DNA from: Mayamaea pseudoterrestris
Lineage: Eukaryota; Bacillariophyta; Bacillariophyceae; Sellaphorales; Sellaphoraceae
DNA length: 64,000 nucleotides
NCBI GenBank assembly: GCA_027923505.1
Contig: BROI01000013.1
Span: 310,001 to 374,000 of the forward strand
Direction of reading: 5' to 3'
Shown: positions 1 through 64,000 of the stretch, piece after piece
Numbering within the stretch: position 1 is the stretch's first letter
Layout: each line of letters opens with the position of its first letter
Position numbers and translations under genes: made by a program
Notes under the pieces: model-generated
Databases searched by the model: none
What the model saw: the letters and a program-made list of their open reading frames with translations, nothing else
Told to the model about the DNA's origin: nothing

Positions 1-80
1 GGAGCGACTTGCAAGACAAGACGTCGCAGAAGTTTTTGCGGCTGAGCGAAGCAGAGTCAGTCATTTTTAAGAACTTCTAG
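1..80 (+). CDS. 3' end of an upstream gene (partial, tentative)
   Basis: The frame starting at base 3 is open from the window edge to a TAG at 78-80 and reads SDLQDKTSQKF...IFKNF, a composition that looks like an ordinary protein C-terminus. The other two forward frames stop in or before this stretch or look less protein-like. Nothing can be said about function. Only about 25 codons are visible, so this could be chance. Confidence 0.3.
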   Translation, partial: SDLQDKTSQKFLRLSEAESVIFKNF

Positions 81-494
81 ATCTGCTTGTCATTTCACAT
101 CCTATATCGTGAGTTTTTGCTTCGTAGCCCAAGGCTGGACTTGGTCCATGACACCGACGTACTGTAGAAGAATATTAGTTTGCATATCAGGAGTTTCATA
201 GTTCTGTAATCCCGCTTCTTCAGAGGCAATTTACAATCGAGGTGTATGTTACTGGCCCCAGTTGATTAACTAGAGCATGCCTTATTGAAACGTCACTGAC
301 AGTCGCACCGAAACACAACGCACGAATTGGATGACCATTCTCACTCTCTGGCCTACAGTCCTTTTGGCAAGAAAGGAAAGATCGATGACCGCGCGCGACT
401 CTTGTGAAGCAACTTCACCATCACTTTCAACTTGCCAGTAAGCTTCGACAAGCAGTGTCTTCGTCGGCATCATAGCAAGAAAAACGATCATACC
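81..494. other. Intergenic region upstream of the kinase gene
   Basis: No convincing coding frame is seen in these 414 bases. They should hold the 3' untranslated region of the preceding gene and the promoter and 5' leader of the kinase gene. I see no repeat array here. Confidence 0.5.
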
Positions 495-3400
495 ATGGCG
501 TCTGGATCAAACTTTAGTGCGAACGAATTATTCGATCTAAAACATCTGTTAAAATGCGTGAGTTTTATGCGCGACCTTTCGCCCAAGCAGTTGGAGGAAC
601 TCGTCGCCAGCGTCGAATGCGTCGACTATGCCTCGGGCGACAGAATTATAGAGATTGGCAAGGATACAGTACCGGCGCTTTACATGGTTCGTAACGGTTA
701 CGTCTGGCTGAGACGTGAAGGCGAAGATCCTGTCAAGCTATTGAATGGTTGTCACTTTGGAGAAGACTTGTTGGATGCCGCGCAAGGTTTGGATGACTCG
801 GTTATGCTTCCTGGTCCATACAATATCACTGCCGAAAACAATATACCTTCCATGCCTGTACAATTTGCTCGATTGACGCTCATGGCCTGTCGAAAAGTAT
901 TCAATATTGATAAGGTCGACAAGAGCGATAGCATGTACATTCGGCGCAAGAATAAAAATCGAAACCCTTTCGAAGAATCCTCGAGTAGAACGACCACCAG
1001 CAGCTCCCGGAAAACATCGACCTTGAGATCCTCGGCTGTGGAAGATGATGACGATGATGAAGACGAGCGCAAGGCAAAGCTCAAGAAGGAAAAGAAGAAG
1101 AAAAAGGATCATGACTCTTCCAAAAAGAGTAAGAAGCGAGAGTCGAGTAAATTAAAGGTGCCAGAAAGCGAAGAGTCGGTAACGTCGACCGAGCATCTAT
1201 CTATACGTCAGGAAGCAGCGCCTCCTGTAAAAGCTGAGAGTCATCCGGAGAACCATCAGTTCATATTAAACGACCTGGCAGGCGAGTCGGACCCAGAGCC
1301 AGTATTTGAAGCCGAACCTGAGCCGGAGGAGCCCCCAGCTCCTCGGCAAAGTTTTGCCGATATCCGCAAAAAACTCCAAGAACGCTCAAAGGACCAGCCC
1401 AGTCCGTTGGTATTCAACAAGTCGCCAGCTAGGTCGTCACGTGTGCTTAAATCGCCCGAACCGGCAAAGGAAATAACCGTGGACTTCTCTTCGTTTCATT
1501 TAAATGCTCCCGATGTGGTGGAGACACCAAAAGAGTCAAGACGAGGTGTATCGCGCACTTCGTCTAGCGAGAAGAAGCATCGCAGCTCGGGTGAACGGCG
1601 AACGAGCGCCCACGACAAGAAGGATCGAGGCGATCGGAAACAGCGGGAAGATGAATCCAAAGGAAAGCGCGAAAAGAAGCATCGCGACGAGGACTCTAAA
1701 GAAAAGAGCGAGAGAAGGCCTAAGGACGAAAGTTCAAGAGATAAGGAGAGGAAGCACCGCGACGATGACCCGAAGACGCCCAGGAAAAAGCCTGTCGACA
1801 AGCATTTGCACAAGGCAAGGCAGGGCTTTGACGATAGAAGCAAAAAGACTCGAAAGGAAGCAAAGCTTGAACCTCGAGAGGAGAAGCCATCGCGTCCGCC
1901 TCCAAATGTCTTTCAAAAGCCACTTCCTCTCCAGCTCGAGTATCAGGCACCACAATTTCCGAAAACGCAGGACGATGAAAAAACCATTACGCGAGCTCTG
2001 TCGAAGGCGTTTCCATTCAAAAATATGGAAAAGAATAACATGAAGAAGCTGATTGCAGCGTTTGAACCGACTCGCGTAGGCGCTGGAACGGAGTTTGTGA
2101 CCGCTGGAGATGAAGATGATTATTTTTACGTTGTCAACCACGGTAAAGTTGTAGAAGAAGTCGACGGTGAAGAGGTCCGCGAGGTTGGCGAGGGAGAAGC
2201 ACTTGGCGATATCAATCTTATGCATTCTACCAAGAACAGAATGATGTCGGTGCGGGCCAAGACTGATGCTGATCTTTTTCGCGTTGACCAGTCCACATAT
2301 CGTAAGATTTTACAAACGGAATCTGCCAACGAGGACCGAGAAAAGCGTAAATTATTGGAAACGATTGGCTTATTTCAAAACGTTTCTGATAGAAACAAGA
2401 AAAAGCTTTGCGGCGTCATGGAAGCTATTGATTTTAAAAAGGGAGAGTCAGTTGTGACGAAGGAAGATTACGCAAAAGACTTTTATATTATTAAGAATGG
2501 GAACGTCCGGTGTCAAGATCCCGACCAAGCTTCAGATACGGGCCGCACAGTAGGCGGTGGCGGGTTTTTTGGTGAGACCGCATTAGTGACAGGTGATGTT
2601 TACCCTGTCGACGTTACAGCTGCAAGTGATGTAACTGTTTACAGAGTCAGTCGAAAGTTGTTTGAAAAGGTCCTCGGTCCTGTGAGACACGTCATTGTTT
2701 CGCCTGTTGAGGCCAGAACATTGTGCTCATTAGAAATACTACGGTTTGACCCGAATACGGACCTGAACATACAAGAAAGCAATCAACTTGTCTCGCGTAT
2801 AGAGGATAAAATGTACGCGAAGGGTGAAGTCATTATCGAAGCGGGCGATGAGATTCTTGGCGGCCTCTACTTTGTTCGGCAAGGTCGAGTGGAAATTCAA
2901 AAGAAGGTTCGGCAAATGGTTGTTCCTGGTGGCGTATTCGGCGACGATCTTTTTGAGGAATCCAAATCAACGAAGCGACATACTGGCAAAAGCAAGTTTA
3001 CTGTCGTCGCCACCGAGAAGACCGTGTGCGGCATTCTTAAAATTACTGACTACAGATCTGTATTTAAGGAATGTGCGACACCCAAGGCCAAGGCATCATT
3101 AATAAAAGCGAAAAAGCAGGCTGCCCGTCAAAAGTCTTTGTCGATGCAGTACGTAGCAAAGGCAGAGCAGATTGACGATTCAAGTGGCGACGAGAGCGAG
3201 GATGACTCTGGCCACCGCCACATTGCCTTTCACAATTTGGTCAAGCGCATTTGCTTGGGCGAAGGTAAATTTAACGAAATGCATCATGCGCTTTCGCTGA
3301 TCGTCACCCTCATTGTCGCTTTCATTCATCTTCGCAGGCAATTTCGGACAGGTGTGGATGGTGTATGATCAAACGGAGCAGCCTCCACAACCGTATGCAT

Positions 3401-4452
3401 TGAAAATTCAGTCGAAGTACCAGCTTGTCCAAGAAAAGCAGGCGGAAGCGTGCATTCGCGAGAAAGAAGCCATGGCGAAGCTAAAGCATCCGAATGTAGT
3501 TCGTCTAGCTGGGTCGTATCAGGACGACAATTTTATTTACATGCTTTTGCCAATGATCCAAGGAGGCGAGCTATTTAACTTGATGCACCCCATTGATGGC
3601 GACTCGCCTGACGTGGCGTTGCCAGAAGACCAGGCCAAATTCTATGCCTTTGTGTTGGCCGACGTCCTTGCGTATTTGCACGATCAGAAATACGTGTATC
3701 GAGATCTTAAACCTGGTAAGAAGATTAAAGTGCCAAAATGTCATGGTGGCTGTCGATTATGGTTGCTTGGAACTAACTCGACTGCGTTTTTTTGCGTGAC
3801 AGAAAATGTTTTGCTGGATGTTACGGGCTACCCAGTTTTGATCGATTTTGGGTTTGCCAAGCGTCTCACGGAGAAGACATATACCCTTTGTGGCACACCT
3901 GGCTACTTGCCTCCAGGTTCGTCGTTGACGGTCGTGCGTGAGCATGGTATAATAAACCTGTCAAGAATCTCACGTTTTCGCTATTCTCACCTTTAAGAAT
4001 GCTGCCTTTCTCGCGGGCATACATTTTCAGCCGATCACTGGAGCTTTGGCATCCTTTTGTATGAAATGCTCTGCGGTGAAAGTCCTTTCTACACGCATGG
4101 CATTGACCAGGAAGACTTGTACCGAAGTATCATTGAGGACGACTACGACCCGCCCATGTACGCCAGCATGGAGGCTTGTGATCTCATTGATCGTCTGTTG
4201 GTCAAGGATCCGCTGGTGCGACTTGGGTCATTGTCGGGCGGCGAGAGCGATATTCTCTGCCACAATTGGTTCAAGGGATTGGATTCCCACTCGGCTCGCA
4301 AGCGAACGCTCAAGGCACCATGGCTTCCAAAGCTCAGCAAGGACCCTTTTGATACAACGCATTTCGACGATTGGAGTGATCTGGAAGACAAAACAGAGGA
4401 AGTATTTCCGGAGCTTGAGCCCGAGGAAGCTGCAATGTTTGACGGCTTTTAA
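495..4452 (+). CDS. PKG-like AGC protein kinase with four cyclic-nucleotide-binding-type domains
   Basis: Four exons join to about 1238 aa: 495-3264, 3338-3715, 3803-3916 and 3998-4452, all with GT/AG borders. The start is ACCATGG at 495. Domains in order: CNB-like fold (about residues 17-130), a long Lys/Ser/Glu-rich disordered linker (about 150-490), CNB 2 (about 505-605), CNB 3 (about 620-720), CNB 4 (about 745-855), then a kinase domain from about 915. The kinase shows LGEGNFGQVW, ALKIQ, YRDLKPEN, DFGFAKR and GTPGYLPPE, plus an AGC-type acidic C-tail. It should phosphorylate Ser/Thr. Four CNBs followed by a kinase is the layout of apicomplexan PKG (family knowledge). No CNB shows an intact FGE...R phosphate-binding cassette: CNB 2 has GD and R, CNB 3 has FGE but Tyr in place of Arg, and CNBs 1 and 4 are more degenerate. 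Response to cGMP is therefore doubtful. Confidence 0.85.
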
Positions 4453-4728
4453 GTGTTACATACCATTACAAATATGTTCTGTAAGCTGGTTATAATGTTA
4501 AAGATGTTTCTTTCTGTTTTGTACATAACATACTTACGAGTCTGTTATTACATATTTGGCCCATCAAAGTATCGCATGGCGCATTTTGATGCGTATATGC
4601 AACGATAGTGCGCAGTAAGTGCGTCAAGACCCTTTTCGTTCGGTGCCACATGCATCAGTACACTGTACTAGTAGTATGATGCATGCGTTTGGCATGCTTG
4701 ACAAAAGTCGCGTGGTACTTCGCTCCAT

Positions 4729-5889
4729 TCATGGTCGATCACCACCACCGCCAACGTGCGGCGTCAATGGCCCTTGTCCACGACTCCTTCGTATCAAGTC
4801 ATCCGCGTGACAAGCACGGCATGTTTTGCTGCGTCGGACACCTTCATTCTCGCGAATCTCCTCCTTGTCCAGCATGCTACGGCAACGCGAGCAACGCACT
4901 TTCGCATCCGCTCCACTAGTCCGCATCGCAAACTTTTGTAAATTGCTTTGAATCTCTTGAATCTGCTCATCAAGTTCAGCCATGGCTTGTTCCTGCCGCG
5001 CTCTTAAGACATGTCCATGTCGGTGTATCCAAGCTTCGTTGGACTGGGTTGGTTCCAGCAGCGCCTCGCGAAAGACTTGACTCTGATTCAAAAAGCCTTG
5101 CTCCTCCGCAAACACTTGTTGATGAAGTTCTTCGCTATGTATCATCGCATTGGCACTTGCTGAACTTGCTGGTACATTGCTGAATAGCTCCTGCTGGGTC
5201 GCTTTCCAAGCGTCGTTCAAGCGGTGCAACTCTTGCTCCGACATGGCTTTATCTGTTGCGTCACTGCGATTCTTCGCTGGTGGTGGTACTGAGAACGACC
5301 GAAATAATGGATTGTTCATTGCTGTCAATTGATCATAATTTGAATCAGTCTCTTGACTCGCGCGTGGCTCCTGCAGAAACCCATCAACACCAAAACCATC
5401 GCTCGCTCGCAGATAGGCTTCGGCGTCAAGCGTCGCGGAAAACAAGTCATTTTCGTCATTTGCTTCAGCAGTAGTCGATGATGAGCTATCATTTGCTGTA
5501 TTTGTCTTGGATGTAACATTTTTCTCGGCTCGCGCCTGAACGTAGGCTTGAAGCTCTTGGACCGACCAGTATGGAGCATTGTGCGAGGCGGCGTCATTGT
5601 CGTGATGGCTCGTTCGCTTCGACAGGGACGGAAATAGCTGACCAAGCTCCTGCTTGATCTTGGATGCATCGATCGTCAGCTCAACTTTTTCTTCATTATT
5701 TGACGACAGGGCCAGTAGTATTCTACTCTGTGAGCGAGCGGTAGTCTGACTGGATCGAAGAATTGTTCCTCGTTGACGATGTGTGATGAGTGATGGACAA
5801 TGAATCCATCCGGAACAGTACGACCTTGCCATCATAATAAAAACGAAGGCTACCAAGCTCCACCTGCCTTTTATCATCCTCAATATCAT
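4729..5889 (-). CDS. Secretory or plastid-targeted protein with C-terminal CxxC/CxxC zinc ribbon, unknown function
   Basis: This is a single-exon gene of 386 aa, read leftward. The N-terminus (MILRMIKGRWSLVAFVFIMM) is a hydrophobic signal anchor or signal peptide, followed by a Ser/Arg-rich stretch that could be a transit peptide. The middle is Gln/Glu-rich and probably helical or coiled-coil (QEQAMAELDEQIQEIQ). Near the C-terminus are CSRC and, about 20 residues on, CRAC, which look like a zinc ribbon or knuckle. I do not recognise the family. It is divergent from the DGD synthase gene, sharing the 42-bp repeat promoter array, and convergent with the kinase gene. Confidence 0.7.
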   Translation of the reverse strand: MILRMIKGRWSLVAFVFIMMARSYCSGWIHCPSLITHRQRGTILRSSQTTARSQSRILLALSSNNEEKVELTIDASKIKQELGQLFPSLSKRTSHHDNDAASHNAPYWSVQELQAYVQARAEKNVTSKTNTANDSSSSTTAEANDENDLFSATLDAEAYLRASDGFGVDGFLQEPRASQETDSNYDQLTAMNNPLFRSFSVPPPAKNRSDATDKAMSEQELHRLNDAWKATQQELFSNVPASSASANAMIHSEELHQQVFAEEQGFLNQSQVFREALLEPTQSNEAWIHRHGHVLRARQEQAMAELDEQIQEIQSNLQKFAMRTSGADAKVRCSRCRSMLDKEEIRENEGVRRSKTCRACHADDLIRRSRGQGPLTPHVGGGGDRP

Positions 5890-5978
5890 TTAGAAAATTC
5901 TGTGTACTTCGTTAAAATATAACGAAATGCACAGCAAATTCCATGGCCAAGTTCCTTTGCGGACCGTGGAGCGGTCGG

Positions 5979-6314
5979 TTGACACTGGCACTTGTTTCAT
6001 ACTATTGCCTCGTGACGTAATTGACACTGGCACTCGTTTTCTATTAAAGCCTTAAGACGTAGTTTTCACTGGCACCCGTTTCAGACTATTGCCTTTTGAC
6101 ATGGTTTTCACTGGCACTCGTTTCACAGTATTGTCTTATGACGTAGTTTTCACTGGCACTCGTTTCGTACTATTGCTTGATGACGTAGTTTTCACTGGCA
6201 CTCGTTTCGTAGTATTGCCTTATGACGTAGTTTTCACTGGCACCCGTTTCATACTATTGCCTCATGAAGTAATTGACACTGGCACTCGTTTCGTACTATT
6301 GCCTTGTGACGTAA
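5979..6314. repeat. Promoter array 1: eight 42-bp tandem units with TGACGT sites
   Basis: The 336 bases divide into exactly eight 42-bp units. Each carries ACTGGCACTCGTTTC (minor variants) and most end in TGACGTAG or TGACGTAA. The array fills the shared upstream region of two divergent genes, the zinc-ribbon gene (start 5889, leftward) and the DGD synthase (start 6615, rightward). TGACGT is the core of bZIP/CRE-type sites, and in diatoms related sites mediate CO2/cAMP and light responses (family knowledge). Regulatory function here is inferred. The roughly 300 bases from 6315 to 6614 hold no array and are probably the 5' leader of the synthase. Confidence 0.85.
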
Positions 6315-6614
6315 TCGGCACTTGCTTTCGGTGGCCGGGCCGGCGTCGGCCTTGCCACAACTAGCGTTCGTCTTCGTTTCGCCATTGCCACATCGACTAC
6401 CAACGAGGGGAAGGCCTTTGGACAAAGACGGGAGGAAGACGCTTGAGAGCGTGACGAGTGACAGTAGTTTCTGTAGCGTTGTCTACGGTAGAGGATACAA
6501 TTATCAGGAGTTGCACGTCAAAGTCTCTGCTGCAACTCGGCGTGTCCGAAAATTGGACAAAAGGGCCGTCGAATCTCCAAAGGGAATCTCACGCAACGAA
6601 GCTACAAAATAACC

Positions 6615-8690
6615 ATGGGGAACCAACCAAGTGCTACTCCCTTGACTGATGGAAGCAATAGCAGCAGTGGATCGTCTCAATCATCCGAGACAAGTCTAGG
6701 TGAAGTAGACGAGACGACAATCATCACCAAGGTTGCAGCAGCTGCCTCGTCTTCGCTGCAGCTCACAAGCACCTCGGCTCGTTCCACGACGACGGCAGGC
6801 TGCTTGTCCTTTTGCTGGACATCAACGACAAGAACGAATCCTCCCTTGCTTCTAGTTGTCAATACAAAGAATGACTTAGATGACGACGAAGACGGAGAGG
6901 AAAACGAGTCAGATTTCAACGTTTCATCAAGTTCCTTTTGTTCACCTTCTGAAAAGGGCAGCAATTCACCAAGTACTTCGTTCTTTCGACGAAGCAGCAG
7001 CGGGTCCATGTCATCACTACTGTTAATGGACAATGACCCGCTCGCCTATACACCAAACGAACTTGCCTTGCGAGATGATGTCATTGTTGCAGCATCTGAT
7101 TGCGCACTGGACAAGGAATTGTGGATTGTCACAACGGCGGCACTCCCCTGGTTGACCGGCACGTCGGTGAATCCACTACTACGAGCGGCTCACTTGGCCT
7201 TGAGCAATGCTCGGAACTTTCCGCATCGTGAAACAACCTTGGTGGTGCCGTGGCTGGAGGATGCGCAGGATCGAATCGCATTGTATGGAAACGAATGGCA
7301 AGATTCCACGCCAATTGAGCAGGAGGCATACATTCGAACCTGGCTGGTTGACAATGCTTGCCTGCACGTCTCGTCGTTGCAACTCAAGATTCACTTTTAT
7401 CCGGCTCGATATCACGCCACGCTTCAGAGTATTTTTGCCATGGGTGACTTATGCGAACGATTAGTTGTACGAGATCCAGAACATAGTGTTTGTATTCTCG
7501 AGGAACCGGAACATGTCAACTTTTATCGAGCGCCCGGCTTGGTGAGCTGGAGAAGCAAGTTTCCTCATGTACGTGTGTAATTTAGTTTGCGTATCTTTTG
7601 CTGCGTTCATGGGTTGTAGACTGAACCCTGCAATCGATTTTCACAGGTCGTTGGAGTCGTTCACACCAACTACAAGGCGTATGCAGCAAACAACATTGGT
7701 GGAGTAGTCACAGCACCCTTGGTAGGCGCCATGAGCTCCTTCATGGTGCGAGCATATTGTGATCAAGTCATTAAACTTTCAAGCGTCTTGCAGGATTATG
7801 CCGTTGAAAAGGAAGTGGTTTGCAACGTGCATGGAAGTCGTTCTGCGTTTTTAAGTGCGGCAGAACCAACGGGCAATGAGGTTTACTTTATTGGCAAGAT
7901 GCTTTGGGCCAAGGGACTCGACAAGTTGCTCGAGTTGCAAGCGTACTGCAAGAAAAAGACTGGTCAGTACTTCGCAATGAGTGTTTACGGCAGCGGACCA
8001 CAAATGGAGGAAATCAAGGAGGCATTTTTGGGTCAGCAGCGGCGACATTGGAACGAAGACGCTGCAAAGTCGTCATCAGCATACGAGGCTTTATCAAAAT
8101 ATTACTCCTATTCGGTCTGGAGCGGGTTCCGGCAGCCATTGCCGGTCTCCTTCAAGGGTCGAAAAGATCATGCAGCGCTCTCGAGTGACTATAAGATTTT
8201 CGTCAATCCATCGGTGACGGAAGTCCTTTGCACGACAACTGCAGAAGCGGTAGCAATGAACAAATGGGTGATTGTCCCCGATCATGCATCTAATGACTTT
8301 TTTCGAGACTATCCAAATGTGCTGCTGTACAAGACGAACGAGGAGTTCCTTCAACTTTTCCAGCATGCCAAGGCGCACGCACCAAAGCCACTCTCGGACC
8401 CTTTGAAGCATACCTTGACGTGGGAAGCGGCCACGACGCGGTTCATCGAAGCAGCCGCGGTCAGTGAGCGTGACGCCGCCCGACGAAGCCGCATTGGTGC
8501 CAAGTATGATGAGACGATTGCCAAGTGGCACTACAAGCTCGGGAAGGGCTCAACGGGCGATGTCTTGCGCAAGGTTATGGGGGGCGGTCCCGTCGCAGAC
8601 CAATACAAGTACGAGAGAAGGAGCCAAAACAATTTGGAAATGATGGGGACGGCCAGTCCATCGACAGAAGTGGAGGCGTTTGTGAAATAG
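6615..8690 (+). CDS. DGD1: Digalactosyldiacylglycerol synthase (DGD1/DGD2-type glycosyltransferase)
   Basis: Two exons, 6615-7568 and 7647-8690, join to 665 aa. The intron at 7569-7646 separates KFPH from VVGVVHTNY, so the junction lies inside a conserved DGD motif. The enzyme transfers galactose from UDP-galactose to monogalactosyldiacylglycerol to make the plastid membrane lipid DGDG. Recognisable pieces are LWIVTTAALPWLTGTSVNPL, GKMLWAKGLDKLLEL, a GT-B fold C-half with FVNPSVTEVLCTTTAEAVAM, and FFRDYPNVLLYKT. The first roughly 130 residues are Ser/Thr-rich and unlike the plant protein. It starts MGNQPS, a plausible N-myristoylation signal, and I see no ER signal peptide. The symbol is by family; DGD1 and DGD2 cannot be told apart here. 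Confidence 0.88.
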
Positions 8691-8901
8691 CGGAAGCGGC
8701 GGAGCTTGGTGGTCATTGGACCATGTGTATTGTATCTGTATATGGCGTGATGTGTGTAGTGATGTTAAAATGTTTTTGTTCATTATTATTACCTAAAACA
8801 CTATAGTGCATACACATGAATAGGCCGAATGTACCGCGCAGGCAGCAAAGTAAAGCAACTGTGGGTCCGTGCTTCAGAACCTACCCTCGGCGTCCAATTG
8901 A

Positions 8902-10498
8902 TCAACTAGCGACACCACTCTGCTTCGTTAATATGGCCTTTTGAAGAACAGGCCATGCATGGACCGGCCAGTTCTCGCTCCTGCGACATGAAACAGAAAG
9001 ACAAGTTTTTAAGCAGGCGAATATTCCAACAACCCCGTCTTGCCATCAGCAACTTTACTCACCACAACATTTTGCCCTGAATCTGCAACGAAAATTGCTT
9101 AAGCTGCCCAAAATCGTGATTTCCAGCGTCAGGTTTATCCGTCAAGGGAATCAAGAGCTCCCAAAGTATCGTCGACAACTCATCAGCGGTTCCAAACGTT
9201 CGTCCATTCACCTGGTCGCGCACAAGTTCCTTCAAGCACGGAAATTCGTACGCGCAGACAGGAACCTCACATCCAAAATAATCCAAAATCTTGATCGGCA
9301 GATCCATGCCGGACGTGCTCGTGTGCAGCGAAAGTCCAACATCTGCGCACGCCAAAAGTACTGGATAATCCGTCGGTTCCAACCAAGCCGTCATGACGGC
9401 GACATGCTGCCAGGCATATTGTGAAATGCGCTCCTCGTAGGCTTCCTTGAGTGCGCCCTTGCCTGTCAAGACGCAGACAACCTTGAGCGACGACGAGGAT
9501 GAAGATGCTGCATGATCGCCCTGCTGCAGTCGCGACGCAATGTGCTCGTCCAATTGCTGCAACGCCGTCAGCAGCATGCCAAAGTTTTCGTCCCGCGTCC
9601 AGGACGTAGCGCTGACAATGAGAGCGGGTCGGCCCTTGCGTGGACGAAAGCGACCAGGAGCGTACTCCTCGGTGAATAGTGTCTGCAGTGGCAATTTTGT
9701 CGCGGTGTTTGCATCAACGTTCGCACCTGTACTACTCATGGCATCAAACCAATGCTTCGGACACGCCTGCATAAACTTGGAATGCAGCTTGCCAAGCATG
9801 GCATGTTGCTCCTTGATGGAGCGAAGGCGAAAGAGAGCCGGCGGACAGTCGTACAACACATCCGAGTTTTCCTGCGGAACATTCATTTCCGCCGACCCGA
9901 GAAACTGCTTCAAAGCGCGCGTCACAGTCAAGTGTCCATCCGCTTTGGGCGCAAAGAATGTTTCATATTTACGAGCTATCCATCGCACCAAGCCGCCATC
10001 GGGAAGCATGCTGTATCCCAAGTTATGCCAGTCAATGACCAAAGCCGTCCTTGGCGAAAACAGGCGACAGTAGGCAACGGCAACCATGAGAAGCGGAACA
10101 GCAGGCGGATTCTGCACCAGCAGACAATCTACGGGCGTTTCCCTTGATACTCGCATCAAGAGCGCATGTGACAGCAAACAAGTCAATGAAACAATGCGCC
10201 AAAGCAAGTAGAGCGGCCAGGAAATGACGCGAACCATTGTACTGGTCGAGTCTTCATCGTTGCGCAAAATCTTCAAAGAAGGAAATCTCACCACTGTTAG
10301 TTGCTTATTGTCTTCATATTTCTTCAAAGCGTCAATGAGCTTTTCTCCCGTGTATCCGACAAAGTGAACCTTGTGACCGGCTTGGAGGAGGGACGTTGCC
10401 TGATACTGCATGCGAGGAGAGCGTCCCAAGTCGCCCAACACCACTACAACCACATGGTAGATTGGCTTGCTACTGGCGTGGCCAGTGCTAATGTTCAT
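8902..10498 (-). CDS. ALG1: Chitobiosyldiphosphodolichol beta-mannosyltransferase (ALG1)
   Basis: The gene reads leftward in two exons, 9063-10498 and 8902-8980, giving about 504 aa. The 82-bp intron is 8981-9062. Splicing replaces an early stop with a tail reading WSENWPVHAWPVL, which fits the family's C-terminus. ALG1 adds the first mannose to dolichyl-PP-GlcNAc2 on the cytosolic face of the ER (N-glycan assembly). The sequence shows an N-terminal VVVLGDLGRSPRMQYQA, a hydrophobic segment near residues 70-110, DWHNLGYSM, and the nucleotide-sugar region SGMDLPIKILDYFGC typical of GT33. Its start lies only 80 bp from the divergent HscB gene, so the two share a very short promoter. Confidence 0.92.
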
Positions 10499-10578
10499 AG
10501 TGATGACTAAAGAGTGGAAATCTTGTCGAGCAATGAGACAGGTTCGGCGAGATCAGATGCTGAAGCAGCAGCAGCAAG

Positions 10579-11418
10579 ATGCGCTGTTGTGCTGCTTGGG
10601 CTCGGCCGTGCGCTCTCCGACCTTCCATGTGTCGTAGCGTGACAGAATCAGTACCGGTCCGACGCTCGCACCTTCGTTTCATCGACGTCCACCGATTTTC
10701 GCAAGTGCGTCTCACAAATCGCCACCATGGCGCAGTTACGAGCGCAAACTGTACCATGCTCTCTATAACTAGCACAACTAGAGCAATGCTATGCAGTAGC
10801 AAGCGTGTGTCTTTGAAAGCAAGGAACGTTGCGCTCTTGCGCTACGCTTCGACAGAAACCGACAACGGCAATGATGGGCAAGTCAACTACTACTCGCTCT
10901 TGAATGTGCCGCAAACGTTTTCCATTCAGCAAGACGAACTCAAGCAAAACTACCGCGACCTCATGACGCAGCATCATCCGGACAAGTTTCGTCATCAAGA
11001 AAATGCTGCAGGCGATGCTGCCGACAATCAAGACTATGCATCATTGGTGACGCTTGCCTACGACACCCTCAAGCGTCCCCACACGCGGGCGCAGCACTTG
11101 CTGGCGCTGGAGACTGGAATAGACATGGAGAATGATCATCAAGTGCAGGAACACTCTGAGAATATCATGACGACTCTGCCGCCGGAAACGTTAATGCACG
11201 TCATGGAGCTGCGCGAGTCAATCGATGCAACGACTGCACCAGCCGCTCTGCAGTCGCTCTTGGAGGAGAATGAGAATCGCATGCAAGATACGAGTCTAGC
11301 GCTGGAGCAAGCCTTTCACGAAAAGGACTACGATAACGCCACCTTGCTGACGGCTCAAATGCAGTACTGGAACCGCATTCATGAAACGATTCGCGACAAG
11401 ATGCACTTGTTGTCGTGA
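10579..11418 (+). CDS. HSCB: Mitochondrial J-type co-chaperone HscB/Jac1
   Basis: A single exon encodes 279 aa. The first roughly 90 residues are Arg/Ser/Cys-rich with almost no acidic residues, as expected of a mitochondrial presequence. They are followed by a class III J domain (about 100-172) with the HPD motif in HHPDKF, then a helical C-terminal domain (about 195-275) matching HscB, which binds the Fe-S scaffold ISCU. The protein stimulates the Hsp70 that releases Fe-S clusters from the scaffold. Later Met codons near residues 60 and 70 are alternative starts, but only the first keeps the full presequence. Confidence 0.88.
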   Translation: MRCCAAWARPCALRPSMCRSVTESVPVRRSHLRFIDVHRFSQVRLTNRHHGAVTSANCTMLSITSTTRAMLCSSKRVSLKARNVALLRYASTETDNGNDGQVNYYSLLNVPQTFSIQQDELKQNYRDLMTQHHPDKFRHQENAAGDAADNQDYASLVTLAYDTLKRPHTRAQHLLALETGIDMENDHQVQEHSENIMTTLPPETLMHVMELRESIDATTAPAALQSLLEENENRMQDTSLALEQAFHEKDYDNATLLTAQMQYWNRIHETIRDKMHLLS

Positions 11419-12038
11419 TTGTGCGGGTGTTTCGTCGGCCACGTTTGACAGGTACGTTGCATACAGGATTTACCTGCTTGGCTACTGCAAATTGTATCTC
11501 CCGTCTGGCTGCAAAAGTGCTTGAACGAGGTTATTCCATTTGCTACATGAATGCGCAATGTCTTTATAGTTGGACGGGTCGGTCTTTTTTGTGACTGCCC
11601 GTCCTGGAAGGCGTGCTACATGACATGTTGCATCTCACACTGTTGCTCCAGTTTAGCTGATGACAGAGAGTCGAACAGAGTTTCGTCTAGTTGTCGCGCA
11701 AAGCGCATGGGAGTGGCGCCGCGGCGTCAACCCGCATTGACTGGCGTCCAGTTGCGCGTGCCAGAATCGCAAGCCACGAGAGTCGACATAGGGGAAGTGC
11801 TTTTTAACGTGATTGCAATGCACATTGTGGATTGGGTTTCGTTTGCTCTAAGATCATCATTGTTGCAGGATGAGTTGAGTTGCCATGTGTACATGGGAGA
11901 TATGGTTCACACATTTCTTGGGCGGAAGACTTGTTAGGGCGTATGCCAAGATTTGCTAGTCGTTCGAAACGTAATAAGTAACATACACTGTAAACTATAA
12001 CAAAGTAAACTATTTTTGTTTTGTACGCTTGCGTGGTA
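11419..12038. other. Tail-to-tail intergenic region
   Basis: This 620-bp stretch lies between the convergent HscB gene and the orphan gene at 12039-12692. Open frames exist on both strands (for example 11551-11937) but are Cys/Ser-rich without protein-like composition. I see no gene, repeat or RNA that I can support. It probably holds two 3' untranslated regions. Confidence 0.45.
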
Positions 12039-12692
12039 TTAACGAATATCCAGTACATGAGAACGGAACGATCTGATCCTGGTACAAACAAAGGCTACAT
12101 CCCATTTACCCGTGACGGGGTGTACTTCAAGCCAGCCAATCATATTTGCAATAGTTGCACTTGGTTTCATTATAATTGGAAGCGATGCTTGCTGCGCACG
12201 ACGTTCGATTTCTGCAAACAAGTCAGCTTTCTTAGGCTTGTAGTAACTTTTCCTTGCCACTTTAAACTCTGACAAATTAAAGTTGGTGATATCTCTCGCA
12301 TCGTGCATCCCAATAGCCATAGCAAACACTTGCCGCATGTTTGAGTTGTCTTTTTGAGACTTGATGTATCGTTGGCACGGAGACAAAAACTTCTCTGGTA
12401 CGTTACTGCGTTCGAATTCTTTCTGCATTTTGCGAATAAAGCAATCGTAATTGCAATCCCGGCGCTGTTTCAATAGAATCATAAAATTATTATATTTTTT
12501 CCAATTGAACTTACGATACTTGTAGTTCGTTTCGATGTAACCGGGAAGATCCATTGAGCTCCCGGCGCCTCCGTCGTCGCCTGAATCCTTCATGAAAATT
12601 AATCGAGCGCGAAAGAGCTGGTGGTTCATTTTCGGAACATTGTTTACCAGCGAGATATTACTATAAGATTTTCTAATTAGAGAAGAAAGCAT
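12039..12692 (-). CDS. Orphan gene, small basic protein of unknown function
   Basis: This reads leftward as 217 aa from an ATG at 12692; a longer start at 12701 would need TTG and is rejected. The protein is Lys/Arg- and Tyr-rich (YKYRKFNWKKYNNF, KVARKSYYKPKKADLFAEIE), has no clear signal peptide or membrane segment, and matches no family I recognise. A GTAAATGG sequence near 12110 could be a splice donor, so the last roughly 30 residues are uncertain. Its 5' end faces a 42-bp repeat array shared with the divergent plastid gene at 13165. The local AT content is higher than in the neighbouring genes. Confidence 0.55.
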   Translation of the reverse strand: MLSSLIRKSYSNISLVNNVPKMNHQLFRARLIFMKDSGDDGGAGSSMDLPGYIETNYKYRKFNWKKYNNFMILLKQRRDCNYDCFIRKMQKEFERSNVPEKFLSPCQRYIKSQKDNSNMRQVFAMAIGMHDARDITNFNLSEFKVARKSYYKPKKADLFAEIERRAQQASLPIIMKPSATIANMIGWLEVHPVTGKWDVAFVCTRIRSFRSHVLDIR

Positions 12693-12767
12693 GTTGGACA
12701 ATGGCGCTTGAATGAAATCTTGCAGTGAAGTCGCAAGTTAGATTGCGTCGTAACGCGCGTGACGCTG

Positions 12768-13055
12768 TTTTCACTGGCACTCGTTTCACATTATAGCCTG
12801 CTGACGCAGTTTTCACTGGCATTCGTTTCTTACTATAGCCTTTGTGACGCAGTTTTCACTGGCACTCGTTTCACAATATAGCCTCTAAGACGCAGTTTTC
12901 ACTGGCACTCGTTTCACATTATTGCCTAATGACGCCGTTTTCACTGGCACTCGTTTCGTGCTATTGCCTCATGACGTAATTGACACTGGCACTTGTTTCG
13001 TGCTATTGCCTCATGACGTAATTGACACTGGCACTCGTTTCATACTATTGCCTTT
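12768..13055. repeat. Promoter array 2: about seven 42-43-bp units of the same family as array 1
   Basis: Six full units and a partial seventh share ACTGGCACTCGTTTC with array 1. The units nearer the orphan gene end in GACGCAG and those nearer the gene at 13165 end in TGACGTAA, so the bZIP-like site changes along the array. Units 2 and 3 are 43 bp, the rest 42. As with array 1, it lies between head-to-head genes (starts 12692 leftward and 13165 rightward). Confidence 0.83.
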
Positions 13056-13164
13056 CACTGCCGTTTCAACTCTCACTCAGTATTGTTCTCTCGACGACCA
13101 TGGAGGACATCGATTTCAATGGTAGCTGCCCGTCATTACAATCACTCTATCATCACAAGAAAGA

Positions 13165-14361
13165 ATGAAATCTTTTGAAGCGCTCGCTGCGTTTCTCTTG
13201 CTTCTTGGTGCCTCTGCCTTTGTCCCCTCGCATCATCATCTGTCACAAACTACCGTCTCCTCATCACTTAATCGTTTCATAAAGAGCCATTTATTCGTCG
13301 AGTCGAACGATAATGAAGAAGCTAAACGACTTCAAGAAAAAGCTGAGACCCTTCGAGAGCAGATTCGCTCATTGGAGAAGCAATTGAATCGAAACAATCC
13401 ACCGAGGCAGCAGCAGTCGCCTCCTCCTCCTTCCAAGCGAGACATGGAAACGTCATCGTCTACACCAACTCTCGTCAACAAGCGCATTCTCGTCGCTGGA
13501 GCTAACGGCCGACTCGGCAGCATGGTTTGTCGCTACTTGCTGCGCAACCATCCGCAAACGGAAGTTGTAGCGGCCGTTCACGTGGTGGGCGAAAACAGTG
13601 CCACCGCGCGAGGCTACGGCCGACTCCAGTATGAGGTTGGCGCCGAAGATGGACGCGGATCCATTGGAGCGGCCTGGAGCGCAGCTGACGAAAGGACAGC
13701 TACCTTTGAGTATGATGAGCAAGTCATGGGAGAATACAATTTGCGCAACCTTCGTATTGTAGAGGTGGAACTACTTGATCCGCTCCAATGTCAGAGTGTT
13801 TGTGATGAATCGATTGATGCCGTAGTATGGTGCGCGACTGACTTTAACGGCAATCTACCGCGAGCAATTAGTGGATTGAACGTGGCATTTCTCTTTCGAG
13901 CCGTCTCGAACCCAATCAAGGGTCGCGTCGAGGTGGAAGGCCTGGAGAACATGTTAGGCGCACTCAAACTGGCCAAGCAGGAGCGCAAACGACAGCGCGG
14001 CTACGATGCGACTAATGATCCAGTCAACGTTGTGCTTGTTTCGACGGCGCCGGATGCTCTTGATGATTTTGAAACGCCATTTGGGTCCTTTCTGGGCATT
14101 AAAAGGCAAGGCGAAGAGTTGCTCGACTCCTTTCCCAGCCTTACATCAATTGCTTTGCAAATGAGTCGTTACGGGGACAACTTTGTTGAGGAAGGAGTTG
14201 ATATACAGACACAAGTTGCGACGAAGGGCGATGCTAGCAGTGTTGACGACTCATCGCGACGACGGATAAATCGACGCGACGCCGCCAAGGCAGTGGCGGA
14301 TGCCTTGCTGGATCAAGAGCTGATTGGCAAGACCGCACAAGTATGGACTGCTATAAGGTAG
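13165..14361 (+). CDS. Plastid-targeted NAD(P)-binding (atypical SDR, Rossmann) protein
   Basis: A single exon encodes 398 aa. It begins with a signal peptide ending in the plastid motif GASAFVPS, the bipartite presequence of secondary plastids. A short coiled coil follows (about residues 52-78, EEAKRLQEKAETLREQIRSL), then a Pro/Gln-rich linker, then a Rossmann domain from about residue 107 with VAGANGRLGSMV as the dinucleotide-binding loop. The rest resembles NAD(P)-binding NmrA/atypical-SDR proteins (LVSTAPDAL, SRYGDNF). Substrate is unknown. A role in chlorophyll or photosystem maintenance would be typical for plastid relatives, but this is inference. Confidence 0.75.
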   Translation: MKSFEALAAFLLLLGASAFVPSHHHLSQTTVSSSLNRFIKSHLFVESNDNEEAKRLQEKAETLREQIRSLEKQLNRNNPPRQQQSPPPPSKRDMETSSSTPTLVNKRILVAGANGRLGSMVCRYLLRNHPQTEVVAAVHVVGENSATARGYGRLQYEVGAEDGRGSIGAAWSAADERTATFEYDEQVMGEYNLRNLRIVEVELLDPLQCQSVCDESIDAVVWCATDFNGNLPRAISGLNVAFLFRAVSNPIKGRVEVEGLENMLGALKLAKQERKRQRGYDATNDPVNVVLVSTAPDALDDFETPFGSFLGIKRQGEELLDSFPSLTSIALQMSRYGDNFVEEGVDIQTQVATKGDASSVDDSSRRRINRRDAAKAVADALLDQELIGKTAQVWTAIR

Positions 14362-14523
14362 ACTACTCATAAATGCGTATAAAAGGCTTTTCATCTGGTT
14401 GGATGCGACCATAGTAGTTTATCGTCAATCGAACTACTGTACCTTTGAGATCCAGTCGTAGTGGTACTGATATTCTGTCGCGAAGGAAGTTTTGTTGCTC
14501 TCTTCCTGCCATGCAAATCGACC

Positions 14524-15894
14524 ATGAAATCTCGCCGCTTGCTGCATCACTTGGCAACGTTTCTAAATTTCATGATAATAAGGACTAGTTCATCTTTCGT
14601 TTTGTCCAAATTGTCATCATCTTTGTGCAAGCGCTTCGCTGTAAAGCCGAAAATTACGTCGCGTTCAAGAATGACGTCGGCCGCGGCATCAAGTAGTCCA
14701 TTATTCACTCTCGATACATTTCTGAAGCAGCAACGACGTGAACCAACCAGCCACATTGTCATTGGAAATGAAGCGGGAGATGCCGATAGCGTCATTAGTG
14801 CCATAGCATGGGCCTACGTTGAGTCTTTGTATGGAACTGATGCTGCTAAGTCATTCATGACACCAATCATTTCCATTCGTCGCAAGGACCTCGAGACGCA
14901 GCGACCAGAAACGCTCATGCTGCTAGGCTTGTCTGGAATATCGACGGATTGCTTGATCTACGTTGATGATCCAATCATTACTCATCACGACAAGACGCTT
15001 CAAGTTACCTTGGTTGATCACAATCGACTCACTCTCCCACTCGTCAACTACAAAGTACTGGAGATTTTGGACCATCACGCCGACTTGGGCGCTCACATTG
15101 ATGCTACAAGTCGCTTAATTGCCTTTCGAGACGGTTTCGCCACTGTTGCGAGCACTTGCACGTTGATTGTAGAGCAAATGAACAAGATATGCAAGGCCCG
15201 TGCCTTTCCTGCATCCTTGTCAGTCCTCTTGCTGGGCGTCATTCTGCTAGATTCGGTGAACATGCTTCCAGCAGCGGCCAAGGGAATGGAGCGAGATCAA
15301 GCTGCAATTGACATGCTGCTGCGACGGACTGGTTGGAGCGAGTCGTCGGCGGTGGCTCGAACGGTATTGCGCCTTGATGACAACGATGGCTTACCCGATA
15401 CGAATGCACTCTTCCAGGCGCTCCAAGACGCAAAGTTTAGTTCTATCTTTTGGGATAGCTTAAGCGTATACGATGCGCTACGACTGGACTACAAGAGATT
15501 TGAATCCTTGCAGGGCTCAGCAGGTTTTGGGTCGTCATCCGTCTTGATCAGCCTGGATGATTTTTTAAACAAACAGAATGTGCATGCATCAATACTGTCA
15601 TTCATGAAGGAGCGAGGCATTAATTGGTTGTTTGTCTTGTTCAACTCAATTATGGATGGCAATCCAAAGCGACAACTCATGGCATGCACGACCTCCAGTG
15701 ATATGGATGCCATGATTGACTACTTGATGAAGCAAGAAACACTGCAGCTCGCGCGGCGTGACGATCCGCTGCCGACGACATTGTCGCCCAAAGTGCAAAC
15801 GTTCGACCAAGGAAACACCAAGGCCAGCCGCAAGCAAGTGGCGCCTATACTACATAGTTATTTTAACGTGCAGCATCAGGCGGCTGCATTATAG
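14524..15894 (+). CDS. DHH-family exopolyphosphatase/pyrophosphatase (prune/PPX1 type)
   Basis: The start is ACCATGAAA at 14524, giving 456 aa; upstream in-frame codons lack an ATG. The N-terminal 60 residues are basic and hydrophobic and could target an organelle. The catalytic DHH domain shows GNEAGDADSVISAI (metal-binding DxD), VDDP, VDHNRL and LDHHADLG. A C-terminal DHHA2 domain follows (about 320-450). Members hydrolyse polyphosphate ends or short phosphoesters with Mn or Mg in a two-metal site. The gene starts about 160 bp after the preceding plastid gene on the same strand. Polyphosphate versus nucleotide substrate cannot be decided from sequence. Confidence 0.85.
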   Translation: MKSRRLLHHLATFLNFMIIRTSSSFVLSKLSSSLCKRFAVKPKITSRSRMTSAAASSSPLFTLDTFLKQQRREPTSHIVIGNEAGDADSVISAIAWAYVESLYGTDAAKSFMTPIISIRRKDLETQRPETLMLLGLSGISTDCLIYVDDPIITHHDKTLQVTLVDHNRLTLPLVNYKVLEILDHHADLGAHIDATSRLIAFRDGFATVASTCTLIVEQMNKICKARAFPASLSVLLLGVILLDSVNMLPAAAKGMERDQAAIDMLLRRTGWSESSAVARTVLRLDDNDGLPDTNALFQALQDAKFSSIFWDSLSVYDALRLDYKRFESLQGSAGFGSSSVLISLDDFLNKQNVHASILSFMKERGINWLFVLFNSIMDGNPKRQLMACTTSSDMDAMIDYLMKQETLQLARRDDPLPTTLSPKVQTFDQGNTKASRKQVAPILHSYFNVQHQAAAL

Positions 15895-15930
15895 CGATGT
15901 ATAAAACAATTACATCATTGTTCACATTAG

Positions 15931-17289
15931 TTAACCACCATATCCCATTTGTTTCTTAACTTTATGAGCGTATCGACGATCAGCTAGAAATTGCGTCAGC
16001 GAATCAATTTTGAAAACGAGCAAGGGCACCAGAGACACGCCCAGCATGGTTGACAACAGCGTCAATGGCATGTTGTTCCAAATGCGACGCGGAATGGCCA
16101 GCTTCACGTCGTTGCATGCATCCAACAGCATAAACACACCAGCTGGTAGCATCAAAAAGCATCGCCAAAGCAGCCATGCCAAAAACCGATACACCATACC
16201 GATTATCCAGTACTGCTCGCTCCACACGGCAAGCGCGTTCATTATACATGCATACACCAAGCCAGCACCATCCAAAATCTCCCTTGCAACCACTGGAACA
16301 ATTAGAATCGTCATGCTCCATTGTACCGCCACTCGAAAGAGCACGTTGCTGAACATCAATACCACAACCTTTCCAAACTCTTCACGGTCCAAAAAGCCAT
16401 TCTCGTCAATATCAAACTTGTCAAAAATTGCTTGACACCGCGAGCGCGGAAGTGGTCGACAGGCGGCTGGTCCGGCATAGACGCCAAGCTTCAAATGGAT
16501 TTGCAGCAAGGCATTGTAGAGTTGAGTTTCGTCAACAAGACCGGAATGATCAGTGTCGACTTCTTCAAATGCATTGTCAATCATACTTTGAAAGAACCTT
16601 GCCCGCGTCAAGATGGAGTAAGGCGTCGGCGGCTTTGCTCGTCTATGTCTAGGAATAATTATTGTAAGATTGAGTTGCGGTTCAATCGCTCGTGAAGCGG
16701 TCATGGTGGGCGGCAGTTGTTGCTGCTGGTGTATGTGTGGCTTCGAAACAGGCGCTTGTCGTGATTTGTTCGAATGCGGAGCTGACTTGGTTGGCTTTAC
16801 TTCCTCAATGTCAGAATCGGTTTCAGAAGATTCATCGCTGTCACTCTCTTCTTGCGAGGAGGATGCAGAAGAATCCGAATCCGACTTGACGGAAGAATTT
16901 TGTCGTCGAATGCTAGACAAGGTGGAATGATTGCTGATACCGAGGGAGGAGGCATCGTCTCCCGACTTGACTTCGTTTTGATGCAGTGAAGGATCCGCGG
17001 ACGTGTCGTCTCCTTCTATTAGCGGCTCGAAATGCTTATCATCGTACTGCCGGTCTCTTGGTGCTTGCTCATTAATTACTCCGCCGTCGTCTTCGTATCC
17101 ATAGTCGTAGCTGACATGATCCGACTTTTTCTCGTCAAAGCTGGCATTCGTTCCAGGGACATCGACTGCCGCTTCACCTTTCTTTCTTGCCCTTCGCTTC
17201 TTTCCAAGTCCAAAGAGGCGAAATCGTTTGCTGCTTTGCGAGCTGGATGCTGAGACGCCAGAGACAATTGAAGCTCCGTCGACGTTCAT
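15931..17289 (-). CDS. EF-hand calcium-binding membrane protein, unknown role
   Basis: This is a single exon, read leftward, 452 aa from an ATG at 17289. Residues 1-200 are disordered, basic then strongly acidic and Ser-rich (SDSDSSASSSQEESDSDESS). Two EF-hands follow. The first loop (DTDHSGLVDETQ, about 245-256) has Gln at position 12 where Glu is usual. The second (DIDENGFLDREE, about 293-304) is canonical. About four hydrophobic segments then span 315-430. The layout suggests a calcium-sensing membrane protein, but I recognise no channel or transporter signature. It is convergent with the DHH gene, only 36 bp apart. Confidence 0.75.
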   Translation of the reverse strand: MNVDGASIVSGVSASSSQSSKRFRLFGLGKKRRARKKGEAAVDVPGTNASFDEKKSDHVSYDYGYEDDGGVINEQAPRDRQYDDKHFEPLIEGDDTSADPSLHQNEVKSGDDASSLGISNHSTLSSIRRQNSSVKSDSDSSASSSQEESDSDESSETDSDIEEVKPTKSAPHSNKSRQAPVSKPHIHQQQQLPPTMTASRAIEPQLNLTIIIPRHRRAKPPTPYSILTRARFFQSMIDNAFEEVDTDHSGLVDETQLYNALLQIHLKLGVYAGPAACRPLPRSRCQAIFDKFDIDENGFLDREEFGKVVVLMFSNVLFRVAVQWSMTILIVPVVAREILDGAGLVYACIMNALAVWSEQYWIIGMVYRFLAWLLWRCFLMLPAGVFMLLDACNDVKLAIPRRIWNNMPLTLLSTMLGVSLVPLLVFKIDSLTQFLADRRYAHKVKKQMGYGG

Positions 17290-17845
17290 AACTGACGGTT
17301 GCGTTGTTCTTCAGCAGTTCGGCAGCCTCTGTCGCTTACGAAACACAAAATCTGCAAGACAATCTCACGCTTCAATTCTCCAATTGTCTACACTACACCA
17401 ACTATCATCAAGCACAGACTGTAATGTTGGTCCCAGTGAGTGATCCGAAAACAAGCAGGAGACGAGGAGAGGTTGCGGCCGAAGTCGACGGTCATTCGGA
17501 TAGAAAGGGGGCAGTCATGGAGGACGCACGATCTGTGACTCTTGTGACGCCATCAGTCCCGCTTCAATGACCGAAACTCAAAGTTAACGTTGGGGTTTTG
17601 GGAAGCGTTTCTTGTGGCGTCGGAGCGACCATGACATTCTGATTCGGCCACATTCGTCGCCGCAAAGCAAGCGATTATAGAACCTTTCATTGTGCAGACG
17701 GGTTACACAGTCGTGATAACAAATCGGCTTGATTCTAAAGTAGCATCAATTATATTGCAACGGCGACAGATACGCAGCAACTCCATCGCAAGCAGCAAAC
17801 ATTTCCCCATCCGTCAGCTTCTCAATAAGACAACTCCGTATACAA
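17290..17845. other. Divergent promoter region without repeat array
   Basis: These 556 bases separate the EF-hand gene (leftward) from the small plastid membrane protein gene (rightward). I find no convincing coding frame and no copy of either promoter-array repeat, so not every divergent pair in the window carries one. Confidence 0.5.
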
Positions 17846-18229
17846 ATGAAAGCCTCGTTGTCGCAAGTAGCGATATCGCTCTTGCTTGTACAAACTACGA
17901 CCGCATTTTTGACTGTGCAGAAGCGAGACCGACCAAATGCTTTTGCAACCAACGGGGCAGCAGCAGCCTCATCGACTGTTCCGAATGCAAACAACAATCA
18001 CAAGTCACCGGGAGAGCGCAGTCACAAGCAGCCAAGCTTTCTAGCAGCATCCCATGCCGGCGGACACGCTAATCCATTTGCTGTCGCATATGATTATCAA
18101 GACTTTACGCCATGGCAGCAGGATGCAACTGATGACGATTCAATGGATGTTGATCTCAGCTACTCGACTATTCTCATGGCATGCGCTTTGTCAATGGCTC
18201 TTGGATTCGGACTGGGCTACGGAACGTAA
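17846..18229 (+). CDS. Small plastid-targeted single-span membrane protein, unknown function
   Basis: It encodes 127 aa with start ACAAATGAAA. Residues 1-20 form a signal peptide ending TTTAFLTV, similar to the secondary-plastid cleavage site. Residues 22-75 are Asn/Ser/Lys-rich like a transit peptide. The mature part has an acidic stretch (DATDDDSMDVDLS) and a C-terminal membrane span (STILMACALSMALGFGLGYG) with a GxGxG pattern. Size and topology resemble small thylakoid or photosystem-associated proteins, and psbO is next downstream. Function is not known. Confidence 0.65.
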   Translation: MKASLSQVAISLLLVQTTTAFLTVQKRDRPNAFATNGAAAASSTVPNANNNHKSPGERSHKQPSFLAASHAGGHANPFAVAYDYQDFTPWQQDATDDDSMDVDLSYSTILMACALSMALGFGLGYGT

Positions 18230-18773
18230 AAATTATTGAATCACTTGGCCAATTGTATATACACAACATCATGAGCAGATATATCTTCGAGTCATTCTTA
18301 AATGCTGCGGGGCACAATGCTTTGCTAAGATGACATTAATGGCAAACAATGCACGTCTACTACGTCTTCATTATCCGTGTATATAATAGTTTTTTAGATT
18401 AGTTTGCTTGCTTTGTTGGTCGCTCGTCAAATAATGAGCAAGTCATGCTTGAGGCGGCGGCATCAGTTGCCATCACCAATATGCTACTTCACAGTTCACA
18501 CAAAGACTTTAACTGTCGTCTGCTTCTCGTTCCGTTACATTCAGTCAAGTCAAGTACGATATTCATAATCCTGCACATGAGCATCAGAAAATAAAATCTT
18601 GACTGCCTCGAGTCACATAGCTAACCGGCTGCAGCGACGGACAGACTGTCGCGGGATGTGACGCAATGTCCGGGTTGCGTATCCTCAAACATCAACCTCA
18701 ATCGCTCGGTGCATCTCGTGCGTAATCATCACCCATCCGGCGCTCGATCATATCCTTCGTTGCATCTGTCACC
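18230..18773. other. Upstream region of psbO
   Basis: This 544-bp non-coding stretch holds the 3' region of the small membrane protein gene and the psbO promoter. I see no repeat, RNA gene or supported open frame. Confidence 0.5.
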
Positions 18774-19892
18774 ATGAAGTTCTCTGCTGCTTGCGTCCTT
18801 GCCCTTAGCGCCTCGGCTTCGGCCTTTGCCCCGGCATCCACTTCTAGCGTGAGTCAAGCAGACCGACCGGTCGTTGGAGCGGTGTTGTAGAAGAAACTGG
18901 AGCTGTCTTTTTCGCTGCGCGAATGAGCCGTTCCGGTTGAACTTGCTTGATAGAAAATGATGCTTGTATATAGCATTGTAATGCATTTCTGCGGTGGGTA
19001 GCAAGTAGCAAATCTCACGCCATTCCTTCCGTTGCTTTGTTTACAGCGCTCCACTCAGCTCAATGCTTTGAAGGACGACCTTTCCAACGCGGCCAAGATT
19101 GCGTTTGCCGGAGCTTTGGCTGTTGGCGTTGCGTCGCAGCCGGTCATGGCCTTGACCAAGTCCGAAATCAACCAGCTGTCCTACCTGCAGGTCAAGGGAA
19201 CTGGTCTTGCCAACCGCTGCCCAGAAGTCGTTGGCGAGGGCACCATCACCCCCAAGTCGGGCCAGCGATTGGTAGATATGTGCATTGAACCAAAGGCATG
19301 GGCCGTCGAGGAGGAGATCGGCAAGGCCGGAAAGACTGAGAAGAAATTTGTTAACTCCAAGGTCATGACCCGCCAGACATACACTCTTGATGGAATCGAG
19401 GGAAAGATTGAGAACAGTGGAAACATTGTCTTCAAGGAGGAGGAAGGTATTGACTACGCCGCCACCACTGTGCAACTTCCAGGAGGCGAGCGTGTTCCAT
19501 TCCTATTCACCGTCAAGGACTTGGTCGCCAAGGGTAACGGCAACGCATTCAAGCCTGGCTTCCAGATGGGAGGTGAATTCAGCACACCATCATACCGCAC
19601 TGGTCTTTTCCTTGACCCCAAGGGACGCGGAGGAACCACGGGTTACGACATGGCCGTCGCACTCCCAGGTCTTCAATCTGGAGAGGAAGGTGATGATGAG
19701 CTCTTCAACGAAAATAACAAGGTTTTCGACGTGACCACCGGCCGCATCGAGATGGAAGTCAACAAGGTCAACACGGAGGAGCAAGAGATTGGAGGTGTTT
19801 TCGTTGCCACCCAGCTATCCGACACTGACATGGGCTCCAAGATCCCCAAGAAGGTCCTTACCAAGGGAATTTTCTACGCACGAGTTGACTAA
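18774..19892 (+). CDS. psbO: Photosystem II oxygen-evolving enhancer protein 1 (PsbO, manganese-stabilising protein)
   Basis: Two exons, 18774-18848 and 19047-19892, join to 306 aa. Exon 1 encodes only the ER signal peptide and plastid motif (LSASASAFAP). The 198-bp intron follows at once. Exon 2 gives the transit and lumen-targeting part (AAKIAFAGALAVGVASQPVMA) and mature PsbO, starting near LTKSEINQLSYLQVKGTGLA. Two conserved cysteines (NRCPE and DMCIE) form the family's disulphide. PsbO stabilises the Mn4CaO5 cluster in the thylakoid lumen. The length is normal. Codon use is strongly biased to C-ending codons (AAC, AAG, GTC), as expected of a highly expressed gene. Confidence 0.97.
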
Positions 19893-20139
19893 ACAGATAA
19901 TAGTGTCGAAATGCTAGTGCAGCAGATGCTATGTGATCCCGAAGCCTTTATTAGCTTACTTTACATTGCGACTAGAAGCTGCCTTAGTATTCTGTTTTGA
20001 TAGATTATATGCAACCTTTTTATAAACTTGAATAGCAAATGTTTGGCCAGGCATGCCCCATGGCATACCACACGTTACGCTCATTGTCCGGTTCCGGTAC
20101 ATGGGTCGCCAGCAAGAGTGTCATTAGCGGGTCGTAGTA

Positions 20140-21179
20140 TTAACGCTGCCCTGGATTCCTTACTGTTCCAAGCAATTCGTAAATCGCATCGTTCATGGCG
20201 TTAAAAATGCTTTCGTCAATGACAAAACCAGAAGCAGGGCTTTCGTCTTCAGAAGGGTGCGACGGGCCTATCGGTGCCTCGGGTTCGTCGGCATGAACGC
20301 CACCTTCCTGAACGTGCCACATACTTGAAGTTGTTCCTGGCTGAGACTCTCTTGAAAGTGCTACTTGTACTCCGTGCAATCCATCATCTCGACCCATGAC
20401 GAAAAATCTTCGGCAACAAGGGCATTTCTTCTCGTCACTCTGTGAGAGCCACTGCTTGATGCAAGCGACATGAAAAACATGCTCGCAAGCAGTATTTGAC
20501 GACCAGGAAACATCAACTCCAACTTCGTATTGTACGAGACAGATAGCACAGGTTGCTGATGCCAGTCGATTCGGCCGCACTCGCCCCAACAAGAAGTTTC
20601 CAGCCGCAGGGATTTGAATCATGGCAATGTCGTCCAATGCGTCAGAGTTTACTCCATCCTCGAGATAGACACTCATTGTGTGCTCGCCGTGTGCCACAGG
20701 CAGGTCTATGGAGAAATGATCTGCTTTCAAAGTCTGTTAAAAAGAATGATAGAACAGTTGTTGGTTCGTTGCGACGAATCAGCGACAAACTGGAACCTGC
20801 ACTTTGCACTCTGACGCTCAGTATTTCGTACCATTGTTACTGGCTCCCACCGGAGCTGCGTATTTGCTGCTGTCATTCTCGTCGACGGCCATCGCTCGTT
20901 CACCGTCATTGTCGTCTGCTGCAGAGGTAGGGCATGTGCTTCTTCTCTCTCGTCGTGAGAGAACATATCAGTTTGTCTGTTCCGTTGATACCATTGGTAT
21001 TCGTTTCTGCTTCCATGACGTGCTGTTCTGCGGTCCCTTAATCGCTGACAGTATGGAGGTATTTGATATATGACACAGAATGCAAGAGGAATGCCGAGGA
21101 AAACAGTCCAATAGACCCAAGGAGCAACGGTGTCGGCAGCATCATCGTCAATCATCAAGTAGTCATCGTCGTCCACCAT
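20140..21179 (-). CDS. Membrane-anchored RING-H2 E3 ubiquitin ligase (copy A of a tandem pair)
   Basis: It reads leftward in two exons, 20832-21179 and 20140-20733, joined to 313 aa; the intron 20734-20831 falls between ATG and ACT codons (EPVTM/TLKAD). A membrane span sits near the N-terminus (WVYWTVFLGIPLAFCVIY). The RING-H2 is at about 178-226: CAIC, then CEHVFHVACI, then CPCC, with RLASATCAIC leading in. RING-H2 proteins recruit E2 enzymes and ubiquitinate membrane or soluble targets. A paralogue with the same intron position and phase lies just downstream at 21854-22777 on the same strand. Confidence 0.82.
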
Positions 21180-21853
21180 GGTCAAGGCTTGTTGCAATCA
21201 AGATGATACGCATGCCTTTTGCCGATGAAACGACAATTTGCAAGTTAATGGTCTAGCGTCGCAATGTGCAACAACGTTGTCAATGACGACGAAAAATCCG
21301 GCAGGAAATGGACAATAGAACAATGGCATCATGGCGAAGGAGCATCCAAGAACTGATCGACGAAAATGCACCACATTTGTCAAGCTGAGTCATTGCGCTT
21401 CTTATCCACATGGAAAACTCAGTATTCAAGAATTGTCTAGTGTTGAGTATTACGAGGAGCAGAAGACGGTCGTTCTCCAACAGGCTGTACAATGCCATAC
21501 GATATTAATGTCATGCAATCATGTTAACTTCTGTTTAGAAAAGGAATTTAACTGCTGGCTAAGCAAGCACATTGTCACTTTTCCGTCTTACATTAGCAAG
21601 CGTGTGCGTCGGCGAGTAAACATTTGCCTGTTAACTTCAGTCGCCTTGACCACTTCTATACCTGCATGGCTTGTATGGCTTGAGATTTGTGCGAGTGGCT
21701 GCATGGCGTCCTCGCTTCAGCTCGCAGCCCGATGTCACACGCGAATAGGGCTATGCTGCATTCTCGCGCCAGTTTGCTGCCCAGTGCCACATGCAGCGAT
21801 TTGGGCTACGCTCTATGCGCTTTGATTCATTTGCTGCCGACGTTTATACTCAG
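21180..21853. other. Region between the two RING-H2 genes
   Basis: These 674 bases lie between the stop of copy B and the start of copy A, both read leftward. Open frames in the region have no protein-like features that I can support. It should contain the 3' end of copy B and the promoter of copy A. Confidence 0.45.
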
Positions 21854-22777
21854 TCACACTTCGAAAGAGACGAGGTCATATGCTGCATCGACCACAAATT
21901 CTCGCCGGCAGCATGGACAAGTTTTGCCATCCGGCTGCGCCAGCCACTGGTGCACGCAGTCAATGTGGAAGACATGTTCGCACTCACTGTTTGAAGACCA
22001 CACGATATTCGATCCAATTTCATAGGCAACCAGACAAATGGCGCAAGTTGGAGATGCCAATCGCTTTGGCCGTTCCTCGCCCAGATACAAGCCAGCAGTT
22101 GGAATCAGGATCATTGTGTCGTCCTTTTGTGTAACGCTGAGAGCTTCGTCTTGGCTACCGGTAGGCGAAATTTTTAGATCAGCAATGACAAGCGGTCTGT
22201 CTTTTATGATGTTTTCGTCTTTCAATGTCTAACGAGTGGACGAACCATGGAGTATGACATGTCATGTGAGTAAATAGAGGCGTTCGTCGCGCAAAGCGCA
22301 AACTGACAACTGGCCACGTACCATTCGTACAGGCTCCAGCACCTGCTTCAGTTTTGTCCAAGCGACATTTCTAGTGGTGTTTTCGCGTAGCTCGTCAACA
22401 ACATATTCTGTTGGTTGCGGAAGCGATCGTTCAGAACCCACAGAATCTCGTCGCAACTCGGTGGCACTCCATTCTCGTTGACGCATTGACGCCCTTCGGT
22501 TTTCCGTCGACCCGAAAAAGACATGGTTGAAGGAACGGGATTGTCTTTCTTCCTCTCGTTCGTTTCGTTCCTGCCTGCTCAGTGGTGGGCCCCAAAAACA
22601 GTTTAAAATTGGACAGCCGCACATGGCGCATCCAAAGGCAACAACAAACGCGAATGTAATGAAAACCGGGAGACTGATACTGCCGAGAAGCGACAAAAAA
22701 GCACCCATGTTTCCTATCAGATAGATGTTGAGCTGAGCAGGCCCACGAGCAGTTCGTTTATGAAATTCTGACAGCAT
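21854..22777 (-). CDS. Membrane-anchored RING-H2 E3 ubiquitin ligase (copy B of a tandem pair)
   Basis: It reads leftward in two exons, 22322-22777 and 21854-22228 (intron 22229-22321), giving 276 aa. The first ATG is at 22777; an ATG at 22708 (MGAFLSLLGS) has a better context and starts right at the membrane span, so the start is uncertain. The span (SLPVFITFAFVVAFGC) is followed by a Cys-rich, then Arg/Glu-rich linker. The RING-H2 is at about 214-262 with CAIC, CEHVFHIDC and CPCC. It shares with copy A the splice position (VRM/TLKDE), RLASPTCAIC and the WSSN.ECEHVFH stretch. The C-terminal tail of copy A is missing here. Confidence 0.8.
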
Positions 22778-23065
22778 GCCATGGTCGAAACGCCGACAAA
22801 CGAAATTGCAGAGAGAAAGTGATGCTCCAGGAACATGCAGCGCCAGGCCGGTCGTGCATTCAATTTTTCGAATGTTTTCATTATATTTCTGTCGTATCGT
22901 TACTCATCGTCTGAGGTTCGATTGTAGCGAGGGGCTTAAGATCTCAATGGTATCTTACATTCAACCAAATAAAGTAGGCAATAGTAATAGAACGCGCGAC
23001 CACTCGTGACCAGCGAACAAGCCTCCGACGACGCAACGGAGCAGGTCAAGCATTCACCGCCCACC

Positions 23066-23971
23066 ATGACGATGCTGCGGACCCTTGCGCTTTTTTCCCT
23101 TGCAATAGTGCCTGGTGCACTCGCGTCTCCCGCCATTGTTTGGTCAGATGCAGCGAATAGTCGGAAAGCGATAATTAACGCAAAGTCGACTCCAGTTAAC
23201 CGCGTGCTAAGTGAACTGTCGTATCCGTCTGATGCAGCAGGCCGAAGCGTTGTCTTTCTCCTCGGCCGCAACAAGAGTGATGGATCGGAGGCACTCTCCA
23301 AGCTAGCGGAAAGTGGCGCTCTTGCTGGAGTCTCTAAGAAATATGAAAGCGCTATGGTGCATCATACACATGTCAGCGGACTGGACTCGGCGGCAACGCT
23401 TGTTCGCGAAGCAAAAAAGACTGGAAAGAGTGCGACTCAAATGAGTCTTGCTGAATTCAACGAGTCTGTTCGAGTGAAGGATGCCTCGGAAGTGACTAAT
23501 GGCAAGAGCAAGCGAGCCCGGGTTCTTGCTGAGGCGAATGTTTGGATCGTTTCAGTGGACGCCAACGCAGATGCCTCGCAGTTGGATGCCGCGACTGTAG
23601 CGGCCATTGAAAATGTATCCTTTAGCAATGTCGTTTTGACGGCGCAAAGATCGGTTGATGAAGTCAAGGTGGAGCGAGAAATGTTTACGCATCGCCGCCT
23701 ACAAAAGATGCAGCAGGCGGCTTCTCGTTTGTTGTCGCAAAACTCACGTCGGCTCGAAGATGCACAGGGCGACGATGCGAACAACAATAACAACAACAAT
23801 AATGACTTGCAGGGAGTATATTATGTCAACATGACTCCCAATATTTTGGCGGGCATTCTGTTTACCTTTTTCTTTGCCTTTGTCATTATGCTTGCCGTTT
23901 CGTGCATGGGTATGATCTCTGGACAAGATGTTTATGTTACCAAAATGCCTTCTGTTGGTCGTGAAGCTTAA
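23066..23971 (+). CDS. V-type ATPase accessory subunit S1/VOA1-like membrane protein
   Basis: The start is CACCATGACG at 23066, giving 301 aa; the upstream frame has only GTG. Residues 1-20 form a signal peptide (LRTLALFSLAIVPGALA). The lumenal part is followed by an Asn-rich run and then YYVNMTPNILAGILFTFFF, a membrane span with a short cytosolic tail. That C-terminal arrangement is the Ac45/VOA1 transmembrane signature, found in proteins needed for V-ATPase assembly or in the Vo sector. The lumenal region is poorly conserved, as is normal for the family. The family call rests mainly on the C-terminal 50 residues. Confidence 0.65.
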   Translation: MTMLRTLALFSLAIVPGALASPAIVWSDAANSRKAIINAKSTPVNRVLSELSYPSDAAGRSVVFLLGRNKSDGSEALSKLAESGALAGVSKKYESAMVHHTHVSGLDSAATLVREAKKTGKSATQMSLAEFNESVRVKDASEVTNGKSKRARVLAEANVWIVSVDANADASQLDAATVAAIENVSFSNVVLTAQRSVDEVKVEREMFTHRRLQKMQQAASRLLSQNSRRLEDAQGDDANNNNNNNNDLQGVYYVNMTPNILAGILFTFFFAFVIMLAVSCMGMISGQDVYVTKMPSVGREA

Positions 23972-24557
23972 ACACCTATAGCATGGATAGTTTTATCAAC
24001 ATACGATTTATCGACTATTGTTATAGCGTATATGGGCATCCAAAAGTTGCCGCGCACGGTTCTCGCTGATATGTTTGCTAAGGGTATACCGTCTACTAAG
24101 CATTTACCGCTACGTCCAGCGCTTTCCCAATCAGACGGGGTCGTCACTACCGTAGTTACTTAATTACTGCAAAATGTTTATTATTTTGGGATGGTATATG
24201 GACCGTCGTCGTTGAGTGTTGTGGGCTCTAAGTCGAGGCAATAGTTTGTGGTGGACGCTGCCAATATGAATAGAGATATTGGTACTGGGAGGTGATGAAA
24301 CATTTGCAACACTCATACTTTCTATTAATCTTCTCTAAACGTTCCATTGCACGAGGTGAGACTTCCCGCGCGTACATGCGCTTTCACTCTGGGCGGGTGC
24401 AGTGAAGCTCCGGTAGCTAAACGAAGGTTGGACGGCATCCTTTAGCTTTAAGTTTGCGCATGTTGAACTCGTGCGTGCGTATCTTCGAGTTCAACGCAAT
24501 CGATCCGTCGATCACGCCTCGTCGTCTCCCATCTTCTACCAGACCATCCTCTTCACC
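23972..24557. other. Upstream region of the psbQ-like gene
   Basis: These 586 bases contain no supported gene. They include the 3' region of the V-ATPase accessory gene and the promoter of the psbQ-like gene. No promoter-array repeat is present. Confidence 0.5.
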
Positions 24558-25375
24558 ATGAAGCTCGCTCTTGTATTCACTCTCGCAGCCTCCGCCTCAG
24601 CCTTCTCGCCGGTGCGTGCTCTAGTTGTAGATCTTGCTGTCGGCGCGGGCCTAGATTTGCCGTTTCAATATTGGATTCTCGGTTGTGCAATGATGGGATG
24701 ATAGATCTTACTTGACGAATGATTCCGCTCCTTTCACAATGCCATGGCTTGAAGTGCAATTGCTCTAGCACAATTGTATGTCTAATTCAGTATACCTTAC
24801 GTTTTTTCTTGCTTTTTCAATACTCCCAGGCCACCTCTCGCCGTGAAGCCATGGCTGCTGCCGGAGCCGCTGTCGGTGCTGCCATTGTCCCATTGGCCGC
24901 CAACGCTGCTGCTGGAGAGTCTCCACGCTTCTCAGTCTTTGGATTGATCGGTGATGGAACGTCCTACAGTGAGGGTGCCGCTTACGGAACCGATCAAAGC
25001 CAGGAAGTTTACTCCCCGTATTCGCCATACTCACCGACTGGTGAGAAGTCACTCTACAAGGCCGAAAACCCAGAGTATGCCGCACGAAAGAAGGCAGTCC
25101 TTGCCGAAACCCGCAAGCGTCTGCAAAAGATCCCTGGCTACGTTGACAAGAAGAAGTGGTTCGAGGTCTACAATGAACTTGGTCGTTACATGTACGAAAC
25201 CCGCGGAGCCGCCAAGGAGTTGGCAACCACCCCTGCCCAGAAGAAGGCTGCCACTGAATTCTTCAAGTCAATTGAAAAGACTGACCTTGCTGCCAGACGT
25301 CGCAACCAAGAACTTGCTGCAAGTGCTGCCGCTGATTCCATCGCCAAGCTTGATGCCTTCACTGCCACTCTCTAA
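24558..25375 (+). CDS. PSII extrinsic protein of the PsbQ/PsbQ'/Psb31 group (OEE3-like)
   Basis: Two exons, 24558-24611 and 24830-25375, join to 199 aa. Exon 1 encodes just the ER signal peptide with the plastid motif (AASASAFSP), as in psbO 5.8 kb upstream. Exon 2 begins ATSRREAMAAAGAAVGAA, a twin-arginine lumen-targeting peptide ending at AANAAAG. The mature part is a helical bundle type (ENPEYAARKKAVLAETRKRL, KKWFEVYNELGRYMYETRG). Such proteins shield the oxygen-evolving complex on the lumen side. I cannot decide between PsbQ' and the diatom protein Psb31 by eye. Confidence 0.85.
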
Positions 25376-25746
25376 GTCAAAATGTTGTGTTTCAATTTAA
25401 TGAGTTAGATACATAAGCGCTTGTAAGGATACAACGATGGTGTTTGAGTTTTATACCATAGACGTAGCGCCTTGGAAACTTCAGCTTAATAAAGAATTGG
25501 GTAACGAAGTGTAGAGGAAATGAAATGTGGACAATGGATGATGATTGTCTATAAATAATGTCGCTAACCACAGATTATCAAGCCAAAGCTCGCAAACTGT
25601 GCTGCGGAATGGTGATAAGATATAGATCAGAACCTACATTAGGTAGTAAAGTAGGTTAAGGGATGTGGTTGCTTGCGATGCTGACACGGTGCGACACTTG
25701 TCACGCCCCAAAGACGACCATCCATTTTTCACATCACAAATTCACC
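25376..25746. other. Intergenic region before the SDR gene
   Basis: These 371 bases hold the psbQ-like 3' region and the SDR promoter. An in-frame ATG at 25663 could extend the SDR by 28 residues, but those residues look like untranslated leader and the ACCATGG at 25747 is preferred. Confidence 0.45.
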
Positions 25747-27621
25747 ATGGCCGACGCCGACAACGACCATCAGTCGGCGCAGCCACTTCCAGTAAATGGA
25801 TCGGATCCTGTTTCGAATCTAGATGGAGTCACGCATGATGAACTGGCGATAACAATTCGCGTTTTAAATGCCGTCGGAAAGCTTCAAAAGCAACCGGATG
25901 GACTCGACCTCTACAAGCACGTTGCACTCCGACACTTGCGCAAGGCATTGGCGTCTTGTTTCGAGCTGCAAAAGCGAACAATGTATCAGGGAAAGGATGA
26001 AACTGAGTTCTACCAGGAGGAGCGTTTGAAGCGGAGTTTGAAGCGACAAAAGACTGCCGACAAGGCGCTGCAGAAAAAGTACATTGCCACGACGGAATTA
26101 CGCCAAGGACGGATTCAGAAACTGCAGCAACTGACGCACGATGGACAAGAGGAAGAGGAAGAAAAGGTTCGGATCAAGTCGCAGTACCTCATTCCCGATG
26201 GTCACGTTGAGACGACGCTGAAGCAACAGCCGCTGTTGCTGACTGATCAGGAACAAGGTGAAGGAGACGCAAGCACGACCAAGTTGCCCTTCCACCGCTC
26301 CTGCTACGTCTGCAAGATTCGCTATCAAGACTTGCACTCCTTTTACGATCAGCTATGTCCATCCTGCGCTGCTCTTAACTTTGAAAAACGCCATGCAGTG
26401 GCAGATTGCTCACGAAAGGTTGCCGTCGTGACGGGCGCTCGCGTCAAAATCGGCTACCAAGTTTGTCTCAAACTACTGCGGTCCAACTGCATTGTTGTCG
26501 CCACGACGCGCTTTCCGAATGCGGCTGTTGCCAACTTTCGACGTGAAGCTGACTTTGAGAAGTTTCGCGACAAGTTGCTTGTTTACGGACTCGACTTGCG
26601 CGACGTGACGGGGCTGGAAGCGTTTACAAGATATCTCAAGCTGCGCTTTGCCACTGGAATCGATATACTGATCAACAATGCCTGTCAAACGGTGCGGCGA
26701 CCAGCGCAGTATTACAAGCCACTGGTACTGCAGGAGCAGTCCTTGTGGAAGGATGGTGATGCTACGCACAAGGCAATTCTGAGCGGCTGCGCCGAGTTTG
26801 AACGCATTCGGAGAAAAATAGACGAGAATCAACACGATACGACACCGGCGCTACAGAATGGCGATGTCAACCAAACCTCGAAACCAATGCTGTTGGAGGC
26901 GATGGACGAGGAAGACGACACGCAGCAAAGGTCATCAGAAGCTTTGGTGGCTATATCGAGTAGCAGCCCTGTGAGCCACGGTCAGTCACCGTTTGAGACT
27001 TCGGGTCTTTCCCACTCGGCTGCCATGTCGCAAACCGTACTCCTACCGGAGGATGCCGGCGTCTCGAATGATATTCTGCCACCTGGAGTGACAGACATTA
27101 ATGGCCATCAAATCGACTTACGTACGACGAACTCGTGGTTGTTGAAGATGGAGGAAGTCTCAACACCAGAAGTCATGGAATGCATGTTTATTAACTGCAT
27201 TGCGCCCTTCGTATTAAACTCGCGACTAAAGCCACTCATGTGCACTCCCCACACGGAAGACCGACCTGATCGCTACATTATTAATGTTTCTGCTATGGAG
27301 GGAAAGTTTTATCGCTACAAGACACCGCAACATCCGCACACAAACATGGCTAAGGCCGCTTTAAACATGATGACGAGAACGTCGGCGGAGGACTTGGCGA
27401 CTAAACATCGTATATTTATGAACAGTGTCGACACTGGCTGGATTAACGATGAGAATCCTCTAGAAGTTGCTAAAAAGATTGAAGTAACGAATTTGTTTCA
27501 AACGCCTATTGACGAGTGTGATGCGGCGGCGCGGATTCTGGATCCAGTCTTCTCCGGTATTAATGAAAGAAAGAGGAAATATGGTTGCTTCTTTAAGGAC
27601 TATCATGAGTCAGAATGGTAA
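25747..27621 (+). CDS. Divergent short-chain dehydrogenase/reductase with N-terminal extension and zinc-knuckle-like motif
   Basis: The start is ACCATGG at 25747, giving 624 aa without introns. Residues 1-185 are mostly helical and charged. At about 190-216 CYVCK and CPSC, some 20 residues apart, form a likely zinc site just before the Rossmann domain. The SDR fold follows: VAVVTGARVKIGYQV (nucleotide loop, from about residue 228), LINNAC, and INVSAMEG with the catalytic-type Ser. Where the usual YxxxK would stand it has TNMAKAALNMM, keeping Lys but not Tyr. A Ser/Glu-rich insert of about 100 residues splits the domain. The HTNMAKAALNM version occurs in a little-studied eukaryotic SDR subgroup; substrate unknown. 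Confidence 0.75.
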   Translation: MADADNDHQSAQPLPVNGSDPVSNLDGVTHDELAITIRVLNAVGKLQKQPDGLDLYKHVALRHLRKALASCFELQKRTMYQGKDETEFYQEERLKRSLKRQKTADKALQKKYIATTELRQGRIQKLQQLTHDGQEEEEEKVRIKSQYLIPDGHVETTLKQQPLLLTDQEQGEGDASTTKLPFHRSCYVCKIRYQDLHSFYDQLCPSCAALNFEKRHAVADCSRKVAVVTGARVKIGYQVCLKLLRSNCIVVATTRFPNAAVANFRREADFEKFRDKLLVYGLDLRDVTGLEAFTRYLKLRFATGIDILINNACQTVRRPAQYYKPLVLQEQSLWKDGDATHKAILSGCAEFERIRRKIDENQHDTTPALQNGDVNQTSKPMLLEAMDEEDDTQQRSSEALVAISSSSPVSHGQSPFETSGLSHSAAMSQTVLLPEDAGVSNDILPPGVTDINGHQIDLRTTNSWLLKMEEVSTPEVMECMFINCIAPFVLNSRLKPLMCTPHTEDRPDRYIINVSAMEGKFYRYKTPQHPHTNMAKAALNMMTRTSAEDLATKHRIFMNSVDTGWINDENPLEVAKKIEVTNLFQTPIDECDAAARILDPVFSGINERKRKYGCFFKDYHESEW

Positions 27622-27821
27622 CGTACACTAATAATCTTGCTAGGTTTGATTTCTAACTTGGAATGGCACTACTTTTTATCACCTGTCTCTTTGTGAGCAA
27701 CCCATTTCTGGAACTGTTGATGCATTTCGACTTGGGCTACCTGCACAAATTGCGCATCGTGCCACAAGCCATCCTTTGTAGATCATCCCTCCATGGCCTC
27801 GTGGCAAGCGAAAGCTACCGG

Positions 27822-28058
27822 TGTGCTATCTGACACGATTCACATGCACCGGCCCAGCCTCAACGGCGAGCCGGACAGTCAACGGACACGCCCGTCGGGT
27901 ATTAGCGAAGATGGGCGATCCTGATGCGACATCTGCGATCCTCGCCAGTAAAAAGAGCGATGGATCGCCATGGAGGCAACTGGAGGCAAGTTGCCGTTGT
28001 AGCGTTTAAAATACCATCATAATTTCCATTTACATATCATCCTACGATAGGTACTTCA
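27822..28058 (+). repeat. 5' LTR of the Ty3/Gypsy element
   Basis: This 237-bp LTR starts TGTGCTATC and ends GGTACTTCA. It matches the 3' LTR base for base apart from a one-base length difference in a T run. Confidence 0.95.
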
Positions 28059-28108
28059 CTTTGAATTCAAAATAGACAACTGTCTATCGAAAACGGAAAC
28101 GAAACAAC

Positions 28109-29206
28109 ATGTTGATTAGAGGAGTCGACGTCAAGATCCCTTTGGTGCCTCGCGTCAAGTTTGAGTCGCTACCGAAGCAAGATTTAACCTTTACTAAGCA
28201 AGATGGATCCAAGCACAAGCGCAAGATACAGATTGCTAGTGATGAAGACGTCGTCTCGGTCCTTCGAGTGATCGAGGAGGTAATTGGAGCAATGGAGCAA
28301 CTCGCCTTCGATGGAGCAGCGCCTCATCGTATGCGTGTTCGCAAGGAATCCTTTCGCCTCTGCCTTCTTGGCTCTACTCGTGATACTTGGGATCAATCAG
28401 TCCTATTAGACGACACCATTGTCGCTTGGAATCAATCGCTCAAGCTCTTCCTCTCTGAGCTCATGGTCGTCGACGACGATTTGCGTCGACAAAAAGAGTA
28501 CCTCAAGAATCTCAAGTTGCCCGACGGCTATACAGTTACCCAATCGATTGGTTTGTTGCGTAACATGTTCAAGTTGATGACTTATATGCCGCAAGAAGAC
28601 GTGGATGTTTACCCGACGGCGGTCCAGTATACGGACGAGGACATCAAGGATCTCCTGCTCTCGATGGTCCCTGCTTGGTTACAAGCCAAGTTTGAGGAGC
28701 AATCTTTAACGAGCCGTCTAGTAGACCTCTCCCTGATTCAATTTGCGCGTTGGTTGGATAATATGATCAACTTAAAGGCAAGCAACAGGACTCCAGTCGA
28801 CTCGAACGACAATGGCGGCAGCCGTCGGAGCGGCAAACGCTCGCGTCGCAACGGTGGCAACGGCGGCGGCCAAAACAACGACCATGGGAATGGATCGAGA
28901 AAGAAGCATAAAGCAAACAACGATGCCAACGTGTGCAAATACCATGGCGGCCACACTTGGGAGCAGTGTTTCGGCAACCCCAAGGGCCCGCGCTACAAGC
29001 CGGGTTTCAAACTCGACAAGTCGAAATTGAAAAAGAAAAACAATGGAGGCGGCAACAATGGAGGCGGAGCCGCTCAAGAAGCTGACGAAGACCAGCACAT
29101 GATAGTGGATGTTACAACAGAGGAACCAGCGCAAGCTACAGAGGCAAACGACAGCGAGTCGGAGGTTGATTGGGATCAAGCAATTGGAGCGGTCTTTGAA
29201 GAATGA
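28109..29206 (+). CDS. gag: Gag-like protein of the Ty3/Gypsy element
   Basis: 365 aa. The first roughly 230 residues have the helical composition of retrotransposon Gag capsid regions. A basic Gly/Asn/Arg-rich stretch follows, then a zinc-knuckle-like CKYHGGHTWEQC (about 275-286), and an acidic C-terminus. It precedes pol in the same reading frame, so read-through, as known in some LTR elements, is one possible way of making Pol. Confidence 0.85.
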   Translation: MLIRGVDVKIPLVPRVKFESLPKQDLTFTKQDGSKHKRKIQIASDEDVVSVLRVIEEVIGAMEQLAFDGAAPHRMRVRKESFRLCLLGSTRDTWDQSVLLDDTIVAWNQSLKLFLSELMVVDDDLRRQKEYLKNLKLPDGYTVTQSIGLLRNMFKLMTYMPQEDVDVYPTAVQYTDEDIKDLLLSMVPAWLQAKFEEQSLTSRLVDLSLIQFARWLDNMINLKASNRTPVDSNDNGGSRRSGKRSRRNGGNGGGQNNDHGNGSRKKHKANNDANVCKYHGGHTWEQCFGNPKGPRYKPGFKLDKSKLKKKNNGGGNNGGGAAQEADEDQHMIVDVTTEEPAQATEANDSESEVDWDQAIGAVFEE

Positions 29207-29296
29207 GATACGGCGGCGGTCTCAGCGGCAGCCAGTGCGACGGAAGACGCTCTTGTAGCGGACGAAGTTAATCAACAAGCTACTAGCGACAAAGTT

Positions 29297-32200
29297 ATGG
29301 ATTACATTCCTGTTGTACTTATTGTCGTTGGTAAAGCTAATGGCAGTCGTTGCAAACGCACGCTTACCGCCCTTTGCGACTCAGGAGCATCGACAAGTTG
29401 GATTAGCCAAAGAGCGGCACATGGATTGCCTCAGTGCAAAGCGCCACGTTTAGTATCACAGACTGCAGTTGGCAAATTGGAAAGCTCTACCAAGATTGAT
29501 TTTGCCGAGTCGTTCCTTCCCGAGTTTAGTACTTCAAAAAGGATCGGCGCCTTTCCAGTGCGAGTCTTCCAGCAGGATATAAGGTATGACATGCTGCTGG
29601 GGCGAGACGTCTTAACGGCGCTCGGATTGACCATTGACTTTGGAGACAAACAAATCAATTGGGGTAATCAATCGACTCCAATGGTGACGATGGAGGATTT
29701 GAGCAATCGGCCAAAACAAATCAGAGACTCTTTGATTGAGCGGTTTGTTCTATTCTCTGATACTGAACCAGATCTGCATACAAGCGAGGAGATTTTATCA
29801 GCTAAGTATAACAAAGTGTCGACAGACGAGGTTGCCGATCAATCAACTCATTTAAATGAGGAGCAACGTACCGATTTAAAACGTCTCTTACGACGCTTTC
29901 CCGCTCTCTTTTCAGGCAAGCTTGGCAAATACCCACACGAGCTAGTCCACATTGACATTGATCCACAAGCTAAACCAGTCCATAAAAGACATTATCCAGT
30001 GCCTCGAGTGCATGAGCAAACCTTCAAGGAAGAGCTTGATCGACTCGTCGAACTCGGTGTACTTGAGCCTTGCGGCCGCAGCGAATGGGCGGCGCCCACC
30101 TTTATTATACCAAAGAAGGACAAGACTGTACGCTTTGTTTCTGACTTTCGGGCGTTGAATAAAGTGATTAAAAGGCGCACGTTCCCGATGCCGCGTATCC
30201 ATGAGCTACTGGCGAGGCGCAGCGGGTACAAGTTCTTCACAAAGCTTGATATTTCAATGCAGTATTATACCTTCCAGTTGGACAAGGAAAGCAGTGAGCT
30301 CTGTACAATTGCAACGCCGTTCGGTTTATTCCGTTACTTGCGCTTGCCAATGGGCGTTAATCAAGCCCCCGATATTGCTCAAGAGGTGATGGAGAAGGTT
30401 TTACAAGGGTTGCGCGACGTTGAAAAGTACCTTGATGACGTCGGCTGCTTTAGCGACACTTGGAAGGAGCATTTAACGCTGTTAGAGTCGGTTTTAAAGC
30501 GACTCGAGGCTAGCGGCTTTACAATCAATCCAAGTAAATGCGAATGGGGCGTCAAGGAAACCGACTGGCTTGGGTACTGGCTCACGCCGACAGGACTCAA
30601 ACCCTGGCCCAAGAAAGTCCAAGCAATTGTGGATATGAAGCCTCCTACCAATCTCAAGCAGTTGCGCTCATTCCTTGGTCTTGTTACATACTATCGAACC
30701 ATGTGGCCGCGACGGTCGCACATGCTTGCTCCTTTGACGAATCTCGTCGGCAAAAAGTCTTTTCAATGGGGTGCGCCTCAACAAAAAGCATTCGAGGAAA
30801 TGAAAGCAGTTGCAGCAAGCGATGTTCTTCTTCGTTATCCTGATCATAACAAGCCATTCGTCATCAAGACAGATGCCTCTGATTATCAACTCGGCGCCGT
30901 CATCCTTCAAGATGGCGTGCCGGTCGCCTATTTCTCGCGCAAACTCAACAGCGCCCAAGTCAATTACACAACCATTGAAAAGGAATTGCTAAGTATTGTT
31001 GAAACGCTCAAAACGTTTCGTTCGATGCTGCTTGGAGCGCGTTTGCAAATCCATACGGACCACAAAAATCTCACTCACGAGTTGACCGCCTTTCAAACGC
31101 AGCGCGTCCTTCGTTGGCGTCTGTACTTGGAGGAGTTCGGACCCGAGTTCCTTTATCTCAAAGGGGAGCTTAATACTGTCGCAGATGCTCTTTCAAGGGT
31201 TCCAACGGCAAGGGAAACCTCTCTAGTGGGGGAGAGCCCTGTTGATGTTTTAAAGCAACAACAGGATGCCCGACAAAAGGAAGCGCAAGAGGCAGCAGTG
31301 CCCATGCGACATACCCATCACGATGACAACTTACACGGTGTCAACGATGGCCATCACGATGGCGGCGTTCTTGCACATTCAATTGAATCAACAACAAACG
31401 ACCATGGGGAAAGGCAAATTGAAGAGCTATCAATTGCTAATGAAGGTTACTGTCTCCTACGGGACGAACCAGAGCTTGCAGAGTGCCTGCTCCTCCATCC
31501 GGAGTTCGACGAACAAGGGCGATATCCCCTGTCGTATTCAACCATTGCCGAGTATCAACAAGAAGATGCAACGCTAATGGCCGCAGTCCAAAACCAAGAC
31601 GCGACAACAATACAATACAAACAACTTGGAGACGTTCAGATTGTTGTATTCCAAGCAGACGAACGCTGGCGAATCTGCATCCCCAGTGCGATCCTCGATC
31701 GCTTGATTCTTTGGTACCACCTCTCAATGGCCCACGCTGGAATGACTCGATTAACAACGAGCATCAAGCAACACTTTTACCATCCTAAGCTCAAGCAGCG
31801 CGTCGAGCATCTTGTTGGTGCCTGCGATACTTGCCAACGCAACAAAGGAGGCAGCCGTCAATATGGAGAGCTGCCAGCGAGAGACGTGCGCGTCGCTCCT
31901 TGGTATGAGGTCCACGTTGATCTCATCGGACCATGGAAAGTATCCGTAAACGGCATTGACTGTTACTTCAGAGCGTTGACGATGATTGACCCAGTTACTA
32001 ACCTTGTCGAAATCGTTCGCTATCAGGACAAGTCGGCGTATCATATCGGCCGCCTCTTTGAAGACAACTGGCTCTCTCGTTATCCTCGACCAATGCGACT
32101 CGTTGCCGACCAAGGCAGTGAGTTTAAAGGAGCATTTGGAACCATCCTTGAACACAATGGGATTGAATGGCATGCCGCTTCGGCCAAGACGCCCACTGCT

Positions 32201-32692
32201 AACAGCATTTGCGAGCGCTGTCACCTCGTTATTGGCAACGTGCTTCGTACCCTGGTTCACGCTCATCCGCCCGAAGACTTGATGGACGCTGACGATATAA
32301 TCGATCAATGTCTCGCCACAGCAATGCATGCAACACGAGTTGTATCAAGTGGAGCTCTTGATAATCTGTCTCCCGGTGCAGTCGTCTTTCAACGCGACAT
32401 GTTTCTGGATATACCGCTTGTTGCCGACATTCTAGCTATCTCTGTTAAACGAGAAGCGATTGTCAATGAACGTTTGCTCCAAGCGAACCGTTCGAGACTG
32501 ACTCATGACTTTAAAGTTGACGAGCAGATCCTCAAGAAGGTATACGACCCTAACAAGCTCGAAGAACGATGGATCGGTCCTTATTCAATTGAACAAGTCC
32601 ACGTTAATGGAACGGTTACCATTCGCCTCTCGCCAATGGTGACTGACCGAGTTAATATTCGACGTATCAAGCCGTATCGGCAAGACGTTTGA
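29297..32692 (+). CDS. pol: Pol polyprotein of the Ty3/Gypsy element
   Basis: 1131 aa. Aspartic protease motif CDSGAST near residues 27-33; reverse transcriptase about 205-385 with YLDD near 377; RNase H with KTDASDYQLG (about 525) and HTDHKNLTHE (about 587); integrase with an HHCC zinc domain (about 800-850, CDTCQRNKGG), a DDE core (HVDLIGPW, VADQGSEF) and a C-terminal GPY-type module (ERWIGPYSIE). The order RT-RH-IN defines Ty3/Gypsy. The reading frame is continuous. Confidence 0.93.
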   Translation: MDYIPVVLIVVGKANGSRCKRTLTALCDSGASTSWISQRAAHGLPQCKAPRLVSQTAVGKLESSTKIDFAESFLPEFSTSKRIGAFPVRVFQQDIRYDMLLGRDVLTALGLTIDFGDKQINWGNQSTPMVTMEDLSNRPKQIRDSLIERFVLFSDTEPDLHTSEEILSAKYNKVSTDEVADQSTHLNEEQRTDLKRLLRRFPALFSGKLGKYPHELVHIDIDPQAKPVHKRHYPVPRVHEQTFKEELDRLVELGVLEPCGRSEWAAPTFIIPKKDKTVRFVSDFRALNKVIKRRTFPMPRIHELLARRSGYKFFTKLDISMQYYTFQLDKESSELCTIATPFGLFRYLRLPMGVNQAPDIAQEVMEKVLQGLRDVEKYLDDVGCFSDTWKEHLTLLESVLKRLEASGFTINPSKCEWGVKETDWLGYWLTPTGLKPWPKKVQAIVDMKPPTNLKQLRSFLGLVTYYRTMWPRRSHMLAPLTNLVGKKSFQWGAPQQKAFEEMKAVAASDVLLRYPDHNKPFVIKTDASDYQLGAVILQDGVPVAYFSRKLNSAQVNYTTIEKELLSIVETLKTFRSMLLGARLQIHTDHKNLTHELTAFQTQRVLRWRLYLEEFGPEFLYLKGELNTVADALSRVPTARETSLVGESPVDVLKQQQDARQKEAQEAAVPMRHTHHDDNLHGVNDGHHDGGVLAHSIESTTNDHGERQIEELSIANEGYCLLRDEPELAECLLLHPEFDEQGRYPLSYSTIAEYQQEDATLMAAVQNQDATTIQYKQLGDVQIVVFQADERWRICIPSAILDRLILWYHLSMAHAGMTRLTTSIKQHFYHPKLKQRVEHLVGACDTCQRNKGGSRQYGELPARDVRVAPWYEVHVDLIGPWKVSVNGIDCYFRALTMIDPVTNLVEIVRYQDKSAYHIGRLFEDNWLSRYPRPMRLVADQGSEFKGAFGTILEHNGIEWHAASAKTPTANSICERCHLVIGNVLRTLVHAHPPEDLMDADDIIDQCLATAMHATRVVSSGALDNLSPGAVVFQRDMFLDIPLVADILAISVKREAIVNERLLQANRSRLTHDFKVDEQILKKVYDPNKLEERWIGPYSIEQVHVNGTVTIRLSPMVTDRVNIRRIKPYRQDV

Positions 32693-32837
32693 GGTTTGCG
32701 CAGCTCCCTTGTTTGATCTACCATGATTGAGCTAAATTACGGCACCCTGTGCGACAGGAAGGCCGCTGCCACTTTACAAACAAGAAGGAAGACATTTTAC
32801 CCCAGCTACCCTCATGGTCGCTCTTAGTGTGGGAGAG

Positions 32838-33075
32838 TGTGCTATCTGACACGATTCACATGCACCGGCCCAGCCTCAACGGCGAGCCGGACAGTCAACG
32901 GACACGCCCGTCGGGTATTAGCGAAGATGGGCGATCCTGATGCGACATCTGCGATCCTCGCCAGTAAAAAGAGCGATGGATCGCCATGGAGGCAACTGGA
33001 GGCAAGTTGCCGTTGTAGCGTTTAAAATACCATCATAATTTTCCATTTACATATCATCCTACGATAGGTACTTCA
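32838..33075 (+). repeat. 3' LTR of the Ty3/Gypsy element
   Basis: This 238-bp LTR is near-identical to the 5' LTR. It is followed directly by ACCGG, the second copy of the target-site duplication. Confidence 0.95.
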
Positions 33076-33222
33076 ACCGGTACGTCGTACGAGTAACTGT
33101 GTCGCAGCGAGTACCTTTCCGACAGATTCGTTGGAACCATTCGTTTGGGCCAGCGAAAGGGACCTGACCCTCACTTTTTTGTCCGTCTTCCACCTTTGCC
33201 ACTCGCCATCTTATATTCTACC

Positions 33223-36200
33223 ATGCCCAAGCGAAGACGAAGCAAGCCTCACCAAGAGCCACAGCAGCACGAAGAAGTATGGCAGCCTGTCGATGTCACT
33301 CTGGAGCGCAACGGTGAAACTGCCTTGGACGCGAACCACTACGACGATGACCAATCGCGCCAGCTGAAATCGCATTCCGACCTTGAGGCCCCGTCTACGG
33401 AGGACATGGGAATCTTTTTTGGTCTCCAAGTCATTCAGCCTGATCAATATCAAGTAACGACCAAGGCTGATGGGACGAAGCGGTTCATGATTGTTGGTAG
33501 GGGCGACGACCGCAACGGAGAACATGCCGATCAAGGCTCTGCCAACGCCGGCGAAACACGGCAGCAAAAGAAGAAGGACACAACTAAGAGTAACGGAACC
33601 GAGACGGACGTCATAAAAGCCAATGACAAACAGGTAGAGCATGTGGACGGAGAATCTCGAAAGAAGCGCCAAAAGAAGGAGAAGCAAAAGCGGAAGGAAA
33701 GTATCGACGCCGCCGAAGCACCTTTGCCGGATGACGCTGCTACAAGCTCATGCAGCGATACCGCGTCACCTACCGAGGAAGAGATTCAAGCTATGCAGCA
33801 GTCGTGGTTGATTGCCACAGGAGGCGTCTCACTTCATCCAGACTTGTGCAAGGGTCTGCTTCGGCAGCAGTTCTTTGCGCCTCTACCTATTCAGGCTGCT
33901 ACCTTGCCTGCCTCCGTCTTGGGCCGCCGTAACATTGTTGGCGCCGCTCCGACTGGTTCCGGAAAGACGCTGTCGTTTCTGATCCCAGTATTGCAGTGCC
34001 TGCTGGAGCAGCAAGATGAAGCGGCTGCTGCCACTAAACACGTCGATCTTGACGAGCCGAAACTGCAGGCGTTGATACTGACGCCCACGCGCGAGCTGGC
34101 CATGCAGATTCATCAAGAATGCGACAAGCTTTTGCCGCGACAGATTGGCACCATTGTAGGTGGACTTGCACTCGCCAAGCAGGCGAGGGTATTGAACAAA
34201 TTCAGGCCGCCCATTATCGTTGCTACACCGGGTCGACTCTGGGAATTGGTGAGTTTGTTATACAGTATGCGCGAGTTGGTTGGTGCAACTTGATCGAAGA
34301 AGAGAGAACATTGAACCGCATCGCCTAACTGAAAGATTTTGTGAAGAGCATTCATAGCACGTCAGTCTGAGATCATTACATTGCACTCGCATAATTTGCA
34401 CCCATTTCTTTCTTTTTTTCTCACATGTTCAATCATTGTTCCGTATTTAGATTACGTCTCGAGACTACCCACACTTGAATGATCTGTCTCAGATTCGCTT
34501 TCTAGTCATTGACGAGGCAGATCGCATGATGAAGCAAGGTAGTTTTCCGCAGTTAAAAAGCATTCTTGAATCAGTGCAAACAGCCAATCCGATGGATGAC
34601 GACGACGAAGAAGACATTGACGACTTGGATGACGATGAAGACGCGCTTGGGGATCGTCTTCTGGGACTGCCTGGCATTCGAGGTGAGGCTCAAGTTGAAA
34701 TGTTGACTGACGACATTCTCGCGCAGATTGAGGAGCAGCGGACGGGGCACAAGCCTGTTACCGAGGAAGTGGACGATGAGGACATTGAGTTTGGAGATGA
34801 CGAGAGCGATGAGAACGTTGATGATGACATATCACTGCCTCTTGCTCCTCCCGTTCATCGATTAACCTTCGTTTATTCTGCTACCTTGACACTTCCCGCG
34901 TCGGAGAAGTACGTCAAGTCGACGAAGAAGTCCAAGCGGCAGTCCGGTGTCGAAGGTGCAATTGCCGAGATACTTGACAAGGCTCATGCAAAAGGGAAAA
35001 CCAAGGTCGTTGATTTATCAAGTGGGAAGAAGGTGAACTCAACGCAAGTCAAAGTAACGGAGACTGACAGCAAGTCGCGCCAAAGAAAGGAAAAGGAGGC
35101 ACCGCCGCAAACTAGGCAATTTCAACTACCGCCTGGGCTGACGTTGCAACAAATAAAGTGTACGCAAAAGCACAAGGACTCTCATCTATATGCCTACTTG
35201 ACGACCACAGCTGACGGTGCAGCTGGTCCATGCTTGGTGTTTTGCAACTCGATTGCCGGAGTGCGAAGGTTGGGAGCGACTTTGCAGACTCTGGGCATGG
35301 ACGTTCGGATTTTGCACGCTAAGATGCAACAGGTACGTGAATTGTGTTCTGGAAATAATGCTTGCGATCGTCAGCTATGAGGATATCTACTACTTTCCTG
35401 ATGCACCGTTCAAAATGATCGGAACATTAACGTGAGGGTTTATGTGAACAATCTCTGAGCCAGCCCATATTCGATCATGCAATTGCTAATGAAACTTGAT
35501 TGATCTCTTATCTTACCATATACCTTTGTCCTCTAGCGCGCACGGATGAAGGCTGTTGAGTCGTTAAAGCAGTCTAAACGCCGAGTGGTTGTCATTGCAA
35601 CTGATGTGGCTGCTCGCGGACTTGACATTCCTTCCGTTGCCACAGTTGTCCACTATGATGCATCTCGGACCGTTGACACGTTCGTGCATCGAGCGGGACG
35701 AACAGCGGTGAGTTAACGATTGCTGACGAAATGGTGTCATGTTTTGCGACTGTGATGATCCAACGGTATTCGGACTAGAGTCTCAGAAGGTTTACATGTT
35801 GATTTACACCCTTGGCTGTCTGAGTTGCACTGATCATGGCGCCTCTCGTTTCGCTCGTTGATATTTAACTAACAGACTGTCTTTGCCTATGCAGCGCGGA
35901 GTGGGAGTAGGTTCAACAGGTTGCAGTGTTTCCTTGATCGCATCGGGCGAAGACAAGAACCATGCCCGCATCTTTCACGCTCTCCAGGCAAAGTTTGAAC
36001 CAGTTCATTTAGATGGCCGACTTTTGACAGCCGCCCAGGAGCGAGTCAACCTTGCTTCGAAGGTCGTCCTTGACGATGAGTTGGAGCAACGTAGAACTCG
36101 ATCGAATCAGTGGTACAAGGAGCAAGCTGACGCCGTTGGATTCGACGTTGAGGATGACATGTATGAGGATGCGGATGACAAGGACCAGCGACAACAAGGT

Positions 36201-36338
36201 CGTTCTAGGGAAGCAAAGGCGTCCAAAGCCAAGTTAAAGGCACTGCTATCCCAGCCCATGGTTGCTCAGCGCTACGGCAAGTTCCTTTCGACCAGTCAGG
36301 CCGTGACGAGCATGCGCGTGGCGCCGTTGAACAAATGA
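33223..36338 (+). CDS. DEAD-box RNA helicase of the DDX24/Mak5 type
   Basis: Four exons join to 840 aa: 33223-34248, 34451-35332, 35537-35707 and 35895-36338. The start is TACCATGCC at 33223. The N-terminus is Lys-rich and probably nucleolar. Motifs in order: Q-motif region [21 protein letters not shown], Ia PTRELA, Ib [26 protein letters not shown], then [13 protein letters not shown] and VI HRAGRTA. A long acidic insert (about residues 375-475) lies between motifs II and III, as in Mak5/DDX24, which act in 60S ribosomal subunit assembly. Introns 1-3 are each near 200 bp, longer than most in the window. Confidence 0.87.
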
Positions 36339-36356
36339 GGATAGCGAAGAAGATGA

Positions 36357-36545
36357 GTAAGTACACTAAGTGTTACTATGCATGTGAGAAATCATGATCG
36401 ACGGTGACGAACAAGGTTTTCGGACTAGAGTCTCTGAAAGCATACATGTTGATATTATCCTTGGCTGTGTCTGAGTCGACTGAAAATTGCCGATTGTACA
36501 AGCCTGTACGCTGCTGTCTTTCTCACATTGTGCCTTTCCTTGCAG
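36357..36545 (+). other. Probable 3'-UTR intron of the DDX24-type gene, related to its intron 3
   Basis: GTAAGTAC at 36357 and CCTTGCAG ending at 36545 make a 189-bp intron-like segment starting 18 bp after the stop codon. Its middle (about 36409-36482, with TCGGACTAGAGTCTC and TTACATGTTGAT-like words) is clearly related to the middle of intron 3 (about 35759-35832), at the same distance from the donor. The rest of 36339-36688 contains no gene that I can support. Confidence 0.6.
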
Positions 36546-36688
36546 CTAGTGTCATGGACGAATGGTGAAATTAGCTGCAAGCGATGACAATGAACAAAGC
36601 AAGGGTACACGCTGCCTGATTAGGTTTACATGCATATACTCGTATACGTAGCAGTTGCAAACTAAATGAGACTGAAGTAATAAAACAA

Positions 36689-37741
36689 CTATTTCTTCTT
36701 GTGCTGCTGCTCCCGCACATGACCAACAAATTTGCGATAGACTTGATCGTCCGTTGCTTGCTGCTTGGGTGGTAGCGTGCGACGCTGCACGTTCGTCGCC
36801 CCTCTTCGCGCCGCCTCAAAGCCAATGCGATCGTCATTGGCGTCAGCAGTATCAGTTGCATCAACAATTGCTTTCGTGTTGCTCCTTGTTGGATTGTTGT
36901 CAACGAAAGCTGCACCAGTACCCTGTTGTTGCTGCTGCTCGACAAATTCCTGCGGCAGATCCATGGTCCGTATGCTCGGCTGAGCAAACCGGCTTGGGAC
37001 GGCGTGATGACTCGCCCAACTTGTTGGCAATGTATGAGTACCATTCTTGTCGTTCGATAATGCGTTGCGCGGCAATTGCTGCTTTGAGTCTACTCTTGTC
37101 GGAGGCAATATTACTTCGGCAATGCCTGTACCCGCCAGCATGGCGCCGCCCGTTCCAGTATCTCCCTCGGCCTTTGCATTATCCTCCGTGTCAAATTTTC
37201 CTGCCAATTGACGCGCCTTGGCTGCCAGCTGCTGGTAGAGTTCCTGTTCGTCGGCTGGTAAGTGTGAGCTGTCTAGTTGCACCTGGTGCTGCCTATCGTT
37301 CTTCATGGCTGATGCAATCTCACTGTTGCTCGCAGCGCTGTCAAGCTTTTGCTGAATAAATTCTTCCATTGCCTGTTGATGTTTCGATTCCCAAAGTCCA
37401 AGCTGTGACTTATTGTCTTGATCATTGTCGCTATCAATATTCTTTAAACCTGCAGCGCGTCGCTTTCGTTCCAACACCTTGTATTCGCCATCGTGTGGAG
37501 CAACGAGCAGGTCTTGCGCATTGACGCCTCGCTTATACTGCATATCCGTCAGGAGTTTGCGCTTTCTCTTGGTTCGCTGAATCCGATCAAAGGTGCCTTC
37601 ATTGTCAGCGACTCCGTCTCCATCAAAAGCAACAGCTGCTGCTTGAGTTTTATCAGCAGCATCGTGCTCAGCCTCGCTGTCGTCGCTAGTTTCCTCGCGT
37701 CGACTGCTTGGCTTTCGTTTCAGAGTTCGCTTCTTGAACAT
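36689..37741 (-). CDS. Hep59/Tls1 (C9orf78) family spliceosome-associated protein
   Basis: It reads leftward as 350 aa from the ATG at 37741 (MFKKRTLKRK), which matches the basic start typical of the family. The frame runs further upstream, but that part is promoter repeat. Family-like pieces are ME.FIQQKL, MLAGTGIAEVILP and a C-terminal ATDDQVYRKFV. The middle is charged and Gln-rich. Family members associate with the spliceosome (Brr2) and in yeast affect splicing of telomere and heterochromatin factors. The gene shares a family 2 repeat array with the divergent helicase at 38406. Confidence 0.72.
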   Translation of the reverse strand: MFKKRTLKRKPSSRREETSDDSEAEHDAADKTQAAAVAFDGDGVADNEGTFDRIQRTKRKRKLLTDMQYKRGVNAQDLLVAPHDGEYKVLERKRRAAGLKNIDSDNDQDNKSQLGLWESKHQQAMEEFIQQKLDSAASNSEIASAMKNDRQHQVQLDSSHLPADEQELYQQLAAKARQLAGKFDTEDNAKAEGDTGTGGAMLAGTGIAEVILPPTRVDSKQQLPRNALSNDKNGTHTLPTSWASHHAVPSRFAQPSIRTMDLPQEFVEQQQQQGTGAAFVDNNPTRSNTKAIVDATDTADANDDRIGFEAARRGATNVQRRTLPPKQQATDDQVYRKFVGHVREQQHKKK

Positions 37742-37863
37742 GCTGTTTGTGAATGCAGTTGGCGACCTTAAAGTTGCGTTCGATGTGATGGTTGCAAGGC
37801 TGATGGCGCTTGAACGAATGGCCATCCTGTTTGCTTTACAGTTGACAGTACACTCTGGCTTAC

Positions 37864-38278
37864 AGTGCCAAAAACTTTGATTTTCAACGGCTGTCAATGC
37901 TACACTCTGAACCAGTGTGCCAAAAAGTTTGATTTTCAACGGCTGATGATACTACACTCCGAACCAGTGTGCCAAAAACTTTGATTTTCAACAGCTGTCA
38001 ATGCTACACTCCGAACGAGTGTGCCAAAAACTTTGATTTTCAACGGCTGTCAAAGCTACACTTTGAACCGGTGCGCCAAAAACTTTGATTTTCAACGGCT
38101 GGCAATGCTACACTCCGAACCAGTGTGAACCAGTGTGCCAAAAACTTTGATTTTCAACGGCTGTCAAAGCTACACTTTGAACCGGTGCGCCAAAAACTTT
38201 GATTTTCAACGGCTGGCAATGCTACACTCCGAACCAGTGTGAACCAGTGTGCCAAAAACTTTGATTTTCAACGGCTGT
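37864..38278. repeat. Promoter array 3: eight units (52/62 bp) of a second repeat family
   Basis: Eight copies of a core (GTGCCAAAAACTTTGA then TTTTCAACGGCTG) recur every 52 bp. Two units are 62 bp because ten bases (TGAACCAGTG) are doubled. A pair of units of about 114 bp is itself repeated. CAACGG is a MYB-type core, and two units read GCGCCAAA, an E2F-type site. The array lies between head-to-head genes (Hep59-like leftward, DEAD-box rightward). Binding is inferred. Confidence 0.83.
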
Positions 38279-38405
38279 TTTAGGAACTACACTTTGATGC
38301 ACAGTAGCTTGTATATCAAAGTAAGATATTGAATCACAGTGAACTCGCGCCAGCAAACCATGGCGTCTCATCGGTACTGATGTTGCACCGCGCCCGAAAC
38401 CATAC

Positions 38406-40271
38406 ATGCAGTCAACTCTCTCGACGACGATGGGACGAGGAGGCCGGCGCAACCGCAAGCGTAAGCTTTCCGCAGAAGATGAAGGAAACACGAATGCAAA
38501 AGAAGAGGCTCTGACGGTACATGTTACTTGGTGGAGCGAGACTTGTAGCTCTAGGAAGGAGCTACTGGATTCGAAGCCTTTGCAAGTTGATGATGAGGCT
38601 TCAGCAGTCGTTCCTGTTCGAGATGATGACGATGAAACAAGCCTTACCCGTCATTACTATACTTTGCTTGCCACCAAGTACAAGTGGAAGTCACCGACCC
38701 TAGTTCAGTCACATGCATGGCCGCATATCTTGAGCAGACAGAGCCCTGGACAGCGACGAAAGCATGTCGCCTTTGTTTCGGCGACGGCATCCGGAAAGAC
38801 GCTTGCATTCGGCTTGCCGCTACTCATACGAGCTCATTATCAGAAACAACATGGACTAGTGCTGGTTCCAACGAGGGAGCTTGCCGGTCAAGTTGGAAAG
38901 AATCTGAATGATTGGAATGCGACGATATTGTCGTCCGGCAAAATGCACCATGCAGCAACGCAAAACACAGTGATTCTCGTCATGCACGGCGGTGGCGCGT
39001 CGACGACAATCCACATGGACGCCATTCACAAGGCTTTGAGCAACGAAACGTTTCTCATCATGGTTTCAACGCCTGGACGGTTCCTTGATGTGCTGGAAAC
39101 AATGGAACAGGCGGCAATAAACACTAAAGAAAGTCCTGGTTCCAAGCTACCTCCAATCAAGCTTTCCACAATTTGTTTGGATGAAGCGGATCGCTTGGCA
39201 ATACAAGCTGACTTATCCAAACAAGTGGACGACATTTTGGAACGAGTCATTGAGGGACGTGATCAGCAGCAGCAGCTGTGTCTGTGTTCGGCAACGCTTG
39301 CGGCGGCAGCTCGCACAAAGTGGGACGATTGGCTGCAGCGTACGACTCATTCCGATTGCGTCTTGGTTCAGATTGGAGGATGTACCAGTCAGAAACATTC
39401 GCAAAATGGAGGCGACGCATCTGTTGCGAGTGATGCCGCACCCGATAGCGAGCAGCACTCACCCAACAGCGCCCGCAGTACCAACATGTTTTCTCGCATA
39501 CCAACCAACTTGACGCAAGTATTGCATGTTTGCGCCGAACACAAGAAGCCTCGCAAGCTCATTACGACGCTACAAGGCATTCGAACCGACTCTAAAGGAA
39601 AGACTGGTCTTGGTATCATCTTTTTCAATCGCATCAAAACACTACAATTTGCCAGCAAGCTGCTGCAAAAGAGTCACATTAGCAGTCTTGAGCTCCACAG
39701 CCAGTTGCACCAGCACGAGCGTGACCGCGCGATGCAACTGTTTGCGAGTGGACGTGTGCCGCTGCTACTGGCGACGGATGTGGCAGCCCGCGGCTTACAC
39801 GTTAGCCACGTCAAGTATATTGTGAATTACGATTTTCCTGGTAATTTGGAGCAATACATTCATCGGTGTGGTCGGGCCGGGCGAAACCAAACGGCAAATG
39901 CTGCTGGCGTGGTTTACAGCTTTTTCACGCGCAACTTTAGCGTCATGGCCAAGGACTTGGTGGTGTTGCTCAAGGCGACGAACCAGCACGTTGATGCAAA
40001 CTTGATAGAGTTGGCGCGTGACACTAAAAGGCATGCGGTTGCGTCAAACGAATCTGGGCAGGCTGTAAAAGATGCAAAGCGGCAACGAGCGAGTGATGGC
40101 GAGTTAGCAGTGGAGGAACGTGAAGAAGAATCTGCACCAGAAGACGAAGAAGGAAACGACGGTGCTGCCATGAAGGATCATCCTGCGAATCGAATTGTGT
40201 TGAGACGAGCTGGAAACGTAAGCGATGCATCATCCGACAGCGACGACGAGGAAGACAATGAAAGCAAGTAG
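38406..40271 (+). CDS. DEAD-box RNA helicase, subfamily unclear
   Basis: A single exon encodes 621 aa; an ATG at 38430 (MGRGGRRNRKRK) is an alternative start. Motifs: I SATASGKTLAFG, Ia VPTRELAGQ, GG-like MHGGGAS, Ib [58 protein letters not shown] and VI YIHRCGRAGRN. Motif I has Ala where Gly is usual (ATASGKT for ATGSGKT). A disordered insert follows motif III. The C-terminus is acidic (EREEESAPEDEEGNDG). Lys-rich and acidic tails suggest a nuclear or nucleolar, ribosome-assembly role; this is inference. Confidence 0.83.
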   Translation: MQSTLSTTMGRGGRRNRKRKLSAEDEGNTNAKEEALTVHVTWWSETCSSRKELLDSKPLQVDDEASAVVPVRDDDDETSLTRHYYTLLATKYKWKSPTLVQSHAWPHILSRQSPGQRRKHVAFVSATASGKTLAFGLPLLIRAHYQKQHGLVLVPTRELAGQVGKNLNDWNATILSSGKMHHAATQNTVILVMHGGGASTTIHMDAIHKALSNETFLIMVSTPGRFLDVLETMEQAAINTKESPGSKLPPIKLSTICLDEADRLAIQADLSKQVDDILERVIEGRDQQQQLCLCSATLAAAARTKWDDWLQRTTHSDCVLVQIGGCTSQKHSQNGGDASVASDAAPDSEQHSPNSARSTNMFSRIPTNLTQVLHVCAEHKKPRKLITTLQGIRTDSKGKTGLGIIFFNRIKTLQFASKLLQKSHISSLELHSQLHQHERDRAMQLFASGRVPLLLATDVAARGLHVSHVKYIVNYDFPGNLEQYIHRCGRAGRNQTANAAGVVYSFFTRNFSVMAKDLVVLLKATNQHVDANLIELARDTKRHAVASNESGQAVKDAKRQRASDGELAVEEREEESAPEDEEGNDGAAMKDHPANRIVLRRAGNVSDASSDSDDEEDNESK

Positions 40272-40346
40272 AATGACTATAAAAGTAAATTAAATCTCTT
40301 TATATGCAAAATTACGCAAAGTATTCGGCTGACTGATGACCCTTCA

Positions 40347-40936
40347 CTAGACAGCCAAGCTCCACAGCAAGGACGTTCCGACTACCCCCATCATGACGGC
40401 GCTGCTCCAGACGATTGATAGAGACGCCCCTCCACTTTCGGCGTTCGCATCTTGACAAGTATCAGCCGTGAGGTTGCAGGATGGAACGTAGGAGTTTGAT
40501 TCGCAAACGAGCAGCTTGCGAAAAGAGTCGCTGCAAAAGTTTCCGGCGCAGCTTTGCGAGCAAGTATCCAGCGTTTCGCACAGCAAGCCATCCACCGTGG
40601 CGCAGTTATCGTCACTGAGTGTAGCGTTGGCGGAAGCATCCGTCGCATTGGTGGAGGCAGCAGTTGCAGCTGACGAGGATGCAGCAGACTGTGGAAGGTT
40701 CGTCTTGATGCATTCGGTGCAATTGTTAATGTTAAAGTTGCCTAGAGGAAGGAGTGGATGAGTCAATCACCTTGATCATGACTATACGCAAAAGTCCCAA
40801 GCGAAGCAATGAACGTACCAGTGACAATGAGGCACGCTCCAAGGACGCCTCGCTGCCCCGTGCATTCGGAGTACGCCGTCGAGGTGAGGACTCCAAGGAA
40901 GAGGGAGGCGAGCAGCGGCAAGCAATGCTTCATCAT
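40347..40936 (-). CDS. Secreted cysteine-rich protein, possibly GPI-anchored
   Basis: It reads leftward in two exons, 40819-40936 and 40347-40741 (intron 40742-40818), giving 170 aa. The start is the first of two ATGs (MMKHCLPLLASLFLGVL), a signal peptide. The mature part has about 14 cysteines and many N-x-S/T sites in an Ala/Ser/Thr-rich linker (SAATAASTNATDASANATL). A hydrophobic C-terminus (SIVWSSAVMMGVVGTSLLWS) with no basic tail is typical of GPI anchoring. Function is unknown; a cell-wall or surface role fits the make-up. Confidence 0.7.
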
Positions 40937-41064
40937 GATTGAGAGAGAAAAAGGTTTATAGAAATGCAATGCGAGAATATTGTAGTAAGTACTTTCACGC
41001 TCGACTTCCGGATGCGTCAAGAACAATGATCCGTTCAAGGCACGATCCTACGGAGCGTTTGATC

Positions 41065-42876
41065 ATGGCGGTCGCGACGAGTTGCGCACCCAAATTTTAT
41101 GTCGCAGCGGTTAGCTATGTCACAGCGGTACATAGCGGCGCGCCATGTTCCCGTCCGTCTTTTTTAACAACACCAATGAGTTACATTAACAACACATCAT
41201 TCATGCCTGCAAGAAGTGTGCCATCATTTAGATTTTTCAACCTACTGCAGTTTGGAATGGTTGTTCTGGTTTTCGGCAGTAGTTGCATGCGTCGTCAGCA
41301 CTTTTGTGTTTCGTCCTTGCAGCACCCACTTACTCGGATGGCAACATATCCAAGGACCAGAACACATCAGATGGCATACAAACCCATGGCAAAAATGACT
41401 CCCTCTACACAAGAAGACGATCATGATTCATACACTGACTTTAATCACAGAGTCTGCTTGGCCGTTGGTTCCAATCTGGGCAATCGATTCGAAAACATTC
41501 ACAAGGCCCTGCAGTTGCTTTGCATTGACGACAGTCACAACACCAAGACAAAGCTCATTCAAACATCCTTTTTACGCGAAACAGCTCCCATGTACTTGTC
41601 GGAGCAGCCGCACTTTTTGAACGGCGCCGTCATGCTGGAGACGAGTTTGTCGCCGCGCGACATGCTGCAGCGCATCAAATCAGTCGAAACGCGACTGGGA
41701 CGAAACATCAACGACACGAAACGCAACGGCCCGCGACCCGTCGATTTGGACATTATACTGTATGAAGCCAAACGTCGTAACAGTGACGACTACGCGCCAG
41801 TGGCAGTCAACGAGCCGGACCTTGTCGTGCCGCACGCGTCCATGCAGGAGCGAGAATTCGTGTTGGAACCATTGATGGATCTCGTTGGCGGCGACTTTAC
41901 TCATCCAGTCTTAAATCAAACGCTGGAACAACTCTTGGCGCAACTGCGCAACGACAAATCCGACGCTACCGCAGCTGCCGTTCGCGTGCTGGCGCTCCCT
42001 CGCAATCGCGTCATTCACTTGAACGAAACCATTGTCATGGGCATTCTCAACGTGACGCCCGACAGCTTTAGCGACGGCGGAAGGTGGTCGTCCAGCGTGG
42101 AGACAGCGGTGCAGCAGGCGCTGCAGATGGAGCGAGACGGCGCTCACGTCATTGACGTTGGCGGCGAGTCGACGCGTCCCGGTGCCAAGGAACTTGACGT
42201 CAACGTGGAGCTGCAGCGCACCGTTCCCGTCATTCGGCAACTACGAAACGTATCAGATATACCAATATCGATTGATACGAGGCATGCCATTGTTGCAAAA
42301 GCAGCTATTGACGCTGGAGCGGATATTGTCAATGATGTGAGCGGAGGTCAATTCGACAAACAAATGCTATCGACAGTGGCCAAACTAGCCGTTCCCATGG
42401 TATTGATGCATATGAGAGGGACACCGGAAACAATGCAATTATTGGCGCAATATGAAAACGTTGTCAAGGACGTTGCCGATGCAATGGCGGAGCGATCTGC
42501 TGCGGCGGAACGAGCGGGTGTGCACCGGTGGACGCAAGTCATTGACCCTGGTATTGGGTTCGCCAAGGGCACGAAGGGCAATCTACAATTACTCGGAAAT
42601 TTAAAAAGGCTACGATCAGTAACACGCAATCTACCAATTATGCTTGGGACGAGCCGCAAAGGATTCATTGGACGATTAACCGGCACCGACGCGGCCAAGG
42701 ACAGAGATCCAGGAACAATTGCCACAATGGTCGCCGCATTGTGTTTGGATGACTCGGCCGATGCTGGCTGCAACTTGGTTCGCGTGCATAACGTTTCAGC
42801 GTGTAAGCAGGCCATGGTGGTAATAGATGCGATACGTATGTGTCGCCAAGACACAAACGCAGAATCCGAAGAATGA
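41065..42876 (+). CDS. Bifunctional HPPK-DHPS (folate biosynthesis)
   Basis: The catalytic region is certain but the start is not. ATG codons at 40969, 41065 (ATCATGGCGG, chosen), 41176 and 41203 are all in frame, and the roughly 120 residues before the enzyme are basic and hydrophobic, fitting a mitochondrial or plastid presequence. HPPK comes first: VCLAVGSNLGNR, then RNGPRPVDLDIILYE. DHPS follows: MGILNVTPDSFSDGG, VGGESTRPGA, IDTRHA, GADIVNDVSGG, MHMRGTPETM, DPGIGFAKG and LGTSRKGFIGRL. The enzyme pyrophosphorylates hydroxymethyl-dihydropterin and joins it to p-aminobenzoate. The HPPK-DHPS fusion is the plant and protist form. Confidence 0.93.
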   Translation: MAVATSCAPKFYVAAVSYVTAVHSGAPCSRPSFLTTPMSYINNTSFMPARSVPSFRFFNLLQFGMVVLVFGSSCMRRQHFCVSSLQHPLTRMATYPRTRTHQMAYKPMAKMTPSTQEDDHDSYTDFNHRVCLAVGSNLGNRFENIHKALQLLCIDDSHNTKTKLIQTSFLRETAPMYLSEQPHFLNGAVMLETSLSPRDMLQRIKSVETRLGRNINDTKRNGPRPVDLDIILYEAKRRNSDDYAPVAVNEPDLVVPHASMQEREFVLEPLMDLVGGDFTHPVLNQTLEQLLAQLRNDKSDATAAAVRVLALPRNRVIHLNETIVMGILNVTPDSFSDGGRWSSSVETAVQQALQMERDGAHVIDVGGESTRPGAKELDVNVELQRTVPVIRQLRNVSDIPISIDTRHAIVAKAAIDAGADIVNDVSGGQFDKQMLSTVAKLAVPMVLMHMRGTPETMQLLAQYENVVKDVADAMAERSAAAERAGVHRWTQVIDPGIGFAKGTKGNLQLLGNLKRLRSVTRNLPIMLGTSRKGFIGRLTGTDAAKDRDPGTIATMVAALCLDDSADAGCNLVRVHNVSACKQAMVVIDAIRMCRQDTNAESEE

Positions 42877-43297
42877 TGGCCAATGCCATGGAATGATCAT
42901 CCTGCAGAAGCGCCTCCAATGCTTCGAAGTGCAGTTGCTCGCGTTCCAGTATGACGCGCATTTCCTTACCTTTTCAGCATCCTACACACAAAGTCACACT
43001 ACTATAGAAGTATTGATATAGCTGCTAACACTCATAGCTATGTTATGATGATCAAGATGGTATCAGATTGCTAGATGATTACTTCAAGTGGGAATTTCGT
43101 CACGAGCGACCGGGTAAAGATGCGAGGAGAATGCAACGCGGCTCTCACACAACAATTTTCTCATAGTATATTTACCATTGTTTTCGTTAATATGCGTGAG
43201 TCAGAGTTAAAAGAGCTGTTGCTTTTCGTTCGCATTGAGATGTATGCCGAAGCTGGACTGCTGATCAAATAACTCGGACCGACAGCCAGAGGCTTCA
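42877..43297. other. Tail-to-tail intergenic region
   Basis: These 421 bases lie between the HPPK-DHPS stop and the SNF2 stop. They are AT-rich with no supported frame or repeat. Confidence 0.5.
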
Positions 43298-45611
43298 TCA
43301 ACTGCCAGGTTCACTTGGCTTCTGCGAAAACTCCAACAAGCTTGTCTGTCGAAACCCGTCATACTCGGATACACTAGTGTGACTGTCGCCACCACCACCG
43401 CCAGGTCCAGGTAGAATGGATCGTAGCATTTGAAAAATTGAAATGCGAGGAGCGTCCGTGCTCCCATTGGTTTCAGATTCGTTCTCTTGTGCTGCAAGCA
43501 CCACGTTGCTCGTATTATTCTTTTGCTCCAGCAATGCATCAATCTGCCGATCCAAATCAAAGGCCGAGACCCATATGCTTGTCACTGCTTCCGTCTGCCC
43601 AATGCGTCTTACGCGGTCTTCTGCTTGCAAGGCGTCTCCTGGCGTCCATGGACGATCAAGAAGAATCACCGTGCAGGCCGCCGTCAAGGTTAGCCCCACG
43701 CCGCCTGCTCCAAAAGTCACGACAAAGACTGGGGCTAAACCATTCTGAAAGTCGTCGACCAAGCCTTGTCGTTTCTTTGGTGGGGTTTCGCCAGTCAACA
43801 AATGTCCGTCCCAACCTGACTCCTTCAATCGCTTATGCACCAACTTGGCAACGTCGACAAAGCTTGTAAAGATTACCACTGCTGGCTCCTTTTCTAGCGT
43901 TTGCTGCGCGAGCTGAACTGTTGCATCCACCTTGGCGAAACTTCCAACGAGTCGGACCTTTTGCACAGCTCCTAGAATGGAGTCATTCTTGTCGACGGTA
44001 GACCCCGGTGCCGGCGTTGCATGATATACTCTTGCCAAGTCTTTGAGGGCATGTGTATGCTGTAGTTGACACTTGGCGCTCACAGGTACATTGTGAATGA
44101 CTCGCGTCTTTGGAGGCAGTTCCTTCATGACACTGTCCTTGGTGATATGCAGTACGTGGGATGCGACGAGCTCGCGCAGCTGCACAAGGTTTGACGCTCC
44201 ACTGGCGTTCCAAACGGCGCGTGCGCCAAAGTGTTGTTGAAAGCCAGCGCAAAAGTGAGTCTCGTACTCGCGCTGGTGGTTTCCAAATGGGTGCTGGACA
44301 GCCTTTAACAAAGGAAAGAGGTTGGCTGGTTTGCCATTTTTCATTGGCGTTCCAGTCAGTAGTAACACGCCGACGCATTTGCAGCGACTAGCTTTTGAAG
44401 TGTTTAACATGAGCTTCAACGCATCCTGTGTCCGCGAGGCTGCCATGGATTGCATTGAATGCGCTTCGTCCGCAAGCACGACGTATTTTGTAACTGCAGA
44501 ATCATCCTTTGGTGCAACTGTGAAGGAAGGTACCTTTGCCCAAGAGGCAATGCAAACATCAGTAGTCGTCCAATCGCAAGGCTCCATGTCTTGGACCTTC
44601 AAGCTTGTTGCTTGCTCCGCCGTTCGCTTCCATTCCGCTTTGAGCGAGACTGGGCAAATGACAATGACTTTGACTCGATCAAAGGTGCGTTGAAAGGCCC
44701 GAGCCCATACGCAGCCCGTCAATGTCTTGCCTCTGTGAAAAAGGGAAAATCAATGTAAGATAATAGGGCGATTTTACAAACATCGGCAAACTTGCGACAG
44801 ACAAAAGAATCGAGTGCGTAGCATATACGTACAAACCCATATCGAGCGCCAGTATCATTCGTCTTCGAGTCAATCCCCTCAAAATGGCTTGCTTTTGATG
44901 CGAAAAAAGAGTCCATCCGTTGTCAAGAGGCTCGGACAGCGTGGCATGCCTAACGAGTCGTTTACGTATACTTTCTTGCTCATCGTTGCCATGTTTGTCG
45001 TCATCATCGGGTGGAGGCGGAATGGGATATTGGAATCGAAGCAATGGTGGCAGCGATTGTATAATTGGAGGATAATGTGTGTCATTCTGCTCAATCGACT
45101 TTTGCTGTATATTTAGTGGCGGCTGGTCTGATTTGTTTTGATTCCAATTGGATGGGCGCAAAGAAGCAACGGCAGTCTGCTGGCTCAGAACAGTATGCTG
45201 CTGCAGTTGAATAACGGCAGCTCCTACGACATGACTATCTATGCATGAAGTCTTGTTTTTGGTGTCCAAAGAAGATGCCGACTGTATTTTTGGTGCGACT
45301 GTGGCGGCAGAAGCGACGGATGCTGGTTCATCGATGGCGGCCTCATTCATTGGCTCAGACGGTTGTTCCACCTGATCAGCCAATACAATTGCAGCGTCCC
45401 AGTCAATGTCTGCATCAAACGATTCGTTTAACACATTATTTGCATTAGCATGAGGCTGTTGCGAGCAAACTGGTTGTTGATGAACAATCGGCTGGATGTT
45501 CTGCAGCTGATGCTGCTGAATGTCTCGGGATCGGTCGCTTGATGGCGCTGCCTCGGACGTTTCAGCGGTTCTTGCTCGTTTCAATGACTTGAGATACGGA
45601 TTCTGTATCAT
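43298..45611 (-). CDS. SNF2-family DNA-dependent ATPase
   Basis: It reads leftward in two exons, 44833-45611 and 43298-44732 (intron 44733-44832), giving 737 aa. The splice rebuilds Walker A as DMGLGKTLTG (about 257-266). Residues 1-200 are disordered and Gln/Asn-rich. The helicase shows FSHQKQAILRGL, VICPVSLKAEW, LADEAHS (DEAH, about 348-351), LLTGTPMKNG, and the C-lobe VIFTSFVDVAKLV, TFGAGGVGLTLTAA and EDRVRRIGQ. Such proteins translocate on DNA to remodel or repair. The compact core recalls SMARCAL1-like annealing helicases, but no HARP domain is visible. Confidence 0.85.
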
Positions 45612-45767
45612 TTTCGACCTATTGTCTCAAGTGGAGCAGTGAAAATTGCGACGCCATCATCATGGTCAAAGTTGTCGAGCAACCATCGTCGATTGTCGTT
45701 TCAACGAAAATGCATGTCGTAGCGGTTTCCATTTCGTCAGCATGACGTCATTTTCATTTTCGCTGCG

Positions 45768-46709
45768 ATGCCTCGTCTCGCCTCGCACAAACCGCGCTTC
45801 ACCATGATGGTCGAGCCGCAGCAGGACTCGGAGGATGACGACTTGTACGACCTACTTGAGCAATCCTATCAATCTCCAGTCTACCGAGATTACTACGACG
45901 ATCTTACTGTTGATGGTTTGAGAGAGAAGCACGAGTTATTCTGGCTTTGGACAACGGTTGCTGCTGCGCTCGTGTTGCTTGCATTCACTTTTGAAGGTAT
46001 GTGCGAATCATGACTGATTGCTAACTGAGCAGATTGAGAGTCAGCGGTCACGTCAAATATCTCATTTATACTCTTCTTTCGCGCAGAACTATTACGCGAG
46101 TATCTGACGGATCTCTGGACGACCTTTTGGAATACAATTCTCGACGCAGCCGAGTCCCTATCCGATTTTGCATTGATGAATTACGCGGCACAAGCAATAC
46201 GAACCGTACGATTTCGACGACGACAATTAACAGACGTCATGCCGGAACTAGAGCCACTGCCCGCAAAGGCAAGGCTGGATCTTCAGCCGCAGCAGGATAG
46301 CAGGAATCTGCATCATGATCCGGACGATGTGGAACCAGCTTTTATCGATGAATGCGACTTTCCAATCAGCTGGCTCGTCTATCATCCTGTACTCGGTGTT
46401 GTCACGAAAACAATTGCAGATGAGTATCGATCTGACGTAAAATCATCAGATTTGAGTAGCGACGACGAGACGCAAAGCAAGCGTGACAACGCTGGAATGG
46501 CAACCGAGAAGGATGACAACGACAGCATGAGCGACACTTGCCAACCACCTGACACATTTGATCATTCCGTAACAACGTTGAAACATACAAATCCGCTGCC
46601 AAATGGATCCCCATGTACGATTATACATGCGAATGACGGTAGCAATGATCCTTTTGCGATACAAGTACCAAAACCTCCTCCGGTCACGGTCGCTGTGAAT
46701 GGAGGATGA
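45768..46709 (+). CDS. Single-span membrane protein of unknown function
   Basis: Two exons, 45768-45996 and 46087-46709 (intron 45997-46086), join to 283 aa. An acidic N-terminus (QQDSEDDDLYDLLEQ) is followed by one span (LFWLWTTVAAALVLLAF, about 58-74), an amphipathic helix (ELLREYLTDLWTTFWNTIL) and a Pro/Asp-rich disordered tail. No family is recognised. It is divergent from the SNF2 gene with only about 155 bp between the starts and no repeat array. Confidence 0.68.
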
Positions 46710-46856
46710 CCAAGCTGCCGCAGTTAGTCTTCCTGGTTAAGTTCGTATACTTGTATAATACTCGTTTTGTGAAGAGGTTATTTATTTTCTTGTAGCAATG
46801 TCTCTATCTTTACTCATGTACGATACGCATCATAGCTCCATCATTCGACTCAATCT

Positions 46857-47873
46857 CTACATGTTCAATCCGTTAAAGACACGTGGAGTCGTTCCATCCT
46901 CCTCAATGATTTCCAGTACCTTGTTGCTAGCCTTGGGGTCAGTCAAGGCGCCGACGCAAACATCAGCCACATAGTCGCGCGAAATTTCTCCAGCTTCTAA
47001 CGCATCCTCTCCGTAAATGCGCAAGTCGCCCGTTGGTGGCTTGGCCTTGAGGCCGCCGGGTCTTACAATCGTGTAGTCAATTCCAGATGCTTTTAAATGA
47101 TTCTCCGCAACCAGTTTCTCATCCAATACGTTGCCAAAGGCATTCGTCACAATAAATCCTGGCGAACTGGCCTTGCCAATGGCGCGCGCATTGGTCAAAA
47201 TGCTGGAGACCATGACAATCTTCTTCACGCCAGCTTGCTTGGCAGCATCAATGAGCTTGCAGGTACCAACATTGTCAACCTCATGCGCCGCTTGGTTCAT
47301 TTTCAAGGGATTGCCTGGAACGAAACCAACGGCAATGATCAAAGCGTCGGCGCCGGCAAGTGACGTGGTTGCCATGTCATCCACACTATCCTTGGCAACG
47401 TCAAGTTTCTTCAAGCTAACATTGGCACTTGAGCTGACGGCGGCAACGTTCTGCACCATGGCGCCTCTGACGACGGTGGATGATTCCGACAGCGCCTGCG
47501 TGGCCTTGTCCACGTTGCGCACGCCTCCAATCACCTTCAGAGACGATTGGGAGGCGAGCCGCTCGAGGATGCGTCGACCCGTTTGACCCGTAGCGCCAGC
47601 GACGACAACGGTTTGGATCGTTGCAGCATTGGCGGCGAATGACAATGATGACGGTCCGAATGATAGAGGAATTTTACTTGCAAACGTTACGGCTGCAACC
47701 GTAGAAACGGCGGTGCGAAAGGCTTGCCGACGATCCAAAAAGTAGTTATCATGCTCGTGTTCATTGCTGCTTGCGCCAGCTAGTACTCGCGTACCAAAGG
47801 ATGGACGAGCACTTGGTGCAAAGGCAGCAGACGGTGCTACCAGTAGGGAACAGACAATGACAAAGATCTTCAT
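46857..47873 (-). CDS. Plastid NAD(P)-binding SDR with tripartite, probably lumenal, targeting
   Basis: It reads leftward as 338 aa in one exon. The signal peptide ends in the plastid motif (PSAAFAPSA). Next comes DRRQAFRTAVSTVAAVTFAS, a twin-arginine signal, ending near SFAANA, which looks like a thylakoid processing site. The mature domain is an atypical SDR (NmrA-like): VVVAGATGQTGRRIL, IIAVGFVPGNPL, VMVSSILTNA, YTIVRPGGLKAKP. Plant relatives such as TIC62/HCF173-type proteins bind NADPH in the stroma. A lumenal version would be unusual. The start lies next to a family 2 repeat array shared with the hydrolase at 48301. Confidence 0.82.
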   Translation of the reverse strand: MKIFVIVCSLLVAPSAAFAPSARPSFGTRVLAGASSNEHEHDNYFLDRRQAFRTAVSTVAAVTFASKIPLSFGPSSLSFAANAATIQTVVVAGATGQTGRRILERLASQSSLKVIGGVRNVDKATQALSESSTVVRGAMVQNVAAVSSSANVSLKKLDVAKDSVDDMATTSLAGADALIIAVGFVPGNPLKMNQAAHEVDNVGTCKLIDAAKQAGVKKIVMVSSILTNARAIGKASSPGFIVTNAFGNVLDEKLVAENHLKASGIDYTIVRPGGLKAKPPTGDLRIYGEDALEAGEISRDYVADVCVGALTDPKASNKVLEIIEEDGTTPRVFNGLNM

Positions 47874-47959
47874 GGTGATGGATCGAAACGAATTGTATTG
47901 TGACTCGGATGCGCGATGCGCAAAGATCGCTCACGTCACACTTCAAAACCGGTCCGACT

Positions 47960-48204
47960 CCACAGTCGACTTCCGTTGATAATCAAAGTTTTTGGCACTA
48001 CTGTTTAAGCCACAGTCAGCTTCCGTTGAAAATCAAAGATTATGGCACTACTGTTTGAGCCCTAGTCAGCGTCCGTTGAAAATCAAAGTTTTTGGGTCAA
48101 CTGTTTGAGCCACAGTCAACGTACGTTGAAAATCAAAGTTTTTTTGAGCCACAGTCAATGTACTTTGAAAATCAAAGTTTTTGGCACTACTGTTTGATTC
48201 ACAG
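47960..48204. repeat. Promoter array 4: five units of family 2 in inverted orientation
   Basis: Five copies, mostly 50 bp apart, contain CGTTGAAAATCAAAG followed by TTTTTGGCAC, the reverse complement of the core in array 3. One unit is shorter (about 39 bp). The spacer differs from that of array 3 (TACTGTTTGAGCCACAGTC). The array again lies between divergent genes (starts 47873 leftward and 48301 rightward). Confidence 0.82.
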
Positions 48205-48300
48205 ATATGATAATCGTACCGGTACACGAAGTCATGACGCGCGCGGATCGCTTGTTCCAGAAACTGCATGACTCGTCTTTGTATCGTCTCATTTACAATC

Positions 48301-49215
48301 ATGGCATCTGCTTTCGAGGAAACCTTTACCGGGATTGTGAATGTTCGTCCTGGTAGAGAGCTGTTTGTTCGCAAGGTTCGAATCGGCAGAGGAGAAAGCT
48401 GCCATACAGAAACGGCGCCAGCAAAGAAAATCTTGCAGGTTGTTTTCGTTCATGGAACTTGCGCAACTCAAGCGCAGTATGAATATCTATTGGCGTCCGT
48501 TGCCAAAATGTCTCAAAGTGAAAGTAAATATAGCGGCATTCAGTTAGACTGTCTCTTGTACGACCTGTTGGCCTGCGGCCAATCACCAATGTCCCGGCGC
48601 TACAGCGACTATGCCAGAAGCGAAACGTGCCAAGACTTGCAGGCGCTATTGGCCGCTCATACGGATCCAAACTTGCCAATTTTGTTCATTGGGCATTCCT
48701 ACGGACCCACTATATTCTTGTACCTTGACAGCAAGTCGCTGGCGAATGTTTTGGGCTACGTATTTATCGGCTCGGCCGTTCGCACCCCCAGCTTTTCGCG
48801 TCAGGATGGAGGACACCAAATTTTTGTGCTGCCACTTTTCATACTTCGATGCTTGCAAAAATCGCTCAACAAGGCTTTTGTCAAGCAAGCTGTACATCCG
48901 GATAATATTGAAATACAGCAATTGTCCTTGGACGAGTGTTTCCATAATGACATGTTCATGGCCAAGGCGTACCACACGCAGTCGCGATGGACAACTCCGG
49001 AGCAAGCTGTAAAAGTAATAAAAAACAAGCCATGTCTTGTCATTCATGGGGCAGATGATGGCATTATATCGATTACTGCTGCTCAGGAACTAGCGAATCT
49101 TCTCAAGACTCCTTTGCATGACGTTGCAATGGCGAGTCACTTGGTCATGATGGAGCAACCTGACAAAGTTGCCTCGCTGATCTTGGATTTTATAGTCGAC
49201 AAGTGTATCACTTGA
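48301..49215 (+). CDS. Alpha/beta hydrolase (serine hydrolase)
   Basis: It encodes 304 aa from ATCATGGCA at 48301; an ATG at 48268 would add 11 residues. The fold shows VFVHGTCATQ (oxyanion loop), the nucleophile elbow FIGHSYGP (Ser in GHSYG), the acid in IHGADDGI and the catalytic His in ASHLVMM. There is no signal peptide. Substrate cannot be told; the family includes esterases, lipases and epoxide hydrolases. Confidence 0.82.
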   Translation: MASAFEETFTGIVNVRPGRELFVRKVRIGRGESCHTETAPAKKILQVVFVHGTCATQAQYEYLLASVAKMSQSESKYSGIQLDCLLYDLLACGQSPMSRRYSDYARSETCQDLQALLAAHTDPNLPILFIGHSYGPTIFLYLDSKSLANVLGYVFIGSAVRTPSFSRQDGGHQIFVLPLFILRCLQKSLNKAFVKQAVHPDNIEIQQLSLDECFHNDMFMAKAYHTQSRWTTPEQAVKVIKNKPCLVIHGADDGIISITAAQELANLLKTPLHDVAMASHLVMMEQPDKVASLILDFIVDKCIT

Positions 49216-49252
49216 CTAAATTGGATCATTTTTTCATCAAATTATTTATTGT

Positions 49253-51967
49253 TTAACTATCCTCCGGAATACGGAGAAGCTCGTTCACCTTAGCTGCATC
49301 AAATTCGACACGAGCACTCAAAAAAGCCTTGGCATCCTCAAGCTTGACATCCCAGTTATTCTTTCGCTTTAAACTAGATATCAAGTCCAGCACGTCGTCC
49401 AAATCATCCACATTTAACAGCTTGGCAATCTGTAGCAGTCGTGACAGTGATGGACAGCCTTTCGTCACGGCAGTTGTCGACTGATACTCGGGACCGTAAA
49501 GCTTGTCCTTGGTGTAACTCAGCAAGTCTCGCATGTCCGTATCCAACGCCAGCGCTCCCAGCGAGGAAAAGTCGCACTTGCGCAACGACGTTTCCAAGCG
49601 CTTTGAGACAGTCGCCAGCACCGTCAAAAGTAAATTGTCCCAGAGACGAGGAGCCAGGTAGCTTCGCAGTGGCATTAGAAGCTCATCCAACAGTGAACAA
49701 AGGTGCACCATGTATCCTTCCGACAGCTGCATGAGATTGTACATGTCATCGTCCAAGTTGTAGTTCATCCGAGCCGTGATCCTATCTGTTGCTTTGCCTG
49801 CACCCATGGATCCCATGAAAGTTCCAACGCCACCCTCAGCGCCAACTGCTTCTCCAACAATGGATCGAATGCGTGACTTTAAAACAGATTCAAGTGACTC
49901 AATAGATGCGTCGGCAGCAACTTTGAAACCATCAGAGACGGTCTGCAGTGAGCGCACACACATTCGGAGCTGCTCGGTGTGCTGGTCGGAAGAAAAGCCC
50001 TTGTCCACGGTGGTCATGAGGATGGACTCCAATTGTTCTGTTCGCTGCACAGCCACTTCCAAGTCATTCAAAGTTGCACATGCTCGCGCAATGCCTTCCT
50101 GTTGTTGCTGCTTGCGGACAAGCAAGTCCTTTTGCTGTGCGCCAGCAACGGTGGTGCCTTGCCTAATTAGATTTGAAGCATTAAAAATGCCAGCTGACCC
50201 AACAAGCAAACCTTCACCTGGCTTTAGCAAATTCACTCCCATCTCTTCCGCGCGGTGGCTCAAGACTTCTAGCAATATGTCATTCAGACAATCGACACAA
50301 AAGTTAGTCATGGCGCTGGCCGTTCCAGTGTGACCAGTTGCCAACGCACGCTGCATTCCATGACGAAGCGCATACAAGCAAGTGTCCACCAATGCCGTTT
50401 GCAAGGCTTCATTGTGAATTGAAGCATTTGTACCATCCGTTAGCAAGGAAAGTGGCTGATAGTAGCGCGGATCTGTTTCCGGCTGCACAAAGGCGCGCTG
50501 CATGCTCGCCAGCAACAAGCAATGTTCAATGGCAGCGTACTGTCCACCAACTTCAGCAACGGTTTGATGCAGCTGCGTCATGGGTGAAACAATTTCAGTC
50601 GCCAAGTATTCCTCCTTTTTGTCATTCGCCGTCCATCGCGTGGCTTGCTGCTCGCGCTCCCATCGCAAGTGTCGGGCCTTGTTGATTTCATGACATGTAT
50701 GATGTAGAAACCGCAAGTATGATTCGGAATGTTGGATGCATATGGCCGCTTCCTCCATGGCAGCATCTACATCTGACAGCGTTCCAATGACGACGGAGAA
50801 GCCGCAGTCATCAGCATTTTCATTTGCCGCAGTCGCATCATCGAGCAAGCCGCCACTACTACCTCGACCAGTGTATCGCTCCTCCAGTGCTGCATACACT
50901 TTGGTTGCTTTCAAACTTGTTGTTTTCAGTTGCCGATTGGCTTGGTACGCTCGAAGTAGTGGCAAGACGGCTTGTTCAACCTGTGAATGCACCAGTCGCA
51001 CCACGGCCGCGTCTCCATCCACCTTGTGAAGGCAATGCGACACGAGCGGCAAGTGATGGCGCAGCGTGTTGACGGAAGCATTGTAGACGCGTGCCATTGG
51101 TGCATATGGAGCTTGCTGCTGCTGTTGCTTCATATCGCCTCCTTCCACTGCGGCCACTGCTTGCTGCATGGCTGGTTCAAGTACATTGGACGTGAGAAAC
51201 TGCAAGTACAGTGATAAAGCTTGCTCATCAAGTTGAATGAGCGAAAGGACTGGCGTAAGCTGGCCAATCATTTTCAAATCTCCCTGCTCCACCGCCGCCT
51301 TGTAAAGTTGCAAGACTTGCGTCGCGAGTTGCTCATGCGTCACTTGGAGCTGTTGGAGCGCATAGTCGCCGGCATATTCTCTCGTGCGAGGATCTTGAAG
51401 CTGCTCATGCTGCTGATTTGTTTCATTTGCAGTTTCATCATGTTCAGTTCCATTCGTCTTGCCGCGACTACTACCAGTCTTGTTCCACTCGAGCCACGGC
51501 CGAATCGCCTCCGCCGCCGCCAGCCACGACTCGGCTTGGAGCGCCCGCGACGCAACATCGGAACATTTTCTCAATTCCAATGCCATGCTAACGGCTTCCA
51601 TGTGCTGCTCCACTTGGCGCTTGGAGTCTTCCAGCGATCGAATCTCCCGCGAGGCTTGTGAACCACCCGAAGCAATGCGTGACAGTGAATTGTAAATCGA
51701 GTCGCTGCAGGCAACAGCAGTGTGAATTGGATGATCGACGGATATTTGTGTCAATATTGAAGGCAATTGATAGTCGAACGAGTCGAGTTTGGTTTGTAGG
51801 TTATTGCCGAGCTCGATGGCTTGTTGCTTTGAGGCCTGCGCAAGCAGTTTAAGAGCCTGCACTGGATCGTCGCTCTCTAAAGCATCCGTCATTTCCTTCG
51901 GAATAGAGACGCGGTCTTGAAGGAAACTGACATTGTTTCTATTGTGACTAGCAATTTCACTAGTCAT
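49253..51967 (-). CDS. COG4: COG complex subunit 4 (Golgi tethering)
   Basis: It reads leftward as 904 aa from the ATG at 51967; the frame upstream of it starts only with TTG. COG4 is a lobe A subunit of the eight-part conserved oligomeric Golgi complex, which tethers retrograde vesicles and binds SNAREs and Sly1. Visible support: helical repeats throughout, an N-terminal coiled-coil region (SREIRSLEDSKRQVEQHMEA), ESYLRFLHHTC in the middle, and a C-terminal region PLRSYLAPRLWDNLLLTV followed by LRKCDFSSLGALALDTDMRD typical of COG4. No introns are seen. It is divergent from the SOUL gene. Confidence 0.85.
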   Translation of the reverse strand: MTSEIASHNRNNVSFLQDRVSIPKEMTDALESDDPVQALKLLAQASKQQAIELGNNLQTKLDSFDYQLPSILTQISVDHPIHTAVACSDSIYNSLSRIASGGSQASREIRSLEDSKRQVEQHMEAVSMALELRKCSDVASRALQAESWLAAAEAIRPWLEWNKTGSSRGKTNGTEHDETANETNQQHEQLQDPRTREYAGDYALQQLQVTHEQLATQVLQLYKAAVEQGDLKMIGQLTPVLSLIQLDEQALSLYLQFLTSNVLEPAMQQAVAAVEGGDMKQQQQQAPYAPMARVYNASVNTLRHHLPLVSHCLHKVDGDAAVVRLVHSQVEQAVLPLLRAYQANRQLKTTSLKATKVYAALEERYTGRGSSGGLLDDATAANENADDCGFSVVIGTLSDVDAAMEEAAICIQHSESYLRFLHHTCHEINKARHLRWEREQQATRWTANDKKEEYLATEIVSPMTQLHQTVAEVGGQYAAIEHCLLLASMQRAFVQPETDPRYYQPLSLLTDGTNASIHNEALQTALVDTCLYALRHGMQRALATGHTGTASAMTNFCVDCLNDILLEVLSHRAEEMGVNLLKPGEGLLVGSAGIFNASNLIRQGTTVAGAQQKDLLVRKQQQQEGIARACATLNDLEVAVQRTEQLESILMTTVDKGFSSDQHTEQLRMCVRSLQTVSDGFKVAADASIESLESVLKSRIRSIVGEAVGAEGGVGTFMGSMGAGKATDRITARMNYNLDDDMYNLMQLSEGYMVHLCSLLDELLMPLRSYLAPRLWDNLLLTVLATVSKRLETSLRKCDFSSLGALALDTDMRDLLSYTKDKLYGPEYQSTTAVTKGCPSLSRLLQIAKLLNVDDLDDVLDLISSLKRKNNWDVKLEDAKAFLSARVEFDAAKVNELLRIPEDS

Positions 51968-52271
51968 CGTGTTAATTGTCGAATTGGAAGTCAAATAATC
52001 AGGCTTGGTCGTTTCCAAATTTGGCTGAGGTGACAGCCAGCATCATGGTGGATTGAGCGGTCGAGCGGTTTCTCGCCGCCACAAGGTTGGGTTCGATGCT
52101 GGCGTCGTGTACCGCTGCGTCGTGAACGAGTGACTCAGCTCTCTCAAGGAAGTCGTTCGCGTTCCACCATGGAGCCGTCATAAAAAATCTCAAGGTGCAA
52201 TCCAGTACAAAAGCAAGCATCTACTCTCTTTCTTTCTCGTCATAATCTCTCTCATATAAAGGCAACGCATC

Positions 52272-52970
52272 ATGGGATCAGTCATTGGAAAAACCGGCGT
52301 CGCCGAACCAGCCTATGAAGTCCTTTTCAAGCAGCATGCGAGTGACACTTTTCCCTACGAAATCCGAAAGTACGGTCAAAGGTTCGCAGCCCAAGCAACC
52401 TTTACTTCCAACGATGGTGACGATCGGAGTACGCCGTTTCGTCTCTTGGCCAAGTATATTGGAGTCTTTGGAACGCCCGAGAATGAAGGAAGTAAAGCCA
52501 TTGCCATGACGGCGCCAGTTGCCATTTCGGACAAGCCAACAAGCATTGCCATGACGGCTCCCGTTATCATGAGCAACAAGGACGCCACCACCAAGACAAT
52601 GGACTTTATTCTTCCAGCTGAATATGACTCCTTGGAAAAGATTCCAAAGCCAACCAATCCGGCCGTGATGATTCACGCCATTCCGCCGCAGGTTGGAGCA
52701 GTACATCAATACTCTGGGTCCATGCGCGAGAATGATTGTAAGAACAAAGCGACGCAACTAGTTAAGCAATTGCAGAAGGATGGAGTCAAGGAATTGACAG
52801 AGGACCAAGCGTTGCAGAATTACGAGTATTGGGGATATAATCCTCCCTTTACGTTGCCAATGTTTCGTCGTAATGAGGTTTGGATTCCACTGGATGAAGC
52901 GCAGGTGGCAAGCTTGGTGAGTGGCACTGGCGGCGTTGGATCAGCGACAGGTGTCACTGATATCAACTAG
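52272..52970 (+). CDS. SOUL/HEBP heme-binding protein
   Basis: A single exon encodes 232 aa from ATCATGGGATC. SOUL domain features: YEVLFKQHASDTFPYEIRKY at the start, FRLLAKYIGVFGTPENE, twin IAMTAPV motifs, MDFILPAEY near the middle, and the C-terminal YNPPFTLPMFRRNEVW. The family binds heme or tetrapyrroles, and algal members occur in the cytosol or the eyespot/plastid. There is no signal peptide, so a cytosolic protein is likely. Confidence 0.9.
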   Translation: MGSVIGKTGVAEPAYEVLFKQHASDTFPYEIRKYGQRFAAQATFTSNDGDDRSTPFRLLAKYIGVFGTPENEGSKAIAMTAPVAISDKPTSIAMTAPVIMSNKDATTKTMDFILPAEYDSLEKIPKPTNPAVMIHAIPPQVGAVHQYSGSMRENDCKNKATQLVKQLQKDGVKELTEDQALQNYEYWGYNPPFTLPMFRRNEVWIPLDEAQVASLVSGTGGVGSATGVTDIN

Positions 52971-53097
52971 ATATAAACTACTGTATGATACTATTAGTTA
53001 CTGTTCACAATTACTTTTACTGTTAGTCAACACGTCATGAGAGACGATGGGGCTGGACCAGGTTGCCTCCTTGCAGCCTCAACGACACATTTGCAGA

Positions 53098-54975
53098 CTA
53101 TCATACCACTACAATGCCCTGTGCCCTACAACCCAATGAGTCAGGCAAAACATGTCCAGGATGTGCCATTGACATGAGGATGGTCTGAAATGGTGCAAAA
53201 TGGACTGCCGGGAGGCCTACACCATGGAATGGTCTGCAGGCTGGGTGTGGCCAACACCCCAAATTATGGAATCATACCATGAGAATGCCCCGTGCCCTGG
53301 CCACCCAACAGCCCAATGAGTCAGGCAAAACATGTCCAGGATGTGCCATTGACATGAGGATGGTCTGAAATGGTGCAAAATGGACTGCCGGGAGGCCTAC
53401 ACCACGGAATGGTCTGCAGGCTGGGTGTGGCCAACAGCCCAAATTATGGAATCATACCACTACAATGCCCAATGCCCTGGCCACACAACAACCCAATGAG
53501 TCAGGCAAAACATGTCCAGGGTGCGCCATTGACATGAGGATGGTCTGAAATGGTGCAAAACGGACTGCCTGGAGGCCTACACCATGGAATGGTCTGCAGG
53601 CTGGGTGTGGCTGGCCAACACCCCAAATTATGGAATCATACCACTACAATGCCCCGTGCCCTGGCCACCCAACAACCCAATGAGTCAGGCAAAACATGTC
53701 CAGGGTGTGCCATTGACATAAGGATGGTCTGAAATGGTGCAAAACGGACTGCCGGGAGGCCTACACTATGGAATGGTCTGCAGGATGGGTGTGGCCAACA
53801 CCCCAAACTATGGAATCATACCACTACAATGCCCCATGCCCTGGCCACCCAACAACCCAATGAGTCAGGCAAAACATGTCCAGGGTGAGCCATTGACATG
53901 AGGATGGTCTGAAATGGTGCAAATTGGACTGCCTGGAGGCCTACACCATGAAAAATGGTCTGCAGGCTGGGTATGGCCTACGCACCAAATTATGGAATCA
54001 CCACTACACTGCCCCATGCCCTGGCCACCCAACAACCCAATGAGCCAGGCCCCAACAGCCCAATGAGTCAGGCAAAACATGTCCAGGATGTGCCATTGAC
54101 ATGAGGATGGTCTGAAATGGTGCAAAATGGACTGCCGGGAGGCCTACACCACGGAATGGTCTGCAGGCTGGGTGTGGCCAACAGCCCAAATTATGGAATC
54201 ATACCACTACAATGCCCAATGCCCTGGCCACACAACAACCCAATGAGTCAGGCAAAACATGTCCAGGGTGCGCCATTGACATGAGGATGGTCTGAAATGG
54301 TGCAAAACGGACTGCCTGGAGGCCTACACCATGGAATGGTCTGCAGGCTGGGTGTGGCTGGCCAACACCCCAAATTATGGAATCATACCACTACAATGCC
54401 CCGTGCCCTGGCCACCCAACAACCCAATGAGTCAGGCAAAACATGTCCAGGGTGTGCCATTGACATAAGGATGGTCTGAAATGGTGCAAAACGGACTGCC
54501 GGGAGGCCTACACTATGGAATGGTCTGCAGGATGGGTGTGGCCAACACCCCAAACTATGGAATCATACCACTACAATGCCCCATGCCCTGGCCACCCAAC
54601 AACCCAATGAGTCAGGCAAAACATGTCCAGGGTGAGCCATTGACATGAGGATGGTCTGAAATGGTGCAAATTGGACTGCCTGGAGGCCTACACCATGAAA
54701 AATGGTCTGCAGGCTGGGTATGGCCTACGCACCAAATTATGGAATCACCACTACACTGCCCCATGCCCTGGCCACCCAACAACCCAATGAGCCAGGCAAA
54801 ACATGTCCAGGGTGTGCCATTGACATGAGGATGGTTTGAATTGGTGCAAAACGGACTGCCTGGAGGCCTACACCACGGAATGGTCTGCAGGCTGGGTGTG
54901 GCCAACACCCCAAACTATGGAATCATACCACTACAATGCCCCCTGCCCTGGCCACCCAACAACCAAATGAGTCAG
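53098..54975. repeat. 180-bp satellite, first block (about ten monomers)
   Basis: Monomers of about 180 bp (180-184) contain AAAACATGTCCAGG, CCATTGACATGAGGATGG, GGAATGGTCTGCAGG and AATTATGGAATCATACC. The landmark CATGTCCAGG recurs at 53151, 53331 and 53511. A four-monomer segment of about 746 bp (near 53307-54052) is repeated directly at 54053-54798 almost unchanged, so the array has a higher-order level. Long open frames in it are by-products of the 3n period. Confidence 0.95.
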
Positions 54976-54982
54976 GCTAGGT

Positions 54983-55862
54983 TTGCAGGGCAGAATATGT
55001 GGTACCATTAGTTTGCAGGTTGGTTTGCAGCTGACAAATTGGTACAGTACGTTTGCGGGTGGACTAAGTGGTACCATTAGTTTGCAGGTTGGCTTGCGGC
55101 TGACGAATTGGTACAGTACGTTTGCGGGCGGACTAAGTGGTACCATTAGTTTGCAGGTTGGCTTGCGGCTGACGAATTGGTACAGTACGTTTGCAGGCGG
55201 ACTAAGTAGTACCATTAGTTTGCAGGTTGGGTTGCGGCTGACTAATTGGTACAGTACGTTTGCAGGTGGATTAAGTGGTACCATTAGTTTGCAGGTTGGC
55301 TTGCGGCTGACTAATTGGTACAGTACGTTTGCGGGTGGACTAAGTGGTACCATTAGTTTGCAGGTTGGCTTGCGGCTGACTAATTGGTGCGTATGCGGGT
55401 GTGGACTAAGTGGTACCATTAGTTTGGCAGGTTGGCTTGCGACTGACGAATTGGTACAGTACATTTGGGGCAAATGGACATGTCCGGGTGTGCCATTAGT
55501 TTGCAGGTTGGCTTGCAGCTGATGGTTTGCGGGTGGACTAAGAGGTACCATTAGTTTGCAGGCTGGCTTGCAGCTGACGAATTGGTACAGTACGTTTGCG
55601 GGCGGACTAAGTGGTACCATTAGTTTGCAGGTTGGCTTGCGGCTGACAAATTGGTACAGTACGTTTACGGGTGGACTAAATGGTACCATTAGTTTGCAGG
55701 TTGGCTTGCGGCTGATGAATTGGTACAGTACGTTTGCGGGCGGACTAAGTGGTACCATTAGTTTGCAGGTTGGCTTGCGGCTGATGAATTGGTACAGTAC
55801 GTTTGCGGGTGGACTAAGTGGTACCATTAGTTTGCAGGTTGGGTTGCGGCTGACTAATTGGT
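54983..55862. repeat. 69-bp tandem family nested in the satellite
   Basis: About thirteen units of 69 bp contain ACCATTAGTTTGCAGGTTGG, AATTGGTACAGTACGTTTGC and GGACTAAGTGG. They are flanked on both sides by the 180-bp monomers. One internal spot near 55477 (ACATGTCCGGGTGTGCCATT) resembles the 180-bp monomer, hinting at derivation from or recombination with it. The period is a multiple of three, so long frames exist on both strands; they are not treated as genes. Confidence 0.93.
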
Positions 55863-58440
55863 GCACCATGGAATGGTCTGCAGGCTGGGAGTGGCCAACA
55901 CCCCGAATTATGGAATCATACCACTACAGTCCCCGTGCCCTGGCCACCCAACAACCCAATGAGTCAGGCAAAACATGTCCAGGGTGTGCCATTGACATGA
56001 GGATGGTCTGAAATGGTGCAAAAGGGACTGCCAGGAGGCGTACACCATGGCATGGTCTGCAGGCTGGGTGTGGCCAACACCCCAAATTATGGAATCATAC
56101 CACTACAATGCCCCATGCCCTAGCCACCCAACAACCCAATGAGTCAGGCAAAACATGTCCAGGGTGTGCCATTGACATGAGGATGGTCTGAAATGGTGCA
56201 AAAGGGACTGCCAGGAGGCCTACACCATGGAATGGTCTGCAGGCTGGGTGTGGCTACACCCCAAATTATGGAATCATACCACTACAATGCCCCGTGCCCT
56301 GGCCACCCAACAACCCAATGAGTCAGGCAAAACATGTCCACGGTGCGCCATTGACATGAGGATGGTCTGAAATGGTGCAAAAGGGACTGCCAGGAGGCCT
56401 ACACCATGGAATGGTCTGCAGGCTGGGTGTGGCCAACACCCCAAATTATGGAATCATACCACTACAATGCCCCGTGCCCTGGCCACCCAACAACCCAATG
56501 AGTCAGGCAAAACATGTCCAGGGTGTGCCATTGACATGTGGATGGTCTGAAATGGTGCAAAACGGACTGCCGGGAGGCCTACAGCATGGAATGGTCTGCA
56601 GGCTGGGTGTGGCCAACACCCCGAATTATGGAATCATACCACTACAGTGCCCCGTGCCCTGGCCACCCAACAACCCAATGAGTCAGGCAAAACATGTCCC
56701 GGGTGTGCCATTGACATGAGGATGGTCTGAAATGGTGCAAAACAGACTGCCTGGAGGCCTACACCACGGAATGGTCTGCAGGCCGGGTGTGGCCAACACC
56801 CCAAATTATGGAATCATACCACGACAATGCCCCATGCCCTGGCCACCCAACAACCCGATGAGTCAGGCAAAACATGTCCAGGGTGAGCCATTGACATGAG
56901 GATGGTCTGAAATGGTGCAAAACGGACTGCCTGGAGGCCTAAACCATGGAAAATGGTCTGCAGGCTGGGTATGGCCAACACCCCAAATTATGGAATCATA
57001 CCACTACAATGCCCCATGCCCTGGCCACCCAACAACCCAATGAGTCAGGCAAAACATGTCCAGGCAAAGGGTGTGCCACTGACATGAGAGTGGTCTGAAA
57101 TGGTGCAAAAGGGACTGCCGGGAGGTCTACAGCATGGAATGGTCTGCAGGCTGGGTGTGGCCAACACCCCGAATTATGGAATCATACCTTTACAATGCCC
57201 CATGCCCTGGCCACCCAACAACCCAATGAGTCAGGTAAAACATGTCCAGGGTGACCCATTGACATGAGGATGGTCTGAAATGGTGCAAAACGGACTGCCT
57301 GGAGGCCTACACCATGGAAAATGGTCTGCAGGCTGGGTATGGCCAAAACCCCAAATTATGGAATCATACCACTACAATGCCCCGTGCCCTGGCCACCCAA
57401 CAACCCAATGAGTCAGGCAAAACATGGCCAGGGTGTGCCATTGACATGGTGCAAAACGAACTGCCTGGAGGCCTACACCACGGAATGGTCTGCAGGCCGG
57501 GTGTGGCCAACACCCCAAATTATGAAATCATACCACTACAATGCCCCATGCCCTGGCCACCCAACAACCCAATGAGTCAGGCAAAACATGGCCAGGGTGT
57601 GCCATTGACATGAGGATGGTCTGAAATGGTGCAAAATGGACTGCCGGGAGGCCTACACCACGGAATGGTCTGCAGGCTGGGTGTGGCCAACACCCCAAAT
57701 TATGGAATCATACCACTACAATGCCCAATGCCCTGGCCACCCAACAACCCAATGAGTCAGGCAAAACATGTCCAGGGTGAGCCATTGACATGAGGATGGT
57801 CTGAAATGGTGCAAAACGGACTGCCTGGAGGCCTACACCATGAAAAAATGGTCTGCAGGCTGGGTATGGCCAACACCCCAAATTATGGAATCATACCACT
57901 ACAATGCCCAATGCCCTGGCCACCCAACAACCCAATGAGTCAGGCAAAACATGGCCAGGGTGTGCCATTGACATGAGGATGGTCTGAAATGGTGCAAAAC
58001 GGACTGCCTGGAGGCCTACACCACGGAATGGTCTGCAGGCCGGGTGTGGCCAACACCTTAAATTATGGAATCATACCACTATAATGCCCCATGCCCTGGC
58101 CACCCAACAACCCAATGAGTCAGGCAAAACATGTCCAGGGTGTGCCATTGACATGAGGATGGTTGGAAATGGTGCAAAACGGACTGCCGGGAGGCCTACA
58201 CCATGGAATGATCTGCAGGATGGGTGTGGCCAACACCCCAAATTATGGAATCATACCACTACAATGCCCCGTGCCCTGGCCACCCAACAACCCATTGATT
58301 CAGGCAAAACATGTCCAGGGTATGCCATTGACAGGTGCAGAGTCTCAAATGGTGCAAAAAGAAATGCCTGGAGGCTGACACCATGGGTACAGCCTCCACT
58401 GTGGGTATGGCCAACACCACATGTTGTAGATTCTGACCTG
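55863..58440. repeat. 180-bp satellite, second block (about fourteen monomers)
   Basis: The same monomer family as at 53098 resumes immediately after the 69-bp block and runs to about 58440. The last monomer is clearly diverged (from about 58320), as expected at an array edge. Variants include AAA insertions after the CCATGG and an internal shortening near 57450. Confidence 0.95.
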
Positions 58441-58592
58441 TCAAACGGAGCACCCAAAAAATTTTGACATAAGTTGGGTGGGAGCTGAGAACATGTTCAT
58501 GCAATGGCATTAAACAAGGAATGTTCTCTGTGGCTACTGTAGATTGAGGATTTGGCAGCCTTCAGTCAAATCACAATTTCGTCTTTGCCCTT

Positions 58593-58598
58593 TATATA
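58593..58598 (+). promoter_or_regulatory. TATA-like element of the 5S rRNA gene
   Basis: TATATA lies 28 bp upstream of the predicted 5S start, the position where external TATA-like elements help Pol III in plants and some fungi. The 180 bases between the satellite and the 5S gene otherwise show nothing recognisable. Confidence 0.5.
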
Positions 58599-58620
58599 CT
58601 ATTGTCCCTGCTCCGTGCAT

Positions 58621-58739
58621 AGCAAGGACCATACAGCGCTGACAGCACCGCATCCCGTCTGCTCTGCGAAGTTAAGCAGCGCCTGGCCTGGTTAGTACTA
58701 CGGTGGGGGACCACGTTGGAATCCCAGGTGTTCTTGTTT
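58621..58739 (+). rRNA. 5S ribosomal RNA gene
   Basis: The sequence has the conserved 5S segments CGAAGTTAAGCAGCGC (box A region) and GGTTAGTACTACGGTGGG (towards box C), with ACCATAC near the 5' end. The ends pair: GCAAGGAC at 58622 with GTTCTTGT before the T run, forming helix I. Length is about 117-119 nt. It is a single copy rather than a tandem array. Exact ends are uncertain by one or two bases. Confidence 0.93.
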
Positions 58740-58741
58740 TT
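58736..58741 (+). terminator. Pol III T-run terminator of 5S
   Basis: GTTTTT directly follows the 3' strand of helix I, the usual Pol III stop signal. Confidence 0.7.
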
Positions 58742-59099
58742 ACTTTTGCAACTGCGTTTACATTAACGTTAGCTCTCACCACCGTAATGGCCTAACATGC
58801 TTTGCAGCTAATAGTATGTTACGCTGCAAACCAATAGTTTTTGGTCTCTTCCATGGTAGGTCACGTCCTTGGAAATACTCGTACCGGTATGGGAATTTTA
58901 TCTGAGATAACCGAAGCGACGTCAATTATAATCGCATCGGCATTCATGCATGAGCGACAATCTCGCTATTCGATCATCGAAACGTTTCCTTCCATCGATG
59001 CCATCCTTCAGTCTGCCTTCTAGTGCCACTACTTTTTGCAGTGCATTGTAGTATTAGGAATATCTCTAATACATAAAAGAGGGGGAATAGCCTTGAAAG
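58742..59099. other. Region between 5S and the MFS gene
   Basis: About 360 bases with no supported gene or repeat. This should hold the promoter and 5' leader of the MFS transporter gene. Confidence 0.5.
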
Positions 59100-61025
59100 A
59101 TGGTTTCTTTATTCAATAGCCTGAGACGGTCACCTGTGGATTCGTCGCACGATTCTCTGCTTGGCGATTCTCAACGAAACAATCAACCAAATGACATTAG
59201 CGACGACATTGGACCCAGCATTAACCATCAAAACTATGCATCAGTCGACAATGGTCATCAACTTGACGAGTCGCACAGTAGCAACTGGTCGGATATTCGT
59301 TCGCCGTCGTTTGACTCTCAAGCAACTGAATCCTCCGTCGTCGGCCAGCCAATACACATGCCCCTCAAGAACATGGTTTGCATTCTTTCGACTGCATTTT
59401 CATATGGATGTATCATGACGACACTTTTCATCATTACACTGCCAACTGAATGCGAACGAATCCATCAGTCGCATCCAACGACTCCAAAGAGCGTTGCTCT
59501 TGGAATCTTTGTTTCCGCAGCCGGCTTGACGCAACTTATCAGTCCATTGGCAGGTCGCCTGTCCGACAATTACAAACCACCAAACGGATTGGAACTGGGA
59601 CAAAGACTTCCGTACCTAGTGCTTGGTTCATTTAGTGCTGTTATTGGCTTGATGGGACAAATGTTTGCGTCAAGCGCCGGCAACGTTTGGTTTCGATACG
59701 GCATTTGCTTCCTGCTCAACATGCTTGGCTTGACGCTCATGTACAGCATGATGCTTGCACTCATTCCTGATCAAGTGCCGGCGCATCAAACTGGAGTTGC
59801 CAATGGTGTATTGGCGCTGCTGCTGACAACGGGCAGCCTGTTTGGGTTTGGACTCATGCATCTTTACTACGACTACTACAGCGATAGCTACTCCTTGACG
59901 GTTTCAAAGTCGTCCAAGCACAAGACGCTGGACTTGAGCAGTGTCTATGCATTGTACATATGCGTGGTGATTGTTTCAACAATACTGACTGGAACGTATG
60001 GGCATGACAGAGATGCCGAATTGGCTGCTGAGCGCATGGACAGTCGACGAAGCGAAAAGCAATTGGAGGAGGACGATGATGAGGCGCCAAGCGACAAGCT
60101 CGTCGACACTACAATAGCTACAGCAAGCAACACTACAGATCCATCTCTAGCGCATCATGTGCATCATCACAAGCATGGAAAACGCCGTTCACAGTGGCGT
60201 CATGCCGTTGGACGAACCACGCGCAAGGCCACCCAAGCAGTCATTGTTACACCATCAATCATACTCAAGTCAATGCTGATTGATCCATTTCAGAGTATGC
60301 ATTGGAGGGAAATCCGTCAATCTTATACCATTGACCGAGTCAAGTACCACGACTTTTACTTCGTCACCCTTTCGCGTTTATTCTACTATTGCGGCATGAG
60401 TGTCCAAACCTTCTTTCTCTACTTTCTCAAGGACATTATCCATAAGATGCACCATCAGGGACCCGAAACAGCCGTTGCTAGTTTGGCAATACTTGGACAA
60501 TGCGCAGCAGCCTTGACGTGCTACCCCGTCGGTGTCCTTTCCGACAAGGTGCTTGGCGGAAAACGCAAGCCCTTTGTCTACCTGTCATGCGCCGTCCTGT
60601 GCGCCGCCACGGCTGCCATTATATGGGCGCGGACGCTGTCGGACATGATGCACCTTTGTCTTATCATTGGAGCCGCGAATGGTGTTTACCTGACAATGGA
60701 TACGAGTCTGGCGGTGGACACGTTGCCAAAGGCTTTTGAGTTGGAACATGATGATTCGATTGGCAGTGCGCAACTACTTGGTGTTTGGGGTGTTGCGGCG
60801 CTTCTAGGAACGACGCTTGGCCCCATGGTTAGTGGTCCTCTCTTGTACATATTTGGACGCCACTCAACAACCGCATGCGATGAGGATGATGGTTGTGCTG
60901 CTACGACTGACACCTATGACGAAAGCTACACAATTTATGGCTACGCCGTTGTTCTTGGGCTTTCTTCCTTTTACTACTTGCTATCGGCGTGGTCATTGTG
61001 CTACGTTCGAAGTCATCATGAATAA
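59100..61025 (+). CDS. Major facilitator superfamily transporter
   Basis: A single exon encodes 641 aa. A Ser/Asp-rich cytosolic N-terminus of about 80 residues precedes about twelve membrane spans. A long charged loop containing a His-rich stretch (HHVHHHKHGK, about 345-354) separates the two halves. MFS marks are AGRLSDN in loop 2-3, ALIPDQVPAHQTGVANG in the first half, and PVGVLSDKVLGGKRKP in the second. The pattern is closest to GPH/sucrose-type or related MFS groups. Substrate is not inferable. A hydrophilic EEDDDEAPSD segment may be regulatory. Confidence 0.83.
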   Translation: MVSLFNSLRRSPVDSSHDSLLGDSQRNNQPNDISDDIGPSINHQNYASVDNGHQLDESHSSNWSDIRSPSFDSQATESSVVGQPIHMPLKNMVCILSTAFSYGCIMTTLFIITLPTECERIHQSHPTTPKSVALGIFVSAAGLTQLISPLAGRLSDNYKPPNGLELGQRLPYLVLGSFSAVIGLMGQMFASSAGNVWFRYGICFLLNMLGLTLMYSMMLALIPDQVPAHQTGVANGVLALLLTTGSLFGFGLMHLYYDYYSDSYSLTVSKSSKHKTLDLSSVYALYICVVIVSTILTGTYGHDRDAELAAERMDSRRSEKQLEEDDDEAPSDKLVDTTIATASNTTDPSLAHHVHHHKHGKRRSQWRHAVGRTTRKATQAVIVTPSIILKSMLIDPFQSMHWREIRQSYTIDRVKYHDFYFVTLSRLFYYCGMSVQTFFLYFLKDIIHKMHHQGPETAVASLAILGQCAAALTCYPVGVLSDKVLGGKRKPFVYLSCAVLCAATAAIIWARTLSDMMHLCLIIGAANGVYLTMDTSLAVDTLPKAFELEHDDSIGSAQLLGVWGVAALLGTTLGPMVSGPLLYIFGRHSTTACDEDDGCAATTDTYDESYTIYGYAVVLGLSSFYYLLSAWSLCYVRSHHE

Positions 61026-61157
61026 ATACTGTAAAATTTTTGTAAAATAGCTAGTGTACAGTTAAAGACTCGATGATATGTTCAGTAAACGTCTCGACTG
61101 TTCCTACTTTTGCTCGTTTGGCTGATTGTTGGTTTGGTGAACCATCTCATTTCGATG

Positions 61158-62510
61158 CTATGTACTTGACTCGACTGTGACTACTTTTGCTCGTTTGGCT
61201 GATTGTTCGTTTGGTGAACCATCTCGTTGTTGCTCCTTTTCCAGTCGATCCAAAATGTACGCATCTGAATAGGATCGTCCGTCTCCAAACTCTTTGATTG
61301 TCGCATCCACTGCCTTGCCGTCGAGCCGAACGTGAGCCTGGTAATTCACATTCCAGACACGACAAAGCTGCTCCAATGACTGGCAGTCACATGTTTTTCC
61401 AATTGTTTGACCCGCCGGATATACATGAGGCAGAAACGGAACCAAGTGCGGAGGAGTTCGTCGAAAGGACATCATTTCCGAAATGACATACTTGGTGTTC
61501 TTGTAGTGAGTGTAATACTTTAGAGAGTGCTGCAAGTATTGTTGAATGACAGTCGTCTTGTCGAGAAGGAGACCCGAGTCGTAAGAATACTTGGCATCCG
61601 CAATGATGTTAACGTCAGTGGGCTTGCGAAAAATGCTCGCATTGTAAAGGGCGGGTCGTCCGAGCAAGACGCCGCGAGCGCCAGTCGACGAACAATAGTC
61701 AGTAAAGTCTTGCCTCGTGTAAAAGTCTCCATTGACAAAGAATGGTATGCTCGAATGTTTCGCAGTGACAATCTCCAAAACTTGCTTGAGCTCATCCTTC
61801 TTGGCAGGTTGCACTTCGGTGTCACCGACCCGTCGACCGTGAATGGCAATCGCATTGCATCCGGCATGAATCAAGCCAGACACAAAGTCCACCGTCGCCT
61901 GCGTCGTTGGTAGCAATCGAATCTTGGCCGAAACTGGAGTGTTTGGAACAGCGTTGGAAATGGAGCGAATAATAGTGCAGGCTCTAGCAGGGTCACTCAG
62001 CAGTGCCGATCCCATGCCGCCGCTCGTGCTAAACTTTTTGGGACATCCCATGTTGACATCAATGCCGTCAGCATCTTGACTAACATGCGTCGCTACTTGC
62101 TTGGCTAGTTCTGAACAGCCCGTTCCAATCTGAACAATCAACTTGCCTGTTTCTATCTTTGGATCGATTCGTAGCAGCAAGGGTGCATGTTCACCCATTT
62201 TTCGAATCGTTTTTCGATTCGCGTTAGAAACATCCTTGACGTAGTCAATTGTTGTATCGCTCGAGTCACTGTAGGTAGTCACGACTCGCTTGGTGTTTAG
62301 AATGCTTCGATCCATGAGTTCCTCCGTGTATACCAAGTCGGCTCCATACTCCAAGGCCAATGTCCGAAGAGGCGTGGTTCCGGCGCGGACCATGGGAGCG
62401 AGACAGACGAGAGGGGCACGTGATGACGGTTCATGATCATTCGTATTGCCATTGCTGCTTCTATCAGAGAGTCTGTAGAGTCGTCTGACTCTATCTTCCC
62501 TGCTGCTCAT
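61158..62510 (-). CDS. DUS2: tRNA-dihydrouridine synthase 2 (DUS2 type)
   Basis: It reads leftward as 450 aa in one exon. The TIM-barrel enzyme reduces uridine 20 in the tRNA D-loop using FMN and NADPH. Marks: VCLAPMVRAGTTPLRTLAL at the FMN site, DLVYTEELMD, DGIDVNMGCPKKFSTSGGMG with the catalytic Cys, AIAIHGRRVGD, FFVNGDFY, and GVLLGRPALYN. There is no C-terminal double-stranded RNA domain as in human DUS2. The DNA coding for the last residues is partly duplicated just downstream (about 61095-61152). The gene is divergent from the last gene with array 5 between. Confidence 0.92.
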   Translation of the reverse strand: MSSREDRVRRLYRLSDRSSNGNTNDHEPSSRAPLVCLAPMVRAGTTPLRTLALEYGADLVYTEELMDRSILNTKRVVTTYSDSSDTTIDYVKDVSNANRKTIRKMGEHAPLLLRIDPKIETGKLIVQIGTGCSELAKQVATHVSQDADGIDVNMGCPKKFSTSGGMGSALLSDPARACTIIRSISNAVPNTPVSAKIRLLPTTQATVDFVSGLIHAGCNAIAIHGRRVGDTEVQPAKKDELKQVLEIVTAKHSSIPFFVNGDFYTRQDFTDYCSSTGARGVLLGRPALYNASIFRKPTDVNIIADAKYSYDSGLLLDKTTVIQQYLQHSLKYYTHYKNTKYVISEMMSFRRTPPHLVPFLPHVYPAGQTIGKTCDCQSLEQLCRVWNVNYQAHVRLDGKAVDATIKEFGDGRSYSDAYILDRLEKEQQRDGSPNEQSAKRAKVVTVESST

Positions 62511-62672
62511 TGAATGGTCTATAATAATGGGGAGGTGAGTGTAGATTGTAAGGGACGAGTCGTCTATCTAGTGCTACTACTATAATCTGCAATGCATCCA
62601 TGGCCGCGAGACGCGCAAACGTGCGAATGATGAACGCAAACCAAAACCGGTAAGATGTCTTTCTACAATCCC

Positions 62673-63031
62673 ATATGACGTAATTGACACTGGCACTTGT
62701 TTCGTACTATTGCCTAATGACGTAATTGACACTGGCACTCGTTTCATACTATTGCCTTATGACGTGATTGACACTGGCACCCGTTTCGACATATGACGTA
62801 GTTTTCCTTGGCACTCGTTTCACAATATTGCCTTGCGACGTAGTTTTCACTGGCACTCGTTTCGTACTATAGTCTTATGACGTAGTTTTCACTGGCACTC
62901 GTTTCGTACTACTGCCTTATGACGTAGTTTTCACTGGCACTCGTTTCGTACTACTGCCTTATGACGTAGTTTTCACTGGCACTTGTTTCGTACTATTGCC
63001 TTATGACGTGATTGACACTGGCACTCGTTTC
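62673..63031. repeat. Promoter array 5: about nine units of the 42-bp family
   Basis: Nine units carry ACTGGCACTCGTTTC-type cores separated by TGACGTAA, TGACGTGA or TGACGTAG. One unit is shortened to about 34 bp, still keeping TGACGTAG. The array lies between DUS2 (start 62510, leftward) and the gene at 63292 (rightward), again a head-to-head pair. The flanks 62511-62672 and 63032-63291 show no supported gene. Confidence 0.83.
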
Positions 63032-63291
63032 AAGGCAATAGTAACCAAAAATAAAGTAAATGGTGGTGTATTGCCGGTTCGTTTCAAGTCGATTTTTCGG
63101 TTTTCACGTCGTGATCATGGCGAAAGAAGAAAGTGGTCATGGATGGTTCGCAGTGCGACATAATTTGCATCACTGCGACATCCGTTTCCGCATCCTCGGC
63201 ACGACGGCAAAATGCATCACCAGATTTGGATCAGCTGCGCTTGCTTTCCTACTACTGGAAGTACTGTCACCGACAAAACCATTACTATAAA

Positions 63292-64000
63292 ATGAATCAA
63301 GACTTGCAGGCCAAGCTGCAAAAGCGTCGTCAAATGGCGGATGGAGACATTGAACCGGAAATATCCATTGACGATCTTCGTGGAGCATCCGCTGCCAACG
63401 CCAACAACGCTTCAGATGCACTTCACATGAGCGCCGATCTAAAAGCAGCCATGGAGCGACAGCGACGCAAAGCAGATGGAGATTTAGTAGAAGAAAATGA
63501 TGACACTAGTAGTAAAGTTGTGGAACAGGGAACGCAGCAATCAACGCAAGCAATTCCAGTCGCTCTGACACCCGACAATAAGCAGCAGCAGCAGCAACAG
63601 GAAATTTCGTCTGGATCGTCTCGTCCCCGAAGCAGTCGCTCCAGTAACAAATCACGCAGCAATAGCGGTGAACAAAGGAAACTATTATTTGACGACGATC
63701 AAAGTCATAGCGAGTCGCAGTACAGTCATGATGATGCAGCAGCAGCAATGGCCTTGAAAAGCAAAGCAATTACTACCGGTAGTACACCCACCCGACGACC
63801 AGCATCCAGCCGACGCAACAAATCGATTACTGGGAGTGCGAGTAAACGGCCTACTGTTATTGACGAGGATGGCAAGTCAGTGACGAGTCGTACGCCAAGT
63901 CTTGAAGGAAATAGCAATGATTTGGATCGGTCGGGTCATTCGACGGGCAAAGCACGCAGACAGGGACGAGGATCGTCGCACCATGTGATTAGCTCGAGTA
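63292..64000 (+). CDS. 5' part of a gene for a disordered protein, running off the window
   Basis: An open frame starts ATGAATCAAGAC at 63292 and has no stop before the edge (about 236 codons). The protein begins with two related helical motifs, DLQAKLQKRRQMADGDIE and DLKAAMERQRRKADGDLV (about residues 4-21 and 53-70). It then becomes Ser/Arg/Gln-rich and disordered (PRSSRSSNKSRSNS). I recognise no domain. The N-terminal motifs may bind a partner. An upstream frame at 63060-63290 ends before this ATG and is treated as leader. Confidence 0.65.
   Translation, partial: MNQDLQAKLQKRRQMADGDIEPEISIDDLRGASAANANNASDALHMSADLKAAMERQRRKADGDLVEENDDTSSKVVEQGTQQSTQAIPVALTPDNKQQQQQQEISSGSSRPRSSRSSNKSRSNSGEQRKLLFDDDQSHSESQYSHDDAAAAMALKSKAITTGSTPTRRPASSRRNKSITGSASKRPTVIDEDGKSVTSRTPSLEGNSNDLDRSGHSTGKARRQGRGSSHHVISSS

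Follow-up and report, generated by a model that had tools for sequence, protein, structure and literature searches.

The short tandem arrays described here for the genome of the diatom Mayamaea pseudoterrestris (30.6 Mb in 41 contigs) lie upstream of genes and are probably homotypic promoter clusters, i.e., a regulatory module multiplied ahead of a gene start. Their observed features are the location, the anatomy of the module, its position-specific conservation, a fixed starting phase, the arrangement of unit subtypes in blocks, and duplications breaking in or at an array. Like homotypic clusters in general, the arrays combine a position upstream of gene starts with a repeated unit showing motif-like conservation of particular positions. 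Five arrays were detected by TRF in the window, i.e., the whole 64-kb stretch of DNA analyzed (bases 310001–374000 of contig C13), three with a period of 42 bp, one of 52 bp, and one of 50 bp (Table 1). Gene directions were deduced from a coding model trained on the same sequence. In agreement with the preliminary description, which had placed all arrays of the window between head-to-head genes, five out of five were located in divergent gaps (TRF and coding-model flank calls), and at least five other divergent gaps of the window carry no array according to the coding-model annotation, as had also been stated.

Table 1. Tandem arrays and terminal block in the 64-kb window (positions are those of the window).
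Feature	Position	Strand	Basis and remarks
42-bp array, family A, 7.9 copies	5983..6313	+	TRF; flanking genes at ~5715 (-) and ~6495 (+)
42-bp array, family A, 7.0 copies, divergent gap	12760..13053	+	TRF; left-flank gene score just 11.9
52-bp array, family B (52-bp linker type), 8 cores	37865..38278	+	TRF and core positions
50-bp array, family B (50-bp linker type), 5 cores, divergent gap	47960..48204	-	TRF, cores, linker type
27-bp terminal block, between the 50-bp array and the alpha/beta-hydrolase-like gene start	48212..48238	-	
42-bp array, family A, 8.7 copies	62674..63031	+	TRF; Dus-like gene (-) left, gene from ~63187 (+) right

Both families occur far beyond chance. For family A, a pattern with 24 specified bases yielded 444 exact genome matches compared to 0 for the reversed control; 36 loci were distinguished among the first 100 matches listed (contigs C1–C6), so that approximately 160 loci are to be expected genome-wide (estimate). 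The exact 24-base core of family B accounted for 60 genome matches in 27 loci, compared to 0 in the control, and the 23-base core added one locus to these. The examination covered 57 arrays beyond the window, of which 36 belong to family A (29 of the 36 loci among the first 100 listed matches, six of the best-scoring loci of a separate search, and L009) and 21 to family B (21 of the 27 loci with the exact 23-base core). Family A and family B were mixed in 0 of the 62 examined arrays, which bears out the earlier statement that each array uses a single family. Non-coding arrays of 40–60 bp period were absent from five 10-kb control stretches, and arrays of neither family (period 20–120 bp) outside coding calls at the annotated loci comprised a 30-bp repeat at L053, a two-copy 20/21-bp repeat at L067, and part of the window satellite.

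Outside the window, both flanking genes could be called for 47 of the 57 arrays, the other ten being without a confident gene on one side. Among the called arrays, 35 were divergent, 11 tandem, and 1 convergent, meaning that 46 out of 47 are located upstream of at least one gene. Stricter gene calls resulted in 31 divergent, 9 tandem, and 0 convergent arrays (17 uncalled) and in 29, 7, and 0 (21 uncalled), while removal of the second member of four recently duplicated family B locus pairs left 32, 10, and 1, respectively. The base rate was sampled from the array-free gaps of the window and the five 10-kb stretches; by length, 27–32% of these gaps were divergent and 30–43% convergent. Compared to them, arrays featured an excess of divergent (p between 1e-11 and 4e-9) and a shortage of convergent gaps (p between 2e-10 and 2.4e-6) in six settings, with 0–1 convergent cases among 36–47 called arrays, depending on the setting. 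An ATG was found within 300 bp of the array in 52 of the 58 cases with a measurable ATG. The free gap length on the side of the nearest ATG amounted to a fraction of 0.28, compared to 0.25 for uniform placement; placement within gaps is therefore close to random, and anchoring to the start site is not indicated.

The family A unit of 42 bp consists of the blocks TGACGY, CACTGGCACTCGTTTC, and TATTGCCT, separated by free spacers, and begins in a fixed phase. Across 200 units, TGACGYA, TTNNCACTGGCACTCGTTTC, and TATTGCCT were kept, and the columns between these blocks were nearly free; in the columns not used for selection, the commonest base ranged from 98–118 of 200 (nearly free) to 195–199 of 200 (nearly fixed). 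Moreover, 65% of the differences between adjacent units fell in 9 of the 26 unselected columns, namely those with the highest variability in the complementary half of the arrays, compared to 35% for a uniform distribution. TGACGT or TGACGC was intact in 172 of the 200 units, and TGACGA or TGACGG was encountered once. Arrays of this family start at TGACG and stop at TATTGCCT or at the next TGACGTA: for every base of the TGACG ahead of the first core, between 32 and 37 out of 41 arrays fit the consensus, as compared to approximately 14 further upstream. The units fall into two subtypes, with either GA or TT preceding the core, and units of a subtype are grouped in blocks (62 switches compared to 92 expected, a number as low being reached in 0 of 2000 permutations), which is a sign of local duplication. 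Units are nearly as similar between arrays (0.747) as within one array (0.795). The median copy number was seven units in family A and five in family B. Only 1 of 39 family A arrays featured a single core in a search that required near-exact units, and this rarity of isolated modules, where looked for, is unusual for a plain binding site. Aureochromes bind TGACGT. In the accessible text of PMC11142338, TGACGT/C is described as the target of bZIP11 in upstream regions of Phaeodactylum genes; since family A arrays carry TGACGT/TGACGC in upstream regions as well, a bZIP protein is the first candidate reader for this family, and for family B there is no candidate. One passage of the aureochrome paper PMC10967249 contains no motif sequence.

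The preliminary description had distinguished two unrelated families of 42 bp and 50–52 bp. The latter group resolves into two subfamilies that share one 23–24-nt core but differ in the linkers surrounding it. This core differed by 5–6% between adjacent units and the two linkers by 17% and 29%, with the core columns having been pre-selected at no more than five mismatches in 23. Unit likeness between and within arrays was 0.773 and 0.809 for the 50-bp and 0.657 and 0.736 for the 52-bp subfamily, respectively. Inside the 52-bp array of the window, positions 38013–38278 represent a higher-order repeat of 114 bp (TRF, 99% matches), indicating a very recent duplication. Furthermore, two terminal blocks were recognized. 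The first (Table 1) has four genome copies within three mismatches, all exact, and the second has four matches, of which two are exact and two differ at one position; all of these adjoin family B arrays. The gene called behind the first block in the window shows no similarity to those at L051/L052, and the genes called behind the second block at L042 and L057 are likewise not similar to each other. At L041, L050, and L056, the terminal-block side is without a confident gene, and L041 and L056 share 163 bp of other flanking sequence. Four recent duplicate pairs lie beside family B arrays. The duplicates of L044/L045 (100% over 1431 bp) and L053/L055 (96% over 1588 bp) start inside one array and at the edge of the other, and the duplications of L048/L049 and L051/L052 cover the whole divergent pair. 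A one-mismatch variant of the family B core was also observed in identical form at no fewer than five isolated sites (C1:942327, C8:319525, C8:959968, C9:661605, and C10:899716); it ends in CAAAG, giving it inverted-repeat symmetry.

From this arrangement we infer binding, an effect on transcription, and the mode of spread. One or several sequence-specific factors would bind each unit, namely a module with a bZIP-type TGACGT/C site and two other conserved blocks in family A and the 23–24-nt core in family B, and many units may raise occupancy or hold the promoter open. An array with divergent neighbors is flanked by two promoters and may act on both, whereas an array at tandem genes would serve one. 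Copy number would shift via unequal exchange within arrays, and ectopic recombination or duplication may have spread the arrays, those of family B with the adjoining terminal block, among promoters. Units do not appear to point at a regulated gene: in 11 tandem cases, six were directed toward the gene and five were not, and in divergent gaps the distance to the gene faced by the units was shorter by a small margin only (Wilcoxon test: p 0.04 over 37 arrays and 0.58 in family B by itself). Helical phasing was dropped as an explanation because a period of 50 bp, unlike 42 and 52 bp, is not near a whole number of turns.

The main rival to multimerised modules is a neutral repeat tolerated in promoters, i.e., a dispersed minisatellite or small mobile element inserted or tolerated in open promoter DNA, spreading by transposition or ectopic exchange and having no regulatory role, which we consider possible but unlikely. 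The recurrence of the same units at many loci, the fixed starting phase, and the two terminal blocks found beside family B arrays only would fit such an element. In addition, 10 of 41 family A arrays have GGC, the inverted form of the TTGCC end, exactly at -26 relative to the first core (at most three at any other position), an inverted copy of the array-end 11-mer with no more than two mismatches lies close to the five-prime edge in 6 of 41 cases (in part inverted array units), and two family A arrays (L069 and L077) are inverted pairs. The family A loci are also regionally clustered: for the 36 listed loci on C1–C6, nine neighbor pairs were closer than 25 kb, as compared to 2.7 expected (1 of 5000 simulations), and the largest stretch free of family A among the matches listed spans 2.25 Mb (9 of 5000 simulations). 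This clustering is not predicted by a purely functional reading. However, target-site duplications were absent when 41 family A array strands were compared with permuted pairs (three bases, 18 vs. 15.6; four bases, 5 vs. 4.6; five or more bases, 0), and the flanks of family A share nothing beyond the array sequence, which also led us to reject the family as a piece of a larger element. Internal units are conserved position by position, where the ends of an element would impose no constraint. A viral origin was likewise rejected, since 0 exact matches of either module were obtained in viral contigs.

Multimerised modules may have been reshuffled by recombination. Because two of the four duplicate pairs have their breakpoints in or at arrays, recombination through arrays is likely, and by this route promoters may have moved between genes. 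It is a speculative, rather doubtful extension that the arrays (in family B with the terminal block) represent transferable promoter cassettes copied before unrelated genes through array recombination. A single event could then bring a gene into a regulon, with the array acting as a regulatory site and as a substrate for recombination alike.

According to the preliminary description, the arrays look like a class of bidirectional promoters built from amplified transcription-factor modules. The modules are indeed dispersed in promoter regions, contain motif-like blocks, and avoid tail-to-tail gaps, but a specifically bidirectional character was not recovered, as 11 of the 47 called arrays are tandem. 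The rule of exclusive head-to-head placement applies to the window and is a strong tendency elsewhere, with 35 divergent, 11 tandem, and 1 convergent among the 47 called arrays outside it. In the array-free sample, 62–74% of promoters already reside in divergent gaps, which largely accounts for the head-to-head placement of most arrays. Compared to this promoter base rate, the ratio of 35 divergent to 11 tandem arrays was not significantly different (Fisher p 0.16–0.79 over six settings), and the divergent share of 35 out of 46 gave a binomial p of 0.025–0.72 when the base rate was taken as exact. The expected enrichment for divergent orientation was thus present among the sampled arrays relative to array-free gaps, but not significantly relative to promoters. 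These results indicate elements upstream of genes and do not support a specifically bidirectional role: the head-to-head excess is largely what any upstream element would give in this genome, and a modest extra preference for divergent gaps may exist. A dedicated role of the arrays in driving two divergent genes jointly, as the divergent majority outside and all five cases inside the window and the share slightly above the base rate in some settings might suggest, is accordingly quite improbable in view of the tandem cases, and the data do not need a bidirectional interpretation. Chromatin boundary or replication-origin elements between transcription units are very improbable, because such elements, intergenic, multimeric, and adjoining varied housekeeping genes as the arrays are, would be expected in some tail-to-tail gaps, where nearly no called array was found.

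Several known systems resemble the arrays in part. As far as the accessible texts of PMC3516485 and PMC3899988 describe them, promoter tandem repeats and minisatellites also consist of tandem units changing in number by duplication, but here the same few units are found again at numerous promoters within a single genome and are conserved at specific positions. The bZIP11 elements, in the available portion of PMC11142338, share the hexamer, the T/C choice, and the location in upstream regions with family A; here, however, the hexamer belongs, as a single block, to a 42-bp module whose tandem copies lie on one strand, whereas for PtCA1/PtCA2 the motif is described on both strands. Most arrays resemble the head-to-head bidirectional promoters characterized in the accessible parts of PMC7817982 and PMC11676430 in lying between close divergent genes, but a quarter of the called arrays adjoin tandem genes and their divergent share agrees with the promoter base rate. 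Foldback and miniature inverted-repeat elements have in common with the arrays the dispersed tandem units, the inverted ends in a minority of cases, and the two inverted-pair arrays; family A differs in having neither target-site duplications nor common flanks. No recognized description of such arrays in a diatom was found in the literature searched, which lay mostly outside subscription journals.

If the modules work as binding arrays, an estimated 160–190 promoters would share two or three defined modules that vary naturally in copy number. The effect of site number on expression could then readily be tested, and poorly known diatom regulators would become approachable. Terminal blocks confined to the sides of arrays would document the copying of promoters between genes.

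Pfam scans of the flank segments revealed varied housekeeping families beside the arrays, and no common function was seen among the 65 of 66 family A and 34 of 37 family B segments scoring at least 20; a wrongly chosen neighbor (window 10828–11415) and three recent-duplicate copies were left out. Regarding the gene names given in the preliminary description, Pfam at E ≤ 0.001 gave 0 families for the segment called Hep59, and no glycosyltransferase family appeared in the 21-member batch holding the segment called DGD (E ≤ 0.001). Dus, epimerase/NAD-binding, DEAD helicase, and alpha/beta-hydrolase families were present in the batches of the other named genes, the batch scan leaving the matching member unassigned. 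A non-coding RNA gene as the missing partner of arrays was rejected, with 0 Rfam matches in 20 loci and 0 tRNA genes in 23 loci.

Some further observations concern the surroundings of the arrays. The first 2.25 Mb of C1 contain no exact family A match among the matches listed. At L053, three short non-coding arrays of a palindromic-looking 30-bp unit are located at 60–174, 451–550, and 1142–1254. Within the window, satellite repeats of 180 bp and 69 bp (53124–58386 and 58621–58739) directly precede a full-length 5S rRNA gene, and retrotransposon-like gag/pol open frames were found at 28103–32692. The PsbO protein encoded in the window matched a photosystem II chain of PDB entry 8iwh best (499 bits), followed by four chains with 461–465 bits; the best-matching entries are presumably diatom structures.
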